Origin: Dactylorhiza incarnata
Taxonomy: Eukaryota; Streptophyta; Magnoliopsida; Asparagales; Orchidaceae
Reading direction: 5' to 3'
Assembly (NCBI GenBank): GCA_033032865.1
Contig: JAWHQI010000099.1
Location: 8,220,501-8,284,500, forward strand
DNA: 64,000 bases
Shown: positions 1 to 64,000 of the stretch, one piece after another
Layout of the letters: the number at the start of each line of letters is the position of its first letter
How positions within the stretch are numbered: position 1 is the first letter of the stretch
Notes under the pieces: generated by a model
The model's input: only the letters and a program-made list of their open reading frames with translations
The model's database searches: none
Told to the model about the DNA's origin: nothing
Made by a program: the position numbers and the translations under genes

Positions 1-985
1 CAAAATTTGCAATTAAAGAAAGGCATAATATTTTAATCATGAAATTCACATACAATAAAAATGATCTTAACAATGCTTAAGATCAAGGCACAAATAAGAT
101 AATAAACTTTTGACAATTTTTGTTTACCAATCCTTCTCCCAAGGATCGGAAGGCTATCACTTGTCTCTCCCTAGAACAAGTCCAAACCTATCCTCTAGAT
201 CTTCCCAAGATCTAGGCGTAGCACACAAGGCCACGATTTCCCACCAAGCCACGCAAGGACTTTGACGCTCTGCACAAGGAAGCAATTTTCGCCTAAGCCA
301 CGCAAGGACTTAGACGTCACGCACAAGGAGACGATTTCCCTACTAATACAAAATGAAATGTATATAAATGAAAATACAAAATGAAAAGAAGACCTCCCTA
401 GAAATTCAGATCTCAGAAAGGAAGGTTGAAGCCTCGAGATGATCGTTGATGTTGAAGCGCGTCCGATCTCGTCTTCAATCTCAAACCTTCTAAGCACAAA
501 TGAGAGTTGATGAGGTTCTGGAGCTCTCTGGTTCGTATGCACTCAGGAAGGGACTTAGAATCATCAAAAACTTGGAATGCACGAACAAAATGAACCAATT
601 TATATTTTTCACTATCGCCGGGGCGACATCACTGTCGGAATTTCGACAGCGCCAAACTGTCGTTCATCGTGCTGCCATGCGAGCGGTTGCTGTAACTTCT
701 GGACTGTCGCCTGGGCGACATCGCTGTCGGAATTCCGACAGCGCCAAACTGCTGCTCGTCGTGCTGCCGTGCGGGCAGTTGCTGTAACTTCTGTCCTGTC
801 GCCTGGGCGACAGTAGATGTCAGAAAATTCTGACGTCTAAATTCTCCATATAGTCAAATTGAGCTCCAATCACAATTGTGAACATCTCATACTGTTACCT
901 GCACACCATCAATAAAAGTAGAATCAAATACAAACGGGATTTTGTTATTATCAAACCGGAAGAGTGCGAAACGCATGCTCCAACA
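1..985 (-). repeat. RLC-A 3' LTR, truncated by window start
   Basis: Matches 9708-10693 along its length and ends in CCAACA, the terminus of the right LTR, directly next to a polypurine tract. About 200 bases of its far end lie outside the window. It contains three pairs of short inverted repeats at about 611-650, 703-741 and 796-835, matching those in the right LTR. Confidence 0.93.
611..836. repeat. Palindrome-pair cluster in RLC-A 3' LTR
   Basis: Three copies of a two-part motif: TGTCGCC(T/G)GGGCGACA followed by TGTCGGAATTCCGACA or a variant. Each half is an inverted repeat on its own. The right LTR has the same three pairs at 10319-10542, upstream of its TATA box, and further pairs lie in the internal 3' region. 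Confidence 0.85.
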
Positions 986-1150
986 ATCTCCCCCTTTTGA
1001 TAATAACAAATCCGTATAAAAAGAAATCATGTCTATTTAGGTTGTTGTTTTTAACATATGGTGTGTGCACAAAAATAACATGATAAATTCCTCTTAAATG
1101 TAAGCTCCCCCTAGATGAATGCTCCCCCTAAGTGAATGCTCCCCCTAAAT
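986..1150 (-). other. RLC-A polypurine tract and repeated PPT-like motifs
   Basis: On the minus strand an A/G-rich tract (AAAAGGGGGAGAT) abuts the start of the 3' LTR and is the probable plus-strand primer site. Within the next 160 bases the complement TGCTCCCCCTA(A/G) appears three times (about 1107-1151). On the coding strand these are extra GGGGGAG tracts upstream of the real PPT. RLC-C has the same arrangement. Confidence 0.75.
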
Positions 1151-2314
1151 GTTATAGTAAAGTGAAATGATGTATAGTTTAGGTGGAAGATTTAGGTGTT
1201 ATTGTTCTTTGATTTCTTGAATATACTTATAATTCTCCCCCTTTTGGTATTAGCAAAATTTAATTTGAAATGAATGAGTAGTTCTTAAGGGAAGAGATAG
1301 GAAGTAGAAAATAAGAGTAAGCGGAAGCACTTGTGTTGAAAATGATTGAAGGTCTTGAAATAATAGTAATATGTCATAGTATTGAATAAACTCATGAAGA
1401 GATGGGATAGCCATATGAAGTAGTAGAATAAAAAATAACTTAAACATGATTAATATCATTTTAAAGTATCATAGAAAGACACAATTGTGTATAGAAATTT
1501 GGAATCTTTTCGGTCCAATTCTCATGAGATGAAAGTTTATATAACATAATGATGTGTACAAGTGATGCATTGATAAAACATATGAAATTATTTAATTTAC
1601 ATGATCATTTGAATAGAAAAACATAATATAAGCATATAAAAACAACGTTGACCTTGAAAATATAGCACAATAAGAATAGAATACCATTTTTTCTTTTGCA
1701 CAAGACACTTTACAATTCTTTCCAAGGTGCTCAACCTCACAATGCTTATTAAGACTTATCAGGAGGGTAAGTAGTGCTTGGTGGAGTATCCTTGTCCTCA
1801 ATTTAAACTTTTTGTTGATCACATAGTTTGTGATATCTTAACTTTGTAGTTTTAATAGATATTTTTTTTATTTTTAATTAACCAAGGATCTCCGAATTCA
1901 CTTGAATCGCAAAAAAATGGTGTATATTTGGTTGTGCTAACAAATCAAGTTTGAAAGTAGTATTTATGAAATGCTATTGTATTATGTGAAAGCAAACATG
2001 ATTCATGTATATATTAAATAGAAAGACATATGTATGGATCAAAAGAAGTGAACGTGATAGCTCATTATTATATATAAACAATTTCTCATACTTAGAGGCA
2101 TGTGAAAACAATTTCCAATATTCTAAACAACTTAGCAGGAGTGTCAATACGATGATAGAGTGGAAATGAAATCATATAATCATGTAAATAGCCATTTTTT
2201 AAAAATAAAAAGCACATGGTTTGGCATCAATTCATGAGTTGTTGCATTAATAATGACATATAACTAGTGTAAAGCATCATAGAGACAAAATTGAAGATTA
2301 AGCAAATTTGGGAG
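1151..2314. other. RLC-A non-coding 3' region
   Basis: AT-rich with no credible ORF on either strand. It holds one recognisable block, about 1692-1790, which recurs twice in RLC-C near 27938-28182. Nothing else is identifiable. Confidence 0.6.
1692..1790. repeat. Conserved non-coding block shared with RLC-C
   Basis: The segment around CAAGGTGCTCAACCTCACAA followed by an AAGACTTATCAGG core and a GTAGTGCTTGGTGGAG end is found again at about 28095-28190 in RLC-C, and in weaker form at 27938-27998. It is outside any ORF in both elements, so its retention is not explained by coding. Confidence 0.7.
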
Positions 2315-2355
2315 CTGTCGGAATTTTCCGACACTCAATGTCGCCTGGGCAACAG
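2315..2355. promoter_or_regulatory. Palindrome pair immediately upstream of antisense TATA box
   Basis: CTGTCGGAATTTTCCGACA, then a six-base spacer, then TGTCGCCTGGGCAACA. This is the LTR motif in reversed order, ending eight bases before the TATA box of the opposite-strand gene. Position and symmetry suggest a protein-binding site; function is inferred. Confidence 0.65.
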
Positions 2356-2362
2356 CTAAAAT

Positions 2363-2370
2363 TATAAAAA
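2363..2370 (+). promoter_or_regulatory. TATA box of RLC-A antisense gene
   Basis: TATAAAAA lies about 100 bases before a consensus 5' splice site and on the strand opposite to gag-pol. A start near 2395 would give a 70-base leader exon. It is the only strong TATA box in the region with a spliceable gene behind it. Confidence 0.65.
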
Positions 2371-2394
2371 GGGCTAAAAACCGAGTCAAACCCG

Positions 2395-2985
2395 ATTGTA
2401 CATCATTTTCCAGACTGGAAGGCGAGAGGAAACTGTCGGAGTTCGGCGACAACCCTAGATCTAAGGTATGTTTGTTTGATTTTTAAGTTTTTTACTCAAA
2501 TTTTTTTTAGAGATTTGTGATTTTTGAAAGTAGAGAAGAAGAAAAATGTGTTTTTCATTTTTCTTTTGATGAATGGTTTAGATCTTTGAAGTTTTGTGTA
2601 TAAAAGGTGTAGATCTAGTGTAAATCAAGTGGATCTTGTTGGATCTCGGTGAAATATGTTTGGATCTTGTGATTTTTGGGGTTTAAGATTTGTATTTTTA
2701 TATGGTTTAATTTCAAAAACTGAAGAGTTTCCTTTTGAAGATGATTGAAGAAGATGAATAGTAAATGATATGTGAGAAGGTGTAGTTTTGTTCAAGAAAT
2801 TTTTTTGTTTTTTTTAACAGAAATATACCTTGATTTTGAGTAGATCTTGAAGTCTAGTTGAAAAATCTTATAAAAATGTTCACTGGAGTACTGTCGGAAT
2901 TTTCCGACAGTCAATGTCGCCTGGGCGACATCGTCCCAGTGCACAGAACTTATTTAATTTACTTTTGTTTTGTTATGTTTGCAGA
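2395..2985 (+). other. 5' UTR leader exon and leader intron of RLC-A antisense gene
   Basis: A plant-consensus donor (AAG then GTATGT, intron start 2466) and acceptor (TTTGCAG, intron end 2984) frame a 519-base T-rich intron. The acceptor lies one base before the ATG at 2986. The first exon would be about 2395-2465. The ORF also extends upstream to an in-frame ATG at 2914, but those 24 codons fall in the intron and overlap the palindrome at 2891-2930, so I place the start at 2986. Exon limits are inferred from splice-site sequence only. Confidence 0.65.
2891..2930. promoter_or_regulatory. Palindrome pair in leader intron
   Basis: A perfect version of the element's motif pair, CTGTCGGAATTTTCCGACAG followed by TGTCGCCTGGGCGACA. 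It sits in the proposed leader intron about 55 bases before the start codon, a position where plant introns often carry enhancers. Confidence 0.7.
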
Positions 2986-4101
2986 ATGGCTTCCAGTTCG
3001 AAGGCTCGGAAAAGTACATCTGAAGATGCGCATAGTTCTTATCAAGTATATCTGGGGATTGAGAAAGCAATAGTTGGAGTTTCAAAATATGTTGAATTTG
3101 ACTATCCTAAGGATGACCATATCTACATTTGTCTTGCTAATGCAGGTATACTATCAGTAATTTCAGTAGATATGTTCTCATCTGTCTTGATCCGAGAGTT
3201 TTACAACCATTTGGAAGACCTGAAATACACTGAATTGGATGGGGTAGTGAGATCGAGAATCCAAGGTCAACATGTGGAAATAACACATGTTGATCTTAGA
3301 GATGAATTTGGTCTTCTTATGAGTGATCATATGCCAGACATAGTAGAGAGTTATAGAAAGGACAGAGATTGGACTCTTGTAAATATGAGTTTACATGGAA
3401 GTCAAAAGAGGACGCTAATCACGGAAGTCTCTTCACTTACTCCTGATGCATATTTAGTCCAAGACATATTGAGGAACACGATCATGATAAAAAGTGGTGA
3501 TACAAGGAGTATCACAGCACAGTTGACATTGTTTACATATTTTATTATGGAGGAGGAACCCTTCGATGTAGCGGACCTCATCCTTACCCAGATTTGTTAT
3601 GCGTTTAGATTAAAACATCCAAAATGGGTGAAGATTCATACTTTGCCAATGGGGGCTATAATTCAACGTATTCTATATAAGAAGTATGAATGGATAGGTC
3701 AAGATTCGTACTTAGATGATTGTGTTCCTGAGATATACTATACGGGTACCATGAAAGTGAAGAAGTCTCATAAAAAGCCTCATCCTGGAATAGAGATTAG
3801 AGAGCCTATAAATCCTAGAGGAGGATCACTACGAGTGTCTATAGATGATCTTCGTGATTCATTTGAAGAACACAAGAAGGAAGTGAAGAAGGTTCACAGT
3901 CGAATGCAGAAGTTTATGAAATTTCTGGTGAAGGGACTGAAGTTAAAGCCTACTCCTGAAGAAGCGGCCGAATGGGAAATCCCAAATGAAGAACCTCCAC
4001 ACCAATCGGTTAGGCGGACTCGACGTGGAAAGGCCGTAAGATGTGGATCTTCAGAAGACTGTCCAGAAAGCAGCGGGGCTGGATATGATGATTCTGAGTA
4101 G
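2986..4101 (+). CDS. Antisense accessory protein of RLC-A (putative plant transposon protein-like)
   Basis: An uninterrupted 371-residue ORF on the strand opposite to gag-pol, between RNase H and the 3' LTR. The N-terminus is Ser/Lys-rich. The central 250 residues (IREFYNHL near 50, SSLTPDAYL near 155, then hydrophobic helices ending LPMGAIIQRIL) resemble, from memory, the domain annotated in plants as putative plant transposon protein (PF20167). The C-terminus is a basic/coiled stretch (EEHKKEVKKVHSRMQKFMKF) followed by an Arg-rich patch and an acidic tail. It has no signal peptide or membrane segment, so a nuclear or cytosolic role is likely. It is intact while gag and pol are broken. The function is unknown. 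It could be a captured host gene, but its LTR-type palindromes tie it to the element. Confidence 0.8.
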   Translation: MASSSKARKSTSEDAHSSYQVYLGIEKAIVGVSKYVEFDYPKDDHIYICLANAGILSVISVDMFSSVLIREFYNHLEDLKYTELDGVVRSRIQGQHVEITHVDLRDEFGLLMSDHMPDIVESYRKDRDWTLVNMSLHGSQKRTLITEVSSLTPDAYLVQDILRNTIMIKSGDTRSITAQLTLFTYFIMEEEPFDVADLILTQICYAFRLKHPKWVKIHTLPMGAIIQRILYKKYEWIGQDSYLDDCVPEIYYTGTMKVKKSHKKPHPGIEIREPINPRGGSLRVSIDDLRDSFEEHKKEVKKVHSRMQKFMKFLVKGLKLKPTPEEAAEWEIPNEEPPHQSVRRTRRGKAVRCGSSEDCPESSGAGYDDSE

Positions 4102-4129
4102 TTTCCAGCAGGTTGGTGCTTCTGACTGA

Positions 4130-4170
4130 TGTCGGAATTTTTCGACATTCACTGTCGCCTGGGAGACAGT
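4130..4170. repeat. Palindrome pair just after antisense stop codon
   Basis: TGTCGGAATTTTTCGACA followed by TGTCGCCTGGGAGACA, starting 29 bases after the stop. It is the third internal copy flanking the antisense gene and would lie in its 3' UTR. Confidence 0.7.
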
Positions 4171-4197
4171 GAACTTGCCCAGATTTCATTTTCTGTT

Positions 4198-4260
4198 AAT
4201 AAACTTAATCTTATGTTGATTTCTACTGTTTGTCTGGAACAATTTGTATGTAATATTAAT
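4198..4260 (+). terminator. Poly(A) signal region of antisense gene
   Basis: AATAAA at 4198-4203, then T-rich and TTTGTATGTAAT-type sequence to about 4255, typical of plant polyadenylation regions. It lies 97 bases after the stop and before the convergent end of pol at 4383. Confidence 0.55.
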
Positions 4261-4382
4261 GATGTGAGAATTTTTGTTAAGTCATTCAAATTCTATGGTT
4301 TGATTTAAAATTTAGTTTTTCTTTTTAAAATGTATAGGTTTTGTGATATTTTTAATTTTATAGGTCATAAGTAGTGATATAA

Positions 4383-5643
4383 TCATTGTGAAATGTCTAG
4401 GATTCCCAATTCTAGCCTAAGCATAGAAAAACGGGAATCCGGTAACGATTTAGTGAATATATCCGCTAGTTGATTATCCATGCCTATAAATGAAATTTTA
4501 ATCTGATTATTTTTAATGTGGTCTCTTATAAAATGATGCCTAACATCAATATGTTTAGACCTAGAGTGATGAACCGGGTTGTAAGTTAAATCAATTGCAC
4601 TTTTATTATCGCACCATAGCTCTATTGTTTGTTGTTTAATGTTAAAGTCATCTAAAGTTTGTTTCATCCAAAGAGCTTATGCATAACAACTACCAAGTGC
4701 GATGTATTCGGCCTCGGTGGTTGAGAGGGCAACAGAATTATGTTTCCTACTCGACCACGAAATGAGTGAAGGGCCTAAAAAGTGACAAGTGCCACTAGTG
4801 CTTTTCCTATCTAGTGAACAACCGGCATAATCAGAATCAGAATAGCCAGAAAGAGTAAAATCATCGCTATGAGGATACCACAAACCAAGTTTAGATGTGC
4901 CAATTATATATCTAAAAATTCTTTTTACCGCTTTTAAATGTGATTCTTTGGGATCAGCTTGAAATCTAGAACATAAACAAACTGAAAACATAATATCTGG
5001 TCTAAAAGCGGTTAAATATAAAAGTGAACCTATCATGCCTCTATATAAAGTTTGATCTATGGATATTCCACTTTCATCTTTTCCTAATTTTAGAGATACA
5101 CTCATATGAGTATTTGCTTGTTTGAGATTTTCAAATCCAAATCATTTTAAAACATCATGAATATATTTTGATTGGTTAATAAGAACTCCATCATGTTTTT
5201 GAACAATTTGAAATCCTAAGAAATATTTTAATTCTCCTACCATACTCATCTCAAATTCACTTTCCATCATTTTTACAACATAATTACATAACTCACAATT
5301 AGTGGCTCATAATATCATCAACATAAATTTGTAAAACAATTAAATCATCATCAACTTGCTTTATGAAGAGTGTACAATCAACACCACCCATTTTAAAACC
5401 ATTTTGTAATAAATATATAGTCAATCTATCATACCATGCTCGTGGTGCTTGTTTTAAACCATACAAAGCTTTTAGTAATCTATACACGCGATTAGGAAAA
5501 TTTTCATTTATAAAGCCTGGGGGTTGTTCAACATAAACTTCTTCTTTAATCAACCCGTTTAAAAATGCAGTTTTAATATCCATTTGCAATAATTTAAATC
5601 TTTTATGACTAACAAATGCAACAAAAATTCTAACTGCTTCCAA
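4383..5643 (-). pseudogene. RLC-A reverse transcriptase and RNase H
   Basis: Minus-strand remnant of copia RT-RNase H. The segment 5299-5643 carries the MDIKTAFLNG and YVDD motifs of the polymerase. The segment 4677-5105 carries the connection and early RNase H (YSDSDYAGC, STTEAEYIAL). The segment 4383-4667 carries the RNase H end (CDNKSAIDL, HIDVRHHFI, LADIFTKSL). A frame change lies between 5299 and 5105. A TAA at 4674-4676 stands where family members have Gln, as expected from C-to-T decay. It would have copied genomic RNA in cytosolic particles; it is non-functional here. Confidence 0.92.
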
Positions 5644-5697
5644 TCAAGCTACGGGTGCAAATGTTTCAACAAAATCTACCCCTTCAATTTGATTATA

Positions 5698-6861
5698 TCA
5701 TTTCGCTACAAGCCTAGCTTTGTTTCTAGTGACCCTAGAGTCACTATCTAATTTGTTTTTGAAAATCCATTTGACTCCTACCACTAGATGATCACTAGGT
5801 CTATCAACAAGAATCCAAACTTTATTTCTTTCAAATTGGTTAAGTTCTTCATTCATAGTTAGAAACCAAGATTCATCATTTAAAGCGGTGGCAACATCTT
5901 TTGGTTCTATATTTGAGACAAAACATAAATTTGAAAAACTTTCATGTAAACTAGAACGTGTATGTACCCCACTTAATGGTTCTCCAATAACAAATTCTTG
6001 CGGATGATCTTTTGAGAACCTTAGCTCGGTTGGAGGTACATATCCTTGTTCTTCTTCTTCTTCACCATCTTTTTCGTCTTCTTTCTCTACTTTTTCTTCA
6101 TCATCATCATCATCATCATTTTTACTCAGATTTTGTTCCACATCTTCTTCATTTTTCTCATTATCTGCAACTTTAGTATTTTCTACACAAGAAATATTTT
6201 CATCAAATTTTACATGAATAGATTCTTCAACCACTTTAGTATGTTTATTATAGACTCTATAGGCCTTGCTAGTTGAAGAATAACCAATGAAAATACCTTC
6301 ATCACATTTTTCATCAAATTTGCCAAAGTTATCTTTTGTATTCAAAATAAAGCATTTACAACAAAAAACTTTAAAGTAAGATACATTTGGCTTTCTTTGA
6401 AAATAAATTTCATAAGGAGTTAATTGTATTGTAGGACGAATCATGACACGATTAATAATATAGAATGCAGTACTAATCGCTTCGGCCCAAAAATATTTTG
6501 GCAATTTAAATTCACAAAGCATAGTACGTCCTAATTCTTGAAGTGTTCTATTTTTCCTCTCCACTACACCATTTTGCTGTGGTGTGCGAGGAGCGAAAAA
6601 TTCGTGTTTTATCCCAAATTCATTACAATATGAAATAAATTTTTCATTATCAAACTCTCCTCCATGATCTGATCTAATGCATTTTACTTTTAAATCAAGT
6701 TCATTTTGAATAAGTGAAATTAGTTTTACAAATTCCTCAAAAGCATCTGATTTTGAATTTAAAAATAATGTCCAACAAAATCTAGAATAATCATCAATAA
6801 TAACAAACGTATATTTTCTACCTCCTAGACATTGTGTAGTAATTGGACCAAAACAGTCCAT
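5698..6861 (-). pseudogene. RLC-A integrase and start of RT
   Basis: Integrase core with catalytic Asp at residues 2 and 64 and Glu at 100 of this segment (MDCFGP, RSDHGGEF, PQQNGVVERK), so the 35-residue spacing is kept. A run of Asp/Glu around residues 245-270 links it to the RT start (VKWIFKNKL, ARLVAK). That acidic linker is encoded by a TCA/TCT-type simple repeat near 6045-6125. It is in the same frame as the protease segment upstream and the RT segment downstream; in-frame stops separate them. The stop before 6861 is TAA where QLLH is usual. Confidence 0.92.
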
Positions 6862-6870
6862 ATGTAATAA

Positions 6871-7485
6871 TTATAGAGGTCTAGTAGTAGAAATAATATT
6901 TTTGCTTTTAAAAGATGATTTTGTAAACTTTCCTTTTTGACATGGTGAACATAATGAAGAAAGCTTTCCATTCAAATTTGGTAAACCTTTTATTATTTTA
7001 TTTTTAGAAAGCTTTACTATGCGTTTAGCACTAGAATGACCTAGTCTCCTATGCCATAATTCAAGTTCATCATTCTTTGAAATAAAACATTTAAGTGTAG
7101 AATGAGATAAATCATGAAAAGTGATTGTATAGACATTGTTTATTCTTGGTGCAGTAAGTACGATTTCGTTTGTTTTAGAATCAATAATTTTGCAAAGGTT
7201 TGAGCTAGAGTCACATAAAACATTTAGATTTTTATCACATAGTTGACTAATAGAAATTAAATTATATTTCAAACCTTTAACATATAAAATATTTGAAATT
7301 TTAAATTCTTCGTTACCTACTACTCCAATGCCTTTGACTTTACCCTTTCCATTATCTCCAAATGTCACTGTTCCACCTTTCTTCATCTCCAGGCTAAGAA
7401 ACTTTGATCTATCGCCCATCATGTGTTTTGAACATCCAGAGTCCAAATACCACACGTCTTCCTTGTTCCTAGCCTGCACGCACAC
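6871..7485 (-). pseudogene. RLC-A protease and GAG-pre-integrase
   Basis: WYLDSGCSKHMMGD near residue 12 is the active-site region of a copia aspartic protease. From residue about 140, HRRLGHSSAKRI and CSPCQKGK form the HHCC zinc-binding part of the pre-integrase domain. It starts out of frame with gag, so the gag-pol join is either a frameshift lesion or a natural frameshift; decay elsewhere favours a lesion. Confidence 0.9.
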
Positions 7486-7514
7486 CTAGAAAGATGATGA
7501 GAGTAAAGATCTGG

Positions 7515-9455
7515 TTACCCAAGTGGTCGATCCCATGGTATAGGTGGACGCCTTAGGTACCCAGATTTGTTTAACATTAACTTTTCCTTTCTTCCAACAT
7601 GAGTCGAGATGTGACCAAATCGATGACATTTGGCACATGCAATGAATGGCGAGGAATCATTTTTCAATGGTTTCTCTGGACTCTTGCTGGAGGAAACATC
7701 TTTATGTGTGGACTTAGAAAAATTTTCATTTTGAAAAACAGGTTTTCTGAACCTGGAGCTGTCGCTGGTTTCGACGTAAGCTGTCGGAAATCTCCGACAG
7801 CTTCCAGAGCTTCCAGAAACGTATCCTAGCCCAAATTTTGCTGTCCCATGGCATTGGTTGGGTAAAATCATATCTAGAGATTTTTTTCCAACACCAAATT
7901 TTCCAATTGCCATGTTCAACTCATTTACTTTGGACTTTAAAATTGAATTTTCCTTTACTATCATGCCACATCTATTTGCAACATTTTTCTTATAATTCTC
8001 TAATTGAGAATGAGAAGTTTTGACCACTTTTTCTAAGTCCTTTTTCTCTTTTAGAAGTTGATCAATTTTTTGATCAGACTTAGAAATAGTGTTTTCAAGT
8101 TCTTTTATCCTTGTCGAAGAGTGATCACACTCTTGACAAATTACCTTCTCTTTCCCAATAGTTTTCAATTCATTTGATAATTTTTTATTCACTATTAAAA
8201 GACCTTTATTTTCAGACTTTAAAAAATCAATTTCCTTTAGGCTTTTATCCAAAAATTTGCAAGTTTTCATAAATTCAGAATATAAATCTTCATAAGATGG
8301 AGGAGTTACCTCAGTGTCGCTTTGAACACTGCAATCATCGTCAGATGATGCATTTTCTTTCCCCATCAAGCATACATTTGCTTCTTCTTTATCTTCATCG
8401 CTTGCTTCACTTGAGCCTTCAGAAGTTGTGTCATCCCAAGTCTCCGCCTTCAGAACCATCTTTTTGAAATTCTTATCGTGCCTCTTCTCTTTCTGCTCTC
8501 TCAGATATTTTGGGCACTTGCTTCTGATATGACCAATCTTCTTGCAATGGTAGCACTCCGGTAGCGGACGCTCCTCTTCATTCTCAATTTTTCCTTTGCC
8601 TTTTTGGTAGACAAAATCATTCTTTTTGAAAAATCTTTTAAATGAATTTCTCCTCTCCGGATTTCTCATAAACTTTTTAAAGTTCCTCACAAATAGTCCT
8701 TCCTCATCTTCCTCACTTTCTTCAGATTCAGTCTCAACTTCCCTTCTTGATTTCAACGCCAAGCTCTTCTTTTTGGGCTCCAAATTGTACTCTTGGCTTT
8801 GGATTTTCAACTCCACCTCATGAGTTTTCAGATTCCTAATGAGGCTCTCCAATTGTAAGGTCTTAAGATCATGTGACTCAGAGATTGCAGTCACTTTAGG
8901 ATTGAACTTCGGGGGAAGTGATCTTAAGATTTTCCTTACTAAATCTCCATTGGAGAAAACCTTACCCAGCACCTTTGAATCGTTCACGATTTTAGTGAAT
9001 CGTGTGTACATTGTATCAATTTCTTCATCCACCTCCATTTTGAATCTTTTGAATTCTGACTCTAGTTGAAATAGCTTTGAATCCTTTACCTGCGAAGTAC
9101 CTTCATAAGTGATTTCTAAAAGATTCCAAATTTCATATGCAGTATCACAAGCCCAAACTCTATTAAATTCAGTGCGATCTAGTGCGCAAAATAAAGCATT
9201 CATGGCATTTGCATTATTTTTACATTTTAATTTATCATTGTCATCCCACTTGTCTTTGGGTTTGTCCATTGTTACATTTCCTACATCATATGTTGGGGAA
9301 GTATAACTCGTCTCGACCATATTCCAAACTTCCATGTCGAGAGCTATTAGAAAACACCGCATTCGGGTTTTCTAATAGTTATAGTCTGTACCCGTAAAAA
9401 GTGGTGGCCTACTAATTCCTTGCCCCTCAACGAACGCGTGATCGTTGTGCGCCAT
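7515..9455 (-). pseudogene. RLC-A gag
   Basis: A capsid-nucleocapsid precursor of about 645 codons. The likely start is the ATG at 9455 (an in-frame ATG also lies at 9476). A TAG at 9372-9374 replaces a Trp in the conserved N-terminal block, leaving an open stretch of 615 codons from 9362. The parts are a UBN2-type gag domain (ALFCALDRTEFNRVW onward), a Glu-rich linker, the zinc knuckle CYHCKKIGHIRSKC, a coiled coil of about 100 residues and a second knuckle-like CAKCHRFGHISTH. The length fits SIRE-type gag. A palindrome (CTGTCGGAAATCTCCGACAG, 7781-7800) of the LTR type lies inside the coding sequence. Confidence 0.9.
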
Positions 9456-9490
9456 TACTCCCGGTGGTAAAACCATTTTGGAGTAACCTG

Positions 9491-9502
9491 CCTCTGATAC
9501 CA
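9491..9502 (-). other. RLC-A primer binding site
   Basis: Minus strand TGGTATCAGAGG, two bases inside the 5' LTR. It is complementary to the 3' end of initiator Met-tRNA, the usual copia primer. Confidence 0.9.
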
Positions 9503-9527
9503 CGTGTTGAATCTTGTGGCGCCCTTA

Positions 9528-9529
<2 letters not shown>

Positions 9530-9561
<32 letters not shown>
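9530..9561. repeat. 32-base G homopolymer in RLC-A U5
   Basis: An uninterrupted G run followed by TGAAT. The same position near the LTR terminus carries shorter G or C runs in RLC-B, RLC-C and RLC-E. The exact length may be affected by sequencing or assembly. Confidence 0.8.
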
Positions 9562-9562
<1 letters not shown>

Positions 9563-10068
9563 GAATCCTTCCTTTTTACATTTTGATTTTTTACTTAAGA
9601 ATTTTTTAAACAAATTTTGCTTTTCTAAAAAGCACTTATAAAAATTTACAAACTATGAAATTTTTAAATTAGATCAAACACAAATTTCTAAGTTAAAGAT
9701 TAAGCAACCAAATTTGCAATTAAAGAAAAGGCATAATATTTTAATCATGAAATTCACATACAATAAAAATGATCTTAACAATGCTTAAGATCAAGGCACA
9801 AATAAGATAATAAACTTTTGACAATTTTTGTTTACCAATCCTTCTCCCAAGGATTGGAAGGCTATCACTTGTCTCTCCCTAGACCAAGCCCAAGCCTATC
9901 CTCTAGATCTTCCCACGATCTAGACGTAGCACACAAGGCCACGATTTCCCACCAAGCCACGCAAGGACTTGGACGCTCCGCACAAGGAAGAGATATTTCC
10001 CTAAGCCACGCAAGGACTTAGACGTCATGCACAAGGAGACGATTTCCCTACTAATACAAAATGAAATG

Positions 10069-10076
10069 TATATAAA
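10069..10076 (-). promoter_or_regulatory. RLC-A LTR TATA box
   Basis: TTTATATA on the minus strand, placing U3 at about 10080-10693 and the RNA start near 10040. The palindrome cluster lies 240-470 bases upstream. Confidence 0.55.
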
Positions 10077-10318
10077 TGAAAATACAAAATGAAAAGAAGA
10101 ACTCCCTAGAAATTCAGATCTCTGAAAGGAAGGTTGAAGCCTCGAGATGATCGTTGATGTTGAAGCGCGTCCGATCTCGTCTTTAATCTCAAACCTTCTA
10201 TGCACAAATGGGAGTTGATGAGGTTCTGGAGCTCTCTGGTTCGTATGCACTCAGGAAGGGACTTAGAATCTTCAAAAACTTGGAATGCACGAACAAAACG
10301 AACCAATTTATATTTTCA

Positions 10319-10542
10319 CTGTCGCCGGGGCGACATCGCTGTCTGAATTCCGACAGCGCCAAACTGCCGTTCGTCGTGCTGCCGTGCGAGCGGTTGCTGT
10401 AACTTCGGGACTGTCGCCTGGGCGACATCACTGCCGGAATTCCGACAGCGCCAAACTGCTGCTCGTCGTGCTGCCGTGCGGGCAGTTGCTGTGACTTCTG
10501 TCCTGTCGCCTGGGCGACAGTAGATGTCGGAAAATTCCGACA
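10319..10542. promoter_or_regulatory. Palindrome-pair cluster in RLC-A U3
   Basis: Three pairs (10319-10357, 10411-10448, 10503-10542) of TGTCGCC(T/G)GGGCGACA and TGTCGGAATTCCGACA-type repeats, separated by a repeated spacer of about 50 bases containing CGTCGTGCTGCCGTGCG. Upstream position and perfect two-fold symmetry suggest sites for a dimeric protein. Confidence 0.75.
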
Positions 10543-10693
10543 TCTAAATTCTGCATATAGTCAAATTGAGCTCTAATCACAATTGTGAACATCTCATACC
10601 TGTTACCTGCACACCATCAATAAAAGTAAAATCAAATACAAACGGGATTTTGTTATTATCAAACCGGAAGAGTGCGAAACGCATGCTCCAACA

Positions 10694-11228
10694 CTTATTA
10701 CGTTACTTGCGCTGCTTTTACTTACTTACTGCTCATTTACTACCTATTGCTGTCTTATTTACTTCTCATATATTATCTATTGCTGTTATACTTACTGCTC
10801 GCTTATTCATTATAATGTTAGTATAATCCCTATCACCTACATCTTCTTTTACCCCTTATTGTCCTTCGCTTCGTCCTCCCTCTCGGTACTTAGGAGTAGT
10901 GGGGGAGGTGAGGACAAAATGGCTTAGTCTTTTTGACTAACGGTCGGATGTGGTTGTAACACCAGGAGATCGAGGAGTATGAGTCGCAGTACGTCAGGCT
11001 GGACATGATGGAAGACCCTGAGGAGCAGATGTCGCGCATCACTACTCCCACACCATGACAGGTTGGAGAGTATTTTTTTTGCTTTCGCATAGCTAGTGTA
11101 GGGTGAGAGAGTGCTTTGTCATTAGTATTTTCCTTTTGGATCTGTATCGGTCTTAAGCCCTTGCACTCTTTTTATTTGAACTCATTATGGACTATTTGCA
11201 CTCTTCTTTAAATATATATATATATATT

Positions 11229-11273
<45 letters not shown>

Positions 11274-11640
11274 TGTAGTTGTGGACTTGTCATATTTGTA
11301 TTAATTCTTTCTTGCAAAATTGGCTTGTAATATGATCGAATTAGCCGGCAGGATCGACGTTGAGCGGTGATAACTAACCCGTGAGTTGGGGTCACCGTAA
11401 GACAGCAGTTCTGTGCATAAGATCTGGGAATTCTCCGGTAAGGAGGAGAGGGATCTTACAACTAGTATCACTTAACAAATGATCATAATAGAAAGAAGTC
11501 CACAAAACACTAGGTCACCCTGCTTGAGCATTAGTTTGTGGACAAACTATGTAGCGGAAGTAATGGTGTGCCCATGTGTGAAATCACATATATAGTCCAT
11601 CTAAACAATGAATTAGGTTGATTCTAATAAATTTCCTTTC
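10694..11640. other. RLG-O upstream region, no recognised gene
   Basis: Probably leader sequence of RLG-O. No ORF resembles a known protein. A dinucleotide repeat lies at 11211-11272. Nothing else is identified. Confidence 0.45.
11211..11272. repeat. (AT)n(GT)n microsatellite
   Basis: About 40 bases of alternating A/T with one TTT interruption run straight into about 20 bases of alternating G/T. Confidence 0.95.
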
Positions 11641-11956
11641 ATTTGTGTAGCCCCCGAGGAGTACCGGCCAACGAGATACTAGTTCTTTCCCTCCTCCTGC
11701 CACTCCCTTCCAGCAGTCGGAGCTCGGTCAGACGTTGACAACCATTCTTGAGGCCTTTAGGGCACAGCGCGTTCTGGACTCTCAACCGAACTCGGGATCT
11801 AACTGGTTGAGCGCATTCAATAGCTTGTCCCCTACGATGTACAACAGGACATAGACTGCAGTAAAGATGGAGGAATGGATAGACACTATACAGGAGATGC
11901 TCATAGGAATCAACTGCCCGGTCAGCACGACAGTCTCTTTGGAGACTGCTACTTTG
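11641..11956 (+). pseudogene. RLG-O gag, N-terminal part
   Basis: One frame reads a typical gypsy gag start with one internal stop (TAG near 11851): GQTLTTILEAFRAQRVLDSQ, then MEEWIDTIQEMLIGINCPV, ending SLETATL at the RLC-B insertion point. The reading continues in frame at 24686 as DALAKRWWKF, the capsid helix that follows in this family. Confidence 0.75.
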
Positions 11957-13615
11957 TGAAAGATTATATAGGTATATGATCTAATTCACCTATAGGGGGG
12001 TGAATAGGTCTTATGATTTCTACTTGTTTGATATAGATATTTAAAATTATTCTAAGCAAGAAATCAAGCACACCCAGAAAACACACAAGTGTTTATAGTG
12101 GTTCCCCAAGACAGTGTGTCTATGGGTAGTCCACTTTCCCCCTTCACCCTTCTAACAGTGTGTTATACAGGGCCAACTCCGCCAAACTCAGCTCCAAGAG
12201 CTTACAACACAGATCCCTCAGGATCTCTCGGTTTTCTCAAACCCTACCTCAGGCACAACAACCCTACCTCAGAGGAAACAACCTCATACAGCTCAGACCA
12301 CCTACAGGTCCTACCTCAAGTTAATCTCTCAGCTCTACAACTCAGGCTATTCAGCCCTACCTCAGATCTCACAGATCCTACCTCAGAGGACTCCACATCC
12401 TACAGCTCAGACTACCTCCTGGTCCTACAACCTCAGGCCAAATGGCCCTACAAACTCAGAACCCAAAGGCTCCTACAAACTCACAACCCAAAGGCTCCTA
12501 CAGAAGATATAATGAGGTTTACAGAATGAAAGAAGAAAAGATCAATCCTGTTTTTCTTCTTCTTTTCAGCTGCTGTTGCAGACTTGAATCAGGGAGGAGT
12601 AGTACTGCTCCAATCTTGATTTTACTTGATCAGCACTTCAGATGAAGGTCTGGATCTACTTGCTCTATCTTGAGAAGAATCAATATGATCTATTTCTTCC
12701 TTGCAGCCTTGTGTTAGCATAGTTCTTGGCTGCCGACAATGGAACAGTTCGCTTCCGCTTCTTTGTGTGCTCGAGAGAAAGATTGATTGTAGAAGTTCTT
12801 TCTCAACCCTAATTTATCCCTTTTATACATCCTCGATCGTCAACGTCTCTCAGCCGTCATTCTGACTGATATGGGAGTGACTGGTGGACCCCACAATGCC
12901 TTTATGCATCTTGCGCCAAGGGCAGAACCCGCCATGTCATGTTTGAACTGTCTCAGAGGTTGGGCTGAGATGGCTTCCTCTTCTCAGCAGATTTAGTCGA
13001 TCTGCAGAGAAGTTTCTACATTCGACCAACAACATTCTTTGTTCGACGAAATTCATTCTTCATTCAACGAACATGCCAAGTCTCAACGCTTGCTTCTGTC
13101 CCGTCTCTGCGTTCGACGAACTGAGTTCTGCGTTCGACGAACATGCCAAGTCTCAGCGCTTGCTTCTATTCCGTCTCTGTGTTTGACGAATTGAGTTCTA
13201 CGTTCGCCGAACTTCATTCTTTGTTCGACGAACCCGCCAAATCTCAGCGTTCGATGAACTGCATTCTGCGTTCGACAAACTCGCCAAATCTCAGCGGATA
13301 TTTGCTGCTTCTTTCCCGTCTCAGCGGATCCGCTGAGACAGACAGCCATCTCAGCGATTTCTTCTATCTGCAGCTCATCTTGCCCAGATGCCTTCTCAGC
13401 GGCTCCTGACCTCATCTCAGCGGTTCAGCTGAGACAACTCTTCATCTCTTAGGAGATGATTTCTCTTGATCTAAGGGAATGATTGGCCCTTTCTCTTGAG
13501 TTACCCGAGCCTGTATATCTTACAAAAATATGGCTTTATCAAATACATCTTGTACTTAGCATTGTGAGTGATGCCTCTTCAAATCAAAGGAATATTGAGG
13601 GCAATATTCCCAACA
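11957..13615 (-). repeat. RLC-B 3' LTR (1659 bp)
   Basis: Matches 23028-24680 with scattered differences. A TATA box (TATAAAA, minus) lies at 12821-12827. Upstream of it, 13020-13435 carries repeated TTCGACGAAC units and GATCCGCTGAGA-type palindromes. Repeated CCTACCTCAG/CAGCTCAG units occur at about 12230-12480. Confidence 0.93.
13020..13435. promoter_or_regulatory. TTCGACGAA and CTCAGCGG palindrome array, RLC-B U3
   Basis: About nine copies or near-copies of GTTCGACGAAC, partly in a longer unit with GCCAAGTCTCAGCG, followed by GGATCCGCTGAG-type inverted repeats. The right LTR has the same array at 24105-24500. Confidence 0.75.
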
Positions 13616-14459
13616 ATCTTCCTCTATTTGAAGAAGGCAGAACATTCCCAATGCTAAGGTACATAGCCAACAAAAACCTATCATGAAAATGATCAATATA
13701 GCATTCATGATAACATTGTTTCTAGAAGATAAGATTATTTAAGCATTCAATTAAAACTCATGATTGTTTATATTAAGCTTTGACTAACTCAGAGGACAAT
13801 CCTTGTACTCAAAGCAGACTCTGAGTTGGTCTTAGCATTGTCCCATCTCCCCCTTTCTGATTTCTTCAACTATTTTTCCCTCTAGGGATTGGGAGGAAAC
13901 AGCTACATACCCTGAGAGAGTTTAGAAAGCATTTTCCAAAAACCCCTTTAAGTCATCCTTCATCTTCTCTGACTCTCTTAGCATTGGCCATCTCCCCCTC
14001 AACCTGAGCAGGAACTTGCTCCCCTTAATGTGAGTACTATTATCATTATTAGCTGTTCTTATTCATTTTGAATAACCCTTTCTAGATCCCCCTCACTTGG
14101 AGCATTAGTATTGTTCTTATTTTTGTAAGTGTAAATGAAATGACATCATATGGCTGAGTTCGTCGAACTCAGAGCTTAGTTCGTCGAACTCAGACTGGAG
14201 TTCGTCGAACTCAGACTGGAGTTCGTCGAACACAAGGTTGTTCATCTGAACTATATCATAATGTTGAGTTCGTCGAACTGAGACCTGAGTTAGTCGAACT
14301 CAAACTCGACATTTGTCGAACCCAGGAAAGAGTTCGTCGAACATAGATTTTTCCCAGCTTTCTAAGTGCAACCTGAAGCTCAGCTGAAACAGATTGTTCT
14401 GATTAAGCTGATCATCCTTCTTTAAAATCAATAAGGAGGAGAGTTACTTACCTTGAGGA
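13616..14459. other. RLC-B non-coding 3' region with GTTCGTCGAAC repeats
   Basis: No ORF of note. A purine tract (minus AGAGGAAGAT) abuts the LTR and is the probable PPT. Between 14158 and 14342 the palindrome GTTCGTCGAAC or a near-copy occurs about eight times, usually followed by TCAGA. This is the same motif as in the U3 of the element. Confidence 0.7.
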
Positions 14460-14583
14460 TGTAGTCCTCTAATTGATGTTGAATTTACAATGGTTGTGCA
14501 CAATAGCTTCCTGCAGCAATGTACTCTGACTCAGCTGTGGATATGGCCACACTGGTCTGCTTATTGCTGCACCATGATGTCAA
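14460..14583 (-). pseudogene. RLC-B RNase H fragment
   Basis: The minus strand reads LTSWCSNKQTSVAISTAESE and then YIAAGSYCAQ, the C-terminal half of copia RNase H. It begins exactly at the RLG-T insertion point. If RLG-T and one target copy are removed, this fragment follows the protease start at 20070-20171 directly and in frame, so integrase and RT had been lost before RLG-T arrived. Confidence 0.85.
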
Positions 14584-14599
14584 TGTACAACCCGTATTT

Positions 14600-14825
14600 G
14601 GCGAGTGGGTCCCTCGAGTCAGTTGATGGGACAGGGGTCAGCCAGACCATTCGCCCGTACCGAGACAGGAAAAAGGATCCCCAGATTAGTGGGGGTAGGC
14701 TGCAGGCGAGTGGGAGCCTGACGAGTGGTGCCTCCACGGACCATTCGCTCAGAGGCTTGATCATTCGCCCAGTCAGGCGGGAACTCGGCGAGTGGTTCCC
14801 TCACGGACCACTCGCCCAGAAGGCA
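14600..14825. promoter_or_regulatory. GCGAGTGG / CCACTCGC inverted units in RLG-T U3
   Basis: At least eight half-sites of GCGAGTGG or (A/C)(C/T)TCGCCC in both orientations. The last pair forms an inverted repeat (GGCGAGTGGT ... ACCACTCGCC). Similar half-sites recur near 15360, 15615, 17570-17720 and 19350-19375. Confidence 0.65.
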
Positions 14826-14973
14826 GTGAGGAGGAAATGACCATAATACCCCTTGTGGTCTGCATATAGGCCTTCAGAACAGCGGAGTTAGGCTATTCGT
14901 AGACCAATTTGGGGTGCGTTTAGTAAAATTAAAAGGCGGATTCATGCTATTTGCAGACCAGCCTAAGAAAAAC

Positions 14974-14981
14974 TATAAATA
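14974..14981 (+). promoter_or_regulatory. RLG-T LTR TATA box
   Basis: TATAAATA within CTATAAATAGA, 390 bases into the LTR. The same box is at 19775-19782 in the 3' LTR. Confidence 0.7.
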
Positions 14982-15267
14982 GACCCTTAAGGGCACCTTG
15001 GAGGAGATCCGATTTTAGGGAATACTCTCCTCTAGGCTAGTTTTGGTTGGCAGCCAGTGCCCTCCAAGGTGCCCGGTTGAGCTTTGGTTTGGGAGGGGAA
15101 GCTCTCTAAGATCTTCCGGGTGTGTGGCGGGACCTCCTCGCTTCAGCCTTGGGTCTATTCCGTTTCCAGCATCCACCGTCAGGAGAGTCTAGTGGGGGAG
15201 AAATAAGCATCAGCTACACCCCCAGTGGGTCCGAACTCAAGAGACCAGTTGCTGGTTTCAACATTTT

Positions 15268-15285
15268 TGGTGCGGTGAGCGTGGA
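15268..15285 (+). other. Putative RLG-T primer binding site
   Basis: TGGTGCGGTGAGCG starts five bases after the LTR. The leading TGG fits a tRNA 3' end, but I cannot assign the tRNA. It differs from the Asp-tRNA site of RLG-X. Confidence 0.45.
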
Positions 15286-15321
15286 CCGTAGCCGGTGAAA
15301 GAAAATCCCAAGCTGGTTTCG

Positions 15322-17511
15322 ATGACGGGAGATGGAGGAAATGGTTCTGACTCAGGTCACTCGCATTCACCAGCGGCAGGCGAGTGGCTGGAGATGTTTG
15401 AGAAGTTCAAGCGAGAGGTCCTGCAGACGGTTCTCGCAGCAAGGACCGAGTGCGAGACCCCGGTGGTTCCAGTGGTCTCGCCTTTGCAGATTGGCGAGAA
15501 CGCACCGGGGCAGCGACCGGGAAAGGAGGTGCCAGCGGAAGGAGGTGCGCGAGACCTCCCCGGACGGCAGTTGTTCAGCAGTCCGGCGAGTGCTGAGGTG
15601 TGTGAGTTGATCCCGCGCGAGAGGACCACTCGCCGAGCAGGAGAAGGGAGCCCCTTTTGCGAGATGATCCTGTCGGCCCCAGTGCCAGAAGGGTTTCGTG
15701 GGCCGGAGATGTCCTACTACACCGGCAAGAAGGATCCAGTTGTGCACCTGCAGTGGTTCGAGGACATGACTTCAATCCTTCCCATGTCGGATTCTTTCCA
15801 ATGCTGACTCTTCGCAACCACCCTGAAGGAAAAAGCAAGGGACTGGTTCCACCAGCTTCCCACAGGTTCCATCTATGCGTTCGATGATCTGCGCCGAAGC
15901 TTCCGACTACGTTTCTCGACGTCAAAGAAGAGGAAGAAGGATGCGGAGGCTCTTTTCAAAATCAGGCAGAGGGAGGGGGAATCCCTGGCTAAGTACGTAG
16001 ACAGGTTCCAGGAGGAGATACACCTAGTGCAGGAGGTGCCGGGATTCGCCCTCCAGATGGTATTCATCGTAGGGCTGCGAGAGGGGTTCTTCAAGATGGA
16101 CCTGAAGAGAAGACCTCCTGTATCCTTCGAGGAGTTGATGGAGAGAGCCGCGGAGGAGATTGAAGGAGAGGCAGCCAACCCCGAATTCTACAAAAGGTTG
16201 GCAAAGATGAGCGAGCCCGAGGCGAGGCAGCCAGAAAGAAGAAGGCGAGAGGAGCCCGGGGGCCAGGGGTTCGAAAGACCACCTCGGGTTTGGAGGAACC
16301 AAGAACCCAACAACAGGTTGGGCTGGAGGAACCAGGAAGGACCAGCGCGAGGTCAGGATGAAAGATACCAAGGAAGGGAGGCAGGAGGAGTGAATCAGGG
16401 GTGGAGGCAGGGTCCCAGACCCCCTCACCCCCCGAGGGAGCAAGCCATGGCGGTAGGCCGAGGAAGAAGAGGTAGAGGAGCGAGAGGAGGAAGAGGAAGA
16501 GCTGGAAGAGAGGACAGGGTGGCGTTGCCTTACTGTGACTTTCATCAGGAGGAAGGTCACGCGATCGCCACCTGCCCAGAGTTCTTGGAAATGAGGGAAA
16601 GAGGACGGCCACGGCGGCCGCATGCTAGAATTGCGGAAGTGCTTCCAGAGGCAGAAGAGGACCGGTGTGAGGATAGGGCAGATACAGGAACCAGGGGGGG
16701 AATCGGGGTGATTCACGGTGGGGTTGGGATAGAGGCCTCTCGCAAGAGGAGCTTCCAGGCCATGTTCCGAAGGGACGTCGCGTCGACTTCCCAGACCCCA
16801 CCCCCCTCCGAGAAGCTCACCTTCTCCTCAGAGGATATGCCAGACTACGAAGACCCATTCTGCGACGCCCTGGTGATCCAGACGTCAATAGAAAACTTCA
16901 CGGTCTCTCGGATCCTGGTGGACAATGGGAGCTCGGTGAATGTGATCTTCAAAAAAGCTTTCGACGCGATGGAGGTAGAGAAGAAGAGAGTGCAGGCCTC
17001 CGACGGACCACTGTTTGGTTTCTCGGGAGAGCGGAAGGAGGTCGAAGGAGGCGTAGGTCTCCAAGTGACGTTGGGAGGGGTCCCCAGGAACTGTCGGTTC
17101 GTCATCGTTGACGCTCCGAGCAGCTACAACGCCATCTTCGGCCGACCCCTCATCAGCGCCTTCCGGTGCGTGCCCTCATTGTACCATCAGTGCTTAAAGC
17201 TCCATAGTGGAGGAGTCCAGATCCGCGTCCGAGGAGATGCTAAGGTGGCGAGGCAATGCTACGTAACTGCCGTCAACACCATCTCATGGATGGCGGATGC
17301 CGAAAAGATGGATGAAGAGATGGTGAGGCCGGAGGGGCCAGGAGAGGAAAAGGAGAAAGAAAGGAGCAGCAAAGAAGGGGGAGGTGCGAATGCTAGAAGC
17401 AAGGAAAGAGAGGGAGCGAATGGTGGTGTATTTATTACGGTGGTTGAAGGGCCTATTTATAGAGGCATTAAACAGCGTTTGGGCTTTCGAGGCAACGGGG
17501 GGTGCGGATAG
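15322..17511 (+). pseudogene. RLG-T gag-protease with one in-frame stop
   Basis: One frame runs for 730 codons from the ATG at 15322. The frame is open from a GTG at 15295, but the ATG gives the better start. The only interruption is TGA at 15805-15807 (codon 162), inside the gag core where a CGA would fit, so one CG-context transition could explain it. The order is an N-terminal linker, the gag capsid core (about 130-300: YYTGKKDPVVHLQWFEDM, then ARDWFHQLPTGSIYAFDDL), an Arg/Gly-rich stretch (about 375-400), a C-x2-H-x4-H-x4-C knuckle at 405, and a retropepsin site VDNGSSVNVIF with its Asp at 534. It ends in a Lys/Glu-rich tail with no RT after it. If the stop is real, only the first 161 residues are made. 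Confidence 0.88.
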
Positions 17512-17859
17512 CAATCTGCGGCGGTCCGACGCCTCGAAACCCGGTCCAAATCTCTCTCGCCCATTAATGGCGAGTGACCTATGACTATTCGCTCAACGGC
17601 TTTGCGAAAAGGGTTAGGAAAAGCATTCGCAAAACATATCATTCGGCAGTACCTAGGCAGGTTATGAAAGAAGCAAAAATGGTCAGGTAAGCATTCGCAA
17701 AGCATATCATTCGGCGACAATCAGATAGGCTGAGGAAAGTAAATAGCGATAAATAGAGCATTCTCAGAATCATAATATACAAAGTTATTACAGACAAATA
17801 TTAATGTTCGACACTCGCGGCGAGGCGGGTAGGAAAAGAAAGAGATTATGGCATCTGGG
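17512..17859. other. RLG-T spacer between convergent genes
   Basis: Gag-protease and the antisense gene converge here. The minus strand has TTTGTATATTATGATT near 17780, a possible poly(A) region for the antisense gene. Several CATTCGC/GCGAGTG half-sites are present. No ORF is supported. Confidence 0.5.
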
Positions 17860-19179
17860 TCAGTACTCCACCCAAACCCATCGACCTCGCTTTCGCGACC
17901 CGGCTTCTGGGGGCATTCGCTGACGGTAGTATGTAATCATGTTGGTGATCTCGTGGGAAGCCAGTTGGAGCTGGTCCCGGGCTCTCGCCGCGTGCCTTTC
18001 AGGCGACAGCTCCCCACCTTCGCCCCCCAGTCGCTCCACTATCGCGAGAAGCCGCGAGTAGTCCCTCCGGAGTTCCTTCAGCTCGCGCTTGATCTCCAGC
18101 TTCTCCTCATCCACCTGGCCGGCAGCATTTCGCTGGAGGTGTATAAGCTTCCCAAAGATCTCCGTGATTCGCTCCTTCAGGGTCACGTGGTCAGATGAGT
18201 CACCCAAGAAGTCAGCGAGATCACCTGGGGAGGGAAGGGGCGAGAGCACCCCGTCTTCCCCCTCATAGTAGGACTCAGGGGGGAGACCTCCCGATACCCT
18301 ACGAGATTATAAAAGAATCAATACGATGAAGTTAGCGAATGCGGCAAGGACAAGATAGAGGCCTCACCTGGGGCAGGTACCCTGTGGCCTGAGGGGCGAG
18401 AAGTATGGGGGTGTACTTCGGGCAACCCGGCGAAAGGGGGGAAAACCTTCCCTTTTCCGGGGCAGAAAGGCGGGGGAGGAGGAGCCTGATCATCCGCCGG
18501 GGGATTCGCGTTATCTTCAGCACGGAGGTGCTGACCCGGCTCCCGCTCGGGGTGGACCCTCTGCTCATTCGCTGTAACAGAATGGTTCCGCTGGGTTGGG
18601 GAAGGTGGAAGAATAGTGTCCCGTAGCGAGACGTCTGGGTTGAGGGCTGCGAAAAGTTGAGGGTCAGAAACAAGCCGTCTCAAAGGTAAATCGGAAGGGT
18701 TCCAAAACCTACTAGACTGAAGTACGGTCTCGCCCGGCGGAGGGGGGTGAGCCAGGTCCTGGTTAGGGGGAAGAGCCAGGTCCAGATCCGGAGGAGGCCC
18801 CTCGGACTCGGGGGGTGGCGCCGCGACACTATTTAAGACGACCGCGTGGTCATCCTCTGGCACCGAGGTTCCCTGCGAGTGGTCAAAGCAATTTTGGAAT
18901 AAGGGTCCGAACTAAAAGGTAAGGCGGGAGGAATTCCCATACCTGGGTCCCGAGGTCAACAGGAGTACGCGCCGGAGATTCGAACACGGTCTCGCCTTTT
19001 TGACGATTCAGCCAAATCGTCTTGGCTCGCCGCGAGACGTACGGGACGCTGGGGTCTCGCTTAGATGTCAGCCAGGGAGCGAATCTGGCAGTTTTCGGGG
19101 CGGTTGCAACCTGGGCCGCGGCCAGGCGTTCGATCATCTCTTGCGAGAGGGGTTTCGCGGAAGGCTTATGAGAAGACAT
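17860..19179 (-). CDS. Antisense accessory gene of RLG-T, three exons
   Basis: Proposed exons on the minus strand: 19179-18943 (79 codons, from ATG), 18872-18368 and 18287-17860. Donors are CAG then GTATGG and CAG then GTGAGG; acceptors are CTCGCAG and GGGAG. The introns are 70 and 80 bases. The joined frame is open throughout and codes 389 residues. Exon 1 is basic (MSSHKPSAKP, PWLTSKRDPS), exon 2 is Pro- and Asp-rich, and exon 3 is a Lys/Glu-rich coiled-coil-like helix (EEKLEIKRELKELRRDYSRL). It has no membrane segment or known catalytic motif, and I recognise no family. The second acceptor is less certain: TAG at about 18299 is the first AG but would shift the frame. Tat-lineage elements are known to carry antisense ORFs in this position; the role is unknown. 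Confidence 0.72.
18288..18367 (-). other. Intron 2 of RLG-T antisense gene (predicted)
   Basis: 80 bases, GT to AG, T-rich in its second half. It is needed to join two ORFs that lie in different frames. Confidence 0.6.
18873..18942 (-). other. Intron 1 of RLG-T antisense gene (predicted)
   Basis: 70 bases, GTATGG to CTCGCAG. It lies between codons, so the joined frame continues without a split codon. Confidence 0.65.
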
Positions 19180-19258
19180 TGGAAGTGGCAAAAGGTCAAG
19201 AGAGAGAAGAAATCTTGAGCCGAAATGTGGAAGTGGTCCAGAAAAACCTGACACGGGA

Positions 19259-19270
19259 TATATATATATA
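19259..19270 (-). promoter_or_regulatory. TATA box of RLG-T antisense gene
   Basis: TATATATATATA about 80 bases before the antisense ATG. It gives a leader of about 50 bases and lies wholly inside the element, independent of the LTR promoter. Confidence 0.6.
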
Positions 19271-19384
19271 GGATAACGGTGGGACCCACAGAATCTTGCG
19301 GGGTCCACTCCACAAGCACTCACCAAATAAGGGGTTGGACTGTTCTTTCCGAGTGGACGAGCCACTCGCAAAGAGCGGGGATTG

Positions 19385-20064
19385 TGTACAACCCGTATTT
19401 GGCGAGTGGGTCCCTCGAGTCAGTTGATGGGACAGGGGTCAGCCAGACCATTCGCCCGTACCGAGACAGGAAAAAGGATCCCCAGATTAGTGGGGGTAGG
19501 CTGCAGGCGAGTGGGAGCCTGACGAGTGGTGCCTCCACGGACCATTCGCTCAGAGGCTTGATCATTCGCCCAGTCAGGCAGGAACTCGGCGAGTGGTTCC
19601 CTCACGGACCACTCGCCCAGAAGGCAGTGAGGAGGAAATGACCATAATACCCCTTGTGGTCTGCATATAGCCCTTCAGAACAGCGGAGTTAGGCTATTCG
19701 TAGACCAATTTGGGGTGCGTTTAGTAAAATTAAAAGGCGGATTCATGCTATTTGCAGACCAGCCTAAGAAAAACTATAAATAGACCCTTAAGGGCACCTT
19801 GGAGGAGATCCGATTTTAGGGAATACTCTCCTCTAGGCTAGTTTTGGTTGGCAGCCAGTGCCCTCCAAGGTGCCCGGTTGAGCTTTGGTTTGGGAGGGGA
19901 AGCTCTCTAAGATCTTCCGGGTGTGTGGCGGGACCTCCTCGCTTCAGCCTTGGGTCTATTCCGTTTCCAGCATCCACCGTCAGGAGAGTCTAGTGAGGGA
20001 GAAATAAGCATCGGCTACACCCCCAGTGGGTCCGAACTCAAGAGACCAGTTGCTGGTTTCAACA
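19385..20064 (+). repeat. RLG-T 3' LTR
   Basis: 680 bp, preceded by a purine tract (AAAGAGCGGGGAT) that is the likely PPT. It differs from the 5' LTR at about four positions, for example near 19579, 19670, 19996 and 20013. Confidence 0.95.
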
Positions 20065-20171
20065 GTCAACCTCCTTCCTGTCATGTGCCTTGAGCACCCA
20101 TTATCCAAGTACCAAATTTGATAGAGTATGGTACTTGAACTATCTTTCAGCCCCCCCCCCCCCCAACCCAC
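20065..20171 (-). pseudogene. RLC-B protease start
   Basis: The minus strand reads YQIWYLDNGCSRHMTG, the active-site region of a SIRE-type copia protease with Asp-Asn-Gly in place of the usual Asp-Ser-Gly. It is followed at once by the RLG-T insertion. A run of C bases lies at about 20148-20164. The rest of pol is absent. Confidence 0.85.
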
Positions 20172-20369
20172 ACCCTTGACCAGTGCATCTTGGCATGTGG
20201 TGAGGTTATTCTTAGTTCAGAGTTGAGCCTGGAGCAGTTATTGTCTAGTAGCCTTGTTTGCTTTTTATTGGCTAAATGGACTTCCCTGCAAAACAGATTT
20301 AATATCCCTTAGGAACCCAAGGTGACTTGGGTCCTAGGTTCTTGTGAGTATAATAAGGAATTCTTCTAC
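20172..20369. other. RLC-B gag-pol linker, no clear ORF
   Basis: Sequence between the zinc-knuckle remnant and the protease start. Frames are interrupted. It is probably decayed linker coding. Confidence 0.4.
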
Positions 20370-22088
20370 TCACCTAAGCCCTTCCAGGAGGTCTCTCCTT
20401 TGAACTAGGCACACTGGGGTTGTGCCAACAACCAATGGCAAAGTGTCCCACTTTGCCACAACACCAATATTCATGGATGTTGCACCTTCTTTTCTGAACT
20501 CTTTTTGAGGTGAGTGGAGAATCACAATGGCTATGTTCAGTAGAGAAGGCAACAACATTCTTCCTATCTCTCTCAGCCAAGAGCTGACTAGCTACTCTAG
20601 TATAATTATTTCTTCTTGACTATCTATTTGTCAGCAACAGATGTCATCTTGGTAGCTGACATTGTGTTGATGGCATCAGATATGATCAAGTGAGATTTGA
20701 TTATACTGGTGCTACCAGCCTGCTTATCATCTGAAGGAGATTGGGAAGGTGTTGCTCCTTTATGCTTGAAGGCAGGGGCTGAGGCACCAAACACAAATGG
20801 TCCATGTTGGGCCATTTGGATTTCCTCATGGGGATCCTTCAATGCACTCATCCCTATGCCCTTTCTCCTCCCATAGTTAGGAGCATTTCCCAAGCTATTG
20901 GAGTTTCCTTTCATCCAATGATCGTGGACACTGTCCTGCTTATACTTGTTAGAGGGAAGTACTACCTTCTGAAAGGTGGTATGAGGCTCAGCTTTAGTTT
21001 TCCCTTTTCTCCATTCCCAGCATCTAATTCCCCTTCATTGAAACCCAATCCCCTCCTATTTCCATAGGAGGAGAAGGTGTCAATGATGAGCGGAATAGTT
21101 TTGGGCGTAGAGAATTGAGCCACTAAGCTTCTTTCTTTAAGAAGATCATTCTCAAGCTTCCCAATGAGCTCTTCCCTTTGGTTTCTTTCATCATGAAGCT
21201 TGCCTATGATTTTCTTGAGCTCACAGGAGTTGGTGCCCTCATTGTGGGACATACCCATTTCCTCATTCATCTCAGCCTTAATGGGTCTGAGTGATTCTAG
21301 CTCCTTAGCTTGCTTCCTAACAAGCTTCTTGCTCTTTTTCAGAGCAGCCAAGAGATCACCAAACTGTTCTATTAGATCAACATGGTTCTTATTATTGCAA
21401 GATAAGCAGTCTTCTGCATCATTTTCAGAAGATGAGTAATCATCTGATGTACTCTTGGTTTTCGTAATTGAAGCAGGTAGTAAAGGTGTGTGAGTGATGC
21501 ATACCTGATCATGATGTGATTCATCATGATTTTCTTCATCTGATAGAGCCATTAACCCAAAGACGTCCTCATCCTCAGAGTCACAGTCTGTGAGAGTCAA
21601 AGTGCTCTTATCCTTTCTCTGGCTACAGAGCATTCTTGATCATCTGATTTTAAGGCCATTAGGCCATTATATTCTTCAACATCTTCATCCACCTCATCAT
21701 CACTATCAGAGTGAGATAGAGGGGCCCTGATTGCAATTCTCCTAGCAGCAGGTTCTTCAACAGCAACCAGCCCAATAAGGGCTTCTTCCTTTTCAGATTC
21801 TGATGAGCTTGAGTCTGATTCACTCCAGCTCCTTTCCTTCTTAGCTAGAAAGGATTTTTCTCTTTTCTTGCCTCTTGGCTGATGAGCCTTCTTCTCATAC
21901 TTCTCTTTTCTCTTGACTGGGCAGTCAGCAATGGCATGCCCTGTCTTGCGGCAACAATAAAAAACAACTTCAGAGGAATTAAATTTAGAGTTGGGGCCAT
22001 ACCTATCTTTCTTGGAGTGATGCTTTGTCTCCTTGCTATCCTCCTTGTTGTGATATGAGGATAAGGGCTTGTTCTTCCATTTCTTCCT
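20370..22088 (-). pseudogene. RLC-B gag, C-terminal part
   Basis: Broken continuation of gag. The segment 20962-21633 is an acidic then coiled-coil region (LRPIKAEMNEEMGM, KKIIGKLHDERNQREELIGK). The segment 20374-20580 holds a knuckle-like CCGKVGHFAIGC that lacks a clean first Cys pair. The segment between 21640 and 22088 shows Ser/Glu-rich coding and another knuckle trace, in shifted frames with several stops. The arrangement matches the long SIRE-type gag. Confidence 0.78.
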
Positions 22089-22946
22089 CTATATCATCTT
22101 CTTGAACTGCCTTAAAAAGGCAGCAAACTCTTCATCAGAGGAAGAGCTATCTGAGGTGCTGGTTTCAGATTCAGCACTTCTCCTTGGAGGAGACACCATC
22201 CTGCCCTTGCTTATCTTGGAGTTGTCAGCTTTGAGAGCTACAGATTTCTCCCTTGCCTGAGCCTTTGTTGAGGTGTCCTCTTCCTTTCTTGCAGACAGCT
22301 GCATCTCATAAGAGAGCAGCTTTCCAAACAATATGTGAGTGGGGGTCTTACCAAGCCTGGCCACTTCCCTGATAGCACAGATTTTTGTGTCCCAATCCCT
22401 TGTTAGAGATCTGAGGAACTTATCATTCAGCTCATAATTAGTGAACACTCTCTCATAGGTTCTTAGCTCATTGACTATTCTGAAGAACATCTCATAGCAC
22501 ATGGAGATACTTTCCTGGCTCTGCTGCCTGAAGACTTCATACTCTTGGTTAAGGAGTGATTTTCTATCATCCCTCACTTCAGCTGTCCCTTCCATATATA
22601 CTACTAATGTATCCCACATTTCCTTGGCAGTAGTGCAGTGAACAAAGTTTTGAAATGTCGAATCATCAATAACATTAATTATGATGTTCTGGGCTCTTTT
22701 GTCCATGGTGAACAATTCAAGTTCATCCTTGGTCAAGTCATTGAATGCCTTGGCCACTCTTCTTGTTGGATCTATAATGGAGGTAGTTTGAAAGATGAAA
22801 GGTCCTTCCTCAACTGTAATGTAAATCCTTGGATCAGATGCTTCCATAAACAGTCTGACCCTTTGCTTCCATATGCCAAAGTTTTCTTTGTTGCATATGG
22901 GCAACTTCATGGATCCCATTTCCTTCTTCAATCCAGAGGAGGCCAT
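22089..22946 (-). CDS. RLC-B gag, N-terminal part
   Basis: A 285-residue open segment from MASSGLKKEMGSMKLP. It has an N-terminal NKENFGIWKQRVRLFM block (DUF4219-like), then a UBN2 gag domain (TAKEMWDTLVVYMEGTAEV, RFRxI-like RIVNELRTYERV), then a Ser/Asp-rich tail. It would form the particle shell. It opens 68 bases inside the PBS, as expected for gag. Related gag sequence in RLC-E (62760-63208) is far more decayed. Confidence 0.88.
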   Translation of the reverse strand: MASSGLKKEMGSMKLPICNKENFGIWKQRVRLFMEASDPRIYITVEEGPFIFQTTSIIDPTRRVAKAFNDLTKDELELFTMDKRAQNIIINVIDDSTFQNFVHCTTAKEMWDTLVVYMEGTAEVRDDRKSLLNQEYEVFRQQSQESISMCYEMFFRIVNELRTYERVFTNYELNDKFLRSLTRDWDTKICAIREVARLGKTPTHILFGKLLSYEMQLSARKEEDTSTKAQAREKSVALKADNSKISKGRMVSPPRRSAESETSTSDSSSSDEEFAAFLRQFKKMI

Positions 22947-23013
22947 TGGATTGAGATTAGACTATTCCTTTATAGGATCTGGTCAAATAGTTATGTCTTT
23001 CTTGACCAACCTA

Positions 23014-23025
23014 GCTCTGATACCA
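23014..23025 (-). other. RLC-B primer binding site
   Basis: Minus strand TGGTATCAGAGC, a perfect match to the initiator Met-tRNA 3' end, two bases from the LTR. Confidence 0.93.
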
Positions 23026-23027
23026 CT

Positions 23028-24680
23028 TGAAAGATTATATAGGTATATGATCTAATTCACCTAGAGGGGGGGGGGGGGGGAGGGGTGAATATGTCTTTTG
23101 ATTTCTACTTGTTTGATATAGATATTTAAAATTATTCTAAGCAAGAAATCAAGCACACCCAGAAAACACACAAGTGTTTATAGTGGTTCCCCAAGACAGT
23201 GTGTCTATGGGTAGTCCACTTTCCCCCTTCACCCTTCTAACAGTGTATTATACAGGGCCAACTCCTCCAAACTCAGCTCCAAGAGATTACAACACAGATC
23301 CCTCAAGATCTCTCAGGTTTTCCTAAACCCTACCTCAGGCACAACAACCCTACCTCATAGGAAACCACCTCCTACAGCACAGACCACCTCCAGGTCCTAC
23401 CTCAAGCTGATCTCTTAGCTCTACAACTCAGGCTATTCATCCCTACCTCAGATCTCACAGATCCAACCTCAGAGGACTCCACCTCCTACAGCTCAGACCA
23501 CCTCCTAGTCCTACAACCTCTGGCCAAATGGCCCTACAAACTCAGAACCCAAAGGATCCTACAAACTCAGAACCCAAAGGCTCCTACAGAAGATATAATG
23601 AGGTTTACAGAATGAAAGAAGAAAAGATCAAGCCTGTTCTTCTTCTTCTTTTCAGCTGCTGTTGAAGACTTGAATCACGGAGGAGTAGTACAGCTCCAAT
23701 CTTGATTCTACTTGATCAACACTTCAGATGAAGGTCTGGATCTACTTGCTCTATCTTGAGATGAATCAAGATGAGCTATCTCTTCCTTGCAGCCTTGTGT
23801 TAGCATAGTTCTTGGCTGCCGACAATGGAACAGTTTGCTTCCGCTTCTTTGTGTGCTCGACAGAAAGATTGATTGCATAAGTTCTTTCTCAACCCTAATT
23901 TATGCCTTTTATACATCCTCGATCTTCAACGGCTCTCAGCCGTCCTTCTGACTGATATGGGAGTGACTGGTGGACCCCACAATGCCTTTCTGCATCTTGC
24001 GCCAAGGGTAGAACCCGCCATGTCACGTTTGAACTGTCTCAGCGATTGGGCTGAGATGGCTTCCTCTTCTCAGCGGATTTCGTCGATCTATTGAGAAGTT
24101 TCTACGTTCGACGAATAGCATTCTTCATTCGACGAACTTCATTCTTCGTTCGACGAACATGCCAAGTCTCAGCACTTGCTTCTGGCCCGTCTCTGCGTTC
24201 GACGAATTGAGTTCTGCATTCGACAAACATGCCAAGTCTCAACGTTTGCTTCTGTTCCATGTCTGCGTTCGACGAACTTCATTCTTTGTTCGACGAACCC
24301 GCCAAGTCTCAGCATTCGAAAAACTGCATTCTGCATTCGACGAACTCACCAAATCTCAGCGGACATTTGCTGCTTCTTTTCGGTCTCAGCGGATCCGCTG
24401 AGACAGACATCCGTCTCAGCAGTTTCTTCTATCTGCAGCTCATCCTGCCCAGATGCCTTCTCAGCGGCTCCTGACCTCGTCTCAGCGGTTCAGCTGAGAC
24501 ATCTGTTCATCTCTTAGGAGATGATTTCTCCTGATCTAAGGGCATGATTGGCCCTTTCTCTCGAGTTACCTGAGCCTATATATCTTACAAAAATATGGCT
24601 TTATCAAATACATCTTGTACTTAGCATTGTGAGTGATGCCTCTTCAAATCAAAGGAATATTGAGGGAAATATTCCCAACA
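23028..24680 (-). repeat. RLC-B 5' LTR (1653 bp)
   Basis: TGAAAG to CCAACA. A G run lies at 23066-23080, a TATA box (TATAAAA, minus) at 23907-23913, and the TTCGACGAA and CTCAGCGG arrays at 24105-24500, upstream of the TATA box. Confidence 0.94.
24105..24500. promoter_or_regulatory. TTCGACGAA and CTCAGCGGATCCGCTGAG array, RLC-B 5' LTR U3
   Basis: About eight TTCGACGAA-type sites between 24105 and 24345, then the perfect 18-base palindrome CTCAGCGGATCCGCTGAG near 24386 and partial copies to 24500. Confidence 0.78.
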
Positions 24681-25481
24681 CTTTGGATGCCCTTGCCAAG
24701 AGATGGTGGAAGTTCGTGATGGATTCCACTTATGCATACCGGGATTACTCTGAGATTACTTGGAGGAGTTTAGTGTAACTTTTCTGGGGCACTTTAGGAT
24801 AGTGACGGACATAGACGAGTTGGAGGAGAGGTTTTTGAACCTCAAATAGGGGAGCCGGTCTGTGATAGAGTACCAGAGGGAGTTCTCCCATCTGGCTAGA
24901 TTTGTGGGGATACACTCACTCGATGACAGAGGTTATGCCAAAAGGTTCTACTGAGGACTTAGAGATCCATTGAGTTAGGCACTATTGTTTGTGTCCGAGG
25001 ATAGTTTGGCCAAGATTGTAGAGACGATGAAGAAGCTGGAGGCAGATCATCTGATGGTGCAGAGTAGGGGGAAAATACTAGTGAAGGGGATACACTTTGG
25101 AGAGGGTAGCAGGGTACCGCAGTGGGGCAGGATTATGAGTCATAGGAGAGGCAGAGGACACCCATGTCCTAACTTCAGACCAGAGTAGCAGTAGCATCCT
25201 GCAGTACTAGTTCCTCCACCAGTGCGGACTCAGGAGCCACCGATGCACGATGATAGAGGATTCCGTCTAGTGGTATTCTTTGGATGCCACTAGCCAGGGC
25301 ACATCAGAGCCAAGCTCCCAGCTATTCCGTCCACCTCCTCCTCCCCCTCCACCAGCTCCTCCAGCTTCAGCACATTAGGGCCAAAGTAGAGGACGAGATC
25401 AAGATCGAAGACATCACGATAGAGGACCAAGGACAAAGCATGTGTATGCTATGGATTTAGCTCAGGAGAGGAACCCCGAGG
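24681..25481 (+). pseudogene. RLG-O gag, C-terminal part
   Basis: Continues the gag from 11956: DALAKRWWKFVMDSTYAYRD, then after a frame change FRIVTDIDELEERFLNLK and SVIEYQREFSHLARFVGIHS. A knuckle trace (GCH-PGHIRAK) lies near 25290. Several stops are present, one of them TAG where family members have Gln. It ends at the RLC-C insertion within RNPE, shortly before protease. Confidence 0.78.
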
Positions 25482-26495
25482 TGTTGGATCGGTAGGCGCC
25501 CTTAGAGGGGGAGGGGGTGAATAAGGGTTTTAAAAACTGATAATATATTTTGAATAACTTTGAAAAAGCTTTGATTATTAAACTAGAGAAGATCAAGACA
25601 AATCAAGTGAAGTAAAAGTAAAGACATGATTTTATTAACTTGAGAAGCATGATTACAAAACTTGATCTCTTATCGAAGCTAGAAATTAAAGCTAATAGAA
25701 AGACTCTTTTTGTTTTCTATACCGACTCGTATCCCCACGAACCGGTTGGCTTTAGTCGATCCTTCCCCGGATACGGCCTCAAGCCGCTCCAGCCAACCCT
25801 TCCCCGGATATGGCCTCGAGCACCCCCTAGACCTACACCCGAGACCTAGTTGCCAACACGAGGCGAATTTCTGCCCTAAGTCCTACCCACACCTAGTCGC
25901 CAACATGAGGCGAATTCACAAACGATTACAAGAATAAAGATGTGAATATAAAAACATCAATAATAAAAACTCCCTCTAAGAACTTCTGAAGTTGGAGACG
26001 TTGGACCGCTTTAGTGTAAGCGTTGTTGAAGCGTTCGCCGGTCGGATGAAGCGTGAAGAAGTCCTCCTTCAGAAATTCTCTCTAAGCTTTTGGTGGGAGT
26101 ATCTCTCTGAACCTTCCTCTATATGTTTTGGCACGAAGCTCTGGAGTTTAGGGTTATAGAAGAGTGAGGAAGATGGAGCCAATGGGTCCTTTTTATAGCC
26201 TCAGCACTAGCGCCTGCGCTAGTGCTACCGCCTGCGTTAGCTGCTATCGCCTGGCGCTAGCACCTTCTAAAATTGTTTCCGAGATTTTCTCAAGTCCGCG
26301 CTAGCGCTAGCGCTAGCGATAGCGCCGGTGCTAGTGGGCATGTTGGAATTTTGGCTTCAAATTTTGGCGCAACATTCTTATGTTATCCTTGAGTCATGTG
26401 GACTTGTTTTCCTGTAGACTTAAGCACACAAGATCAAATACACATAGGATTTGTTATTCTCAAACCTAGGAGATGCGGAAGACCATGTTCCAACA
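25482..26495 (-). repeat. RLC-C 3' LTR (1014 bp)
   Basis: Matches 32723-33719 closely. The main difference is an extra short repeat of the GCGTTAGCTGCTATCGCCTG type near 26235. The TATA box (minus, TATAAAAA) is at 26190-26197, with CG-rich palindromes at 26205-26335. Confidence 0.93.
26205..26335. promoter_or_regulatory. GCTAGCGC palindrome array, RLC-C 3' LTR
   Basis: Repeated TAGCGCTAGCGCTA, ACTAGCGCCTGCGCTAGT and CGCCTGGCG inverted units. The same array is at 33450-33560 in the other LTR, directly upstream of the minus-strand TATA box. Two internal copies lie near 29066-29100 and 29974-30014. Confidence 0.78.
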
Positions 26496-26640
26496 AACTC
26501 CCCCTTTTGATAATAACAAATCCATTAATGATAAATCAAAGCATTAATATATATAAGCATGAAGAAACATACTTGTCGATTTTAGCATATAGAATTGCTC
26601 CCCCTAAATGCATGCTCCCCCTAAGTGAATGTTCTCCTAA
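26496..26640 (-). other. RLC-C polypurine tract and PPT-like repeats
   Basis: The minus-strand tract AAAAGGGGGAGTT abuts the 3' LTR. TGCTCCCCCTAA occurs twice more at about 26597-26624, as in RLC-A. Confidence 0.72.
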
Positions 26641-29600
26641 TATGTAAGCTATCATCTTAATTAAGCATTATAGTTTGATAGCAGATTATATTTATCATGT
26701 TAGTTCTCCCTCTTTTGTTATTAGCAAAAGCGGGTAAGGAGACATCACTAAAAAGTTGCCAAGAAGATAAAAGCATGATCGAGCTTGTAGAGAAGGAAAT
26801 GATAAGGAGTTTTAGAATACTTTTCATTTAAATAGATCAGAGTTTGAGTATTACAACATTTTCATAAATCAGAGTTTGTAGTATAACCAAAATGTAATGA
26901 TTTCCAAGTAACTAAACTACCCAGACAATATGTCTACACCCTAGCCCCGTACTAAGTGACGAATGGGCATGAGGAGCTGTATACATGCCGTAGGTTGGGG
27001 TGTTAGTCCCATATGCAAACACTAGACACAACTCAACCTAGCACTCTTTCCCCCCAGTGCCTCGCAAGGCCCCACTGGAACCCTCCCCGGTTAAGGACAA
27101 GACATGACTAGAGATAAAGGTTATCTAATGTCTACAACCCTACGCCCCCACTATGGTGAGAAATGAAGTCATGGATAATAATTATTGGAAACATTTAAGA
27201 TTTTTAAATCTAATGACATAGCCTATGGATTTATATTTTTATTTGAATTTATGAAAACACTCACATAGCTATTTTGAAATCCATTCATAAATCAGAATTT
27301 TAGCATTACAATATTTTCATAGAAATAAATCAGAGTTTTTAGCAAAAAAGAAAATATTCATGTTTAGAGTAACCAATATAAATTCTACCAAGCAAGTCTA
27401 CCATTTGTTGAAAGAAAGGAATTTTAGTATTTAAGACTTTGATATAAGCATGAGAGTGCAAGGTAGAAATATATGGTGATGATGCGGAAGACTTATAGAA
27501 ATACAAGAAAGATCTTATTGTAATGATGATCCATAAAAAGATATATGAGTTAAATTTCATAAAGAAGATGTTTTTGTAAATCATTGTTCAATTAAAATCT
27601 TCAATAATGTAACCAAGCATGAAATAATGTTATCAAAAAAGATTACTACAATGTTATTTTAATTCATAATTTCAAATCATACCAAACATTGTAGATTGCA
27701 TGCTAGGTTATTTAGTGCATTTCATAAATAAAGAGTAGTATAGAATTTGCATTAGGATCCAATACTCATGAGAAGAAGTGTTATGGAAGATAATGATGTG
27801 CACAAAAGTGTATTTTGAATAGAGTAAACAAATGTTTTAATCAAAAGTACAAGTAATATGTAAAGTAAAGAGCACAATAAAACACAAATGATTTTACTTC
27901 CACAAACTTTAATGCACACAAAAAAATGTACAACTACCAAGGTGCTTTACACACACAATGCTCATTAAGACTTATCAGGGTGCAAAGTAGTGCTTGGGGG
28001 ATCACCTAGTTTTATTCTTCAAGATTGATTTTATTGTGATCCGGTATACTTAAGAATAAGTGGTTTTTATTTTGAAAGAAAGTTATGGTTTGCACAAGAT
28101 ACTTTACTATTCTTTCCAAGGTGCTCAACCTCACAACGCTTATTAAGAGTTATCAGGAGGTTCAAGTAGTGCTTGGTGGAGTTATCTTTGTCACTTTATT
28201 TTATGATTTTTGTTTTGTACAAAGTTCTCCGAACACACTGGTTTTTGCAAGCCAATAAAATTTATGAAAAAGATAACCACTTTTCTTAATTTTTAAAAGT
28301 GCAAATAAAGGAGTGTAGGTAAGATACTTGTGCAATTTTAATTCATTGTACTAATACAAAACATATACAAGCATTCTTAGATTAAACACAAATGTAGACA
28401 ATGACAAAATAAGTGAGTGAATAGCGATCATTATCAAACATAAAGCATTTACTCATACTTAGAGGCATGCTAAGCTTAGTTCTACACAACTTTTTCACAA
28501 TTATTGATGCACATATTAATAGATATATCAAAGCATGATGAAAGCAATGTTCAAAGTAGTTTGAAAAGATAAATTGCAACATTATAGAAGTTTTAAATAA
28601 TAGATTAAATCATGCTTGATTTTCAATCAAGTCCATACAATATTTTTGATATTTTTGAAGAATAATTTTTATTTAAAGTTTGAACTTATAAAATTGATCT
28701 TCGACTTCCCGAGGACTACCTTGTGAGAGGTTCGCCCTATACTAGGTGATATGATGGGATGATAGCCCAAATCACCCTTTCGCAAGATACAAGTAAAAAG
28801 TTAAGTTCAAAAATAACAATTTTTGGAAATTTTTTTGTTTTATATTTTTGTATTTGATTTTTTCTTATAGAAATAGAATTTAAACAAATGACAAAAACAC
28901 AAAGGCAAAACATATATTTTTTTTTTGTAATTTGGCTTTTGTATTTTTGTATTTGATTTTTCAAAAATGTAATAAAAGCAAGAATGCAGAATTGAATAGT
29001 ACACATAGATTAATATATTTTTAGGGATTTTTCAAAATTTTAAAAATATAGAAAACACATAGGTGCACTAGCACCGGCGTTAGCGCTAGGGCGGGAAACA
29101 GTACCCGATTTTTGATGATTTTGAAATTTTTAATTGTTGATCTTGATTTAGTGTCATAATAGTAGTTTCATGCTGCGATTTCAGATTTTTAGGAAATGTC
29201 TAGATAGTGCAAATTTCATGAAACATTAGCGATTTTGTATATGACTTTACCAACTAAACTTTGCATGAGATGACATGAATGAACAAATCAAATATGCATG
29301 ATTTTAGTGATTAACCATAATGTTCATGCACAAGAGTATCTTGAATAAGCCCTATATGAGAATACCCAGCCGGTATGCCTTGGTAAACATATAAAGCCTA
29401 ACATAGACACAACTATTCTTTAGTTGACAATGTTAGTATGATAAGTTTGAGATTAATGTTATACCAAGGTTTGTTGATACAATGTTGCATGTATGTAACA
29501 ATAGAGATTCAAGTTTTAGACATAGAATAAAGTGATGATTCTAATTTATTTATTCATATGGATATAGAGTTGATTCTATGGTCTATGCAAAACATAATAG

Positions 29601-30610
29601 ATTCATATAGTAATCATGATCACAGACAATATGTTTCGAAGGAGTAGAATCTTTTGTAGTTATATTTGATGTTTGACTTAGAAGATCATATGATTTTGCA
29701 TGACTATATGATCATTAATATTAATTCATAGTGATTAAGAACTCATAATTAATTATTCATGATAATGTACATGAGGAATTTTTAAAGAAAATTCATATTC
29801 AACCTTTTCAAATTGTTAGATAAAAACGTTGTAAGGTGAATAGTGAATATGAGAAAATATGTTTATTTTGAAGAGTTTTGTAAATTTTCTCTTTGGTTTT
29901 TGAATATTTTAACAAATACATATATTTTTGTTGATTTTTCAGAATTTTAAAATTATAGAAACTCAGAGACTTGGGCTAGCGCCGGCGTTAGGTCTTAGCG
30001 CCTGCGTTAGCTCATAGAGAGTGCTTATTTTGATCGTAAAGCCTAGATTTTCTTCGATTTTGCTTCCAATTTTTCTTAATTTTGTTTTTTCAATGTAAGG
30101 TATGTTTGATGAAGTGATGAGACGAGAAGAAATCGCAAAAAGTTGCGGAAGTTAAAATTAGTACATGAGTTTCATCTTTATTAAACCTTAATTATTGAGT
30201 TTTGCACAACATAAGCATGAGTGAAATGATCATATATAAGTGAAATAATATTCATGCAATTTTTCAATTTTGATTTAAACATAATTATGATTAAACATAC
30301 TTGGGGTAATTGAAAATGACGCAAATATATTAATTACCTAAGCAAAAATTGCGCATTTAATAAATTTAGCCAAATACCCCTAAGATACACCTTTTAAATC
30401 CATTTTGACACTTATTTCATTTAGTCTTAATAATATCATATAATAAATTTAGTTTTTCAAATTTTATAAGACTTTTAGGAAATGGATTTAGAAGGATAGA
30501 AATAAAAAGATAAGTAGATCACTTGAGAGATGATATGACTTTTTATTCAACTTTATTCAATTTGATTTGTTTATGAATTTTGGTTTAATATGTGAGAGTC
30601 ATATCACAAG
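26641..30610. other. RLC-C long non-coding interior
   Basis: About 4 kb of AT-rich sequence with no credible ORF. It contains the block shared with RLC-A (27938-27998 and 28095-28190), two internal copies of the LTR GCTAGCGC-type motif (about 29066-29100 and 29974-30014) and an AAGGTATGTTTGATG string near 30097. That string resembles the leader-intron donor of the RLC-A antisense gene. No antisense coding sequence remains. Confidence 0.65.
27938..28190. repeat. Two copies of conserved non-coding block
   Basis: Two tandem-like copies, 27938-27998 and 28095-28190, of the RLC-A block at 1692-1790 (core TTAAGACTTATCAGG, end AGTAGTGCTTGG). Confidence 0.7.
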
Positions 30611-31469
30611 TTATATAAAGTGATCACAAGTTAATATGTGAGAGTCATTTTTAATCTTTAAATTATGTCTAACTTTATTATAAGTGATTGTGCTATTTTT
30701 AAGAGTGGAAATAATTGAATCAATATGATCTTGATAGTTGTTTCTATATTCATCAAATGTTTCATCCATTTCAATTTTATATTCTTTACACTTAGCACAA
30801 TCATTTATCAAAGATGAGTTTTCTAAAGATAATTTTTCGTTTTGTTCTTTTACGATTAATAGTTCTTTTTCAAGTCCCTTGTATTTTTCTTTTAAATTAT
30901 CAAATTCTAAACAAGGTGTAATAGTTTCATTCAAAGAGACATGGGTAAGACTAGATGAATTACCATTTGATTCTATTTTAACTTTTGCTTTTAAACTTTT
31001 ATTTTCTAAGCGCAATTTGCAATTTGCAATTTTCAATTTCTTAATTTTGCGCTTAGTAATTTGTAGCATTTGTAATGTAGAAATAGAAGTACAAAAGATG
31101 GGATTTGATTTCCTTACATTGCTTTCGGGAGAGGCATGATTTGAACATATGGTTTCTTTTAAATCTTTTTGGCACTCCTCTTCCGAAGACAGTACTTCTT
31201 CTTTTCCATTTGATGTGCACTTCATGGATCCGTCATGTGTGGAGCTTTCTTGAATACCTATGTAGGCTTGCATATTCACCAGTTCTTGTAATTGTTCCAT
31301 AACTGTAGAAGGAGAATCATAAGTTATTTCAAGAAAATTACACATCTCGTATGCAGTAGAAAAAGTATAAATGAGTTTGGAAATATTATGATCTAACGCA
31401 CAAAATAGACTATTCATAGATTTTGCATTTAAAACCATTTCGTTCTTATTTAATACGCTAGGTGGTTTT
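30611..31469 (-). pseudogene. RLC-C gag remnant
   Basis: The minus strand reads AKSMNSLFCALDHNISKLIY and AYEMCNFLEITYDSPS, close to RLC-A gag (MNALFCALDRTEFNRVW, AYEIWNLLEITYEGTS). It then jumps to the coiled-coil part (ITKRKIKKLKIANCKLRLEN onward). The rest of the UBN2 domain and the zinc knuckle are missing. The open frame of this piece runs a few codons into the solo LTR (to 31504). The N-terminal part lies beyond it at 32504-32673. Confidence 0.8.
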
Positions 31470-31659
31470 TGTTGGAGTTTCTGAGGTGATCTCAAAGCAA
31501 TCAATAGTTAGTCTTGCTGCCAACGCAATATGAGCCTATAGGGCCGCACATAAAAGCGTTTGGAGAAATTGGAGAAAGGATTGTGTTGGCCTTACTCATA
31601 TTGGATATGAGTGGAGGACCAATCATGTGACTGCTTGGAATTAAGTTGAGAATGTCTCG

Positions 31660-31945
31660 ATGGGAAATCGTTTAAAGGGTTTAAACGAATGGATTTACAC
31701 TAGATAATTTGGCTAAAGGGTTTAGACGAATTCGGCTAAAGGGTTTAGACGAATTCGGCTAAAGGCTTTAAACGAATTCGGCTAAAGGGTTTAGACGAAT
31801 TCGGCTAAAGTCAAATTCGGCTAAATGGTTTCGCCGAATTTATATAGCCGAATTTATATATAGACGAATTCGTCGAAATGGTTTCGCCGAATTCGGTTAT
31901 AGTGATTAGTCGAATTCGGTTAATGTGATTAGTCGAATTCGGCGA
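31660..31945. repeat. Tandem GGTTTAGACGAATTCGGCTAAA array in solo LTR U3
   Basis: Four to five tandem 23-24-base units around TTTAGACGAATTCGGCTAAA, then GTTTCGCCGAATT and GAATTCGTCGAAA variants. The core TTCG(G/T/C)CGAA is palindromic. It lies just upstream of the TATA box. Confidence 0.85.
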
Positions 31946-32003
31946 ATGTAAATCTGGACGGATTTTCTTCTGGTCTGCGGATAGCCTGATTTATGCGTTT
32001 TAG

Positions 32004-32010
32004 TATAAAA
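32004..32010 (+). promoter_or_regulatory. Solo LTR TATA box
   Basis: TATAAAA followed by GGGC, 60 bases after the repeat array. Confidence 0.65.
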
Positions 32011-32503
32011 GGGCATGCGATTAGGTCTTGAATGGAGACGTGTTTTTCAGATCGAGCCTTTACGCGATTTCAGGAAAGCTGAAGATGGAAGTGTTCCGAT
32101 CGTTCTCGTTCCGTCCGCCGATCGCCTTCCGCCGCCGCTAGTCGCCGCTGCCGGTCGTCGCCTCCTCTGGAACGGACCTAGCAGTCTGTGAGGACGTTGA
32201 GAGCTTCCTTCTCTGACCTAGTTCTTGTGCGACAAGAAGCTAGGGTTCTCCATCGTTCGTGTGGATCGCTGTAGAGGAGCCGACACATTTCGGTTCTTAG
32301 AACTCAGATTTCGGATTTCATCTTGGAGCACCTTGGTTGAGTATTGACTCAATCCCGTGAAGGTATATTGCATTTCCTTTCCTATTATCTTGAATCATGA
32401 ATACCGCAAGATCTGGTTTGTCTCTTTTGGGTTGTTCTTGTCTTTATTCCGCTGCGCATATGTGATATGTAATCCCTTATGAAGGGGTATAGAAAACCCA
32501 ACA

Positions 32504-32673
32504 GTTTTTTGATAGTAATATTTCAAACTTTTTCATCTAAACGTTTTAAGAAAATTTTCCATTACTAATTTCCATCCTTTATAATTTCTTCCTTCAAATA
32601 ACGGTGGTTTAAGTGATTTTTCTTCTTCATAAAAATTTACCCCACTAGTAGAAGCGAGATCATGAGACGCCAT
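32504..32673 (-). pseudogene. RLC-C gag N-terminus
   Basis: Starts at the ATG at 32673 (MASHDLASTSGVNF) and reads LKPPLFEGRNYKGWKLVMEN, the conserved copia gag N-terminal block. One stop precedes the solo LTR junction. It lies 36 bases inside the PBS. Confidence 0.8.
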
Positions 32674-32708
32674 TATTCCTAGTTGTTAAGCCGATTTGGA
32701 ATAACCTG

Positions 32709-32720
32709 TCTCTGATACCA
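32709..32720 (-). other. RLC-C primer binding site
   Basis: Minus strand TGGTATCAGAGA, matching initiator Met-tRNA at the first 11 bases, two bases from the LTR. Confidence 0.9.
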
Positions 32721-32722
32721 CT

Positions 32723-33719
32723 TGTTGGATCGGTAGGCGCCCTTAGAGGGGGGGGGGGGGTGAATAAGGGTTTTAAAAACTTATAATATATTTTGAATAA
32801 CTTTGAAAAAGCTTTGATTATTAAACTAGAGAAGATCAAGACAAATCAAGTGATGTAAAAGTAAAGACATGATTTTATTAACGTGAGAAACATGATTACA
32901 AAACTTGATCTCTTATCGAAGCTAGAAATCAAAGCTAATAGAAAGACTCTTTTTGTTTTCTATACCGACTCGTATCCCAACGAACCGGTTGGCTTTTGCC
33001 GATCCTTCCCCGGATATGGCCTCAAGCCGCTCTAGCCAACCCTTCCCCGGATATGGCCTCGAGCACCCCCTAGACCTACACCCGAGACCTAGTCGCCAAC
33101 ACGAGGCAAATTTCTGCCCTAACTCCTACCCAAACCTAGTCGCCAACACAAGGCGAATTCACTAACGATTGCAAGAATAAAGATGTGAATATAAAAACAT
33201 CAATAATAAAAACTCCCTCTAAGAACTTCTGAAGTTGGAGACGTTGAACCGCTTTAGTGTAAGCGTTGTTCAAGCGGTCGCCGGTCGGATGAAGCGTGAA
33301 GAAGTCCTCCTTCAGAAATTCTCTCTAAGCTTTTGGTGGGAGTATCTCTCTGAACCTTCCTCTATATGATGTGGCACGAAGCTCTGGAGTTTAGGGTTAT
33401 AGAAGAGTAAGGAAGACGGAGCCAATGGGTCCTTTTTATAGCCTCAGCACTAGCGCCTGCGGTAGTGCTACCGCCTGGCGCTAGCACCTTCTAAAATTGT
33501 TTCCGAGATTTTCTCAAGTCCGCGCTAGCTCTAGCGCTAGCGATAGCGCCGGTGCTAGCGGGCATGTTGGAATTTTGGCTTCAAATTTTGGCGCAACATT
33601 CTTATGTTATCCTTGAGTCATGTGGACTTGTTTGCCTGCACACTTTAACACACAAGATCAAATACACATAGGATTTGTTATTCTCAAACCTAGGAGATGC
33701 GGAAGACCATGTTCCAACA
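32723..33719 (-). repeat. RLC-C 5' LTR (997 bp)
   Basis: TGTTGGATCGG to CCAACA. The TATA box (minus) is at 33433-33440, and the GCTAGCGC-type palindromes at 33450-33560 lie directly upstream of it. A G run lies near 32748-32760. Confidence 0.93.
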
Positions 33720-34825
33720 TGAGGAAGTCTTCACAGGTACTTTAATGTTTTCCTTACAAATATAGTACCTTGCAAAACATTAGAATTATTGAGACTTATA
33801 ACCCAAATAACAAAACCGCCCTAGGTATAGAGTTTGTCTATGGAAAACCCGCATACAATTTATGCGACACGGGTGCCTCACACTAGTTCATCTTGGAGGA
33901 GTTCGTAGACGATCTGGGCCAAGTTCAGCACTTCGAAGGCATCCACAGGAAGATGCGGCTAGCGGATGGGTCAGAGATAGAGACGTGTGCCAAGTGCAAC
34001 ATGGTGGTGGAGATTGGGAGAAAGCCATTTGAGGCACCGATGACACACCTGATGATGTCAGATTTTGATTTGATCCTGGGTATGAATTGGCTACATTGGA
34101 ACCTTGCTAGGATCGACTGCACGACAAAGAAGATTGTACTGAGGCATGAAGACTCCTAGTTGGTAATAAAAGGTATTGGACCCGTCTCCCATATTTTATT
34201 ATCCTCTATTTAGGATGTTAAAGCCCATCATCAGGGAGACGATGTGTATCTGGCATGCTTTGGGATGGTAGAGGCGGAGGCCTCCATGGTTGACATCCCC
34301 GTGGTTCGGTACTTCTCTGATGTATTTCTGGAAAAGTTGCCCGAACTACCCCTACGACGAGAAGTAGACTTTCAAATTCAGCTGGTGCCCGGAGCCAGAC
34401 CTGTTTCTCGGTCACCATACTAGATGGAACCCAAGGAGCTGGTTGAGTTTCGCACGCACCTCCAGGATCTAGTGGAGTCAGGGTTTATTAGGACAAGCTC
34501 ATCATCATGGGGAGCTCCAGCGCTATTTGTCAAGAAGATGGACGGGTCACTTCGACTCTACATCAACTACTGGGAGCGTAACCGGTGACGTCGTAGAATA
34601 CTTATCCGCTACTGAGGATCGACGAACTATTTGATCAGCTTCAGGGAGCCCACTGGTTCTCCAAGCTCGATCTGAGGTTGGGATATCACCAGCTGAGGAT
34701 CTAGGAGGAGGATATACCCAAGACAACATTTAGCTCACATTATGGTTTATACGAGTTCATGGTGATGCCTTCCGGGCTCACGAATGCTTCATCCGCATTC
34801 ATGAGTCTAATGAACCATGTTTTCA
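33720..34825 (+). pseudogene. RLG-O protease and truncated RT
   Basis: LCDTGASH with active-site Asp at 33866 and ILEEFVDDLGQ mark the gypsy protease; LILGMNWLHW follows. From 34290 the RT begins ([37 protein letters not shown], then GWDITS and FMSLMNHVF in shifted frames). It stops before the catalytic FIDD motif, at the junction with RLG-K LTR sequence near 34825. Stops are frequent. Confidence 0.82.
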
Positions 34826-35215
34826 TTCTCGAGGAATGAAGGGTAGAAACCTGAACATGTCTCAGGAAAAAGAGGAGTAGATTAGGCATTTCTCGAGAGC
34901 TAAGGGGCAAACACAGGGTTTCTCGAGAACTAAAGGGCAGACATAAGGATTTCTCGAAAAGTATAGGACAGACACAAAGGTTTCTCGAGAATTCCCAAAA
35001 CAGGAAACAATAATTTCTTGAGAAATCAAAGCAGGAGAAGCCATCTCTCGAGAAATCCCCAAGCAGGAAAAAAAATGATTTCTCGAGAAATCAAGGTAGG
35101 GTCATGCTGATTTTCCGAGAGATTAAAGGCAGGGTTAAGCTTATTTTCCGAGAAATTAAAGGCAGGGTCATGCTTTCTAGAAAAATGAAAGGGCAGGGTC
35201 AATGATTTCTGGAGA
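34826..35215. repeat. TTTCTCGAGAAAT palindrome array (transcribed part of RLG-K LTR)
   Basis: About a dozen copies or variants of ATTTCTCGAGAAAT spaced 25-45 bases apart, separated by AAAGGGCAG(A/G)-type spacers. The same array is at 59335-59750. It lies downstream of the TATA box, so it would be in the RNA. Confidence 0.85.
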
Positions 35216-35727
35216 AATCCAAGGCAGGAGGAAACCACAAAACGAAGGAATTGAAGGGGGGGGGGGGGCGAGATCAAAGCGACACGACCAAAAAACACAA
35301 GCCAAGACAAACCAAGAACGCATAACCACAGAAAACAGAAATTCCACCAAAAAGGGAGAGGGGGAAGAAAGCCACTTGGCTTAAACCTTGCAAACTCGAA
35401 GATCTCCGCTCCAAAGTTATGGATCGGCCAAGAACTCACCGAGCACGAAATCCTGAAACTTTTCGGATCGAAAAGAGGAATTAGGTCACTACCATAACTC
35501 CAAAAATTCCACGAACAGGAAAATCTTACCACTAGAATGAAGATCCCGCTGAGAGCTTTCCAAATCTACTCTCCAAACGCAATTCCGACTACTACAACCC
35601 TCGAATCGCCGGCTAGAAGCTCCACGACACGCCGCTCTCGCTCTCTCGCCAGACAGAACTCTAGGTCGGCCGAAAGGGGAAGGAGATGAAAAGATAAAAC
35701 CTAAGATTAAAGTATAAATACTAAGCC

Positions 35728-35990
35728 TCCAGGAGTTCGTCGAACTCAGCCACTTGATCGTGGAACGCAGCTCGCCACTCGTTCGTCGAACTCAGCCACT
35801 CGTTTGTCGAATGCAGCTCGCCACTCGTTCGTCGAACGCAGCTCGCCACTCATTCGTCGAATGCAGCTCGCCACTCATTCGTCGAATGTAGCCCCTCTGT
35901 CGTTCGTCGAATGCAGCCCCTCTGCCATTCGTCGAACGCAGCCCCTCTGCCATTCGTCGAACGCAGCTCCTCCTCAAAACGCCGAATGCA
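35728..35990. promoter_or_regulatory. GTTCGTCGAACGCAG array, RLG-K U3
   Basis: About ten copies in units of roughly 24 bases (GTTCGTCGAACGCAGC plus TCGCCACTC or CCCTCTGC), just upstream of the TATA box. The other LTR has a variant array at 60262-60540 with different unit order, so the array changes by unequal exchange. Confidence 0.85.
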
Positions 35991-36198
35991 GAGCCAGGGA
36001 AATATAATGAATGCGATAATTACACAAATAATCTCCCATAACTCGAACCGATGCAAAATCTCACACGCTCGATCAAAATTACACACTTTAACTAGGTTAG
36101 GGCCCCAAACTAAACCTGACGAGCCGACGTAACGCCCAAACGCCAAAATTACGTCACAGCGACCACATAAATAATTAACGAAAATCAGGGGCGTTACA

Positions 36199-36216
36199 GT
36201 CACTCCCCCTAAAAAG
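36199..36216 (-). other. RLG-K polypurine tract
   Basis: The minus-strand tract AAAAAGGGGGAGTGAC abuts the LTR start, the usual chromovirus arrangement. Confidence 0.85.
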
Positions 36217-36304
36217 AAGTTTCATCCTGAAACTTAAAATCCAAAGATCAAGAAAGATATAGAATCAAATCCAAAGGTTACTTGACAGAAAATTTACCCG
36301 AAAT

Positions 36305-36928
36305 CTACAGGAAGAGGCTAGGATGAGTCTCTCTCATGGAAAACTCCAGCTCTCATGTTGCGCTTTCAACACCCTAATTCTTCCAAAGAACTTTAACCAT
36401 CGGGATCGTCTTCCTCCGCAACACACGCTCCTGAGTCTCCAAGATTCGGACAGGCTCTTCAACATACGAAAGATTGGGCTGCAATACGGGCACTGAATCA
36501 AGAAAAAGCCGATCACTACGCAGACACTTCCTCAGCTGGCTCACATGAAACACATCGTGAACATTTGGGAAGGAAGCAGGCAAATCCAATCTATAAGCTG
36601 ACACTCCGATGCTCTCAAGATTCTGGAAAGTTCCCACATATCGGGGTTCCAACTTGTGGTTCTTTCCAAATCTCTTAACGCCCGGCATTGGAGAAACTTT
36701 CAAGAACACTAAGTCTCCGACGGCAAACTCAAGATCCACCCTTCTCCGATTGGCATACTTCTCATACCGCTCCTGAGAGATACGAAGCTTCTCGCGGATA
36801 TGAGTCACGGCAACGCTCATCTCTTCCAAAGCTTCTAGGCCTAACAACGGACTCTCACCAACCTCGGCCCAAAATAAGGGAGTTCGGCAACGCCTCCCAT
36901 ACAGAGCCTCATAGGGGGCCATTTGCAA
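36305..36928 (-). pseudogene. RLG-K integrase C-terminus and chromodomain
   Basis: The minus strand reads MAPYEALYGRRCRTPLFWAE, then VGDLVFLKVSPMPGVKRFGK, then HVSQLRKCL, and a chromodomain-like end (EEPVRILETQERVLRRKTIP, VKVLWKN, then GVESAT and ELEFSMRETHPSLF). Two stops lie inside the chromodomain, TAG where Gln and TGA where Trp is usual. The chromodomain would steer integration to modified histone tails. The segment is in the same frame as the integrase core upstream. Confidence 0.88.
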
Positions 36929-36955
36929 ACTATCCTGATAACTATTATTGTAGGA

Positions 36956-37711
36956 AAATTACATCAATCCAAGACGCTTATCCCAAGCTCCACCATGATC
37001 TAGAATATAGCACCTTATCATATCCTCCAAAATTTGATTCACTCTCTCTGTCTGACCATTGGTCTGATGATGGTAAGCGGTAGAATATCTAAGGTCAGTG
37101 CCCAAAGCTCCCTGCAAACTCCGCCAGAAATGAAACATATACCTCGAATCTCGGTCCGACACAATGCTCACGGGTACACCATGCAATCTGATGACTTCAT
37201 TCAAATAAAGTTCTGCTATTTTCTCCATAGAGTAGCCGGTCTTAAAAGGCACAAAGTGAGCACACTTTGTCAATCTGTCAACTATAACCCACACAGAATC
37301 ATGTTCTCCGGGAGACCTCGACAAACCGGTAATGAAGTCCATTGAAATACTCTCCCACTTCATGCTTGGAACATCCAACGGGTTCAACTTACCTCCAGGC
37401 CTCTTATGATCCGCCTTCACGCACTGACAAGCTAAACATTCAGAAACATATCTGGCTATATCATTCTTTATACCTGACCACCAAACGATCTGCTTCAGGT
37501 CTTTGTACATTTTCGTGGAACCAGGATGATAGGAAACACTAGAGTCATGCGCTTCACTACAGATCTTTGCCCGAATAACATCCAACGCGGGGATACAATA
37601 CCTACCTCGGTACTTTAAAGTATCTTTATCATCGATCGAAAAATCTGGTAATTCTCCCTTCTCAGTCCTACTCCGGAGATGCTGCAAGTCAGGATCTTCC
37701 TTCTGGTGCAA
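36956..37711 (-). pseudogene. RLG-K integrase core
   Basis: Contains the HHCC zinc finger (His 55 and 62, Cys 92 and 95 of the segment) and the catalytic triad Asp 125 (SMDFITGL), Asp 186 (IVSDRDSRY) and Glu 222 (TNGQTERVNQ). It inserts the DNA copy into the genome. It is closed by an in-frame TAA at 36956-36958, after which the same frame continues into the C-terminal part. Confidence 0.92.
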
Positions 37712-38328
37712 TCTCGTAAGGGTAATCCAAGAAGGCCCTTAAGCCTCTAAGCTTGAAGGTGCGGTACAACTACCGACTGAAATATCCATCAACATAAACT
37801 CCTCTACCAAGGACTACACAGAAAGGTTGAAGACATGCGCGGTCTTTCTACTCAGGGCATCGACCACCACATTAGCCTTACGCGGATGATACAGGATATC
37901 AACCTCATAATCCGCAACATACTCCAACCACCTGCGCTAGCGCAAAATCCGCTCTTTCTGCGTAAAGACATACTTCAGACTCTTGTGATCCGTATAAATC
38001 TTGCTTGACACTCCAGATAATAGATGTCTCCAAAGCTTTAAAAGCATAAATCACTGCAGCAAATTATAAGTCATGCGTATGGTAATTCTTTTCATGAACC
38101 TTTAATTGTTTAGACCCATAGGCAATCACCTTTCCTTCTTGCATCAAAACACACCCTAGTCCAATGTGAGATGCGTCCACAAAAACAGCATACTCTAATC
38201 CTTCGATCGGTAAGGCCAAAACAGGAGCACTGCACAAACGCCTCTGTAATTCCAGAAAGGCTTCTTCACACTTATCGCTCCAAACAAAAGCGGTATTCTT
38301 CTGGGTAAGCTTAGTTAAAGTTGCCGAC
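37712..38328 (-). pseudogene. RLG-K RNase H, part after RLC-D
   Basis: Fragments in changing frames read [33 protein letters not shown] and later AFLDYPYEIAPEG. This is the gypsy RNase H and linker. The sequence resumes on the other side of RLC-D at 45436. Confidence 0.8.
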
Positions 38329-39526
38329 TGTGAAAATTTCTGATGACCTAGTAGTGAGCAGGAATTGTATAACTAAAAGTTCAATCCAAACAACCAGAAG
38401 CACATGAAGAAAACACAATCTTTATTGATAAGCAGAATTCTTCATTACAGGGCGAGGTATATATGGCGAGACATGATTTCGCCAGTACACAAAAAACAGA
38501 AGAGAAAAGCAGCTGAAAGGAAAACCAGCGGTCTGCCAACTTGAGACCGCCCGACCTGACAGTCCGCCCGGCTAGAAAATTAGATCGCCCGAACTGCCTG
38601 CCTACGCCTTGAACAACACCAACTGAGAACCACACGAACTCCTGAACTCCACCGATCCTCCCGAACTCCAGCAACCCGCACTGCAAGCCGCGAGACCGCC
38701 CGAACACCTTCAGAAAAGGAGGTGACCGCTGCTACCCGCACAATCCGCAGAAGCTGCACAAAACAAGTTCGATCAGCAAGTCGGCCGATTATAAGAAACA
38801 GACCGCAAGGACAGGTCGCAAGCTCAGCTTACACTTGGTGTTGTATATTTGCTGCTACAGTGGCGCATATTTATAGGCAAGCGACCTGATCCAGTCACCA
38901 CCCTATGAGATAGGATCACCACCCTTTGACCGCGCGACCAGACCGGTAAACCCGCGCGACCAGCAAAAGATCCTCATGCTTAGTGAGCTCGCCGACTTCA
39001 ACAGAAGCCGCGCAATCATGACAACTCGCTCGGTCATGTCCCTCACCACCTGTGTTCGCCACCCGACCTCCTCCAGAGACCGAGAACACACCAGACTGAT
39101 TAGGGCACAGCCCGCCAAGTTGATCATACACCTGTGACAGCATATGCCAGCTGATTGCCGAAGGACCAACCATGCGAACACAACCCGGAGACCGCGCGAC
39201 TAAGACGACCTTAGTCCGCGCACACCACAAAGAACTAGGACAACCTCCAGACCGGGTTGCCCGCACCACGCGGTCACAAGCACCAGACCACGTGCCACCC
39301 TTACCAGGTAGAAACCTGCTCCGCCACACGGTCAGACAACCAGACCGCGCGGCCTCACCTCGACACCCTTGGACAGAAGAATGGAGGTCACGCCGAGTAG
39401 CCCGCGGTTAGACCAAAGAGGTCAAACCGCTAGAGGAGACCGCAAGACCGTGTGGTCAGACCAAACCACGCGGTCTCCCCCCCAGACCGCCAACTTCACA
39501 AAAATCCCACTTCAACATTTTCAACA
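38329..39526 (-). repeat. RLC-D 3' LTR
   Basis: Matches 44230-45435 with a few percent difference by eye. The TATA box (minus, TATAAATA) is at 38868-38875. Upstream of it, 38925-39480 is dense in ACCGC/GCGGT inverted units. The PPT (minus TTCAAGGGGGAG) follows at 39527-39540. Confidence 0.93.
38925..39480. promoter_or_regulatory. GACCGCGCGGTC-type inverted units, RLC-D U3
   Basis: Many AGACCGC, CGCGCGACC and CGCGGTC half-sites, some joined as ACCGCGCGGTC. Right LTR equivalent: 44835-45410. The region is CG-rich and would be a CpG island upstream of the TATA box. Confidence 0.65.
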
Positions 39527-39546
39527 CTCCCCCTTGAAGTGGGATG

Positions 39547-40512
39547 TGTTGGGTTTTTCTACAACCATACATCGTATGTAGGCGCATCGGAAATAAAGAG
39601 AAACAACCCAAAAGGATTCGGATCGGCCATGAACATTGAATCAAGAAGTAATGAAAATTACTAGGCATAAATTACCTTAGTGGAGTTGGATCGAATCCAA
39701 CCTAGGTGCTCCAAGAAGAAGAATCCTGTCAGCGGCTATGCGAGAGTCCTCACGTAGAATGATGTCCACGTCTCTACAGTGATCCACACGAGCCGTGAAA
39801 AGAACGACTGCACCTTGCACTTCCACGAACTGCTAGGTTCGCTCCAGGAAGAACAATCACGGCGACGATCGCCGGAAGGAGGTCTGCGTAGATGAGCGAA
39901 ACGGCGGAACACTTCCGTCGGCTAGGGTTCGTGAGGCGGAACTCTTCCGTCGGGTCTTCTTCCAGGAGGCATAAGAAGAGCATGTTGAACCCTTAAAATA
40001 GGTCCTATTTATACCCGAAGTATAAAAAGACCTAGGCAAATCGCTATCTGCAGTCCATACAGAAGAACTTGAGGTTTCTGTCAGCATTCGTCGAGTTTGC
40101 ACGAAATAATCCGACGAATTCTGACGAATCATATCAGACGGCAACATTTGCCGAGTTAAGGATCTCTGTAACAATTCGTCGAGTTTCCACGGAACAATCC
40201 GACGAATCCGACGAATCATATCAGACGGCAACATTTGCCGTGCTTAGGGTCTCTGTAATAATTCGTCGAGTTTGGACTGCTGTAGAGACGTAGACATTAT
40301 TCTACGTGAGAACTCTTGCAAAGCCGATGAAGGCAATCTTCTTCTTGGAGCATCTAGGTTGGATTTGATCCAATCCCGCCAAGGTAATTTCAAACCTAGC
40401 ATTTTGATTAACTTCTTGATTCAATATTCATGGTCGATCCGAATCTTTTGGGTTGTTTCTCTTCTTTTCCGCTGCGCCAACATTTGATGTATGGTTCTAG
40501 AAAAACCCAACA
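39547..40512 (-). mobile_element. 966-bp LTR-like fold-back element
   Basis: The ends TGTTGGGTTTTTCTA and TAGAAAAACCCAACA are part of inverted arms of about 235 bp (39547-39781 and 40278-40512) at roughly 90 percent identity by eye. The middle has a minus-strand TATA box (40006-40013) with an ATTCGTCGAGTTT tandem repeat upstream, i.e. the plan of an LTR U3. The ends resemble the 3' end of the solo LTR at 31470-32503. No 5-bp duplication is visible, and the end of RLC-D RNase H is missing here, so arrival was linked to a deletion. Confidence 0.75.
40077..40272. repeat. 87-88-bp tandem repeat with ATTCGTCGAG
   Basis: ATTCGTCGAGTTT starts at 40086, 40174 and 40261. Between them, AATCCGACGAAT and GACGGCAACATTTGCCG repeat in register. 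There are two full units and a partial one. Confidence 0.85.
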
Positions 40513-43500
40513 CCGCCAAGAAGACTTATCCAGACGTCGACATCCGAATCTCCCCCGTAATCGGCATCCATGTACCCATGCACCTTGAAGCCCACATCCC
40601 TTCTGTAAAGAAGACCCATATCCGAAGTCGCCTTGACATACTTCAGTATATTCTTGGCCGCTAGAAAATGAGGCATCCGTGGTTTCTCCATATAACGGCT
40701 CACCCTTCCAACTGCATACGCAATATCCGGCCTGTTAATTGTCAGATAGATCAAGCTCCCAACCAGAGCCCGGAACACAAGCGGATCTTCCAGAATCCTC
40801 CCCTCATCCTTGCGAAGTTTCATGGCCTTCTCCAGAGGTGTGGAAATGCACTTTCCTTCCTTCATGCCGAACCGCTCCACGATTCGCTCCGCATATCCAG
40901 CCTAGGACACCAGCACTCCACTTTCCTTCCTCTGCACCTCGAGTCCTAGGAAATGGTGAAGCTCACCTAAGTCCTTCATCTCGAACCTTATAGATAGCTC
41001 AGCCTGAAGCCTTGCTACTTCCTCCTTCAAATTCCCCATCACGATCATATCATCGACATAAAGCAGCACGATGACTTGAAGCTCCCCGCTCTTCTTGACG
41101 AACAAGCTTGAGTCTGAGTCTGAAGCACCAAACCCGCAGAATAAGAGATACTCTGCTATCTTTCCATACCACGCCCTCGGCTCTTGCTTCAACCCATACA
41201 GGGCCTTCTTCAACTTGTAGACATGCTCCGGAAAATCTTCAGATACGAAGCCTGGCGGCTGGACCATGAAGATGTCCTTGTCAATCTCGTCGTACAAGAA
41301 CACATTCTTTACGTCGAGCTACCAAATCTCCCACCCCCAACATGCCGCCAAGGCAATCACAACCCGAACTGAAGTCATTTTTGTCACCGGACTGAATGTA
41401 TCCTCATAGTATTCACCGTATTGCTGCGAGAACCCCCGAGCCACAAGGCGAGCCTTGTATCGCTCGATACTGCCGCCAGCCTTCTTCTTGAGCTTATAGA
41501 CCCACTTGCATGTCACAGGGGTGATACCCTTGGGCTTGGGCACCAGAGACCTAGTCTCATTTTTCTCAAGAGCACTCATCTCTTCTTGCATAGCTGAATC
41601 CCACTGTTCCACGCCTTTGGCCTTTTCAAAGCTCGACGGCTCCCCCTCTTCCAAGGGACGAGCATAGAAACACGAGACAAAGCTCACCATATTTCCTCCT
41701 GTATAGCGTTCAGGGGCAATGATGGTTCGCTTCGATCTCCGCAACGCCTTCCCCTGACTCGTAATATCTTCAGCTGCTTCTTCTCTAGCTCCCCTTCCAG
41801 ACGTACTTGGAGCATCGCTCCCCCTGCTTCCTGATCCAGAAGCCTCGGCCTCAGAACTAGATATTGATGGACCACATGGTGACACAGGCAGCTCCACCTG
41901 AAGATTTTCCACAGCTTTCTCCGGCTCCTCCACCCTGCTTTCTGGTAGCTCAACACCAGAACTTCCCTTATAAGACGTCACCTCATCGAACACGACGTCG
42001 CGAGATACAACAAATCTCCGCGTCTCCGGGTCCATGCACTTCCAGCCCTTCTTTCGATCATCATAACCCTCGAAGACTAGCTTCCTTGCTTTTGCATCTA
42101 GCTTCGTCTGAAGTGCATCTGGAACGTGCACATAGCAGGTGGAACCAAACACCCGATGGTGCGCCACGCTTGGCTTTTCCTTGAACATCAGCTCATATGG
42201 GGTCTTCATATTGATGGGAGTAAGAGGCATAATATTGATGACGTAGGCAGCACAAGACATTCCCTCCGCCCAGAAGGACTTTGGGATACTCTTGGCATGC
42301 AGCCAACACTTGCAGGTCTCCGTCAGATGACGGATCTTCCGCTCTGCAACTCCGTTTTGCTGTGGAGTATGCGCACAAGTAAGCTCCCTCCGGATGCCTG
42401 CCTTCCTGCAAAAAGTAGAGAACTCACCAGAGGTGAACTCCCCTCCGTTGTCAGTTCTTAGCTTCTTAACTCGCAGACCAAGCCGACCCTCCACAAGCTC
42501 CTTAAGCTCCACAAACTTGGCAAATGCCTCCGCCTTCTCCTTCAAGAAATATACCCAGACATATCTGGTGTAATCATCAATCAGCACCAGCATATATCTG
42601 CTGCCTCCGAGGCTTGGGGTAGCAGTCGGTCCCATCAAGTCACCGTGGATGCACTCCAACGCCGCACTACACCTTGTCTGCGACTTGCTGAACTGACATC
42701 CCGCGCACACATGACCGTCTTCGTAAGAAGATTGACTAGGCAGGCCCTTGACTAGACCTTTCACCGCCATAGCTTTCAGCTTGTCCATCCCTACGTACCC
42801 CAACCTCTCGTGCCATATGACGACACTATCATTCGTCCGCATCTTGTCGACATAAGAACTTGTCGATAAAACAAACAAGTCTTTAGCTCTCCTCCCAACA
42901 TGAATGACATCCGCCTTCACTGCTTCAACATTCCGAAGAAACCTCACTTCTGTTGTGCCAAATAGAACGTGATACCCAGTGTCTACAGCGTTGGTCGCGG
43001 AGAAGAGGTTTTTCCTCATTCCAGGCACATGATAGACACTCTTCAACGTAAGCGGCCCTCTATCACTGTCCAAGGAAACAACCCCCACCTTCTCCACAAC
43101 ATGCACGGTATTATCAGCAGTAATAATGACATCATTACCTGAGTACGGCTGAGCTGAAGAAAGCTTCGACTCGTCCCCGGTGAGGTGATGACCACACCCC
43201 GAGTCCATGATCCAGTCCTCCTGATAGTTGATAGGAACCACAGCTCCAACAGAAGCCGAGAAGGCTCCTCCCCATCCTCCATCAGTCTGTCTGGCATCAG
43301 CTTTCTCCTTTCCTGCAGCAGCATGCCCTGGCTGAAGATTCACCCGACAATCCTTCCTGATGTGACCAACCTTTCCGCACCTGAAGCACTTGGGACCTTC
43401 TCCCTTCTTCTTGCCTTTAGCCTTAGGAGCATAGCCCCTCTCCTGTTGTCTAGAAGTTGAAGGCCCATAGCCTCCACCAGCATTTTTCTTCTTATCCCAC

Positions 43501-44141
43501 TTATTCTTCCTCGTGAAGAGAACTTCGCCATCTCCCCCAGACACTGACACCCCCGTCATCTGCCTTGCCAGACTCTCCTGCGATGCAAGCAGATTTTCCA
43601 GCTCCAGCAGAGACGGCTGATTTGCCCAACCCTGCACTGACGTCACAAAGGCAACATATTCCTTCCGCAAGCCAAGGATGATGTGCCTCTTCAGTTTCAC
43701 CTCAAAAATTGTCTCATTAGGATCCAGCGCTGAAATCTCGGTGCATAAGTTCTTCATCTTCAAGAAGAACATAGAGATAGAAAGGTCACCTTGAGCCGAT
43801 CTGGCCAGCTCATTCTCCAGGAATTGAAGTCTTGCCACATTCTTCTTGTTAAACAGCCCATACTGGGCTCTCTAGATCTCTGCAGGTGATCCACACCCCA
43901 AGATGTGATCAAACAGATCAGGTGATATTTCCCTCTTCAGGGCAAACTCTGCTTTGGCATTAATCCCCCTCCAGTTCCTCACCTCATGACCGTTATCCCC
44001 AATCAGAATAACTTCCTCCGTGCTCTCTCCTCTAACTACCTCCCAGAGGTCCTCACCCAGAAGATCGCTTTGCATACATGACTTCCACTCCTTAAAGTTA
44101 GTCGATGTAAGCATCTCAATGTCAAGACCCCTTGCTTCCAT
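40513..44141 (-). pseudogene. RLC-D gag-pol polyprotein with three TAG stops
   Basis: One frame from the ATG at 44141 (MEARGLDIEMLTSTNFKEWK) to 40513. Stops are TAG at 43872-43874, 41316-41318 and 40902-40904. The longest open part (41319-43838, 839 residues) has the gag end, zinc knuckle CFRCGKVGHIRKDC at 151, protease MDSGCGHHLTG with Asp at 212, the HHCC domain (WHERLGYVGMDKL, CAGCQFSKS), integrase (IHGDLMGP, LRTDNGGEF, PQQNGVAERK) and the RT start. The part 40902-41303 has LDVKNVFL and YVDDMIVMG. The part 40513-40880 has the RNase H start (DADYGGDSD). The last half of RNase H is missing. No frameshift is seen in about 1.2 thousand codons. Confidence 0.93.
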
Positions 44142-44217
44142 GGCTCTACCACTGGTTCCTTCTTCACAAAGGCTATGGCAACTTTTAGTTATTCACTGCT
44201 CTATCCACTCCAACCTA

Positions 44218-44229
44218 CCTCTGATACCA
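44218..44229 (-). other. RLC-D primer binding site
   Basis: Minus strand TGGTATCAGAGG, directly next to the LTR, initiator Met-tRNA type. Confidence 0.92.
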
Positions 44230-45435
44230 TGTGAAAATTTCTGATGATCTAGGAGTGAGCAGGAATTGTATAACTAAAAGTTCAAGCCAAACAACCAGAA
44301 GAACATGAAGCAAACACAATCTTTATTGATAAGCAGAATTCTTCATTACAGGGCGAGGTATACATGGCGAGACATGATTTCGCCAGTACACAAAAAACAG
44401 AAGAGAAAAGCAGCTGAAAGGAAAACCAGCGGTCTGCGAACTTGAGACCGCCTGACCGCCCGACCTGACAGTCCGCCCGGCTAGAAAACCAGATCGCCCG
44501 AACTGCCTGCCTGCGCCTTGAACAACACCAACTGAGAACCACGCGAACTCCCGAACTCCACTGATCCTCCCGAACTCCAGCAACCTGCACTGCAAGCCGC
44601 GAGACCGCCCGAACACCTTCAGAAAAGGAGGTGACCGCTGCTACCCGCACAATCTGCAGAAGCTGCACAAAACAAGTTCGATCAGCAAGTCGGCCGGTTA
44701 CAAGAAACAGACCGCAAGGACAGGTCGCGAGCTCAGCTTACACTTGGTGCTGTATATTTGCTGCTACAGTGGCGCCTATTTATAGGCAAGCGACCTGATC
44801 CAGTCACCACTCTATGAGATAGGATCACCACCCTTTGACCGCGCGACCAGACTGGTCAACCCGCGCGACCAGCAAAAGATCCTCCTACTTAGTGAGCTCG
44901 CCGACTTCAACAGAAGTCGCGCGATCATGACAACTCTCTCGGTCATGTCGCTCACCACCTGTGTTCGCCACCCGACCTCCTCCAGAGACCACGAACACAA
45001 CAGACCGACTAGGGCACAGCCCACCAAGTCGATCAAACACCTGTGACCGCATATGCCAGCTGATCGCCGTAGGACCAGCCATGCGAACACAACCCGGAGA
45101 CTGCGCGACTAAGATGACCTTAGTCCGCGCGCACCACAAAGAACCTGGCTAGCCTCCAGACCGGGCTGCCCGCACCACGCGGTCACAAGCACCAGACCGC
45201 GCGCAGCCCTTACCAGGTAGAAACCTGCTCCGCCACGCGATCAGACAACCAGACCGCGCGGCCTCACCTCGGCACCCTTGGACAGAAGAATGGCGGTCAC
45301 GCTGAGTAGCCCGCGGCTAGACCAAAGAGGTCAAACCGCCAGAGGAGACCGCAAGACCGTGCTGTCAAACCAAACCGCGCGGTCTCCCCCCCAGACCGCC
45401 AACTTCACAAAACTCCCACTTCAACATTTTCAACA
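44230..45435 (-). repeat. RLC-D 5' LTR
   Basis: 1206 bp. The TATA box (minus) is at 44777-44784, with ACCGC/GCGGT units upstream at 44835-45410. Confidence 0.94.
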
Positions 45436-46119
45436 CCGACAGCACTGAGAATCCTTGAACAAATCTCTTGTAGTACCCAGCCAACCCTAAGAAACTCCTT
45501 ATTTCCTTAGGTTTGAAGGCGTCTCCCAATCCAACATAGTAGAAATCTTAGCGGGGTCTACAATAATTACATCCCTGTTCACCACATGACCCAGAAAGGA
45601 TACCTGAGGAAGCCAGAACTCGCACTTACTCAGCTTCGCATACAGCTTGTGCTCTCTAAGAGTCGACAATACTAAGCGCAAATGTGTAACATGCTCCTCA
45701 GCACTTCTAGAATATACCAACACATCATCGATGAATACTACAACAAAATGATCTAGAAAATCCTTGAACACGTTCTTCATCATGTACATAAACGCAGGCG
45801 GTGCATTCGTCAAACCAAAAGACATAACCAGAAACTCAAAATGACCATAACGGGAACGAAAGGCAGTCCGGGGAACGTCCGACTCACGGATCCTCAACTG
45901 ATGGTAGCATGATTGAACGTCAATCTTCGAAAACACTGTGCTACCGCGCAACTGATCAAACAGATCATCTATCCTCGGCAACGGATACCTGTCCTTGATG
46001 GTCACTTTGTTTAACTCTCTATAATCTATGCACAACCTCATAGAACCATCCTTCTTTTTCACGAACAAAACTGGAGCACCCCAGGGCGAAGAACTTGGCC
46101 TAATAAATCCACACTGCAA
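45436..46119 (-). pseudogene. RLG-K reverse transcriptase
   Basis: The open segment 45499-46119 (206 residues) has [40 protein letters not shown] and the catalytic [11 protein letters not shown] near residue 130. The stretch 45436-45498 continues after a frame loss (FLGLAGYYKRFVQGFS). TGA at 46135-46137 separates it in frame from the protease segment. Confidence 0.92.
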
Positions 46120-46137
46120 CTTCTCATCTAACTGAGT

Positions 46138-46710
46138 TCACAACTCTTCTAACTCATGCGGGGTCATACGGTACGGCGCCTTAGCTATAGGATGAGTACC
46201 ATGCTCAAGATCAATAATGAACTCCACATCTCTATCAGGCGGGAGACCAGGAAGACTGACAGGGAAGACATCAGGAAACTCTCGCACCACCGGAACACCC
46301 TCAATACACGGTGATCCAGTAACAGTTTCTACTACAGAAATAAGGTAAGCCAAACAACAGGAAAGTAATAGTTTCCGAGCACATACCACAGAAATTATCA
46401 GGGAACACTGGTATAGAGACCCAAAAACGCTCATGGGATGACCGTTGTACATCACAAAGTCCAGACGCTTTTCCTTGCATCGGATGACACCATCATAACT
46501 AGACAACCAATCCATACCCAAAATCACATCAAAGTCTTCTAGGTCCAAAGGGCAACTTCGGACGCACTGATTCGAGGATACCAAATCACCAGAAGGGAAC
46601 TTAATGAGGAACGAATCGCTGCCCATCTTAGGGGACAAACAGTGACGATCGACGAAATCCCTTGCTACGAACGAATGGGTAGCACCAGAATCGAACAGAA
46701 CATGCGTCCA
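46138..46710 (-). pseudogene. RLG-K protease and linker
   Basis: The minus strand reads VLFDSGATHSFVARDFVDRH (active-site Asp near 46690), then DFDVILGMDWLSSYDGVI, then the RT-proximal FPDVFPVSLPGLPPDRDVEF. The open frame listed from an internal Met at 46638 is in phase with RT. The RLG-X empty target site lies in this coding region at about 46497-46506. Confidence 0.88.
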
Positions 46711-46823
46711 ATGATTCTTTACCTTAAATATCCCTATAAGCGTGAAAAAGAAACTAGTCTAATACAGCGAAACTAAAAGGAATCAAGACTAAGCAGCTGG
46801 CTTAAGGTCTAACCTGCGATCAC

Positions 46824-47965
46824 TTAGGTCGAAGACTGCGCTTGCTCCTGGGTTAACACGTTCAGCTTTCCTCTTCCTTTATCCTGATGCTGCGGCGGCG
46901 ACAAGGCTCGAAGCAGAACTGGCTGCAATGGGGGTTGAACTAGCGGGCATTGAAACTTCAAGTGCCCCTTCTGTCCGCACTGGAAGCAGACTTTATCTTT
47001 GGTCAACCACTGGGCCACATCATGCCCCTTCCACTTGCACAACGGGAAGAGCACCTCTCCCTTTAGAGCACCCTGAATTGCCAGCACTCGCTGCTGCTTT
47101 TGAACTCCTTTCCTCTTGAAACACCTCTCAACTAGATGGCCTGAGCGGCCACAGAAATTGCAGACCTCACCACCTCCTTTCTTCAAGACCAAGGCAGGCG
47201 CACCAGAATTTCCTTCTTCTCCAGCCTTTCTCTTTCCCTTCTTCACCATTGATCCTCGATTCTTGGCATTATCAATTGCCTCAACCTTCAGTGCTGCCTC
47301 TACTACCTCGACGTACTTCTCCGACCTATACGCACTAGCCAGCTGCTGGATATCACTGCGGAGACCACCCATAAATCTCTTTACTCTTCCTTCTTCCGAG
47401 GCTACCAGGGCCGGAGCAAACCTGCTCAACTTGCAAAACTCAATCTCATACTCGCTCACCGAGAGCTGCCTTTGCTTCAGATGCAGGAAATCATTCATTA
47501 ACCGGTTTTGCTCTACCGACGGCAAAAACTTTCTTAACAACATTCCTTTAAAGGCTTCCCACGAATAGCCTTCGGAAAGGTCTTCCTTCTCCCTCAACCA
47601 CCAACTTTTGCGAGACCCTTAAGCTGGTACGCGGCAACCATCACCTTCTGATCCACGGTGATTCCTGAATACGAGAACATCTCTTCCATGGCTATAAGCC
47701 AATTGTTTAAGGCCACGAAGTCGGCTCGACCGTCATACGATGGAGGACCCAACCTTTGAAAGTGCGAAATGAAATTCATTTCTGGAGGTATCGCTACTGG
47801 GGGTACCAAGGGAGCAGGAGGAGTAGGTACTGTCTGTCCTACTACGGGGTCCTGCACTACGGGTTGCTGCCTAGCACCGGCAGACAACAACGCCTCAACT
47901 TGCAATTGCATCGCAACCATCTGCCTAGTCAGAGCCTCATTGCTCCGGCGCAGACTCTCGATCAA
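46824..47965 (-). pseudogene. RLG-K gag, copy 1
   Basis: Two overlapping segments in different frames. 47594-47965 holds the N-terminal helix and PPEMNFISHFQRLGPPSYDG. 46824-47597 holds the capsid end (KFLPSVEQNRLMNDFLHLKQ) and two zinc knuckles (CNFCGRSGHLVERC, CFQCGQKGHLKFQC) with a third CKWKGH-type trace between. The frame breaks at the KSWW-like site near 47600, consistent with loss of one base. Copy 2 at 56028-57169 has the same break. Confidence 0.9.
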
Positions 47966-48701
47966 AGCTTCACTCTGCGCTCCCGATGACTCGCCCTCTG
48001 ACTGGGGAGTCGACCTAGTCGCGGCTCGCTTGCGCGCGATCTCTACTAATATGCATACACCTATAATTAAAACTTAACCTTACACTAGAACTACACTGCT
48101 TGGTTCAGAACATACATGTACAGATACTTGCCATTGCTTCCACCTTGCTCTGGGATTTTCATTATGATATGCTAAATTCGGGAACGATACTACATCGTCC
48201 CTCTTGACTCATGTGCAAAGGGCATGAATGCATGAATTTTCTGTTCATTTGAAATCATGGGTGTACGTGTGTCATCATATAAGTCTTTAACTTCGCACGT
48301 GTGCTTATGCAATACTATGTAATGTATGTTATGCTATGCTTTCTAAAAAAGTCCGTAATGCATGTTATGAGCGGCGTACACATGAAATATTATGCATCCC
48401 ATACTACATAATATTGCATGTAACGAAAAAGCAAAACGTGCTAATGGGCATCCATGTGATGATGGTTATGCATCCCATACTACATAACCGTCACATGTTG
48501 CCTCCTATGGTGGATCAATACACAGACACATATTATGCATCCCATACTACATAATATGCTCCATATACTTCTTATCATGCTATGAGTGTAGAGTTCATGC
48601 TTCGGCCAAGACGTATTGATGACACATCGGTGTGTATGAAATTAAACCAAAACAACTACTATATCAGAATTTGTTGCCCGACCGACCTGTCGAACAACCT
48701 A
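47966..48701. other. RLG-K 5' untranslated region
   Basis: Between gag and PBS. It contains three copies of ATTATGCATCCCATACTACA-type sequence (about 48391, 48466 and 48532), a short dispersed repeat in the leader RNA. No gene is present. The same sequence is at 57170-57905. Confidence 0.55.
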
Positions 48702-48713
48702 GCTCTGATACCA
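48702..48713 (-). other. RLG-K primer binding site
   Basis: Minus strand TGGTATCAGAGC, two bases from the LTR end (minus GTTGTGACA). Second copy at 57906-57917. Confidence 0.92.
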
Positions 48714-48715
48714 AC

Positions 48716-49534
48716 TGTCACAACCCACATTTTCTCCAAATTTAGGAATATAAGAGTAAGTGATAATACGCGTCATGATGCCACGTCATGCAGGAGACAA
48801 CTGCAGATGCTCAGGCGGAAACCTATTACTTATTTAATCAAAACATGTTCACATGATAGATCATCATTTGAAATCATTTATGAGGGTTTGGGGTAAGAAC
48901 TGTGTCTCTCAGTTCGTGGATCAATTAGTCCACCGTGAAAATATACGTAATTATAGCGGAAAATACTTGATTTAGTTCACTTAAGGTCCTAAATGCACGT
49001 GATGACATGACATAAAGTAAATGATATGCACATATCTAGGCATAGTATAAGTATAGAAAATATATTTAGGCGACTTTAAAGATATGGATTTCAGTTAAAA
49101 GGAATGCAATGAGGATGAAAGAAAAGTCATTTTATAACTATAATGCACCTAGACATAAATCATTCCCCAAAGAGCAAGATACACAAGATCTAAAAAGTAG
49201 TAGCATTTAACTGGAAAGTAAGCTATAAAGTATCAAAGGGCACAACGGGCATCAACAACCTGAAACTAACCTGTTGGCTCCAAACTAGCATGTATGAACA
49301 CAAGAAGACAACTAACCACAACTACATAGCAGCAGCGGGGTAAATTAGCAACTAAAACTCCCGGAGACTCCTGGCTACACCACTAGCAGCTAAGGCTCTG
49401 AACCCGAGGCATTCAATAAAACAAAGAACGCCTCAGCAAGGGAATTACAAGTGGCAGAAAACAAGCAGAAAAGTAAATAAGGCATAAGGGGTACCAACCC
49501 AAGCCATATTTACCAAAAGAGAAGCTCCAAACAA
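48716..49534 (-). repeat. RLG-K 5' LTR fragment
   Basis: TGTCACAACCC onward, identical to the first 819 bases of the LTR at 57920-60751. It stops at 49534, where RLG-X begins after a six-base filler. Confidence 0.9.
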
Positions 49535-49540
49535 TCACTG

Positions 49541-49890
49541 GCACGATCACTGGTTCTATTGCGCACGACCACTGGTCGTGCGCCACTGATCGTGTGCACT
49601 TAACGCTTTTTTCATAAGTTCTGTTTGGTGTAATGCGCACGATCATCAACTCCAGCGCGCACGACCACCGGTCGTGCGCCACTGCTCGTGCGCACTGACC
49701 ATTAATTTTTAAGTTCTGTTTCATCTATTGCGCACGACCACTGACGCTAGTGCGCACGACCATCGGTCGTGCGCCACTGGTCGTGCGAACATGTTATTTT
49801 GTAATTTCCGTCTTTGCAGGTTCTGTCCAGGCAGAGCGCACGATCACAGGATTCCAGTGCGCACGACCAATGGTCGTGCGCCACTGACCG
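49541..49890. promoter_or_regulatory. GCGCACGACCA / TGGTCGTGCGC palindrome array, RLG-X U3
   Basis: Four units of about 90 bases. Each holds GCGCACGACCA, one to three bases, TGGTCGTGCGC, CACTG and another half-site, with AAGTTCTGTTT-type spacers. The 3' LTR has the same at 54322-54670. Confidence 0.88.
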
Positions 49891-49914
49891 TGCGCACTGT
49901 TTAATTCCAGCGCC

Positions 49915-49921
49915 TATAAAT
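49915..49921 (+). promoter_or_regulatory. RLG-X LTR TATA box
   Basis: TATAAAT in GCCTATAAATTCC, 25 bases after the palindrome array. The copy in the 3' LTR starts at 54695. Confidence 0.7.
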
Positions 49922-50931
49922 TCCCTGCTCGCGATTTTAGGTCATAATCCCCCGCTTTCTTCCGCCGTTTTCCGCCTGGTTTGGTCCGACTTCGCCCCTC
50001 CATCGTCGCCCACCTTAGGGAGGATCTCCGGGCTTGTTCTTCACGCCAATCTTGAGACGGAGTTTCCTCTCGGCCTCCTCCTTCATCCAAGAGCTCCAAA
50101 GGAAGACCTAGCCGCTATCTCCATCGAGCAAGAGGAAGTTGGCAACCTCCACCGGATCGTGACACGAAGAAGACGGGTCCATTGGAGAGTCGTGACAGCT
50201 CTCTCTACCCCGGACGTAGTTGTGGACCGAGCTTGGACGCGGATTGACAACCCGGCGATTCCAACCGTGAATCTTCAACGAGCCTTCGGATTCGGTCGAT
50301 TTCTTGCCTTGTTCTCCTTTTATTGATGTATTTGCAACTAGATCTAACATTATGATGAAGTGTATTTTGATTAAATAGCATTTTTACTTGATTATGTCTA
50401 TGTGATTGAGTATTTTTGTTTATATTATTGAGGTGCGCCTTGTGGTGTGGTTTGTTGGTTGTCCGGTGCCGCACTAGCAATTGCTAGTGGCGTGCTTGGT
50501 GAAGAGGTGCTTGCGACCCTCAATCCGTAAGCCTACTCGCCCATCCGCCTACCGAAGCGTGGCATCGCGGCCCGTATTCCATTCGCCTAACGAAGCAGCG
50601 CGCTCAAGGCCTGCATAGTTCGACTCCGTTAGCCTACTCGTCCATCCGCCCTTTCGACGCAGCGCGCTCAAGGCCTGCCTAGTCTCCATCCCGCCAAGCG
50701 AAGCTTTGCATAGCGGCATTGCATAGGAGTATTTGATAGCTTTTATTTTGTTTTCCAAAAGCCAACCCAACTCCTCCGCATTCCATCCACGTTAAGGACT
50801 TCAATCTCAAGTCCTTCCTCGAAACCTAACTCCACCTTACTGTGTTCCTCAAGAGACCGACACTCGGGGATTTTCCCCATTATTATTACTTGCGCGACCG
50901 GTGCACTTGCCGAATCATCGTATCAAGTTTT

Positions 50932-50949
50932 TGGCGCCGTTGCCGGGGA
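50932..50949 (+). other. RLG-X primer binding site (Asp-tRNA type)
   Basis: TGGCGCCGTTGCCGGGGA begins six bases after the LTR. It is the sequence known as the Asp-tRNA PBS of Athila-group elements. Confidence 0.9.
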
Positions 50950-51136
50950 ACACAGACGTGTGAGTTTTCTGGAGAGGGAGAGTCTGAGAGAGAAGCCCTT
51001 CCATTTGTAAATTGCATCTCTTATTTTATTTCTGTTCTTTTTATTCCATTTTCTTGTTTTTATTAGGTTGCTTTAGTAAATTTTTGTTAGGTGTAGTATT
51101 TTGCACATTTTGTCTGAATCGTATTATCTTCACATT

Positions 51137-52333
51137 ATGTGGGCACATCTAAATTTCCGTTGCCGTTGGTGTGGAGCTACTTCCCACTCTAGTGTTGAAT
51201 GCCCTACGGAGAATAGTAGGCATAATTCCTCTCGCCCAGCATATAGAGCATCGACTCCGTCCGATACTCCATATGGTGCGCGTAAGTCTTATGGCTACTC
51301 TGCTGAGCCATTACCGTCTTACTTCTTTTCGGCTTCAGCACCCGCTGTGCCAAAGAAGCCTGCTAGGCAGTGCCAGTTTTGTCAGAGCACAGATCATGCC
51401 CTGAAGGATTGTGCTGCTTTTCATCGCCAATTGGATGAGGATGACGAGCCGGATATTCGGATCGTCCCAACTCCTAGCTCTGGCGGCACACCTTCAACAT
51501 CCGGCTATGTGTCTTTGTCACCTTCACATTTTGAAGGGTATGGCATGGATACGGTCACCGGATGTGCGGCTGATCTATGCACCGACATTGCTGAGCCAAT
51601 TCTCCATGTGCCTCCACCACTTCTAGTGGATTCGATTCTTTCCCCTATTGTGCATTCTACATTCGTTTCTGACGACATTGTCGATGATGTGTCGCAGGAT
51701 GAGGTTGTTGATCTTAGTGTTGTGCCTATTCCTATGGAGGAGGACAACCTTCTAGGTGAAGAGGAGTTTTCCTCAACACCGGTGGAGGAAGTCCAAATCC
51801 TTAGCATGGCCACCGTTGATCCCGCCGACTCTTGCAGCATTGATGACAATGCTAACATTATTTTACTTCCCCAACCTGATGGGAGTGAGACCGGGACCAC
51901 TCCCCCGATTAATGTTTATTTATGTCATTCGTCTTCTTTATTTCTCGACCCCCCTTCTTCATTCGAGCCTGTGCAGGTTGAGTCTTCACAGGTATCCCAG
52001 GAGGACTTGGAGCTTTTTGCTCAAGTCAATGATGTGAGTATCCTCTCATGTGAGGAGGTTTATTCCCCCTCCGTAGAGGAAGCTCCACTCATTGCCTTTT
52101 CCTCCAGCTGCCTCCCTGTTGACGACGCCTTGCTAGGCAAGGATATTTTTGGTGAGTTGAGTGAGGACCAGGCCTCCTCCTCTTCTTACTTTCTCTACCC
52201 TCTACCTGTGAGGAGCAGGTATCTATATTTAGGTAGAGGGGTGACTGTTCTATCTCCGTATCGGTACCCGCTACCGACACGCATATTAGGCCAGTTACCT
52301 GTCCACTTCTCCTTCCATAGGCCCATTAGCTAG
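51137..52333 (+). CDS. Double zinc-knuckle acidic protein of RLG-X
   Basis: A 398-residue intact ORF from the ATG at 51137 (MWAHLNFRCRWC); an upstream in-frame ATG at 51101 adds 12 residues. Two C-x2-C-x4-H-x4-C knuckles lie at Cys9-Cys12-His17-Cys22 and Cys79-Cys82-His87-Cys92, joined by a Ser/Tyr/Pro-rich linker. The remaining 300 residues are low-complexity and acidic (DDIVDDVSQDEVVDL, PMEEDNLLGEEEF). There is no capsid domain before the knuckles, unlike gag. It could bind the element's RNA for packaging by another element's gag, or act as a separate nucleic-acid-binding factor. It is the only coding sequence of the element and remains open. Confidence 0.82.
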   Translation: MWAHLNFRCRWCGATSHSSVECPTENSRHNSSRPAYRASTPSDTPYGARKSYGYSAEPLPSYFFSASAPAVPKKPARQCQFCQSTDHALKDCAAFHRQLDEDDEPDIRIVPTPSSGGTPSTSGYVSLSPSHFEGYGMDTVTGCAADLCTDIAEPILHVPPPLLVDSILSPIVHSTFVSDDIVDDVSQDEVVDLSVVPIPMEEDNLLGEEEFSSTPVEEVQILSMATVDPADSCSIDDNANIILLPQPDGSETGTTPPINVYLCHSSSLFLDPPSSFEPVQVESSQVSQEDLELFAQVNDVSILSCEEVYSPSVEEAPLIAFSSSCLPVDDALLGKDIFGELSEDQASSSSYFLYPLPVRSRYLYLGRGVTVLSPYRYPLPTRILGQLPVHFSFHRPIS

Positions 52334-54055
52334 AATCGTTAAGATTTTGAATAAGTCGTGCTGGGATGACAATAACCCCAGTAGTTATCTTCCTTTTCTG
52401 TAATTTTTATTTTTATCTAATCATGTTTAGTTAGTAGTATTTTCTTTTCAGTTTTCTATTTTCTTCTGTTTTTGCGGAGCTGACCCCCTGCAGGTATCTC
52501 TTCTGGATGACGGACGCTGCAGCTTAGTCCAGGTTTACACGCCAATCTTCTGGTGTGCTCATTTCTGAGCACTGGGTACTCTCTTTCCCTAGCATTATTC
52601 TGAATTTTATAGCTGCATTTTGCGCATATTGTTTAGTTTAAGTCTGGGGGGGGGAGTGTACCGAGTGTTCACTACACGTGTACACGTTTTTGCATATCAG
52701 AAGTATATTTTTATCATTACACACCACTTCACCCACTTGAGCGCGCACTCATCTGTTTGCTTGCTCTGTTGTGAATTTAATTCTTTTGCTTATTTGGGAA
52801 AATCTAGGTGATGGCTTAGGACTATGTAGCAGAGTAAAATGTTGACTCTATTAGTGCTCCTAGTCGAGTGCTCGGTTGCATAGAAATTTGTGTAGATTAG
52901 ACTTCTTTTTATGCTTATGGTTTTATATTTTTCTATTAGTGTAAATGTTGTTTACTCTACTCAAATGGTAAATCCAGTGGAATCAAACGGTAGCATAGGG
53001 ATGTGTGTAAACGATCGCTAGACTCGTATTGCTTGAGTCGGGAGAAAGGAGAATCTTTCTCGGTGGCTAGAACTTGCCCCAAGCGATTCTTGAAGCATGG
53101 GTATACGGTTAGTCAATTGTGTGAATGTGATATAGGCCATCATTTTGGCCCGGTTGAGCCTTTGTGCCTATCCCTACCGCTATATCCTCGCTAGCCCAGT
53201 TGTGCCTACCCGTTCTTTGATTCAGCCCCACTTTTATTTCACCAAAGTCCAAAAGCCAATCCTAGTCGCACACCCAAATCTGAGCTTTAGCTGTTTATTA
53301 TTTTCATAAGTTGGGTTGTTGATGTGGTAATATGTTTGTGAAGATGTGGATGTGTCTTTTTGTTTATTTGCTGAAAATGATAAGAAAAGAAAAAAAAATG
53401 AGAAAAAGAAAAGAAGTTAAAAAGAAAGGAAAGAGAAGGAATGTTTAATTGAAAATCTTTATGTAGATTTATGTTTGGGAGTAGGCGGTGCACGCACCCA
53501 TGCTGTTAAGTCCAAGTCTGGGGGTGTTGTGTACCCGCGTGTTTGTGTGGCGAATGAGGATAGTTTCCTGCATTAGCTCATTTGGGTTTAGTGCTTGAGC
53601 CGTCGTTTTTATCTTTGTTTATCCTCACCTAAACCCAAGCCCCATTTAAAACCTAAAGTCCTATTGATTCACGCATTTGAGTCAAACCAGTGCCGTGGAG
53701 AGAATGTGACCGGGCAAGCCTATGGTCACCGACACTGATGGATTTCAGTGGAGTTTTTCCCGCACCCCAATCTTGAGCAATGCTCATCTCAGCGTTTAGT
53801 TTACTTTCTCCGTATGCGTGACCGAATGATTCACCGTTGTTCACCATTTTGAGTAGTTGTAATATGCTTTTACTCTTTTAGAAATATATAAACTGTTTTT
53901 ATAATCAGAAATCTTTTCTATTATTTTTCTTATGCACGTGAGCATGCGACTTCGCATGGTACTCTGTAGTGTAATCATTAAGCCATCTACTGTTCTTTCC
54001 TAGTTCGCTTAGAATTTGTTTGCTCGGGACGCGCAAACAGTTAAGTCTGGGGGTG
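52334..54055 (+). other. RLG-X non-coding 3' region with repeated PPT-like motif
   Basis: No ORF is supported. AAGTCTGGGGG occurs three times: about 52640 (with a longer G run), 53514 and 54044. Only the last abuts the 3' LTR and can be the true PPT. A purine-rich stretch lies at about 53380-53445. Confidence 0.7.
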
Positions 54056-55705
54056 TGATGAGTCCTCATCATATACACTTTTATGGACTCATCTGGGCCG
54101 TTTAGTTAGTCATTTCACTGCACTTTAGCCCTGTTTTAGTTCATATTTGATATCCCATGCTAGGTGCACCTTTTGGCCCATTTTGGTGTGATTTCATGTT
54201 GATTTTCATTAGTAGTTTTCATGCATTGTTCGGTGCCACTTTTAGTGGCCGGATTGGTGGTTGTACGCTAGAACAGGAGTCGTGCAGGTGTTTCCGGTGC
54301 AATTCTGCACAGGAACACAGCGCACGATCACTGGTTCTATTGCGCACGACCACTGGTCGTGCGCCACTGATCGTGTGCACTTAACGCTTTTTTCATAAGT
54401 TCTGTTTGGTGTAATGCGCACGATCATCAACTCCAGCGCGCACGACCACCGGTCGTGCGCCACTGCTCGTGCGCACTGACCATTAATTTTTAAGTTCTGT
54501 TTCATCTATTGCGCACGACCACTGACGCTAGTGCGCACGACCATCGGTCGTGCGCCACTGGTCGTGCGAACATGTTATTTTGTAATTTCCGCCTTGCAGG
54601 TTCTGTCCAGGCAGAGCGCACGATCACAGGATTCCAGTGCGCACGACCAATGGTCGTGCGCCACTGACCGTGCGCACTGTTTAATTCCAGCGCCTATAAA
54701 TTCCCTGCTCGCGATTTTAGGTCATAATCCCCCGCTTTCTTCCGCCGTTTTCCGCCTGGTTTGGTCCGACTTCGCCCCTCCATCGTCGCCCACCTTAGGG
54801 AGGATCTCCGGGCTTGTTCTTCACGCCAATCTTGAGCCGGAGTTTCCTCTCGGCCTCCTCCTTCATCCAAGAGCTCCAAAGGAAGACCTAGCCGCTATCT
54901 CCATCGAGCAAGAGGAAGTTGGCAACCTCCACCGGATCGTGACACGAAGAAGACGGGTCCATTGGAGAGTCGTGACAGCTCTCTCTACCCCGGACGTAGT
55001 TGTGGACCGAGCTTGGACGCGGATTGACAACCCGGCGATTCCAACCGTGAATCTTCAACGAGCCTTCGGATTCGGTCGATTTCTTGCCTTGTTCTCCTTT
55101 TATTGATGTATTTGCAACTAGATCTAACATTATGATGAAGTGTATTTTGATTAAATAACATTTTTACTTGATTATGTCTATGTGATTTAGTATTTTTGTT
55201 TATATTATTGAGGTGCGCCTTGTGGTGTGGTTTGTTGGTTGTCCGGTGCCGCACTAGCAATTGCTAGTGGCGTGCTTGGTGAAGAGGTGCTTGCGACCCT
55301 CAATCCGTAAGCCTACTCGCCCATCCGCCTACCGAAGCGTGGCATCGCGGCCCGTATTCCATTCGCCTAACGAAGCATCGCGCTCAAGGCCTGCATAGTT
55401 CGACTCCGTTAGCCTACTCGTCCATCCGCCCTTTCGACGCAGCGCGCTCAAGGCCTGCCTAGTCTCCATCCCGCCAAGCGAAGCTTTGCATAGCGGCATT
55501 GCATAGGAGTAGTTGATAGCTTTTATTTTGTTTTCCAAAAGCCAACCCAACTCCTCCGCATTCCATCCACGTTAAGGACTTCAATCTCAAGTCCTTCCTC
55601 GAAACCTAACTCCACCTTACTGTGTTCCTCAAGAGACCGACACTCGGGGATTTTCCCCATTATTATTACTTGCGCGACCGGTGCACTTGCCGAATCATCG
55701 TATCA
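54056..55705 (+). repeat. RLG-X 3' LTR (complete, 1650 bp)
   Basis: TGATGAGTCC to CGTATCA; the terminal TGAT and ATCA are inverted. It is preceded by the PPT and followed directly by RLG-K sequence starting GACAACC. Confidence 0.93.
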
Positions 55706-56027
55706 GACAACCAATCCATACCCAAAATCACATCAAAGTCTTCTAGGTCCAAAGGGCAACTTCGGACGCACTGATTCGAGGATACCAAATCACCAGAAGG
55801 GAACTTAATGAGGAACGAATCGCTGCCCATCTTAGGGGACAAACAGTGACGATCGACGAAATCCCTTGCTACGAACGAATGGGTAGCACCAGAATCGAAC
55901 AGAACATGCGTCCAACGATTCTTTACCTTAAATATCCCTATAAGCGTGAAAAAGAAACTAGTCTAATACAGCGAAACTAAAAGGAATCAAGACTAAGCAG
56001 CTGGCTTAAGGTCTAACCTGCGATCAC

Positions 56028-57169
56028 TTAGGTCGAAGACTGCGCTTGCTCCTGGGTTAACACGTTCAGCTTTCCTCTTCCTTTATCCTGATGCTGCGGC
56101 GGCGACAAGGCTCGAAGCGGAACTGGCTGCAATGGGGGTTGAACTAGCGGGCATTGAAACTTCAAGTGCCCCTTCTGTCCGCACTGGAAGCAGACTTTAT
56201 CTTTGGTCAACCACTGGGCCACATCATGCCCCTTCCACTTGCACAACGGGAAGAGCACCTCTCCCTTTAGAGCACCCTGAATTGCCAGCACTCGCTGCTG
56301 CTTTTGAACTCCTTTCCTCTTGAAACACCTCTCAACTAGATGGCCTGAGCGGCCACAGAAATTGCAGACCTCACCACCTCCTTTCTTCAAGACCAAGGCA
56401 GGCGCACCAGAATTTCCTTCTTCTCCAGCCTTTCTCTTTCCCTTCTTCACCATTGATCCTCGATTCTTGGCATTATCAATTGCCTCAACCTTCAGTGCTG
56501 CCTCTACTACCTCGACGTACTTCTCCGACCTATACGCACTAGCCAGCTGCTGGATATCACTGCGGAGACCACCCATAAATCTCTTTACTCTTCCTTCTTC
56601 CGAGGCTACCAGGGCCGGAGCAAACCTGCTCAACTTGCAAAACTCAATCTCATACTCGCTCACCGAGAGCTGCCTTTGCTTCAGATGCAGGAAATCATTC
56701 ATTAACCGGTTTTGCTCTACCGACGGCAAAAACTTTCTTAACAACATTCCTTTAAAGGCTTCCCACGAATAGCCTTCGGAAAGGTCTTCCTTCTCCCTCA
56801 ACCACCAACTTTTGCGAGACCCTTAAGCTGGTACGCGGCAACCATCACCTTCTGATCCACGGTGATTCCTGAATACGAGAACATCTCTTCCATGGCTATA
56901 AGCCAATTGTTTAAGGCCACGAAGTCGGCTCGACCGTCATACGATGGAGGACCCAACCTTTGAAAGTGCGAAATGAAATTCATTTCTGGAGGTATCGCTA
57001 CTGGGGGTACCAAGGGAGCAGGAGGAGTAGGTACTGTCTGTCCTACTACGGGGTCCTGCACTACGGGTTGCTGCCTAGCACCGGCAGACAACAACGCCTC
57101 AACTTGCAATTGCATCGCAACCATCTGCCTAGTCAGAGCCTCATTGCTCCGGCGCAGACTCTCGATCAA
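56028..57169 (-). pseudogene. RLG-K gag, copy 2
   Basis: Same two segments and same frame break as copy 1. One amino-acid difference (Pro for Leu in QPVPLRALSP) and very few base changes. Identical damage shows the duplication came after the break. Confidence 0.92.
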
Positions 57170-57905
57170 AGCTTCACTCTGCGCTCCCGATGACTCGCCC
57201 TCTGACTGGGGAGTCGACCTAGTCGCGGCTCGCTTGCGCGCGATCTCTACTAATATGCATACACCTATAATTAAAACTTAACCTTACACTAGAACTACAC
57301 TGCTTGGTTCAGAACATACATGTACAGATACTTGCCATTGCTTCCACCTTGCTCTGGGATTTTCATTATGATATGCTAAATTCGGGAACGATACTACATC
57401 GTCCCTCTTGACTCATGTGCAAAGGGCATGAATGCATGAATTTTCTGTTCATTTGAAATCATGGGTGTACGTGTGTCATCATATAAGTCTTTAACTTCGC
57501 ACGTGTGCTTATGCAATACTATGTAATGTATGTTATGCTATGCTTTCTAAAAAAGTCCGTAATGCATGTTATGAGCGGCGTACACATGAAATATTATGCA
57601 TCCCATACTACATAATATTGCATGTAACGAAAAAGCAAAACGTGCTAATGGGCATCCATGTGATGATGGTTATGCATCCCATACTACATAACCGTCACAT
57701 GTTGCCTCCTATGGTGGATCAATACACAGACACATATTATGCATCCCATACTACATAATATGCTCCATATACTTCTTATCATGCTATGAGTGTAGAGTTC
57801 ATGCTTCGGCCAAGACGTATTGATGACACATCGGTGTGTATGAAATTAAACCAAAACAACTACTATATCAGAATTTGTTGCCCGACCGACCTGTCGAACA
57901 ACCTA
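57170..57905. other. RLG-K 5' untranslated region, copy 2
   Basis: Copy of 47966-48701, including the ATTATGCATCCCATACTACA-type repeats. No gene is present. The PBS follows at 57906-57917. Confidence 0.55.
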
Positions 57906-57919
57906 GCTCTGATACCAAC

Positions 57920-60751
57920 TGTCACAACCCACATTTTCTCCAAATTTAGGAATATAAGAGTAAGTGATAATACGCGTCATGATGCCACGTCATGCAGGAG
58001 ACAACTGCAGATGCTCAGGCGGAAACCTATTACTTATTTAATCAAAACATGTTCACATGATAGATCATCATTTGAAATCATTTATGAGGGTTTGGGGTAA
58101 GAACTGTGTCTCTCAGTTCGTGGATCAATTAGTCCACCGTGAAAATATACGTAATTATAGCGGAAAATACTTGATTTAGTTCACTTAAGGTCCTAAATGC
58201 ACGTGATGACATGACATAAAGTAAATGATATGCACATATCTAGGCATAGTATAAGTATAGAAAATATATTTAGGCGACTTTAAAGATATGGATTTCAGTT
58301 AAAAGGAATGCAATGAGGATGAAAGAAAAGTCATTTTATAACTATAATGCACCTAGACATAAATCATTCCCCAAAGAGCAAGATACACAAGATCTAAAAA
58401 GTAGTAGCATTTAACTGGAAAGTAAGCTATAAAGTATCAAAGGGCACAACGGGCATCAACAACCTGAAACTAACCTGTTGGCTCCAAACTAGCATGTATG
58501 AACACAAGAAGACAACTAACCACAACTACATAGCAGCAGCGGGGTAAATTAGCAACTAAAACTCCCGGAGACTCCTGGCTACACCACTAGCAGCTAAGGC
58601 TCTGAACCCGAGGCATTCAATAAAACAAAGAACGCCTCAGCAAGGGAATTACAAGTGGCAGAAAACAAGCAGAAAAGTAAATAAGGCATAAGGGGTACCA
58701 ACCCAAGCCATATTTACCAAAAGAGAAGCTCCAAACAAAGAACTAAGCAAAGCACCAAGTGCACCAAATACAATAAAGAGGAACAAGCAAAGTTCATTTA
58801 TCTTGTTAACTTTATTTAAAGAGACTGATCAGCTCAAATTAAACGGGGGCGGTCCTTTATCCACTGCCACCCAAAGCCAAAAAATGGGTGTGGGTTTCTA
58901 TCCCCAACCACCCAAACACGGCCCACGGGACCACAGGCCAAGCCTGCGGTTCACCACAAAAATGGCCACGGTGCAAGGCTACAACACTCCCCACTGTCCC
59001 CCCAAAACACGACCCACCATGCAAGGACAAAGGAAGTGGTCTTATTAATTAATTCCTTTTAATTATGGCATGGGACGAAGCCCGAGAAAAAAACACTCAC
59101 CAGGATACCCTAAGGATAGGGCCAAAAATGAAGTAAACACTGCACAAGACGATTCATAAGAGAAGACATAAGTCATTTAACCACAATGGGTATAGGATTT
59201 CGAAGAGGAGAAGTAATCATGATAAAAGGCACAAAACAAACACTGATAATACCCCTGTACACTTTAGAAGATTCAAAGTTCCAAGAGAGGGAAGAGGACC
59301 GAGACATAACTCACATACTTAGGAGTGGACAAGCATTTCTTGAGAAGGAGAAGGCATTTCTCGAGGAATGAAGGGTAGCAACCTGAACATGTCTCAGGAA
59401 ATAGAGGAGTAGATTAGGCATTTCTCGAGAGCTAAGGGGCCAACACAGGGTTTCTAGAGAACTAAAGGGCAGACATAAGGATTTCTCAAAAAGTATAGGA
59501 CAGACACAAAGGTTTCTCGAGAATTCCCAAAACAGGAAACAATAATTTCTCGAGAAATCAAAGCAGGAGAAGCCATCTCTCGAGAAATCCCCAAGCAGGA
59601 AAAACATGATTTCTCGAGAAATCAAGGTAGGGTCATGCTGATTTTCCGAGAGATTAAAGGCAGGGTTAAGCTTATTTTTCGAGAAATTAAAGGCAGGGTC
59701 ATGCTTTCTCGAAAAATAAAAGGGCAGGGTCAATGATTTCTTGAGAAATCCAAGGCAGGAGGAAACCACAAAATGAAGGAATTCAAGTGGGGGGGGAGAT
59801 CAAAACGACACGACCAAAAAACACAAGCCAAGACAAACCAAGAATGCATAACCACAGAAAACAGAAATTCCACCAAAAAGGGAGAGGGGGAAGAAAGCCA
59901 CTTGCCTTAAACCTTGCAAACTCGAAGATCTCCGCTCCAAAAGTTATGGATCGGCCAAGAACTCACCGAGCACGAAATCCTGAAACTTTTCGGATCGAAA
60001 AGAGGAATTAGGTCACTACCATAACTCGAAAAATTCCACGAACGGGAAAAGCTTACCACTAGAATGAAGATCCCGCCGAGAGCTTTCCAAATCTACTCTC
60101 CAAACGCGATTCCGACTACTACAACCCTCGAATCGCCGGCTAGAAGCTCCACGACACGCTGCTCTCGCTCTCTCGCCAGACAGAACTCTAGGTCGGCCGA
60201 AAGGGGAAGGAGATGAAAAGTTAAAACCTAAGCTTAAAGTATAAATACTTAAGCCTCCAGGAGTTCGTCGAACTCAGCCACTCGATCGTCGAACGCAGCT
60301 CGCCACTCGTTCGTCGAACTCAGCCACTCGTTCGTCGAACGCAGCTCGCCACTCGTTCGTCGAACGCAGCCCCTCTGTCGTTCGTCGAACGCAGCCCCTC
60401 TGTCGTTCATCGAACGCAGCCCCTATGTCGTTCATTGAACGCAGCCCCTCTGCCATTTGTCGAATGCAGCTCCTCTGTCGTTCGTTGAATGCAGCCCCTC
60501 TGCCATTCGTCGAACGCAGCTCCTCTTCAGAATGCCGAACACAGAGCCAGGGAAATATAATGAATGCGATAATTACACAAATAATCTCCCATAACTCGAA
60601 CCAACGTGAAATCTCAGACGCTCGATCCAAATTACACACTTTAACTAGTCTAAGGCCCAAAACTAAACCTGGCGAGCTGACGTAACGTCCAAAAGCCAAA
60701 ATTATGTTACATCCGCCACATAAATAATTAACGGAAATCAGGGGCGTTACA
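57920..60751 (-). repeat. RLG-K 5' LTR, complete (2832 bp)
   Basis: TGTCACAACCC to GGGGCGTTACA. On the minus strand it reads TGTAACGCCCC to GTGACA. The TATA box (minus) is at 60240-60247, with the GTTCGTCGAAC array at 60262-60540 upstream and the TTTCTCGAGAAAT array at 59335-59750 downstream. Length and ends fit Tekay-type chromoviruses. Confidence 0.92.
60262..60540. promoter_or_regulatory. GTTCGTCGAACGCAG array, RLG-K 5' LTR
   Basis: About eleven copies of the unit seen at 35728-35990, some mutated at CG (GTTCATTGAAC, TTTGTCGAATG). Confidence 0.85.
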
Positions 60752-60969
60752 ACAGTGCCCAGCAGTGTTCCTGATTTGAAGAAGTGCTCAGCTCAATGAT
60801 AAGTGCAAGTTGTATTTAATGTCATGTCTAGTTCATGCATGCAGAGATGAGACAATATGTCCAGTACTTCAACAGCCTGCCTAAGTATAATATCGTCGAA
60901 AAAGGTAGGACATATCGTTGACAAGTCCAGGCACATCGTTGAGATGACGGGTAAAGCAAACGCTGAGAC

Positions 60970-61690
60970 TTGGCGAGTTCGTAGAACGCAGAATGCAGTT
61001 CGTCGAACACAGAATGCAGTTTGTCGAACGCAGAATGAAGTTCGTCGAATGAAGAGACAGGACAGAAGCAAACGCCGAGACTTTGCAAGTTCGTCGAACG
61101 AAGAGTGAAGTTCGTTGAACAAAGAATGAAGTTCGTCGAACAAAGAGACGGGATAGAAGAATGAAGTTCGTCGAACGCTGAGACGGGACAGAAGAATGAA
61201 GTTCGTCAAACACAAAGACGGGACAGAATAATGAAGCTCATTGAACGCAGTGAAGACATGAAGATATCAAAGGAAGGAATGTCGTCGAAAAGATGCAGTA
61301 TCGTCGACATCAACAAAGTAGCCTTGTCGTCGAGAAGAACAGACATCGTCATAAAGAAGGCATGACGTCGAGAAGACTGAAGAAGGACAGCTGAAGACAA
61401 GCAGTTGCTAAAGCATAGTCTGTCGACATGATATCGCTCATGTCGTTGAAAGAGCATAGTGATTACGACGCCAGTTTGCAAGAAAGAAGATCACGACGAC
61501 ACAGTCAGAGATTGCATATCGTCGTATATGCAGAAACGCTGGGATGTCACGTATCGTCGAGATATCAACGTCAGATGCAGAAGCTAGAAGACTTGAAGAT
61601 CCACCAAGGCCTAAGGCATCGACAAAGTCCCGTCGTCGATATATTATCCATGTCGTCGTAATAGTGGAAATATCGTCGAGACAGATTCAA
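60970..61690. promoter_or_regulatory. TTCGTCGAAC and TCGTCGA array, RLC-E U3
   Basis: About nine AGTTCGTCGAACGCAGAATG-like units interleaved with GAGACGGGACAGAAG, the reverse complement of the RLC-B U3 unit. They are followed by at least eight looser TCGTCGA or CGTCGTA sites. Confidence 0.78.
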
Positions 61691-61815
61691 ATGTTGCGGA
61701 CGCGCTATCAACATTTAATGCCGCCGCCTGATTGTCCAATCAGCGCGTGCTCTTAAGGAATGGGCGTTTGACATTAAAGGACATCATAAGTGACCGTTAA
61801 GCGGCTCATCAGTCC

Positions 61816-61822
61816 TATAAAA
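61816..61822 (+). promoter_or_regulatory. RLC-E LTR TATA box
   Basis: TATAAAA in CCTATAAAATGGG, after the repeat array. Confidence 0.65.
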
Positions 61823-62159
61823 TGGGAACAGTGATTCCCTAGAAAAAAGAAGGTGAGAGATAAGAACAAAAAAGAATCCCATCGTTACTTCTCAATACAA
61901 TAGTACATTTTGCGGAGAAGAAGAAGAACAAGTAGAGAACAAGAATCAAGCGTTCTCAGAAGAATCAGTCATCTCCATCGACTGATAAGAAGCCGTTCCT
62001 CATCAGGCTAAGAGTAGAGATTGAAGAAGAACTGTGCTTTCAAGATCTGAATCATAAACATCTTCTTCAACCTCAAGAAGTCGATCTCCATCAGGTTAAG
62101 TTGCCGATCTTCATCAGGCAGAAGAAATAGTGTTTGTTACTCTAAACCTTTTATTGTTG

Positions 62160-62510
62160 TAAGGCTTGAGGGCCTAAGTGTCTAGCTTGAGGCCTGGAGA
62201 GCTGTGAGTCTTGAGGGCCAGGGTAGTGGACTTGCGGGTCCGGTTTTGTCTAGCTTGAGGGCTGGAGAGTTGTGAGGCTTGAGTGTCAGGGCAGTGGACT
62301 TGCGGGTTCGATATTGTCGAGCTTGAGGGCTTGGGTGCAGTAAGGGCTTGCGGGCCTAGGCTGTAGGCACAGAACTTGTGGGTCTGTGTTGTGTGGGGTG
62401 TGCCTGAGTGTTGAGCTTGTGGGCTCGGGTGTAGTAGGGGCCTGCGGGCCTAGGCTGTAGGACTTGCGGGTCCGTGTTGTAAGGCATGCGGGCCTGAAGA
62501 TTTGGCGGAG
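62160..62510. repeat. Degenerate CTTG(A/C)GGGCC repeat in transcribed LTR part
   Basis: About fifteen degenerate copies of GCTTGAGGGCCTA, ACTTGCGGGTCC and GGGCTTGCGGGCCTAGG, spaced 20-35 bases apart, downstream of the TATA box. Confidence 0.75.
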
Positions 62511-62742
62511 TTTGTCGAGCCTAGCATACTGCTAGGTAGGCGCATAGGGAAAGAGGACTACTCAAGACACCCGGTCTTGAGGAACCTCTATAGATCACTG
62601 TGTGCTTTTCTGTGTTGTGATTTATAACTTATAGATCTATTAATCAGAAATCAAGAAAACCTAAAGGGGATAATATAATTTGAAAAACCTATTCACCCCC
62701 CCCCCCCTCTAGGTGATAAGTTGACACCCAATAAACAACAAG

Positions 62743-62754
62743 TGGTATCAAAGC
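62743..62754 (+). other. RLC-E primer binding site, one mismatch
   Basis: TGGTATCAAAGC, two bases from the LTR. It differs from the initiator Met-tRNA complement by A for G at position 9. Confidence 0.82.
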
Positions 62755-62759
62755 AAGGT

Positions 62760-64000
62760 TGTTCAAAGAAAAGCTTAACAGCTTGAACAGATCTGCACTT
62801 GGGTGTTCATTCATCATAGCTGTGGAATCAAAAATAGTTATTTGCTCTAAGGAGAACTTTGCCCTTTGGACAGTAAGAGCAAGAATATACATGGAGGCTA
62901 TGGACCCTAGAATGTTCCAAATTGTTTAAGAAGGGCCTTATGTCCCCAAGATTGTGTCCAAGAAAATGACTGAAGATGAGATCATCCTAGTCAACTTGGA
63001 CAAGGAAGCCAAAAAAATTGTAGTTGGTGCAATTGACATCTCAACATTTCAGAAGCTGGCTCACTGCATAACAACAAAAGAGATGTGGGACTCTCTGACG
63101 GTCCTTATGGAAGGATCAAAAGAAGAAAGAAGCAAAGCAGCTAAGAAGAAAGTCAGAACATTGAGTGACAGTGACTCAAGCTGTTCAGAATCAGAAGAGA
63201 AGACTTAGTTTGGGCTGACTTTCCTATCTGAGTTAGAGGAAGAAATCCAGGATGAAGCCTCACCTGAACAGGTATGCATAAGGGCTCCTCTATCTACATC
63301 AGACTCATAATCGGAGACAAGCTCATCTAGAAATGATGACTGGTCCAAGTCATACAATGATCTTCTAGAATATGTCAAGATGCTCAAGATGTTGTGTAAG
63401 GAGCAGGATGCAAAGATCTCCTATCTTCAAGCAAGAAATCTTGATCTCTCATAGAAAGAAGAAAAACTAACTCTATAGAATGCAGAGTTTTGTCAACTCA
63501 AAAAGGACTTCAAGGAAAGCTCCAACCTTGACTTGAAAAGTAAATTTGGGAAAACACTGTAGGAATTGATTGAGAGCAAGGAGCTGTGCTGCTCACTAAC
63601 CAGAGAAGTGGTTCTTCTGAAGAAGGACAAAATTCAGCCCAAAGTCCTGAAATACAAGAATGACAACACCAAAAGGGTGGAGGATAAACTCCCCTTTGTA
63701 GTGAGGCCTGTGGCAAGCTCCTCCAAACCATAGACCTCTCCTCCACTGGTCAATGGTTGCTGCTCCACTCAAAGAAGGGAGTAGGGATGCTTCAAGGAAG
63801 ACAGATCAGGCAGACCCTATGGGATGAAGGCTAGCTTGAGGAAGGTAATCTCACCCTCCAACAAGAATGCTGGGCAATCCAATCTTGGGTATCTCAAGAA
63901 TGGGAGCTCCACAAGTGGAGCAAAGAACATGCCAAAAATCTCATGGGTACCTTATGGAAGGATGGCCACAAGGAGGCATGAAGTTACTGGGTCTACAGAA
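62760..64000 (+). pseudogene. RLC-E gag remnant
   Basis: One frame, with several TAA/TAG stops, reads SKENFALWTVRARIYMEAMD, then VGAIDISTFQKLAHCITTKE and MWDSLTVLMEG, like RLC-B gag. It then jumps to a Ser/Asp-rich linker, so the middle of the UBN2 domain is missing. The remainder (RNDDWSKSYNDLLEYVKMLK and on) is the coiled-coil part. It continues past the window end. Confidence 0.82.

Follow-up and report, generated by a model that had tools for sequence, protein, structure and literature searches.

Arrays of CG-containing palindromes upstream of the TATA box are common, but not universal, in the sampled LTR elements of Dactylorhiza incarnata, and the pattern first noticed in this DNA is largely real. 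Judging from their sequence and position, the arrays are probably upstream activating sequences, gained or exchanged repeatedly, for dimeric host factors. The window, i.e., the whole stretch of 64,000 nucleotides that was analysed, holds seven LTR pairs carrying the motifs named in a first-pass annotation (A, B, T, C, K, D and X; Table 1). All seven arrays lie within U3 in the sense orientation and are present in both LTRs of each element; TATAAA comes after the array in every family but K. The 5' LTR of X is truncated at 49541, and E has no partner LTR within the window. The motifs were found where that annotation placed them, except that TGTCGGAATTCCGACA is imperfect in 10319–10542 (one-base variants), with a perfect 16-mer at 725. 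Candidate dyad words besides TTCGWCGAA and TGTCGGAATTCCGACA are GCGCACGACCANTGGTCGTGCGC and ACGCCC-nn-GGTCACGGGCGTGACC-nn-GGGCGT. A supposed solo LTR at 31660–31945 is indeed rich in inverted repeats (p = 0.010), but no LTR structure was seen there, and a fold-back array at 40086–40272 (p = 0.156) sits in an element with inverted ends, outside any LTR.

Table 1: Palindrome arrays, TATA boxes and related features in the window.
Feature	Positions	Strand	Remarks
A 5' LTR, U3 palindrome array (Sirevirus-type)	10319..10542	-	TGTCGS-N4-SCGACA words, 92-bp units; p = 0.003
A TATAAA	10307..10312	-	
A 3' LTR, copy of U3 array	606..835	-	
B U3 array	24051..24501	-	TTCGACGAA units and CTCAGCGGATCCGCTGAG; p = 0.003 across entire U3
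B TATAAA	23908..23913	-	
B linker	14156..14341	-	six more TTCGWCGAA sites 5' of the 3' LTR
C U3 array	33446..33559	-	GCGCTAGC and GCGGTAGCACTACCGC; p = 0.003
C TATAAA	33435..33440	-	
D U3 array	44835..45410	-	ACCGCGCGGT-type units; copia without the tested Sirevirus traits; p = 0.003
D TATAAA	44779..44784	-	within palindrome GCCTATAAATAGGC
K (gypsy) U3 array	60262..60540	-	GTTCGWCGAAC, 25- and 46-bp units; p = 0.003
K TATTTATA	60240..60247	-	sole TATA-like site past the array
K 3' LTR, copy of array	35735..35972	-	
X U3 array, truncated 5' LTR	49541..49890	+	GCGCACGACCA-N-TGGTCGTGCGC; p = 0.003
X TATAAA	49915..49920	+	
X complete 3' LTR	54056..55705	+	array begins at ~54322
T U3 repeats	14600..14825	+	GGCGAGTGG/CCACTCGCC; borderline (p = 0.073, 0.085, 0.015, 0.040)
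T TATAAA	14974..14979	+	
E array	60976..61690	+	homologous to that of B, TATA further downstream; p = 0.020
E TATAAA	61816..61821	+	

Inverted-repeat coverage (arm of at least 6, loop of at most 12) was compared with 300 dinucleotide shuffles. The expected excess in U3 held in six of the seven families (A, B, C, K, D and X, p = 0.003 each) but not in T (p = 0.073), which was borderline in all tests (0.085 for all inverted repeats, 0.015 for CG-containing ones, and 0.040). In B the whole 768-base U3 was significant and the 450 bases adjoining the TATA box were not (0.199, 0.463; 0.177). The comparison with R/U5 also came out as predicted, with enrichment there (p ≤ 0.05) in A alone of the seven (p = 0.013), and the CpG o/e of U3 exceeded that of R/U5 in all seven families.

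Tandem copies inflate inverted-repeat counts, and the arrays are tandem repeats, as they would be if they were a functionless by-product of tandem duplication in U3 together with inheritance and exchange among elements. Collapsing identical inner words, a distinct-word measure, abolished significance in five of the seven families and left it only in C (0.013) and D (0.033), and the array common to S10 and X also fits a by-product. The longest-palindrome measure, however, is not inflated by copies, and by it U3 was significant in A, B and X (p = 0.003) and K (p = 0.050), not in T, C or D, with R/U5 significant too in K (0.010) and X (0.013). Moreover, half-sites stay while spacers diverge, and CpG-rich words persist genome-wide despite fast CpG decay after insertion; we regard the by-product reading as decidedly unlikely. 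Across 11 LTR pairs, this decay amounted to 141/499 in U3 versus 82/338 in the rest of the LTR. Because the CpGs of U3 decay about as fast as those elsewhere in the LTR, the proposal of methylation control as a protected state, with methylation-protected islands, found no support.

The position upstream of the TATA box was assessed in a wider LTR sample. CG-containing inverted repeats covered 880 bases 5' of TATA (133 expected) and 73 bases 3' of it (63 expected) in 23 LTRs. Among 34 LTRs, many of them related and hence non-independent, 15 were individually significant upstream and one downstream, with dyad scores of 1133 versus 154 upstream and 165 versus 143 downstream. Both sets exclude S1, S4, S5, S10, S13 and L046, which have no usable TATA, and the rows for L035, taken from the wrong side of its primer site, and for L043 (a near copy of L042) were left out; TATA sites were picked by a stated rule, partly by eye, and include non-canonical ones in L041 and S15. 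Coverage by CG repeats was maximal in deciles 2–4 of 17 complete LTRs (0.112, 0.144 and 0.072 versus ∼0.006 expected). A TATA-blind test was mixed, with the peak of D in U5 and B and S15 at chance, and gave a combined p of 0.0075 (12 usable of the 17 LTRs).

The generalisation that every LTR family carries such an array did not survive the wider sample. Outside the window, no CG-palindrome array was found in L032, L034/L038, L037/L040, L049 or S1 (L038 has a single 12-base CG repeat, p = 0.045), nor 5' of the TATA of L042/L043, which have a Sirevirus-type LTR end. The extension beyond Sireviruses was confirmed by copia element D and by gypsy elements K, X/S3/S14 and S2/S12, and the S10 gypsy lineage is also array-bearing. 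Further copies of A and D retain the array: each of the 40 best-scoring genome copies of A covers 222 or more of the 224 bases at 93–100%, and all 40 of D cover 576/576 bases at 92–100%, in lists that comprise best-scoring copies only and are biased toward copies with the array.

A count of eight or more unrelated families was too high, because A, B and C have Sirevirus traits in common and E carries an array homologous to that of B. Polypurine octamers, whose letters in Sireviruses we take to be AGGGGGAG, precede the 3' LTR in A (five), C (three) and B (two plus a terminal AGAGGAAG), and none adjoins the LTR of D. The attachment site of the 3' LTR is AT/TG in A and B and TT/TG in C, with zero intervening bases in D. 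At the 5' LTR junction, where CA/ATTGG or CA/AGTGG followed by TATCAGAGC was taken as Sirevirus-type, B matches, C deviates at the last base, A has CGTGG plus a last-base change, and D is without extra bases. Poly-C near the LTR 3' end (at least C7 within the final 260 bases) is present in A, B and C and absent from D, K, X and T; it is not a clean marker, being present in array-less S1, L031 and L049 and absent in L036, L039, L041 and L046. Palindromes with a CGG-CCG core lie 5' of TATA in A (TGTCGGAATTCCGACA), B (CTCAGCGGATCCGCTGAG) and C (GCGGTAGCACTACCGC), as do other words without that core. Overall, A, B and C appear to have most of the tested Sirevirus traits. Gypsy-type domains were identified in K (Integrase_H2C2), S12 (RVT_1 and RNaseH) and S3, a relative of X (Retrotrans_gag and protease). 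X itself had no Pfam match, and no copia-type polymerase was identified in K, X or S2/S12. For the gypsy lineages the analysis covered primer sites and Pfam domains, and the names Tat, Athila and Tekay given in the first-pass annotation are provisional. The primer site of X, S2 and S3 may be that of tRNA-Asp.

The same words recur across these lineages. TTCGWCGAA is present in both copia and gypsy LTRs and occurs 76 times in 264 kb, whereas 11 other dyads built to the same pattern occur 0–2 times each, with 73 of the 76 sites in clusters of at least three. Genome-wide, GTTCGWCGAAC has 215,595 sites versus 389 for the composition-matched palindrome GTACGWCGTAC, and the X word has 45,606 exact sites. 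Seven nine-base words were shared by at least five lineage groups upstream of TATA (shuffled mean 0.0) and none downstream. The array is the quickest-changing part of the LTR between related families. With the word masked, most of the similarity between lineages was gone and close relatives stayed similar; K and the copia arrays were no longer alike (E ≥ 0.06), which fits convergence, as originally suggested, or old exchange. The 163 bp in common at 73% between S10 and X, otherwise unlike gypsy LTRs, look like exchange instead. Among the literature matches listed, and judging by titles and abstracts, TTCGWCGAA seems to occur by chance in primers or sequence tables.

The same words in unrelated elements suggest that the same plant proteins are used for switching them on. 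Alternatively, the arrays could be sites for element-encoded or chromatin factors, such as anti-silencing proteins, Gag or integrase binding, or nucleosome placement. Words do differ among families, as if each were read by its own protein, and nucleosome placement by a U3 motif has been proposed for wheat RLG_Quinta (PMC11302176). This is nevertheless very unlikely, as one word serves both copia and gypsy and arrays occur in short elements that look non-autonomous, S2 and X among them. The sharing of TTCGWCGAA supports candidate binding factors that would be of host rather than element origin. TGTCGG may be a site for an auxin-response factor, CGCG for CAMTA and CGTGCG for BZR1.

Covariation between half-sites bears on whether the palindromes act as DNA or as hairpins in the transcript (3' U3), feeding small-RNA silencing or serving the element. 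In a first S2/S12 sample, flanks covaried (p = 0.0007, 10 unique flank pairs), and in a later, independent sample taken with the looser S2 core TCACGGGNGTGA outer pairs were kept in 231/376 versus 206 permuted (p = 0.0014, 47 unique pairs), as hairpins would predict; small RNAs of maize Sireviruses also accumulate on the palindrome region, according to PMC5311732 and PMC10760457. With the exact core the independent sample lost the signal, and covariation was set aside as proof of symmetry: outer half-site pairs were kept in 22, 23, 24 and 21 of 28 at positions 3–6, whereas the two 2-bp spacers did not covary and positions 1–2 were at chance (p = 0.55, 28 unique flank pairs), although a continuous stem needs covariation there. 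On our reading, the half-sites of S2/S12 are conserved and the spacers are free to vary, a pattern that speaks for protein-bound DNA rather than RNA hairpins. Furthermore, 40 of the 92 CG repeats (arm of at least 6) 5' of TATA have loops of 0–2 bases, which leave too little room for a complete RNA hairpin, and hairpins leave the placement beside TATA unexplained, making them unlikely. Neither TTCGWCGAA (p = 0.042 in S4, the one exception among 10 sources) nor A showed covarying flanks; the TATA landmark that served as orientation check is missing from two A copies, L005 and L007. A strand-mixed run was discarded since the 'control' words GAATTC and GGATCC, which both occur inside the palindromes, scored p ≤ 0.001.

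That these are putative sites for dimeric proteins has indirect support from their promoter-proximal place, the real dyads and the S2 half-sites kept with free spacers. In the mechanism we infer, dimeric host transcription factors would bind each dyad via symmetric half-sites a constant distance apart, and a run of such sites would boost transcription from the adjoining downstream TATA. Families keeping or gaining sites would make more RNA and spread, so that tandem amplification and the same words would arise in, or be captured by, unrelated copia and gypsy lineages, with CpGs probably renewed in lineages that are actively copied. A bolder version is possible, if doubtful: a few host dimeric factors, one reading TTCGWCGAA, would drive much of the genome's LTR retrotransposons through a shared code of dyads, convergent or captured across copia and gypsy. 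If so, hundreds of thousands of promoter-proximal sites may titrate the factor from host genes. If the words are read by one or a few host proteins, most active retrotransposon families of a large plant genome could be reached through them, and one 11-base site in 215,595 copies would amount to a large stock of ready-made enhancers or decoys. Whether regulation converged or promoters were exchanged between Ty1/copia and Ty3/gypsy can also be put to the test here, outside the Sireviruses for which such arrays were described.

Palindrome arrays in Sirevirus LTRs, the RM boxes, have already been reported (Bousios et al., 2010, PMC2829016). The arrays described here are likewise palindromic, CG-containing, multicopy, CpG-rich and located in U3 directly 5' of TATA, with extra motif copies in the linker (here in B), and GCGGTAGCACTACCGC of C is similar to AGCGGTASTACCGCT of Inga (PMC2829016). 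RM boxes were described as Sirevirus-specific and missing from classic copia (PMC2829016), whereas here such arrays extend to copia D and gypsy lineages and include words without the CGG-CCG core (TTCGWCGAA, GCGCTAGC). A 2016 study, as described in PMC5311732 and PMC10760457, reported similar fast-evolving palindrome clusters in the LTR regulatory region, with a focus on small-RNA targeting. Unlike the gypsy families here, maize Ty3/RLG elements are generally without an obvious peak of such structures according to PMC10760457, which also cites other transposable elements whose cis-motifs are repeated in arrays and are in some cases palindromic. A U3 sequence is likewise common to gypsy RLG_Quinta and copia RLC_Gisela, where it is explained by gene conversion; that motif is 162 bp long and linked to centromeric nucleosomes, in contrast to the short palindromic words of several lineages here (PMC11302176). 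No report of palindrome arrays in gypsy LTRs was found in the literature searched, to which subscription papers mostly do not belong. Tnt1, Tto1 and ONSEN have repeated U3 motifs that act as activators, and we know of no genome-wide shared word for cis-motif arrays of this kind. Those are single families each, whereas the words described here are common to several lineages.

Self-comparison of the window, which comes from a 3.27-Gb genome, revealed seven array-bearing LTR pairs (A, B, T, C, K, D and X) together with a repeated flank, P. Read in sense orientation, all seven arrays, which are clusters of short and often CG-containing inverted repeats, are located in U3; past the array, the first sequence resembling a promoter element is TATAAA in six of them and TATTTATA in K. 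The open frames encode copia-type Pfam domains in A, B and D and a gypsy-type integrase in K; those of C returned only a weak, non-retroelement Pfam match, and those of T and X no Pfam hit. Further features are listed in the table below. The identity of the X flanks would suit a tandem duplication of 9.2 kb or, alternatively, an artefact of the assembly, and the 5' LTR of X is cut off where the flanks join.

Further palindromes and other features of the window
Feature	Position	Description
K, both LTRs	34889-35228, 59420-59759	tandem TTTCTCGAGAAA palindromes 3' of the U3 array; exception to the U3-only pattern
D, TATA box	44777-44790	embedded in palindrome GCCTATAAATAGGC, as in L034 and L038
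B, 5' of 3' LTR	14156-14341	six TTCGWCGAA
A, 5' of 3' LTR	about 2915	one palindrome word
X, 3-kb flanks	46491-49534, 55696-58738	99.8% identity
Fold-back element	39546-40513	234-bp inverted arms (86%), ends TGTTGGG/CCCAACA, 87-bp tandem repeat inside
Open frame	2914-4101	395 aa, strand opposite A; Transposase_32 match below threshold (34.2 bits, cut-off 45)

Compared with 300 dinucleotide shuffles (lowest reachable p=0.003), inverted-repeat coverage of U3 was in excess in A, B, C, K, D and X (each p=0.003), with no significant excess in T (p=0.073), and in R/U5 only A of the seven families fell under 0.05 (p=0.013). Two measures uninflated by tandem copies gave weaker results. The longest-palindrome test was significant for U3 of A, B and X (p=0.003) and K (p=0.050) and not for T, C or D, and was passed also by the R/U5 of K (0.010) and X (0.013); the distinct-word test was significant for U3 of C (0.013) and D (0.033) only.

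The sample was widened with LTRs and pieces from outside the window (S- and L-numbers): de novo LTR pairs from 200 kb nearby, and, from two further contigs, 1.6- to 2.0-kb pieces lying 5' of Met-type primer sites (22 fetched; L035 and L043 dropped). Across 23 LTRs, CG-containing repeats amounted to 880 bases upstream of TATA against 133 expected and 73 downstream against 63, reaching p≤0.05 upstream in 15 LTRs and downstream in two, and CpG o/e was higher upstream in 19. The dyad score for 34 LTRs was 1133 vs 154 upstream (p≤0.05 in 15) and 165 vs 143 downstream (p≤0.05 in one). Independently of TATA, repeats in 17 complete LTRs peaked in deciles 2-4, and the distance from peak to next TATA was below chance overall in 12 usable LTRs (combined p=0.0075), though not individually in B, T, D, S8, S12 and S15.

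Repeated CG words could be seen by eye in most LTRs with a Sirevirus-type 3' end, six of 15 tested being individually significant by dyad score (A, C, L030, L033, L045, L048), as were nine of the remaining 19 (T, K, D, X, S2, S3, S8, S12, S14). K, S12, S10 and S3 have gypsy-type frames, and X was assigned through LTR similarity to S3 and S14. The array is absent from L042/L043, which have a Sirevirus-type 3' end, and L032, L034/L038, L037/L040, L049 and S1 showed no CG array. The plan is therefore widespread and found in both superfamilies without being universal, and the first-pass annotation's statement that every LTR family in the window carries an array does not extend to families outside it. 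In the related L037 and L040, a 13-bp inverted repeat (loop about 17-18 bases) can be made out by eye 5' of TATA, with one change mirrored in its two arms.

Sirevirus-type LTRs are alignable at both ends, the array much less so. Arrays are built from TGTCGG words in A and L033, GCGCTAGC words in C, S9, L029, L048 and others, TTCGWCGAA in S4, L047 and also L046, and AACGTC words in L030. Upstream, seven nine-base words recurred in five or more lineage groups (shuffled mean 0.0), all of them variants of the TTCGACGAA neighbourhood; downstream there were none. The 264 kb contain 76 TTCGWCGAA sites, against 0-2 for other dyads of like form, and 73 of the 76 belong to clusters of at least three. 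Genome-wide, its longer form GTTCGWCGAAC has 215,595 sites, against 389 for GTACGWCGTAC, a control matched in composition and CpG; the X word has 45,606 and the S2 word 54,042. Among the matches listed, GTTCGWCGAAC lies in arrays similar to that of K (L053, L056), in one similar to B/E (L054) and in unmatched arrays (L051, L052, L055). L051 and L052 are tandem, AT-rich stretches that contain GGCCGTTCGTCGAACGGCC and GGCCAGTTCGTCGAACTGGCC and resemble no LTR compared.

The arrays had been proposed to be convergent. With TTCGWCGAA masked, similarity survives in related pairs (L046-S4, 2e-155; B-L041, 7e-8; B-E, 1e-5; E-L041, 3e-5; E is an array with no partner LTR in the window), and K has no match under E=0.06 among the LTR arrays compared, although masking lowers power (L047-S4, both Sirevirus-type, falls from 3e-18 to 0.72). 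TTCGWCGAA in unrelated families may reflect either convergence or exchange. S10 and X have in common a 163-bp stretch (73%, E=6e-18), carried by S10 in both its LTRs; their LTR ends and primer sites differ, and the gag of S10 is unrelated by BLASTP to that of S3, the relative of X (E=0.19). With palindromes masked, the S10-X match stands at E 0.02-0.28. On these comparisons, the common array of S10 and X likely arose through exchange.

Sites for dimeric proteins or methylation control had been suggested as the role of the arrays. In the S2 module (the array unit of S2 and S12), 28 unique flanks of GGTCACGGGCGTGACC gave the consensus ACGCCC-nn-GGTCACGGGCGTGACC-nn-GGGCGT. Outer half-site pairs are kept at positions 3-6 (22/28, 23/28, 24/28, 21/28), and pairing at spacer positions 1-2 is close to the level given by permutation (0.29 vs 0.31; 0.54 vs 0.52). 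Flank covariation with the exact core was not significant overall (p=0.55); a looser core gave p=0.0014, chiefly from one position switching between G-C and A-T. Half-sites flanking free spacers are easier to reconcile with protein dimers than with an RNA stem that runs without interruption. As for methylation, decay was scored by comparing the paired LTRs in each of 11 elements, CpG loss being a change to TpG or CpA. Decayed CpGs numbered 141/499 in U3 and 82/338 in R/U5, and other C/G transitions 142/2275 and 143/3204. Judged by CpG decay in both regions, arrays of resident copies look methylated like the remaining LTR, and the high CpG that persists suggests renewal via copies still transposing.

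In the portions of the sources cited here, 13 Sireviruses have CG-rich palindromic repeated motifs 5' of TATA and classic copia elements lack them (PMC2829016), maize Ty3 elements are generally without an obvious peak of such structures, palindromic cis-arrays are known in several TEs (PMC10760457), and a U3 motif was exchanged between gypsy and copia (PMC11302176). A, B and C match most of the Sirevirus traits tested; D does not. The palindrome words 5' of the 3' LTR in A and B are as reported for envelope-bearing Sireviruses. No earlier report of arrays in gypsy lineages or of a genome-wide common word was found in the literature searched, outside which most subscription journals lie. Against that literature, what is new is the extension of the array plan to several gypsy lineages, together with a word common throughout the genome.
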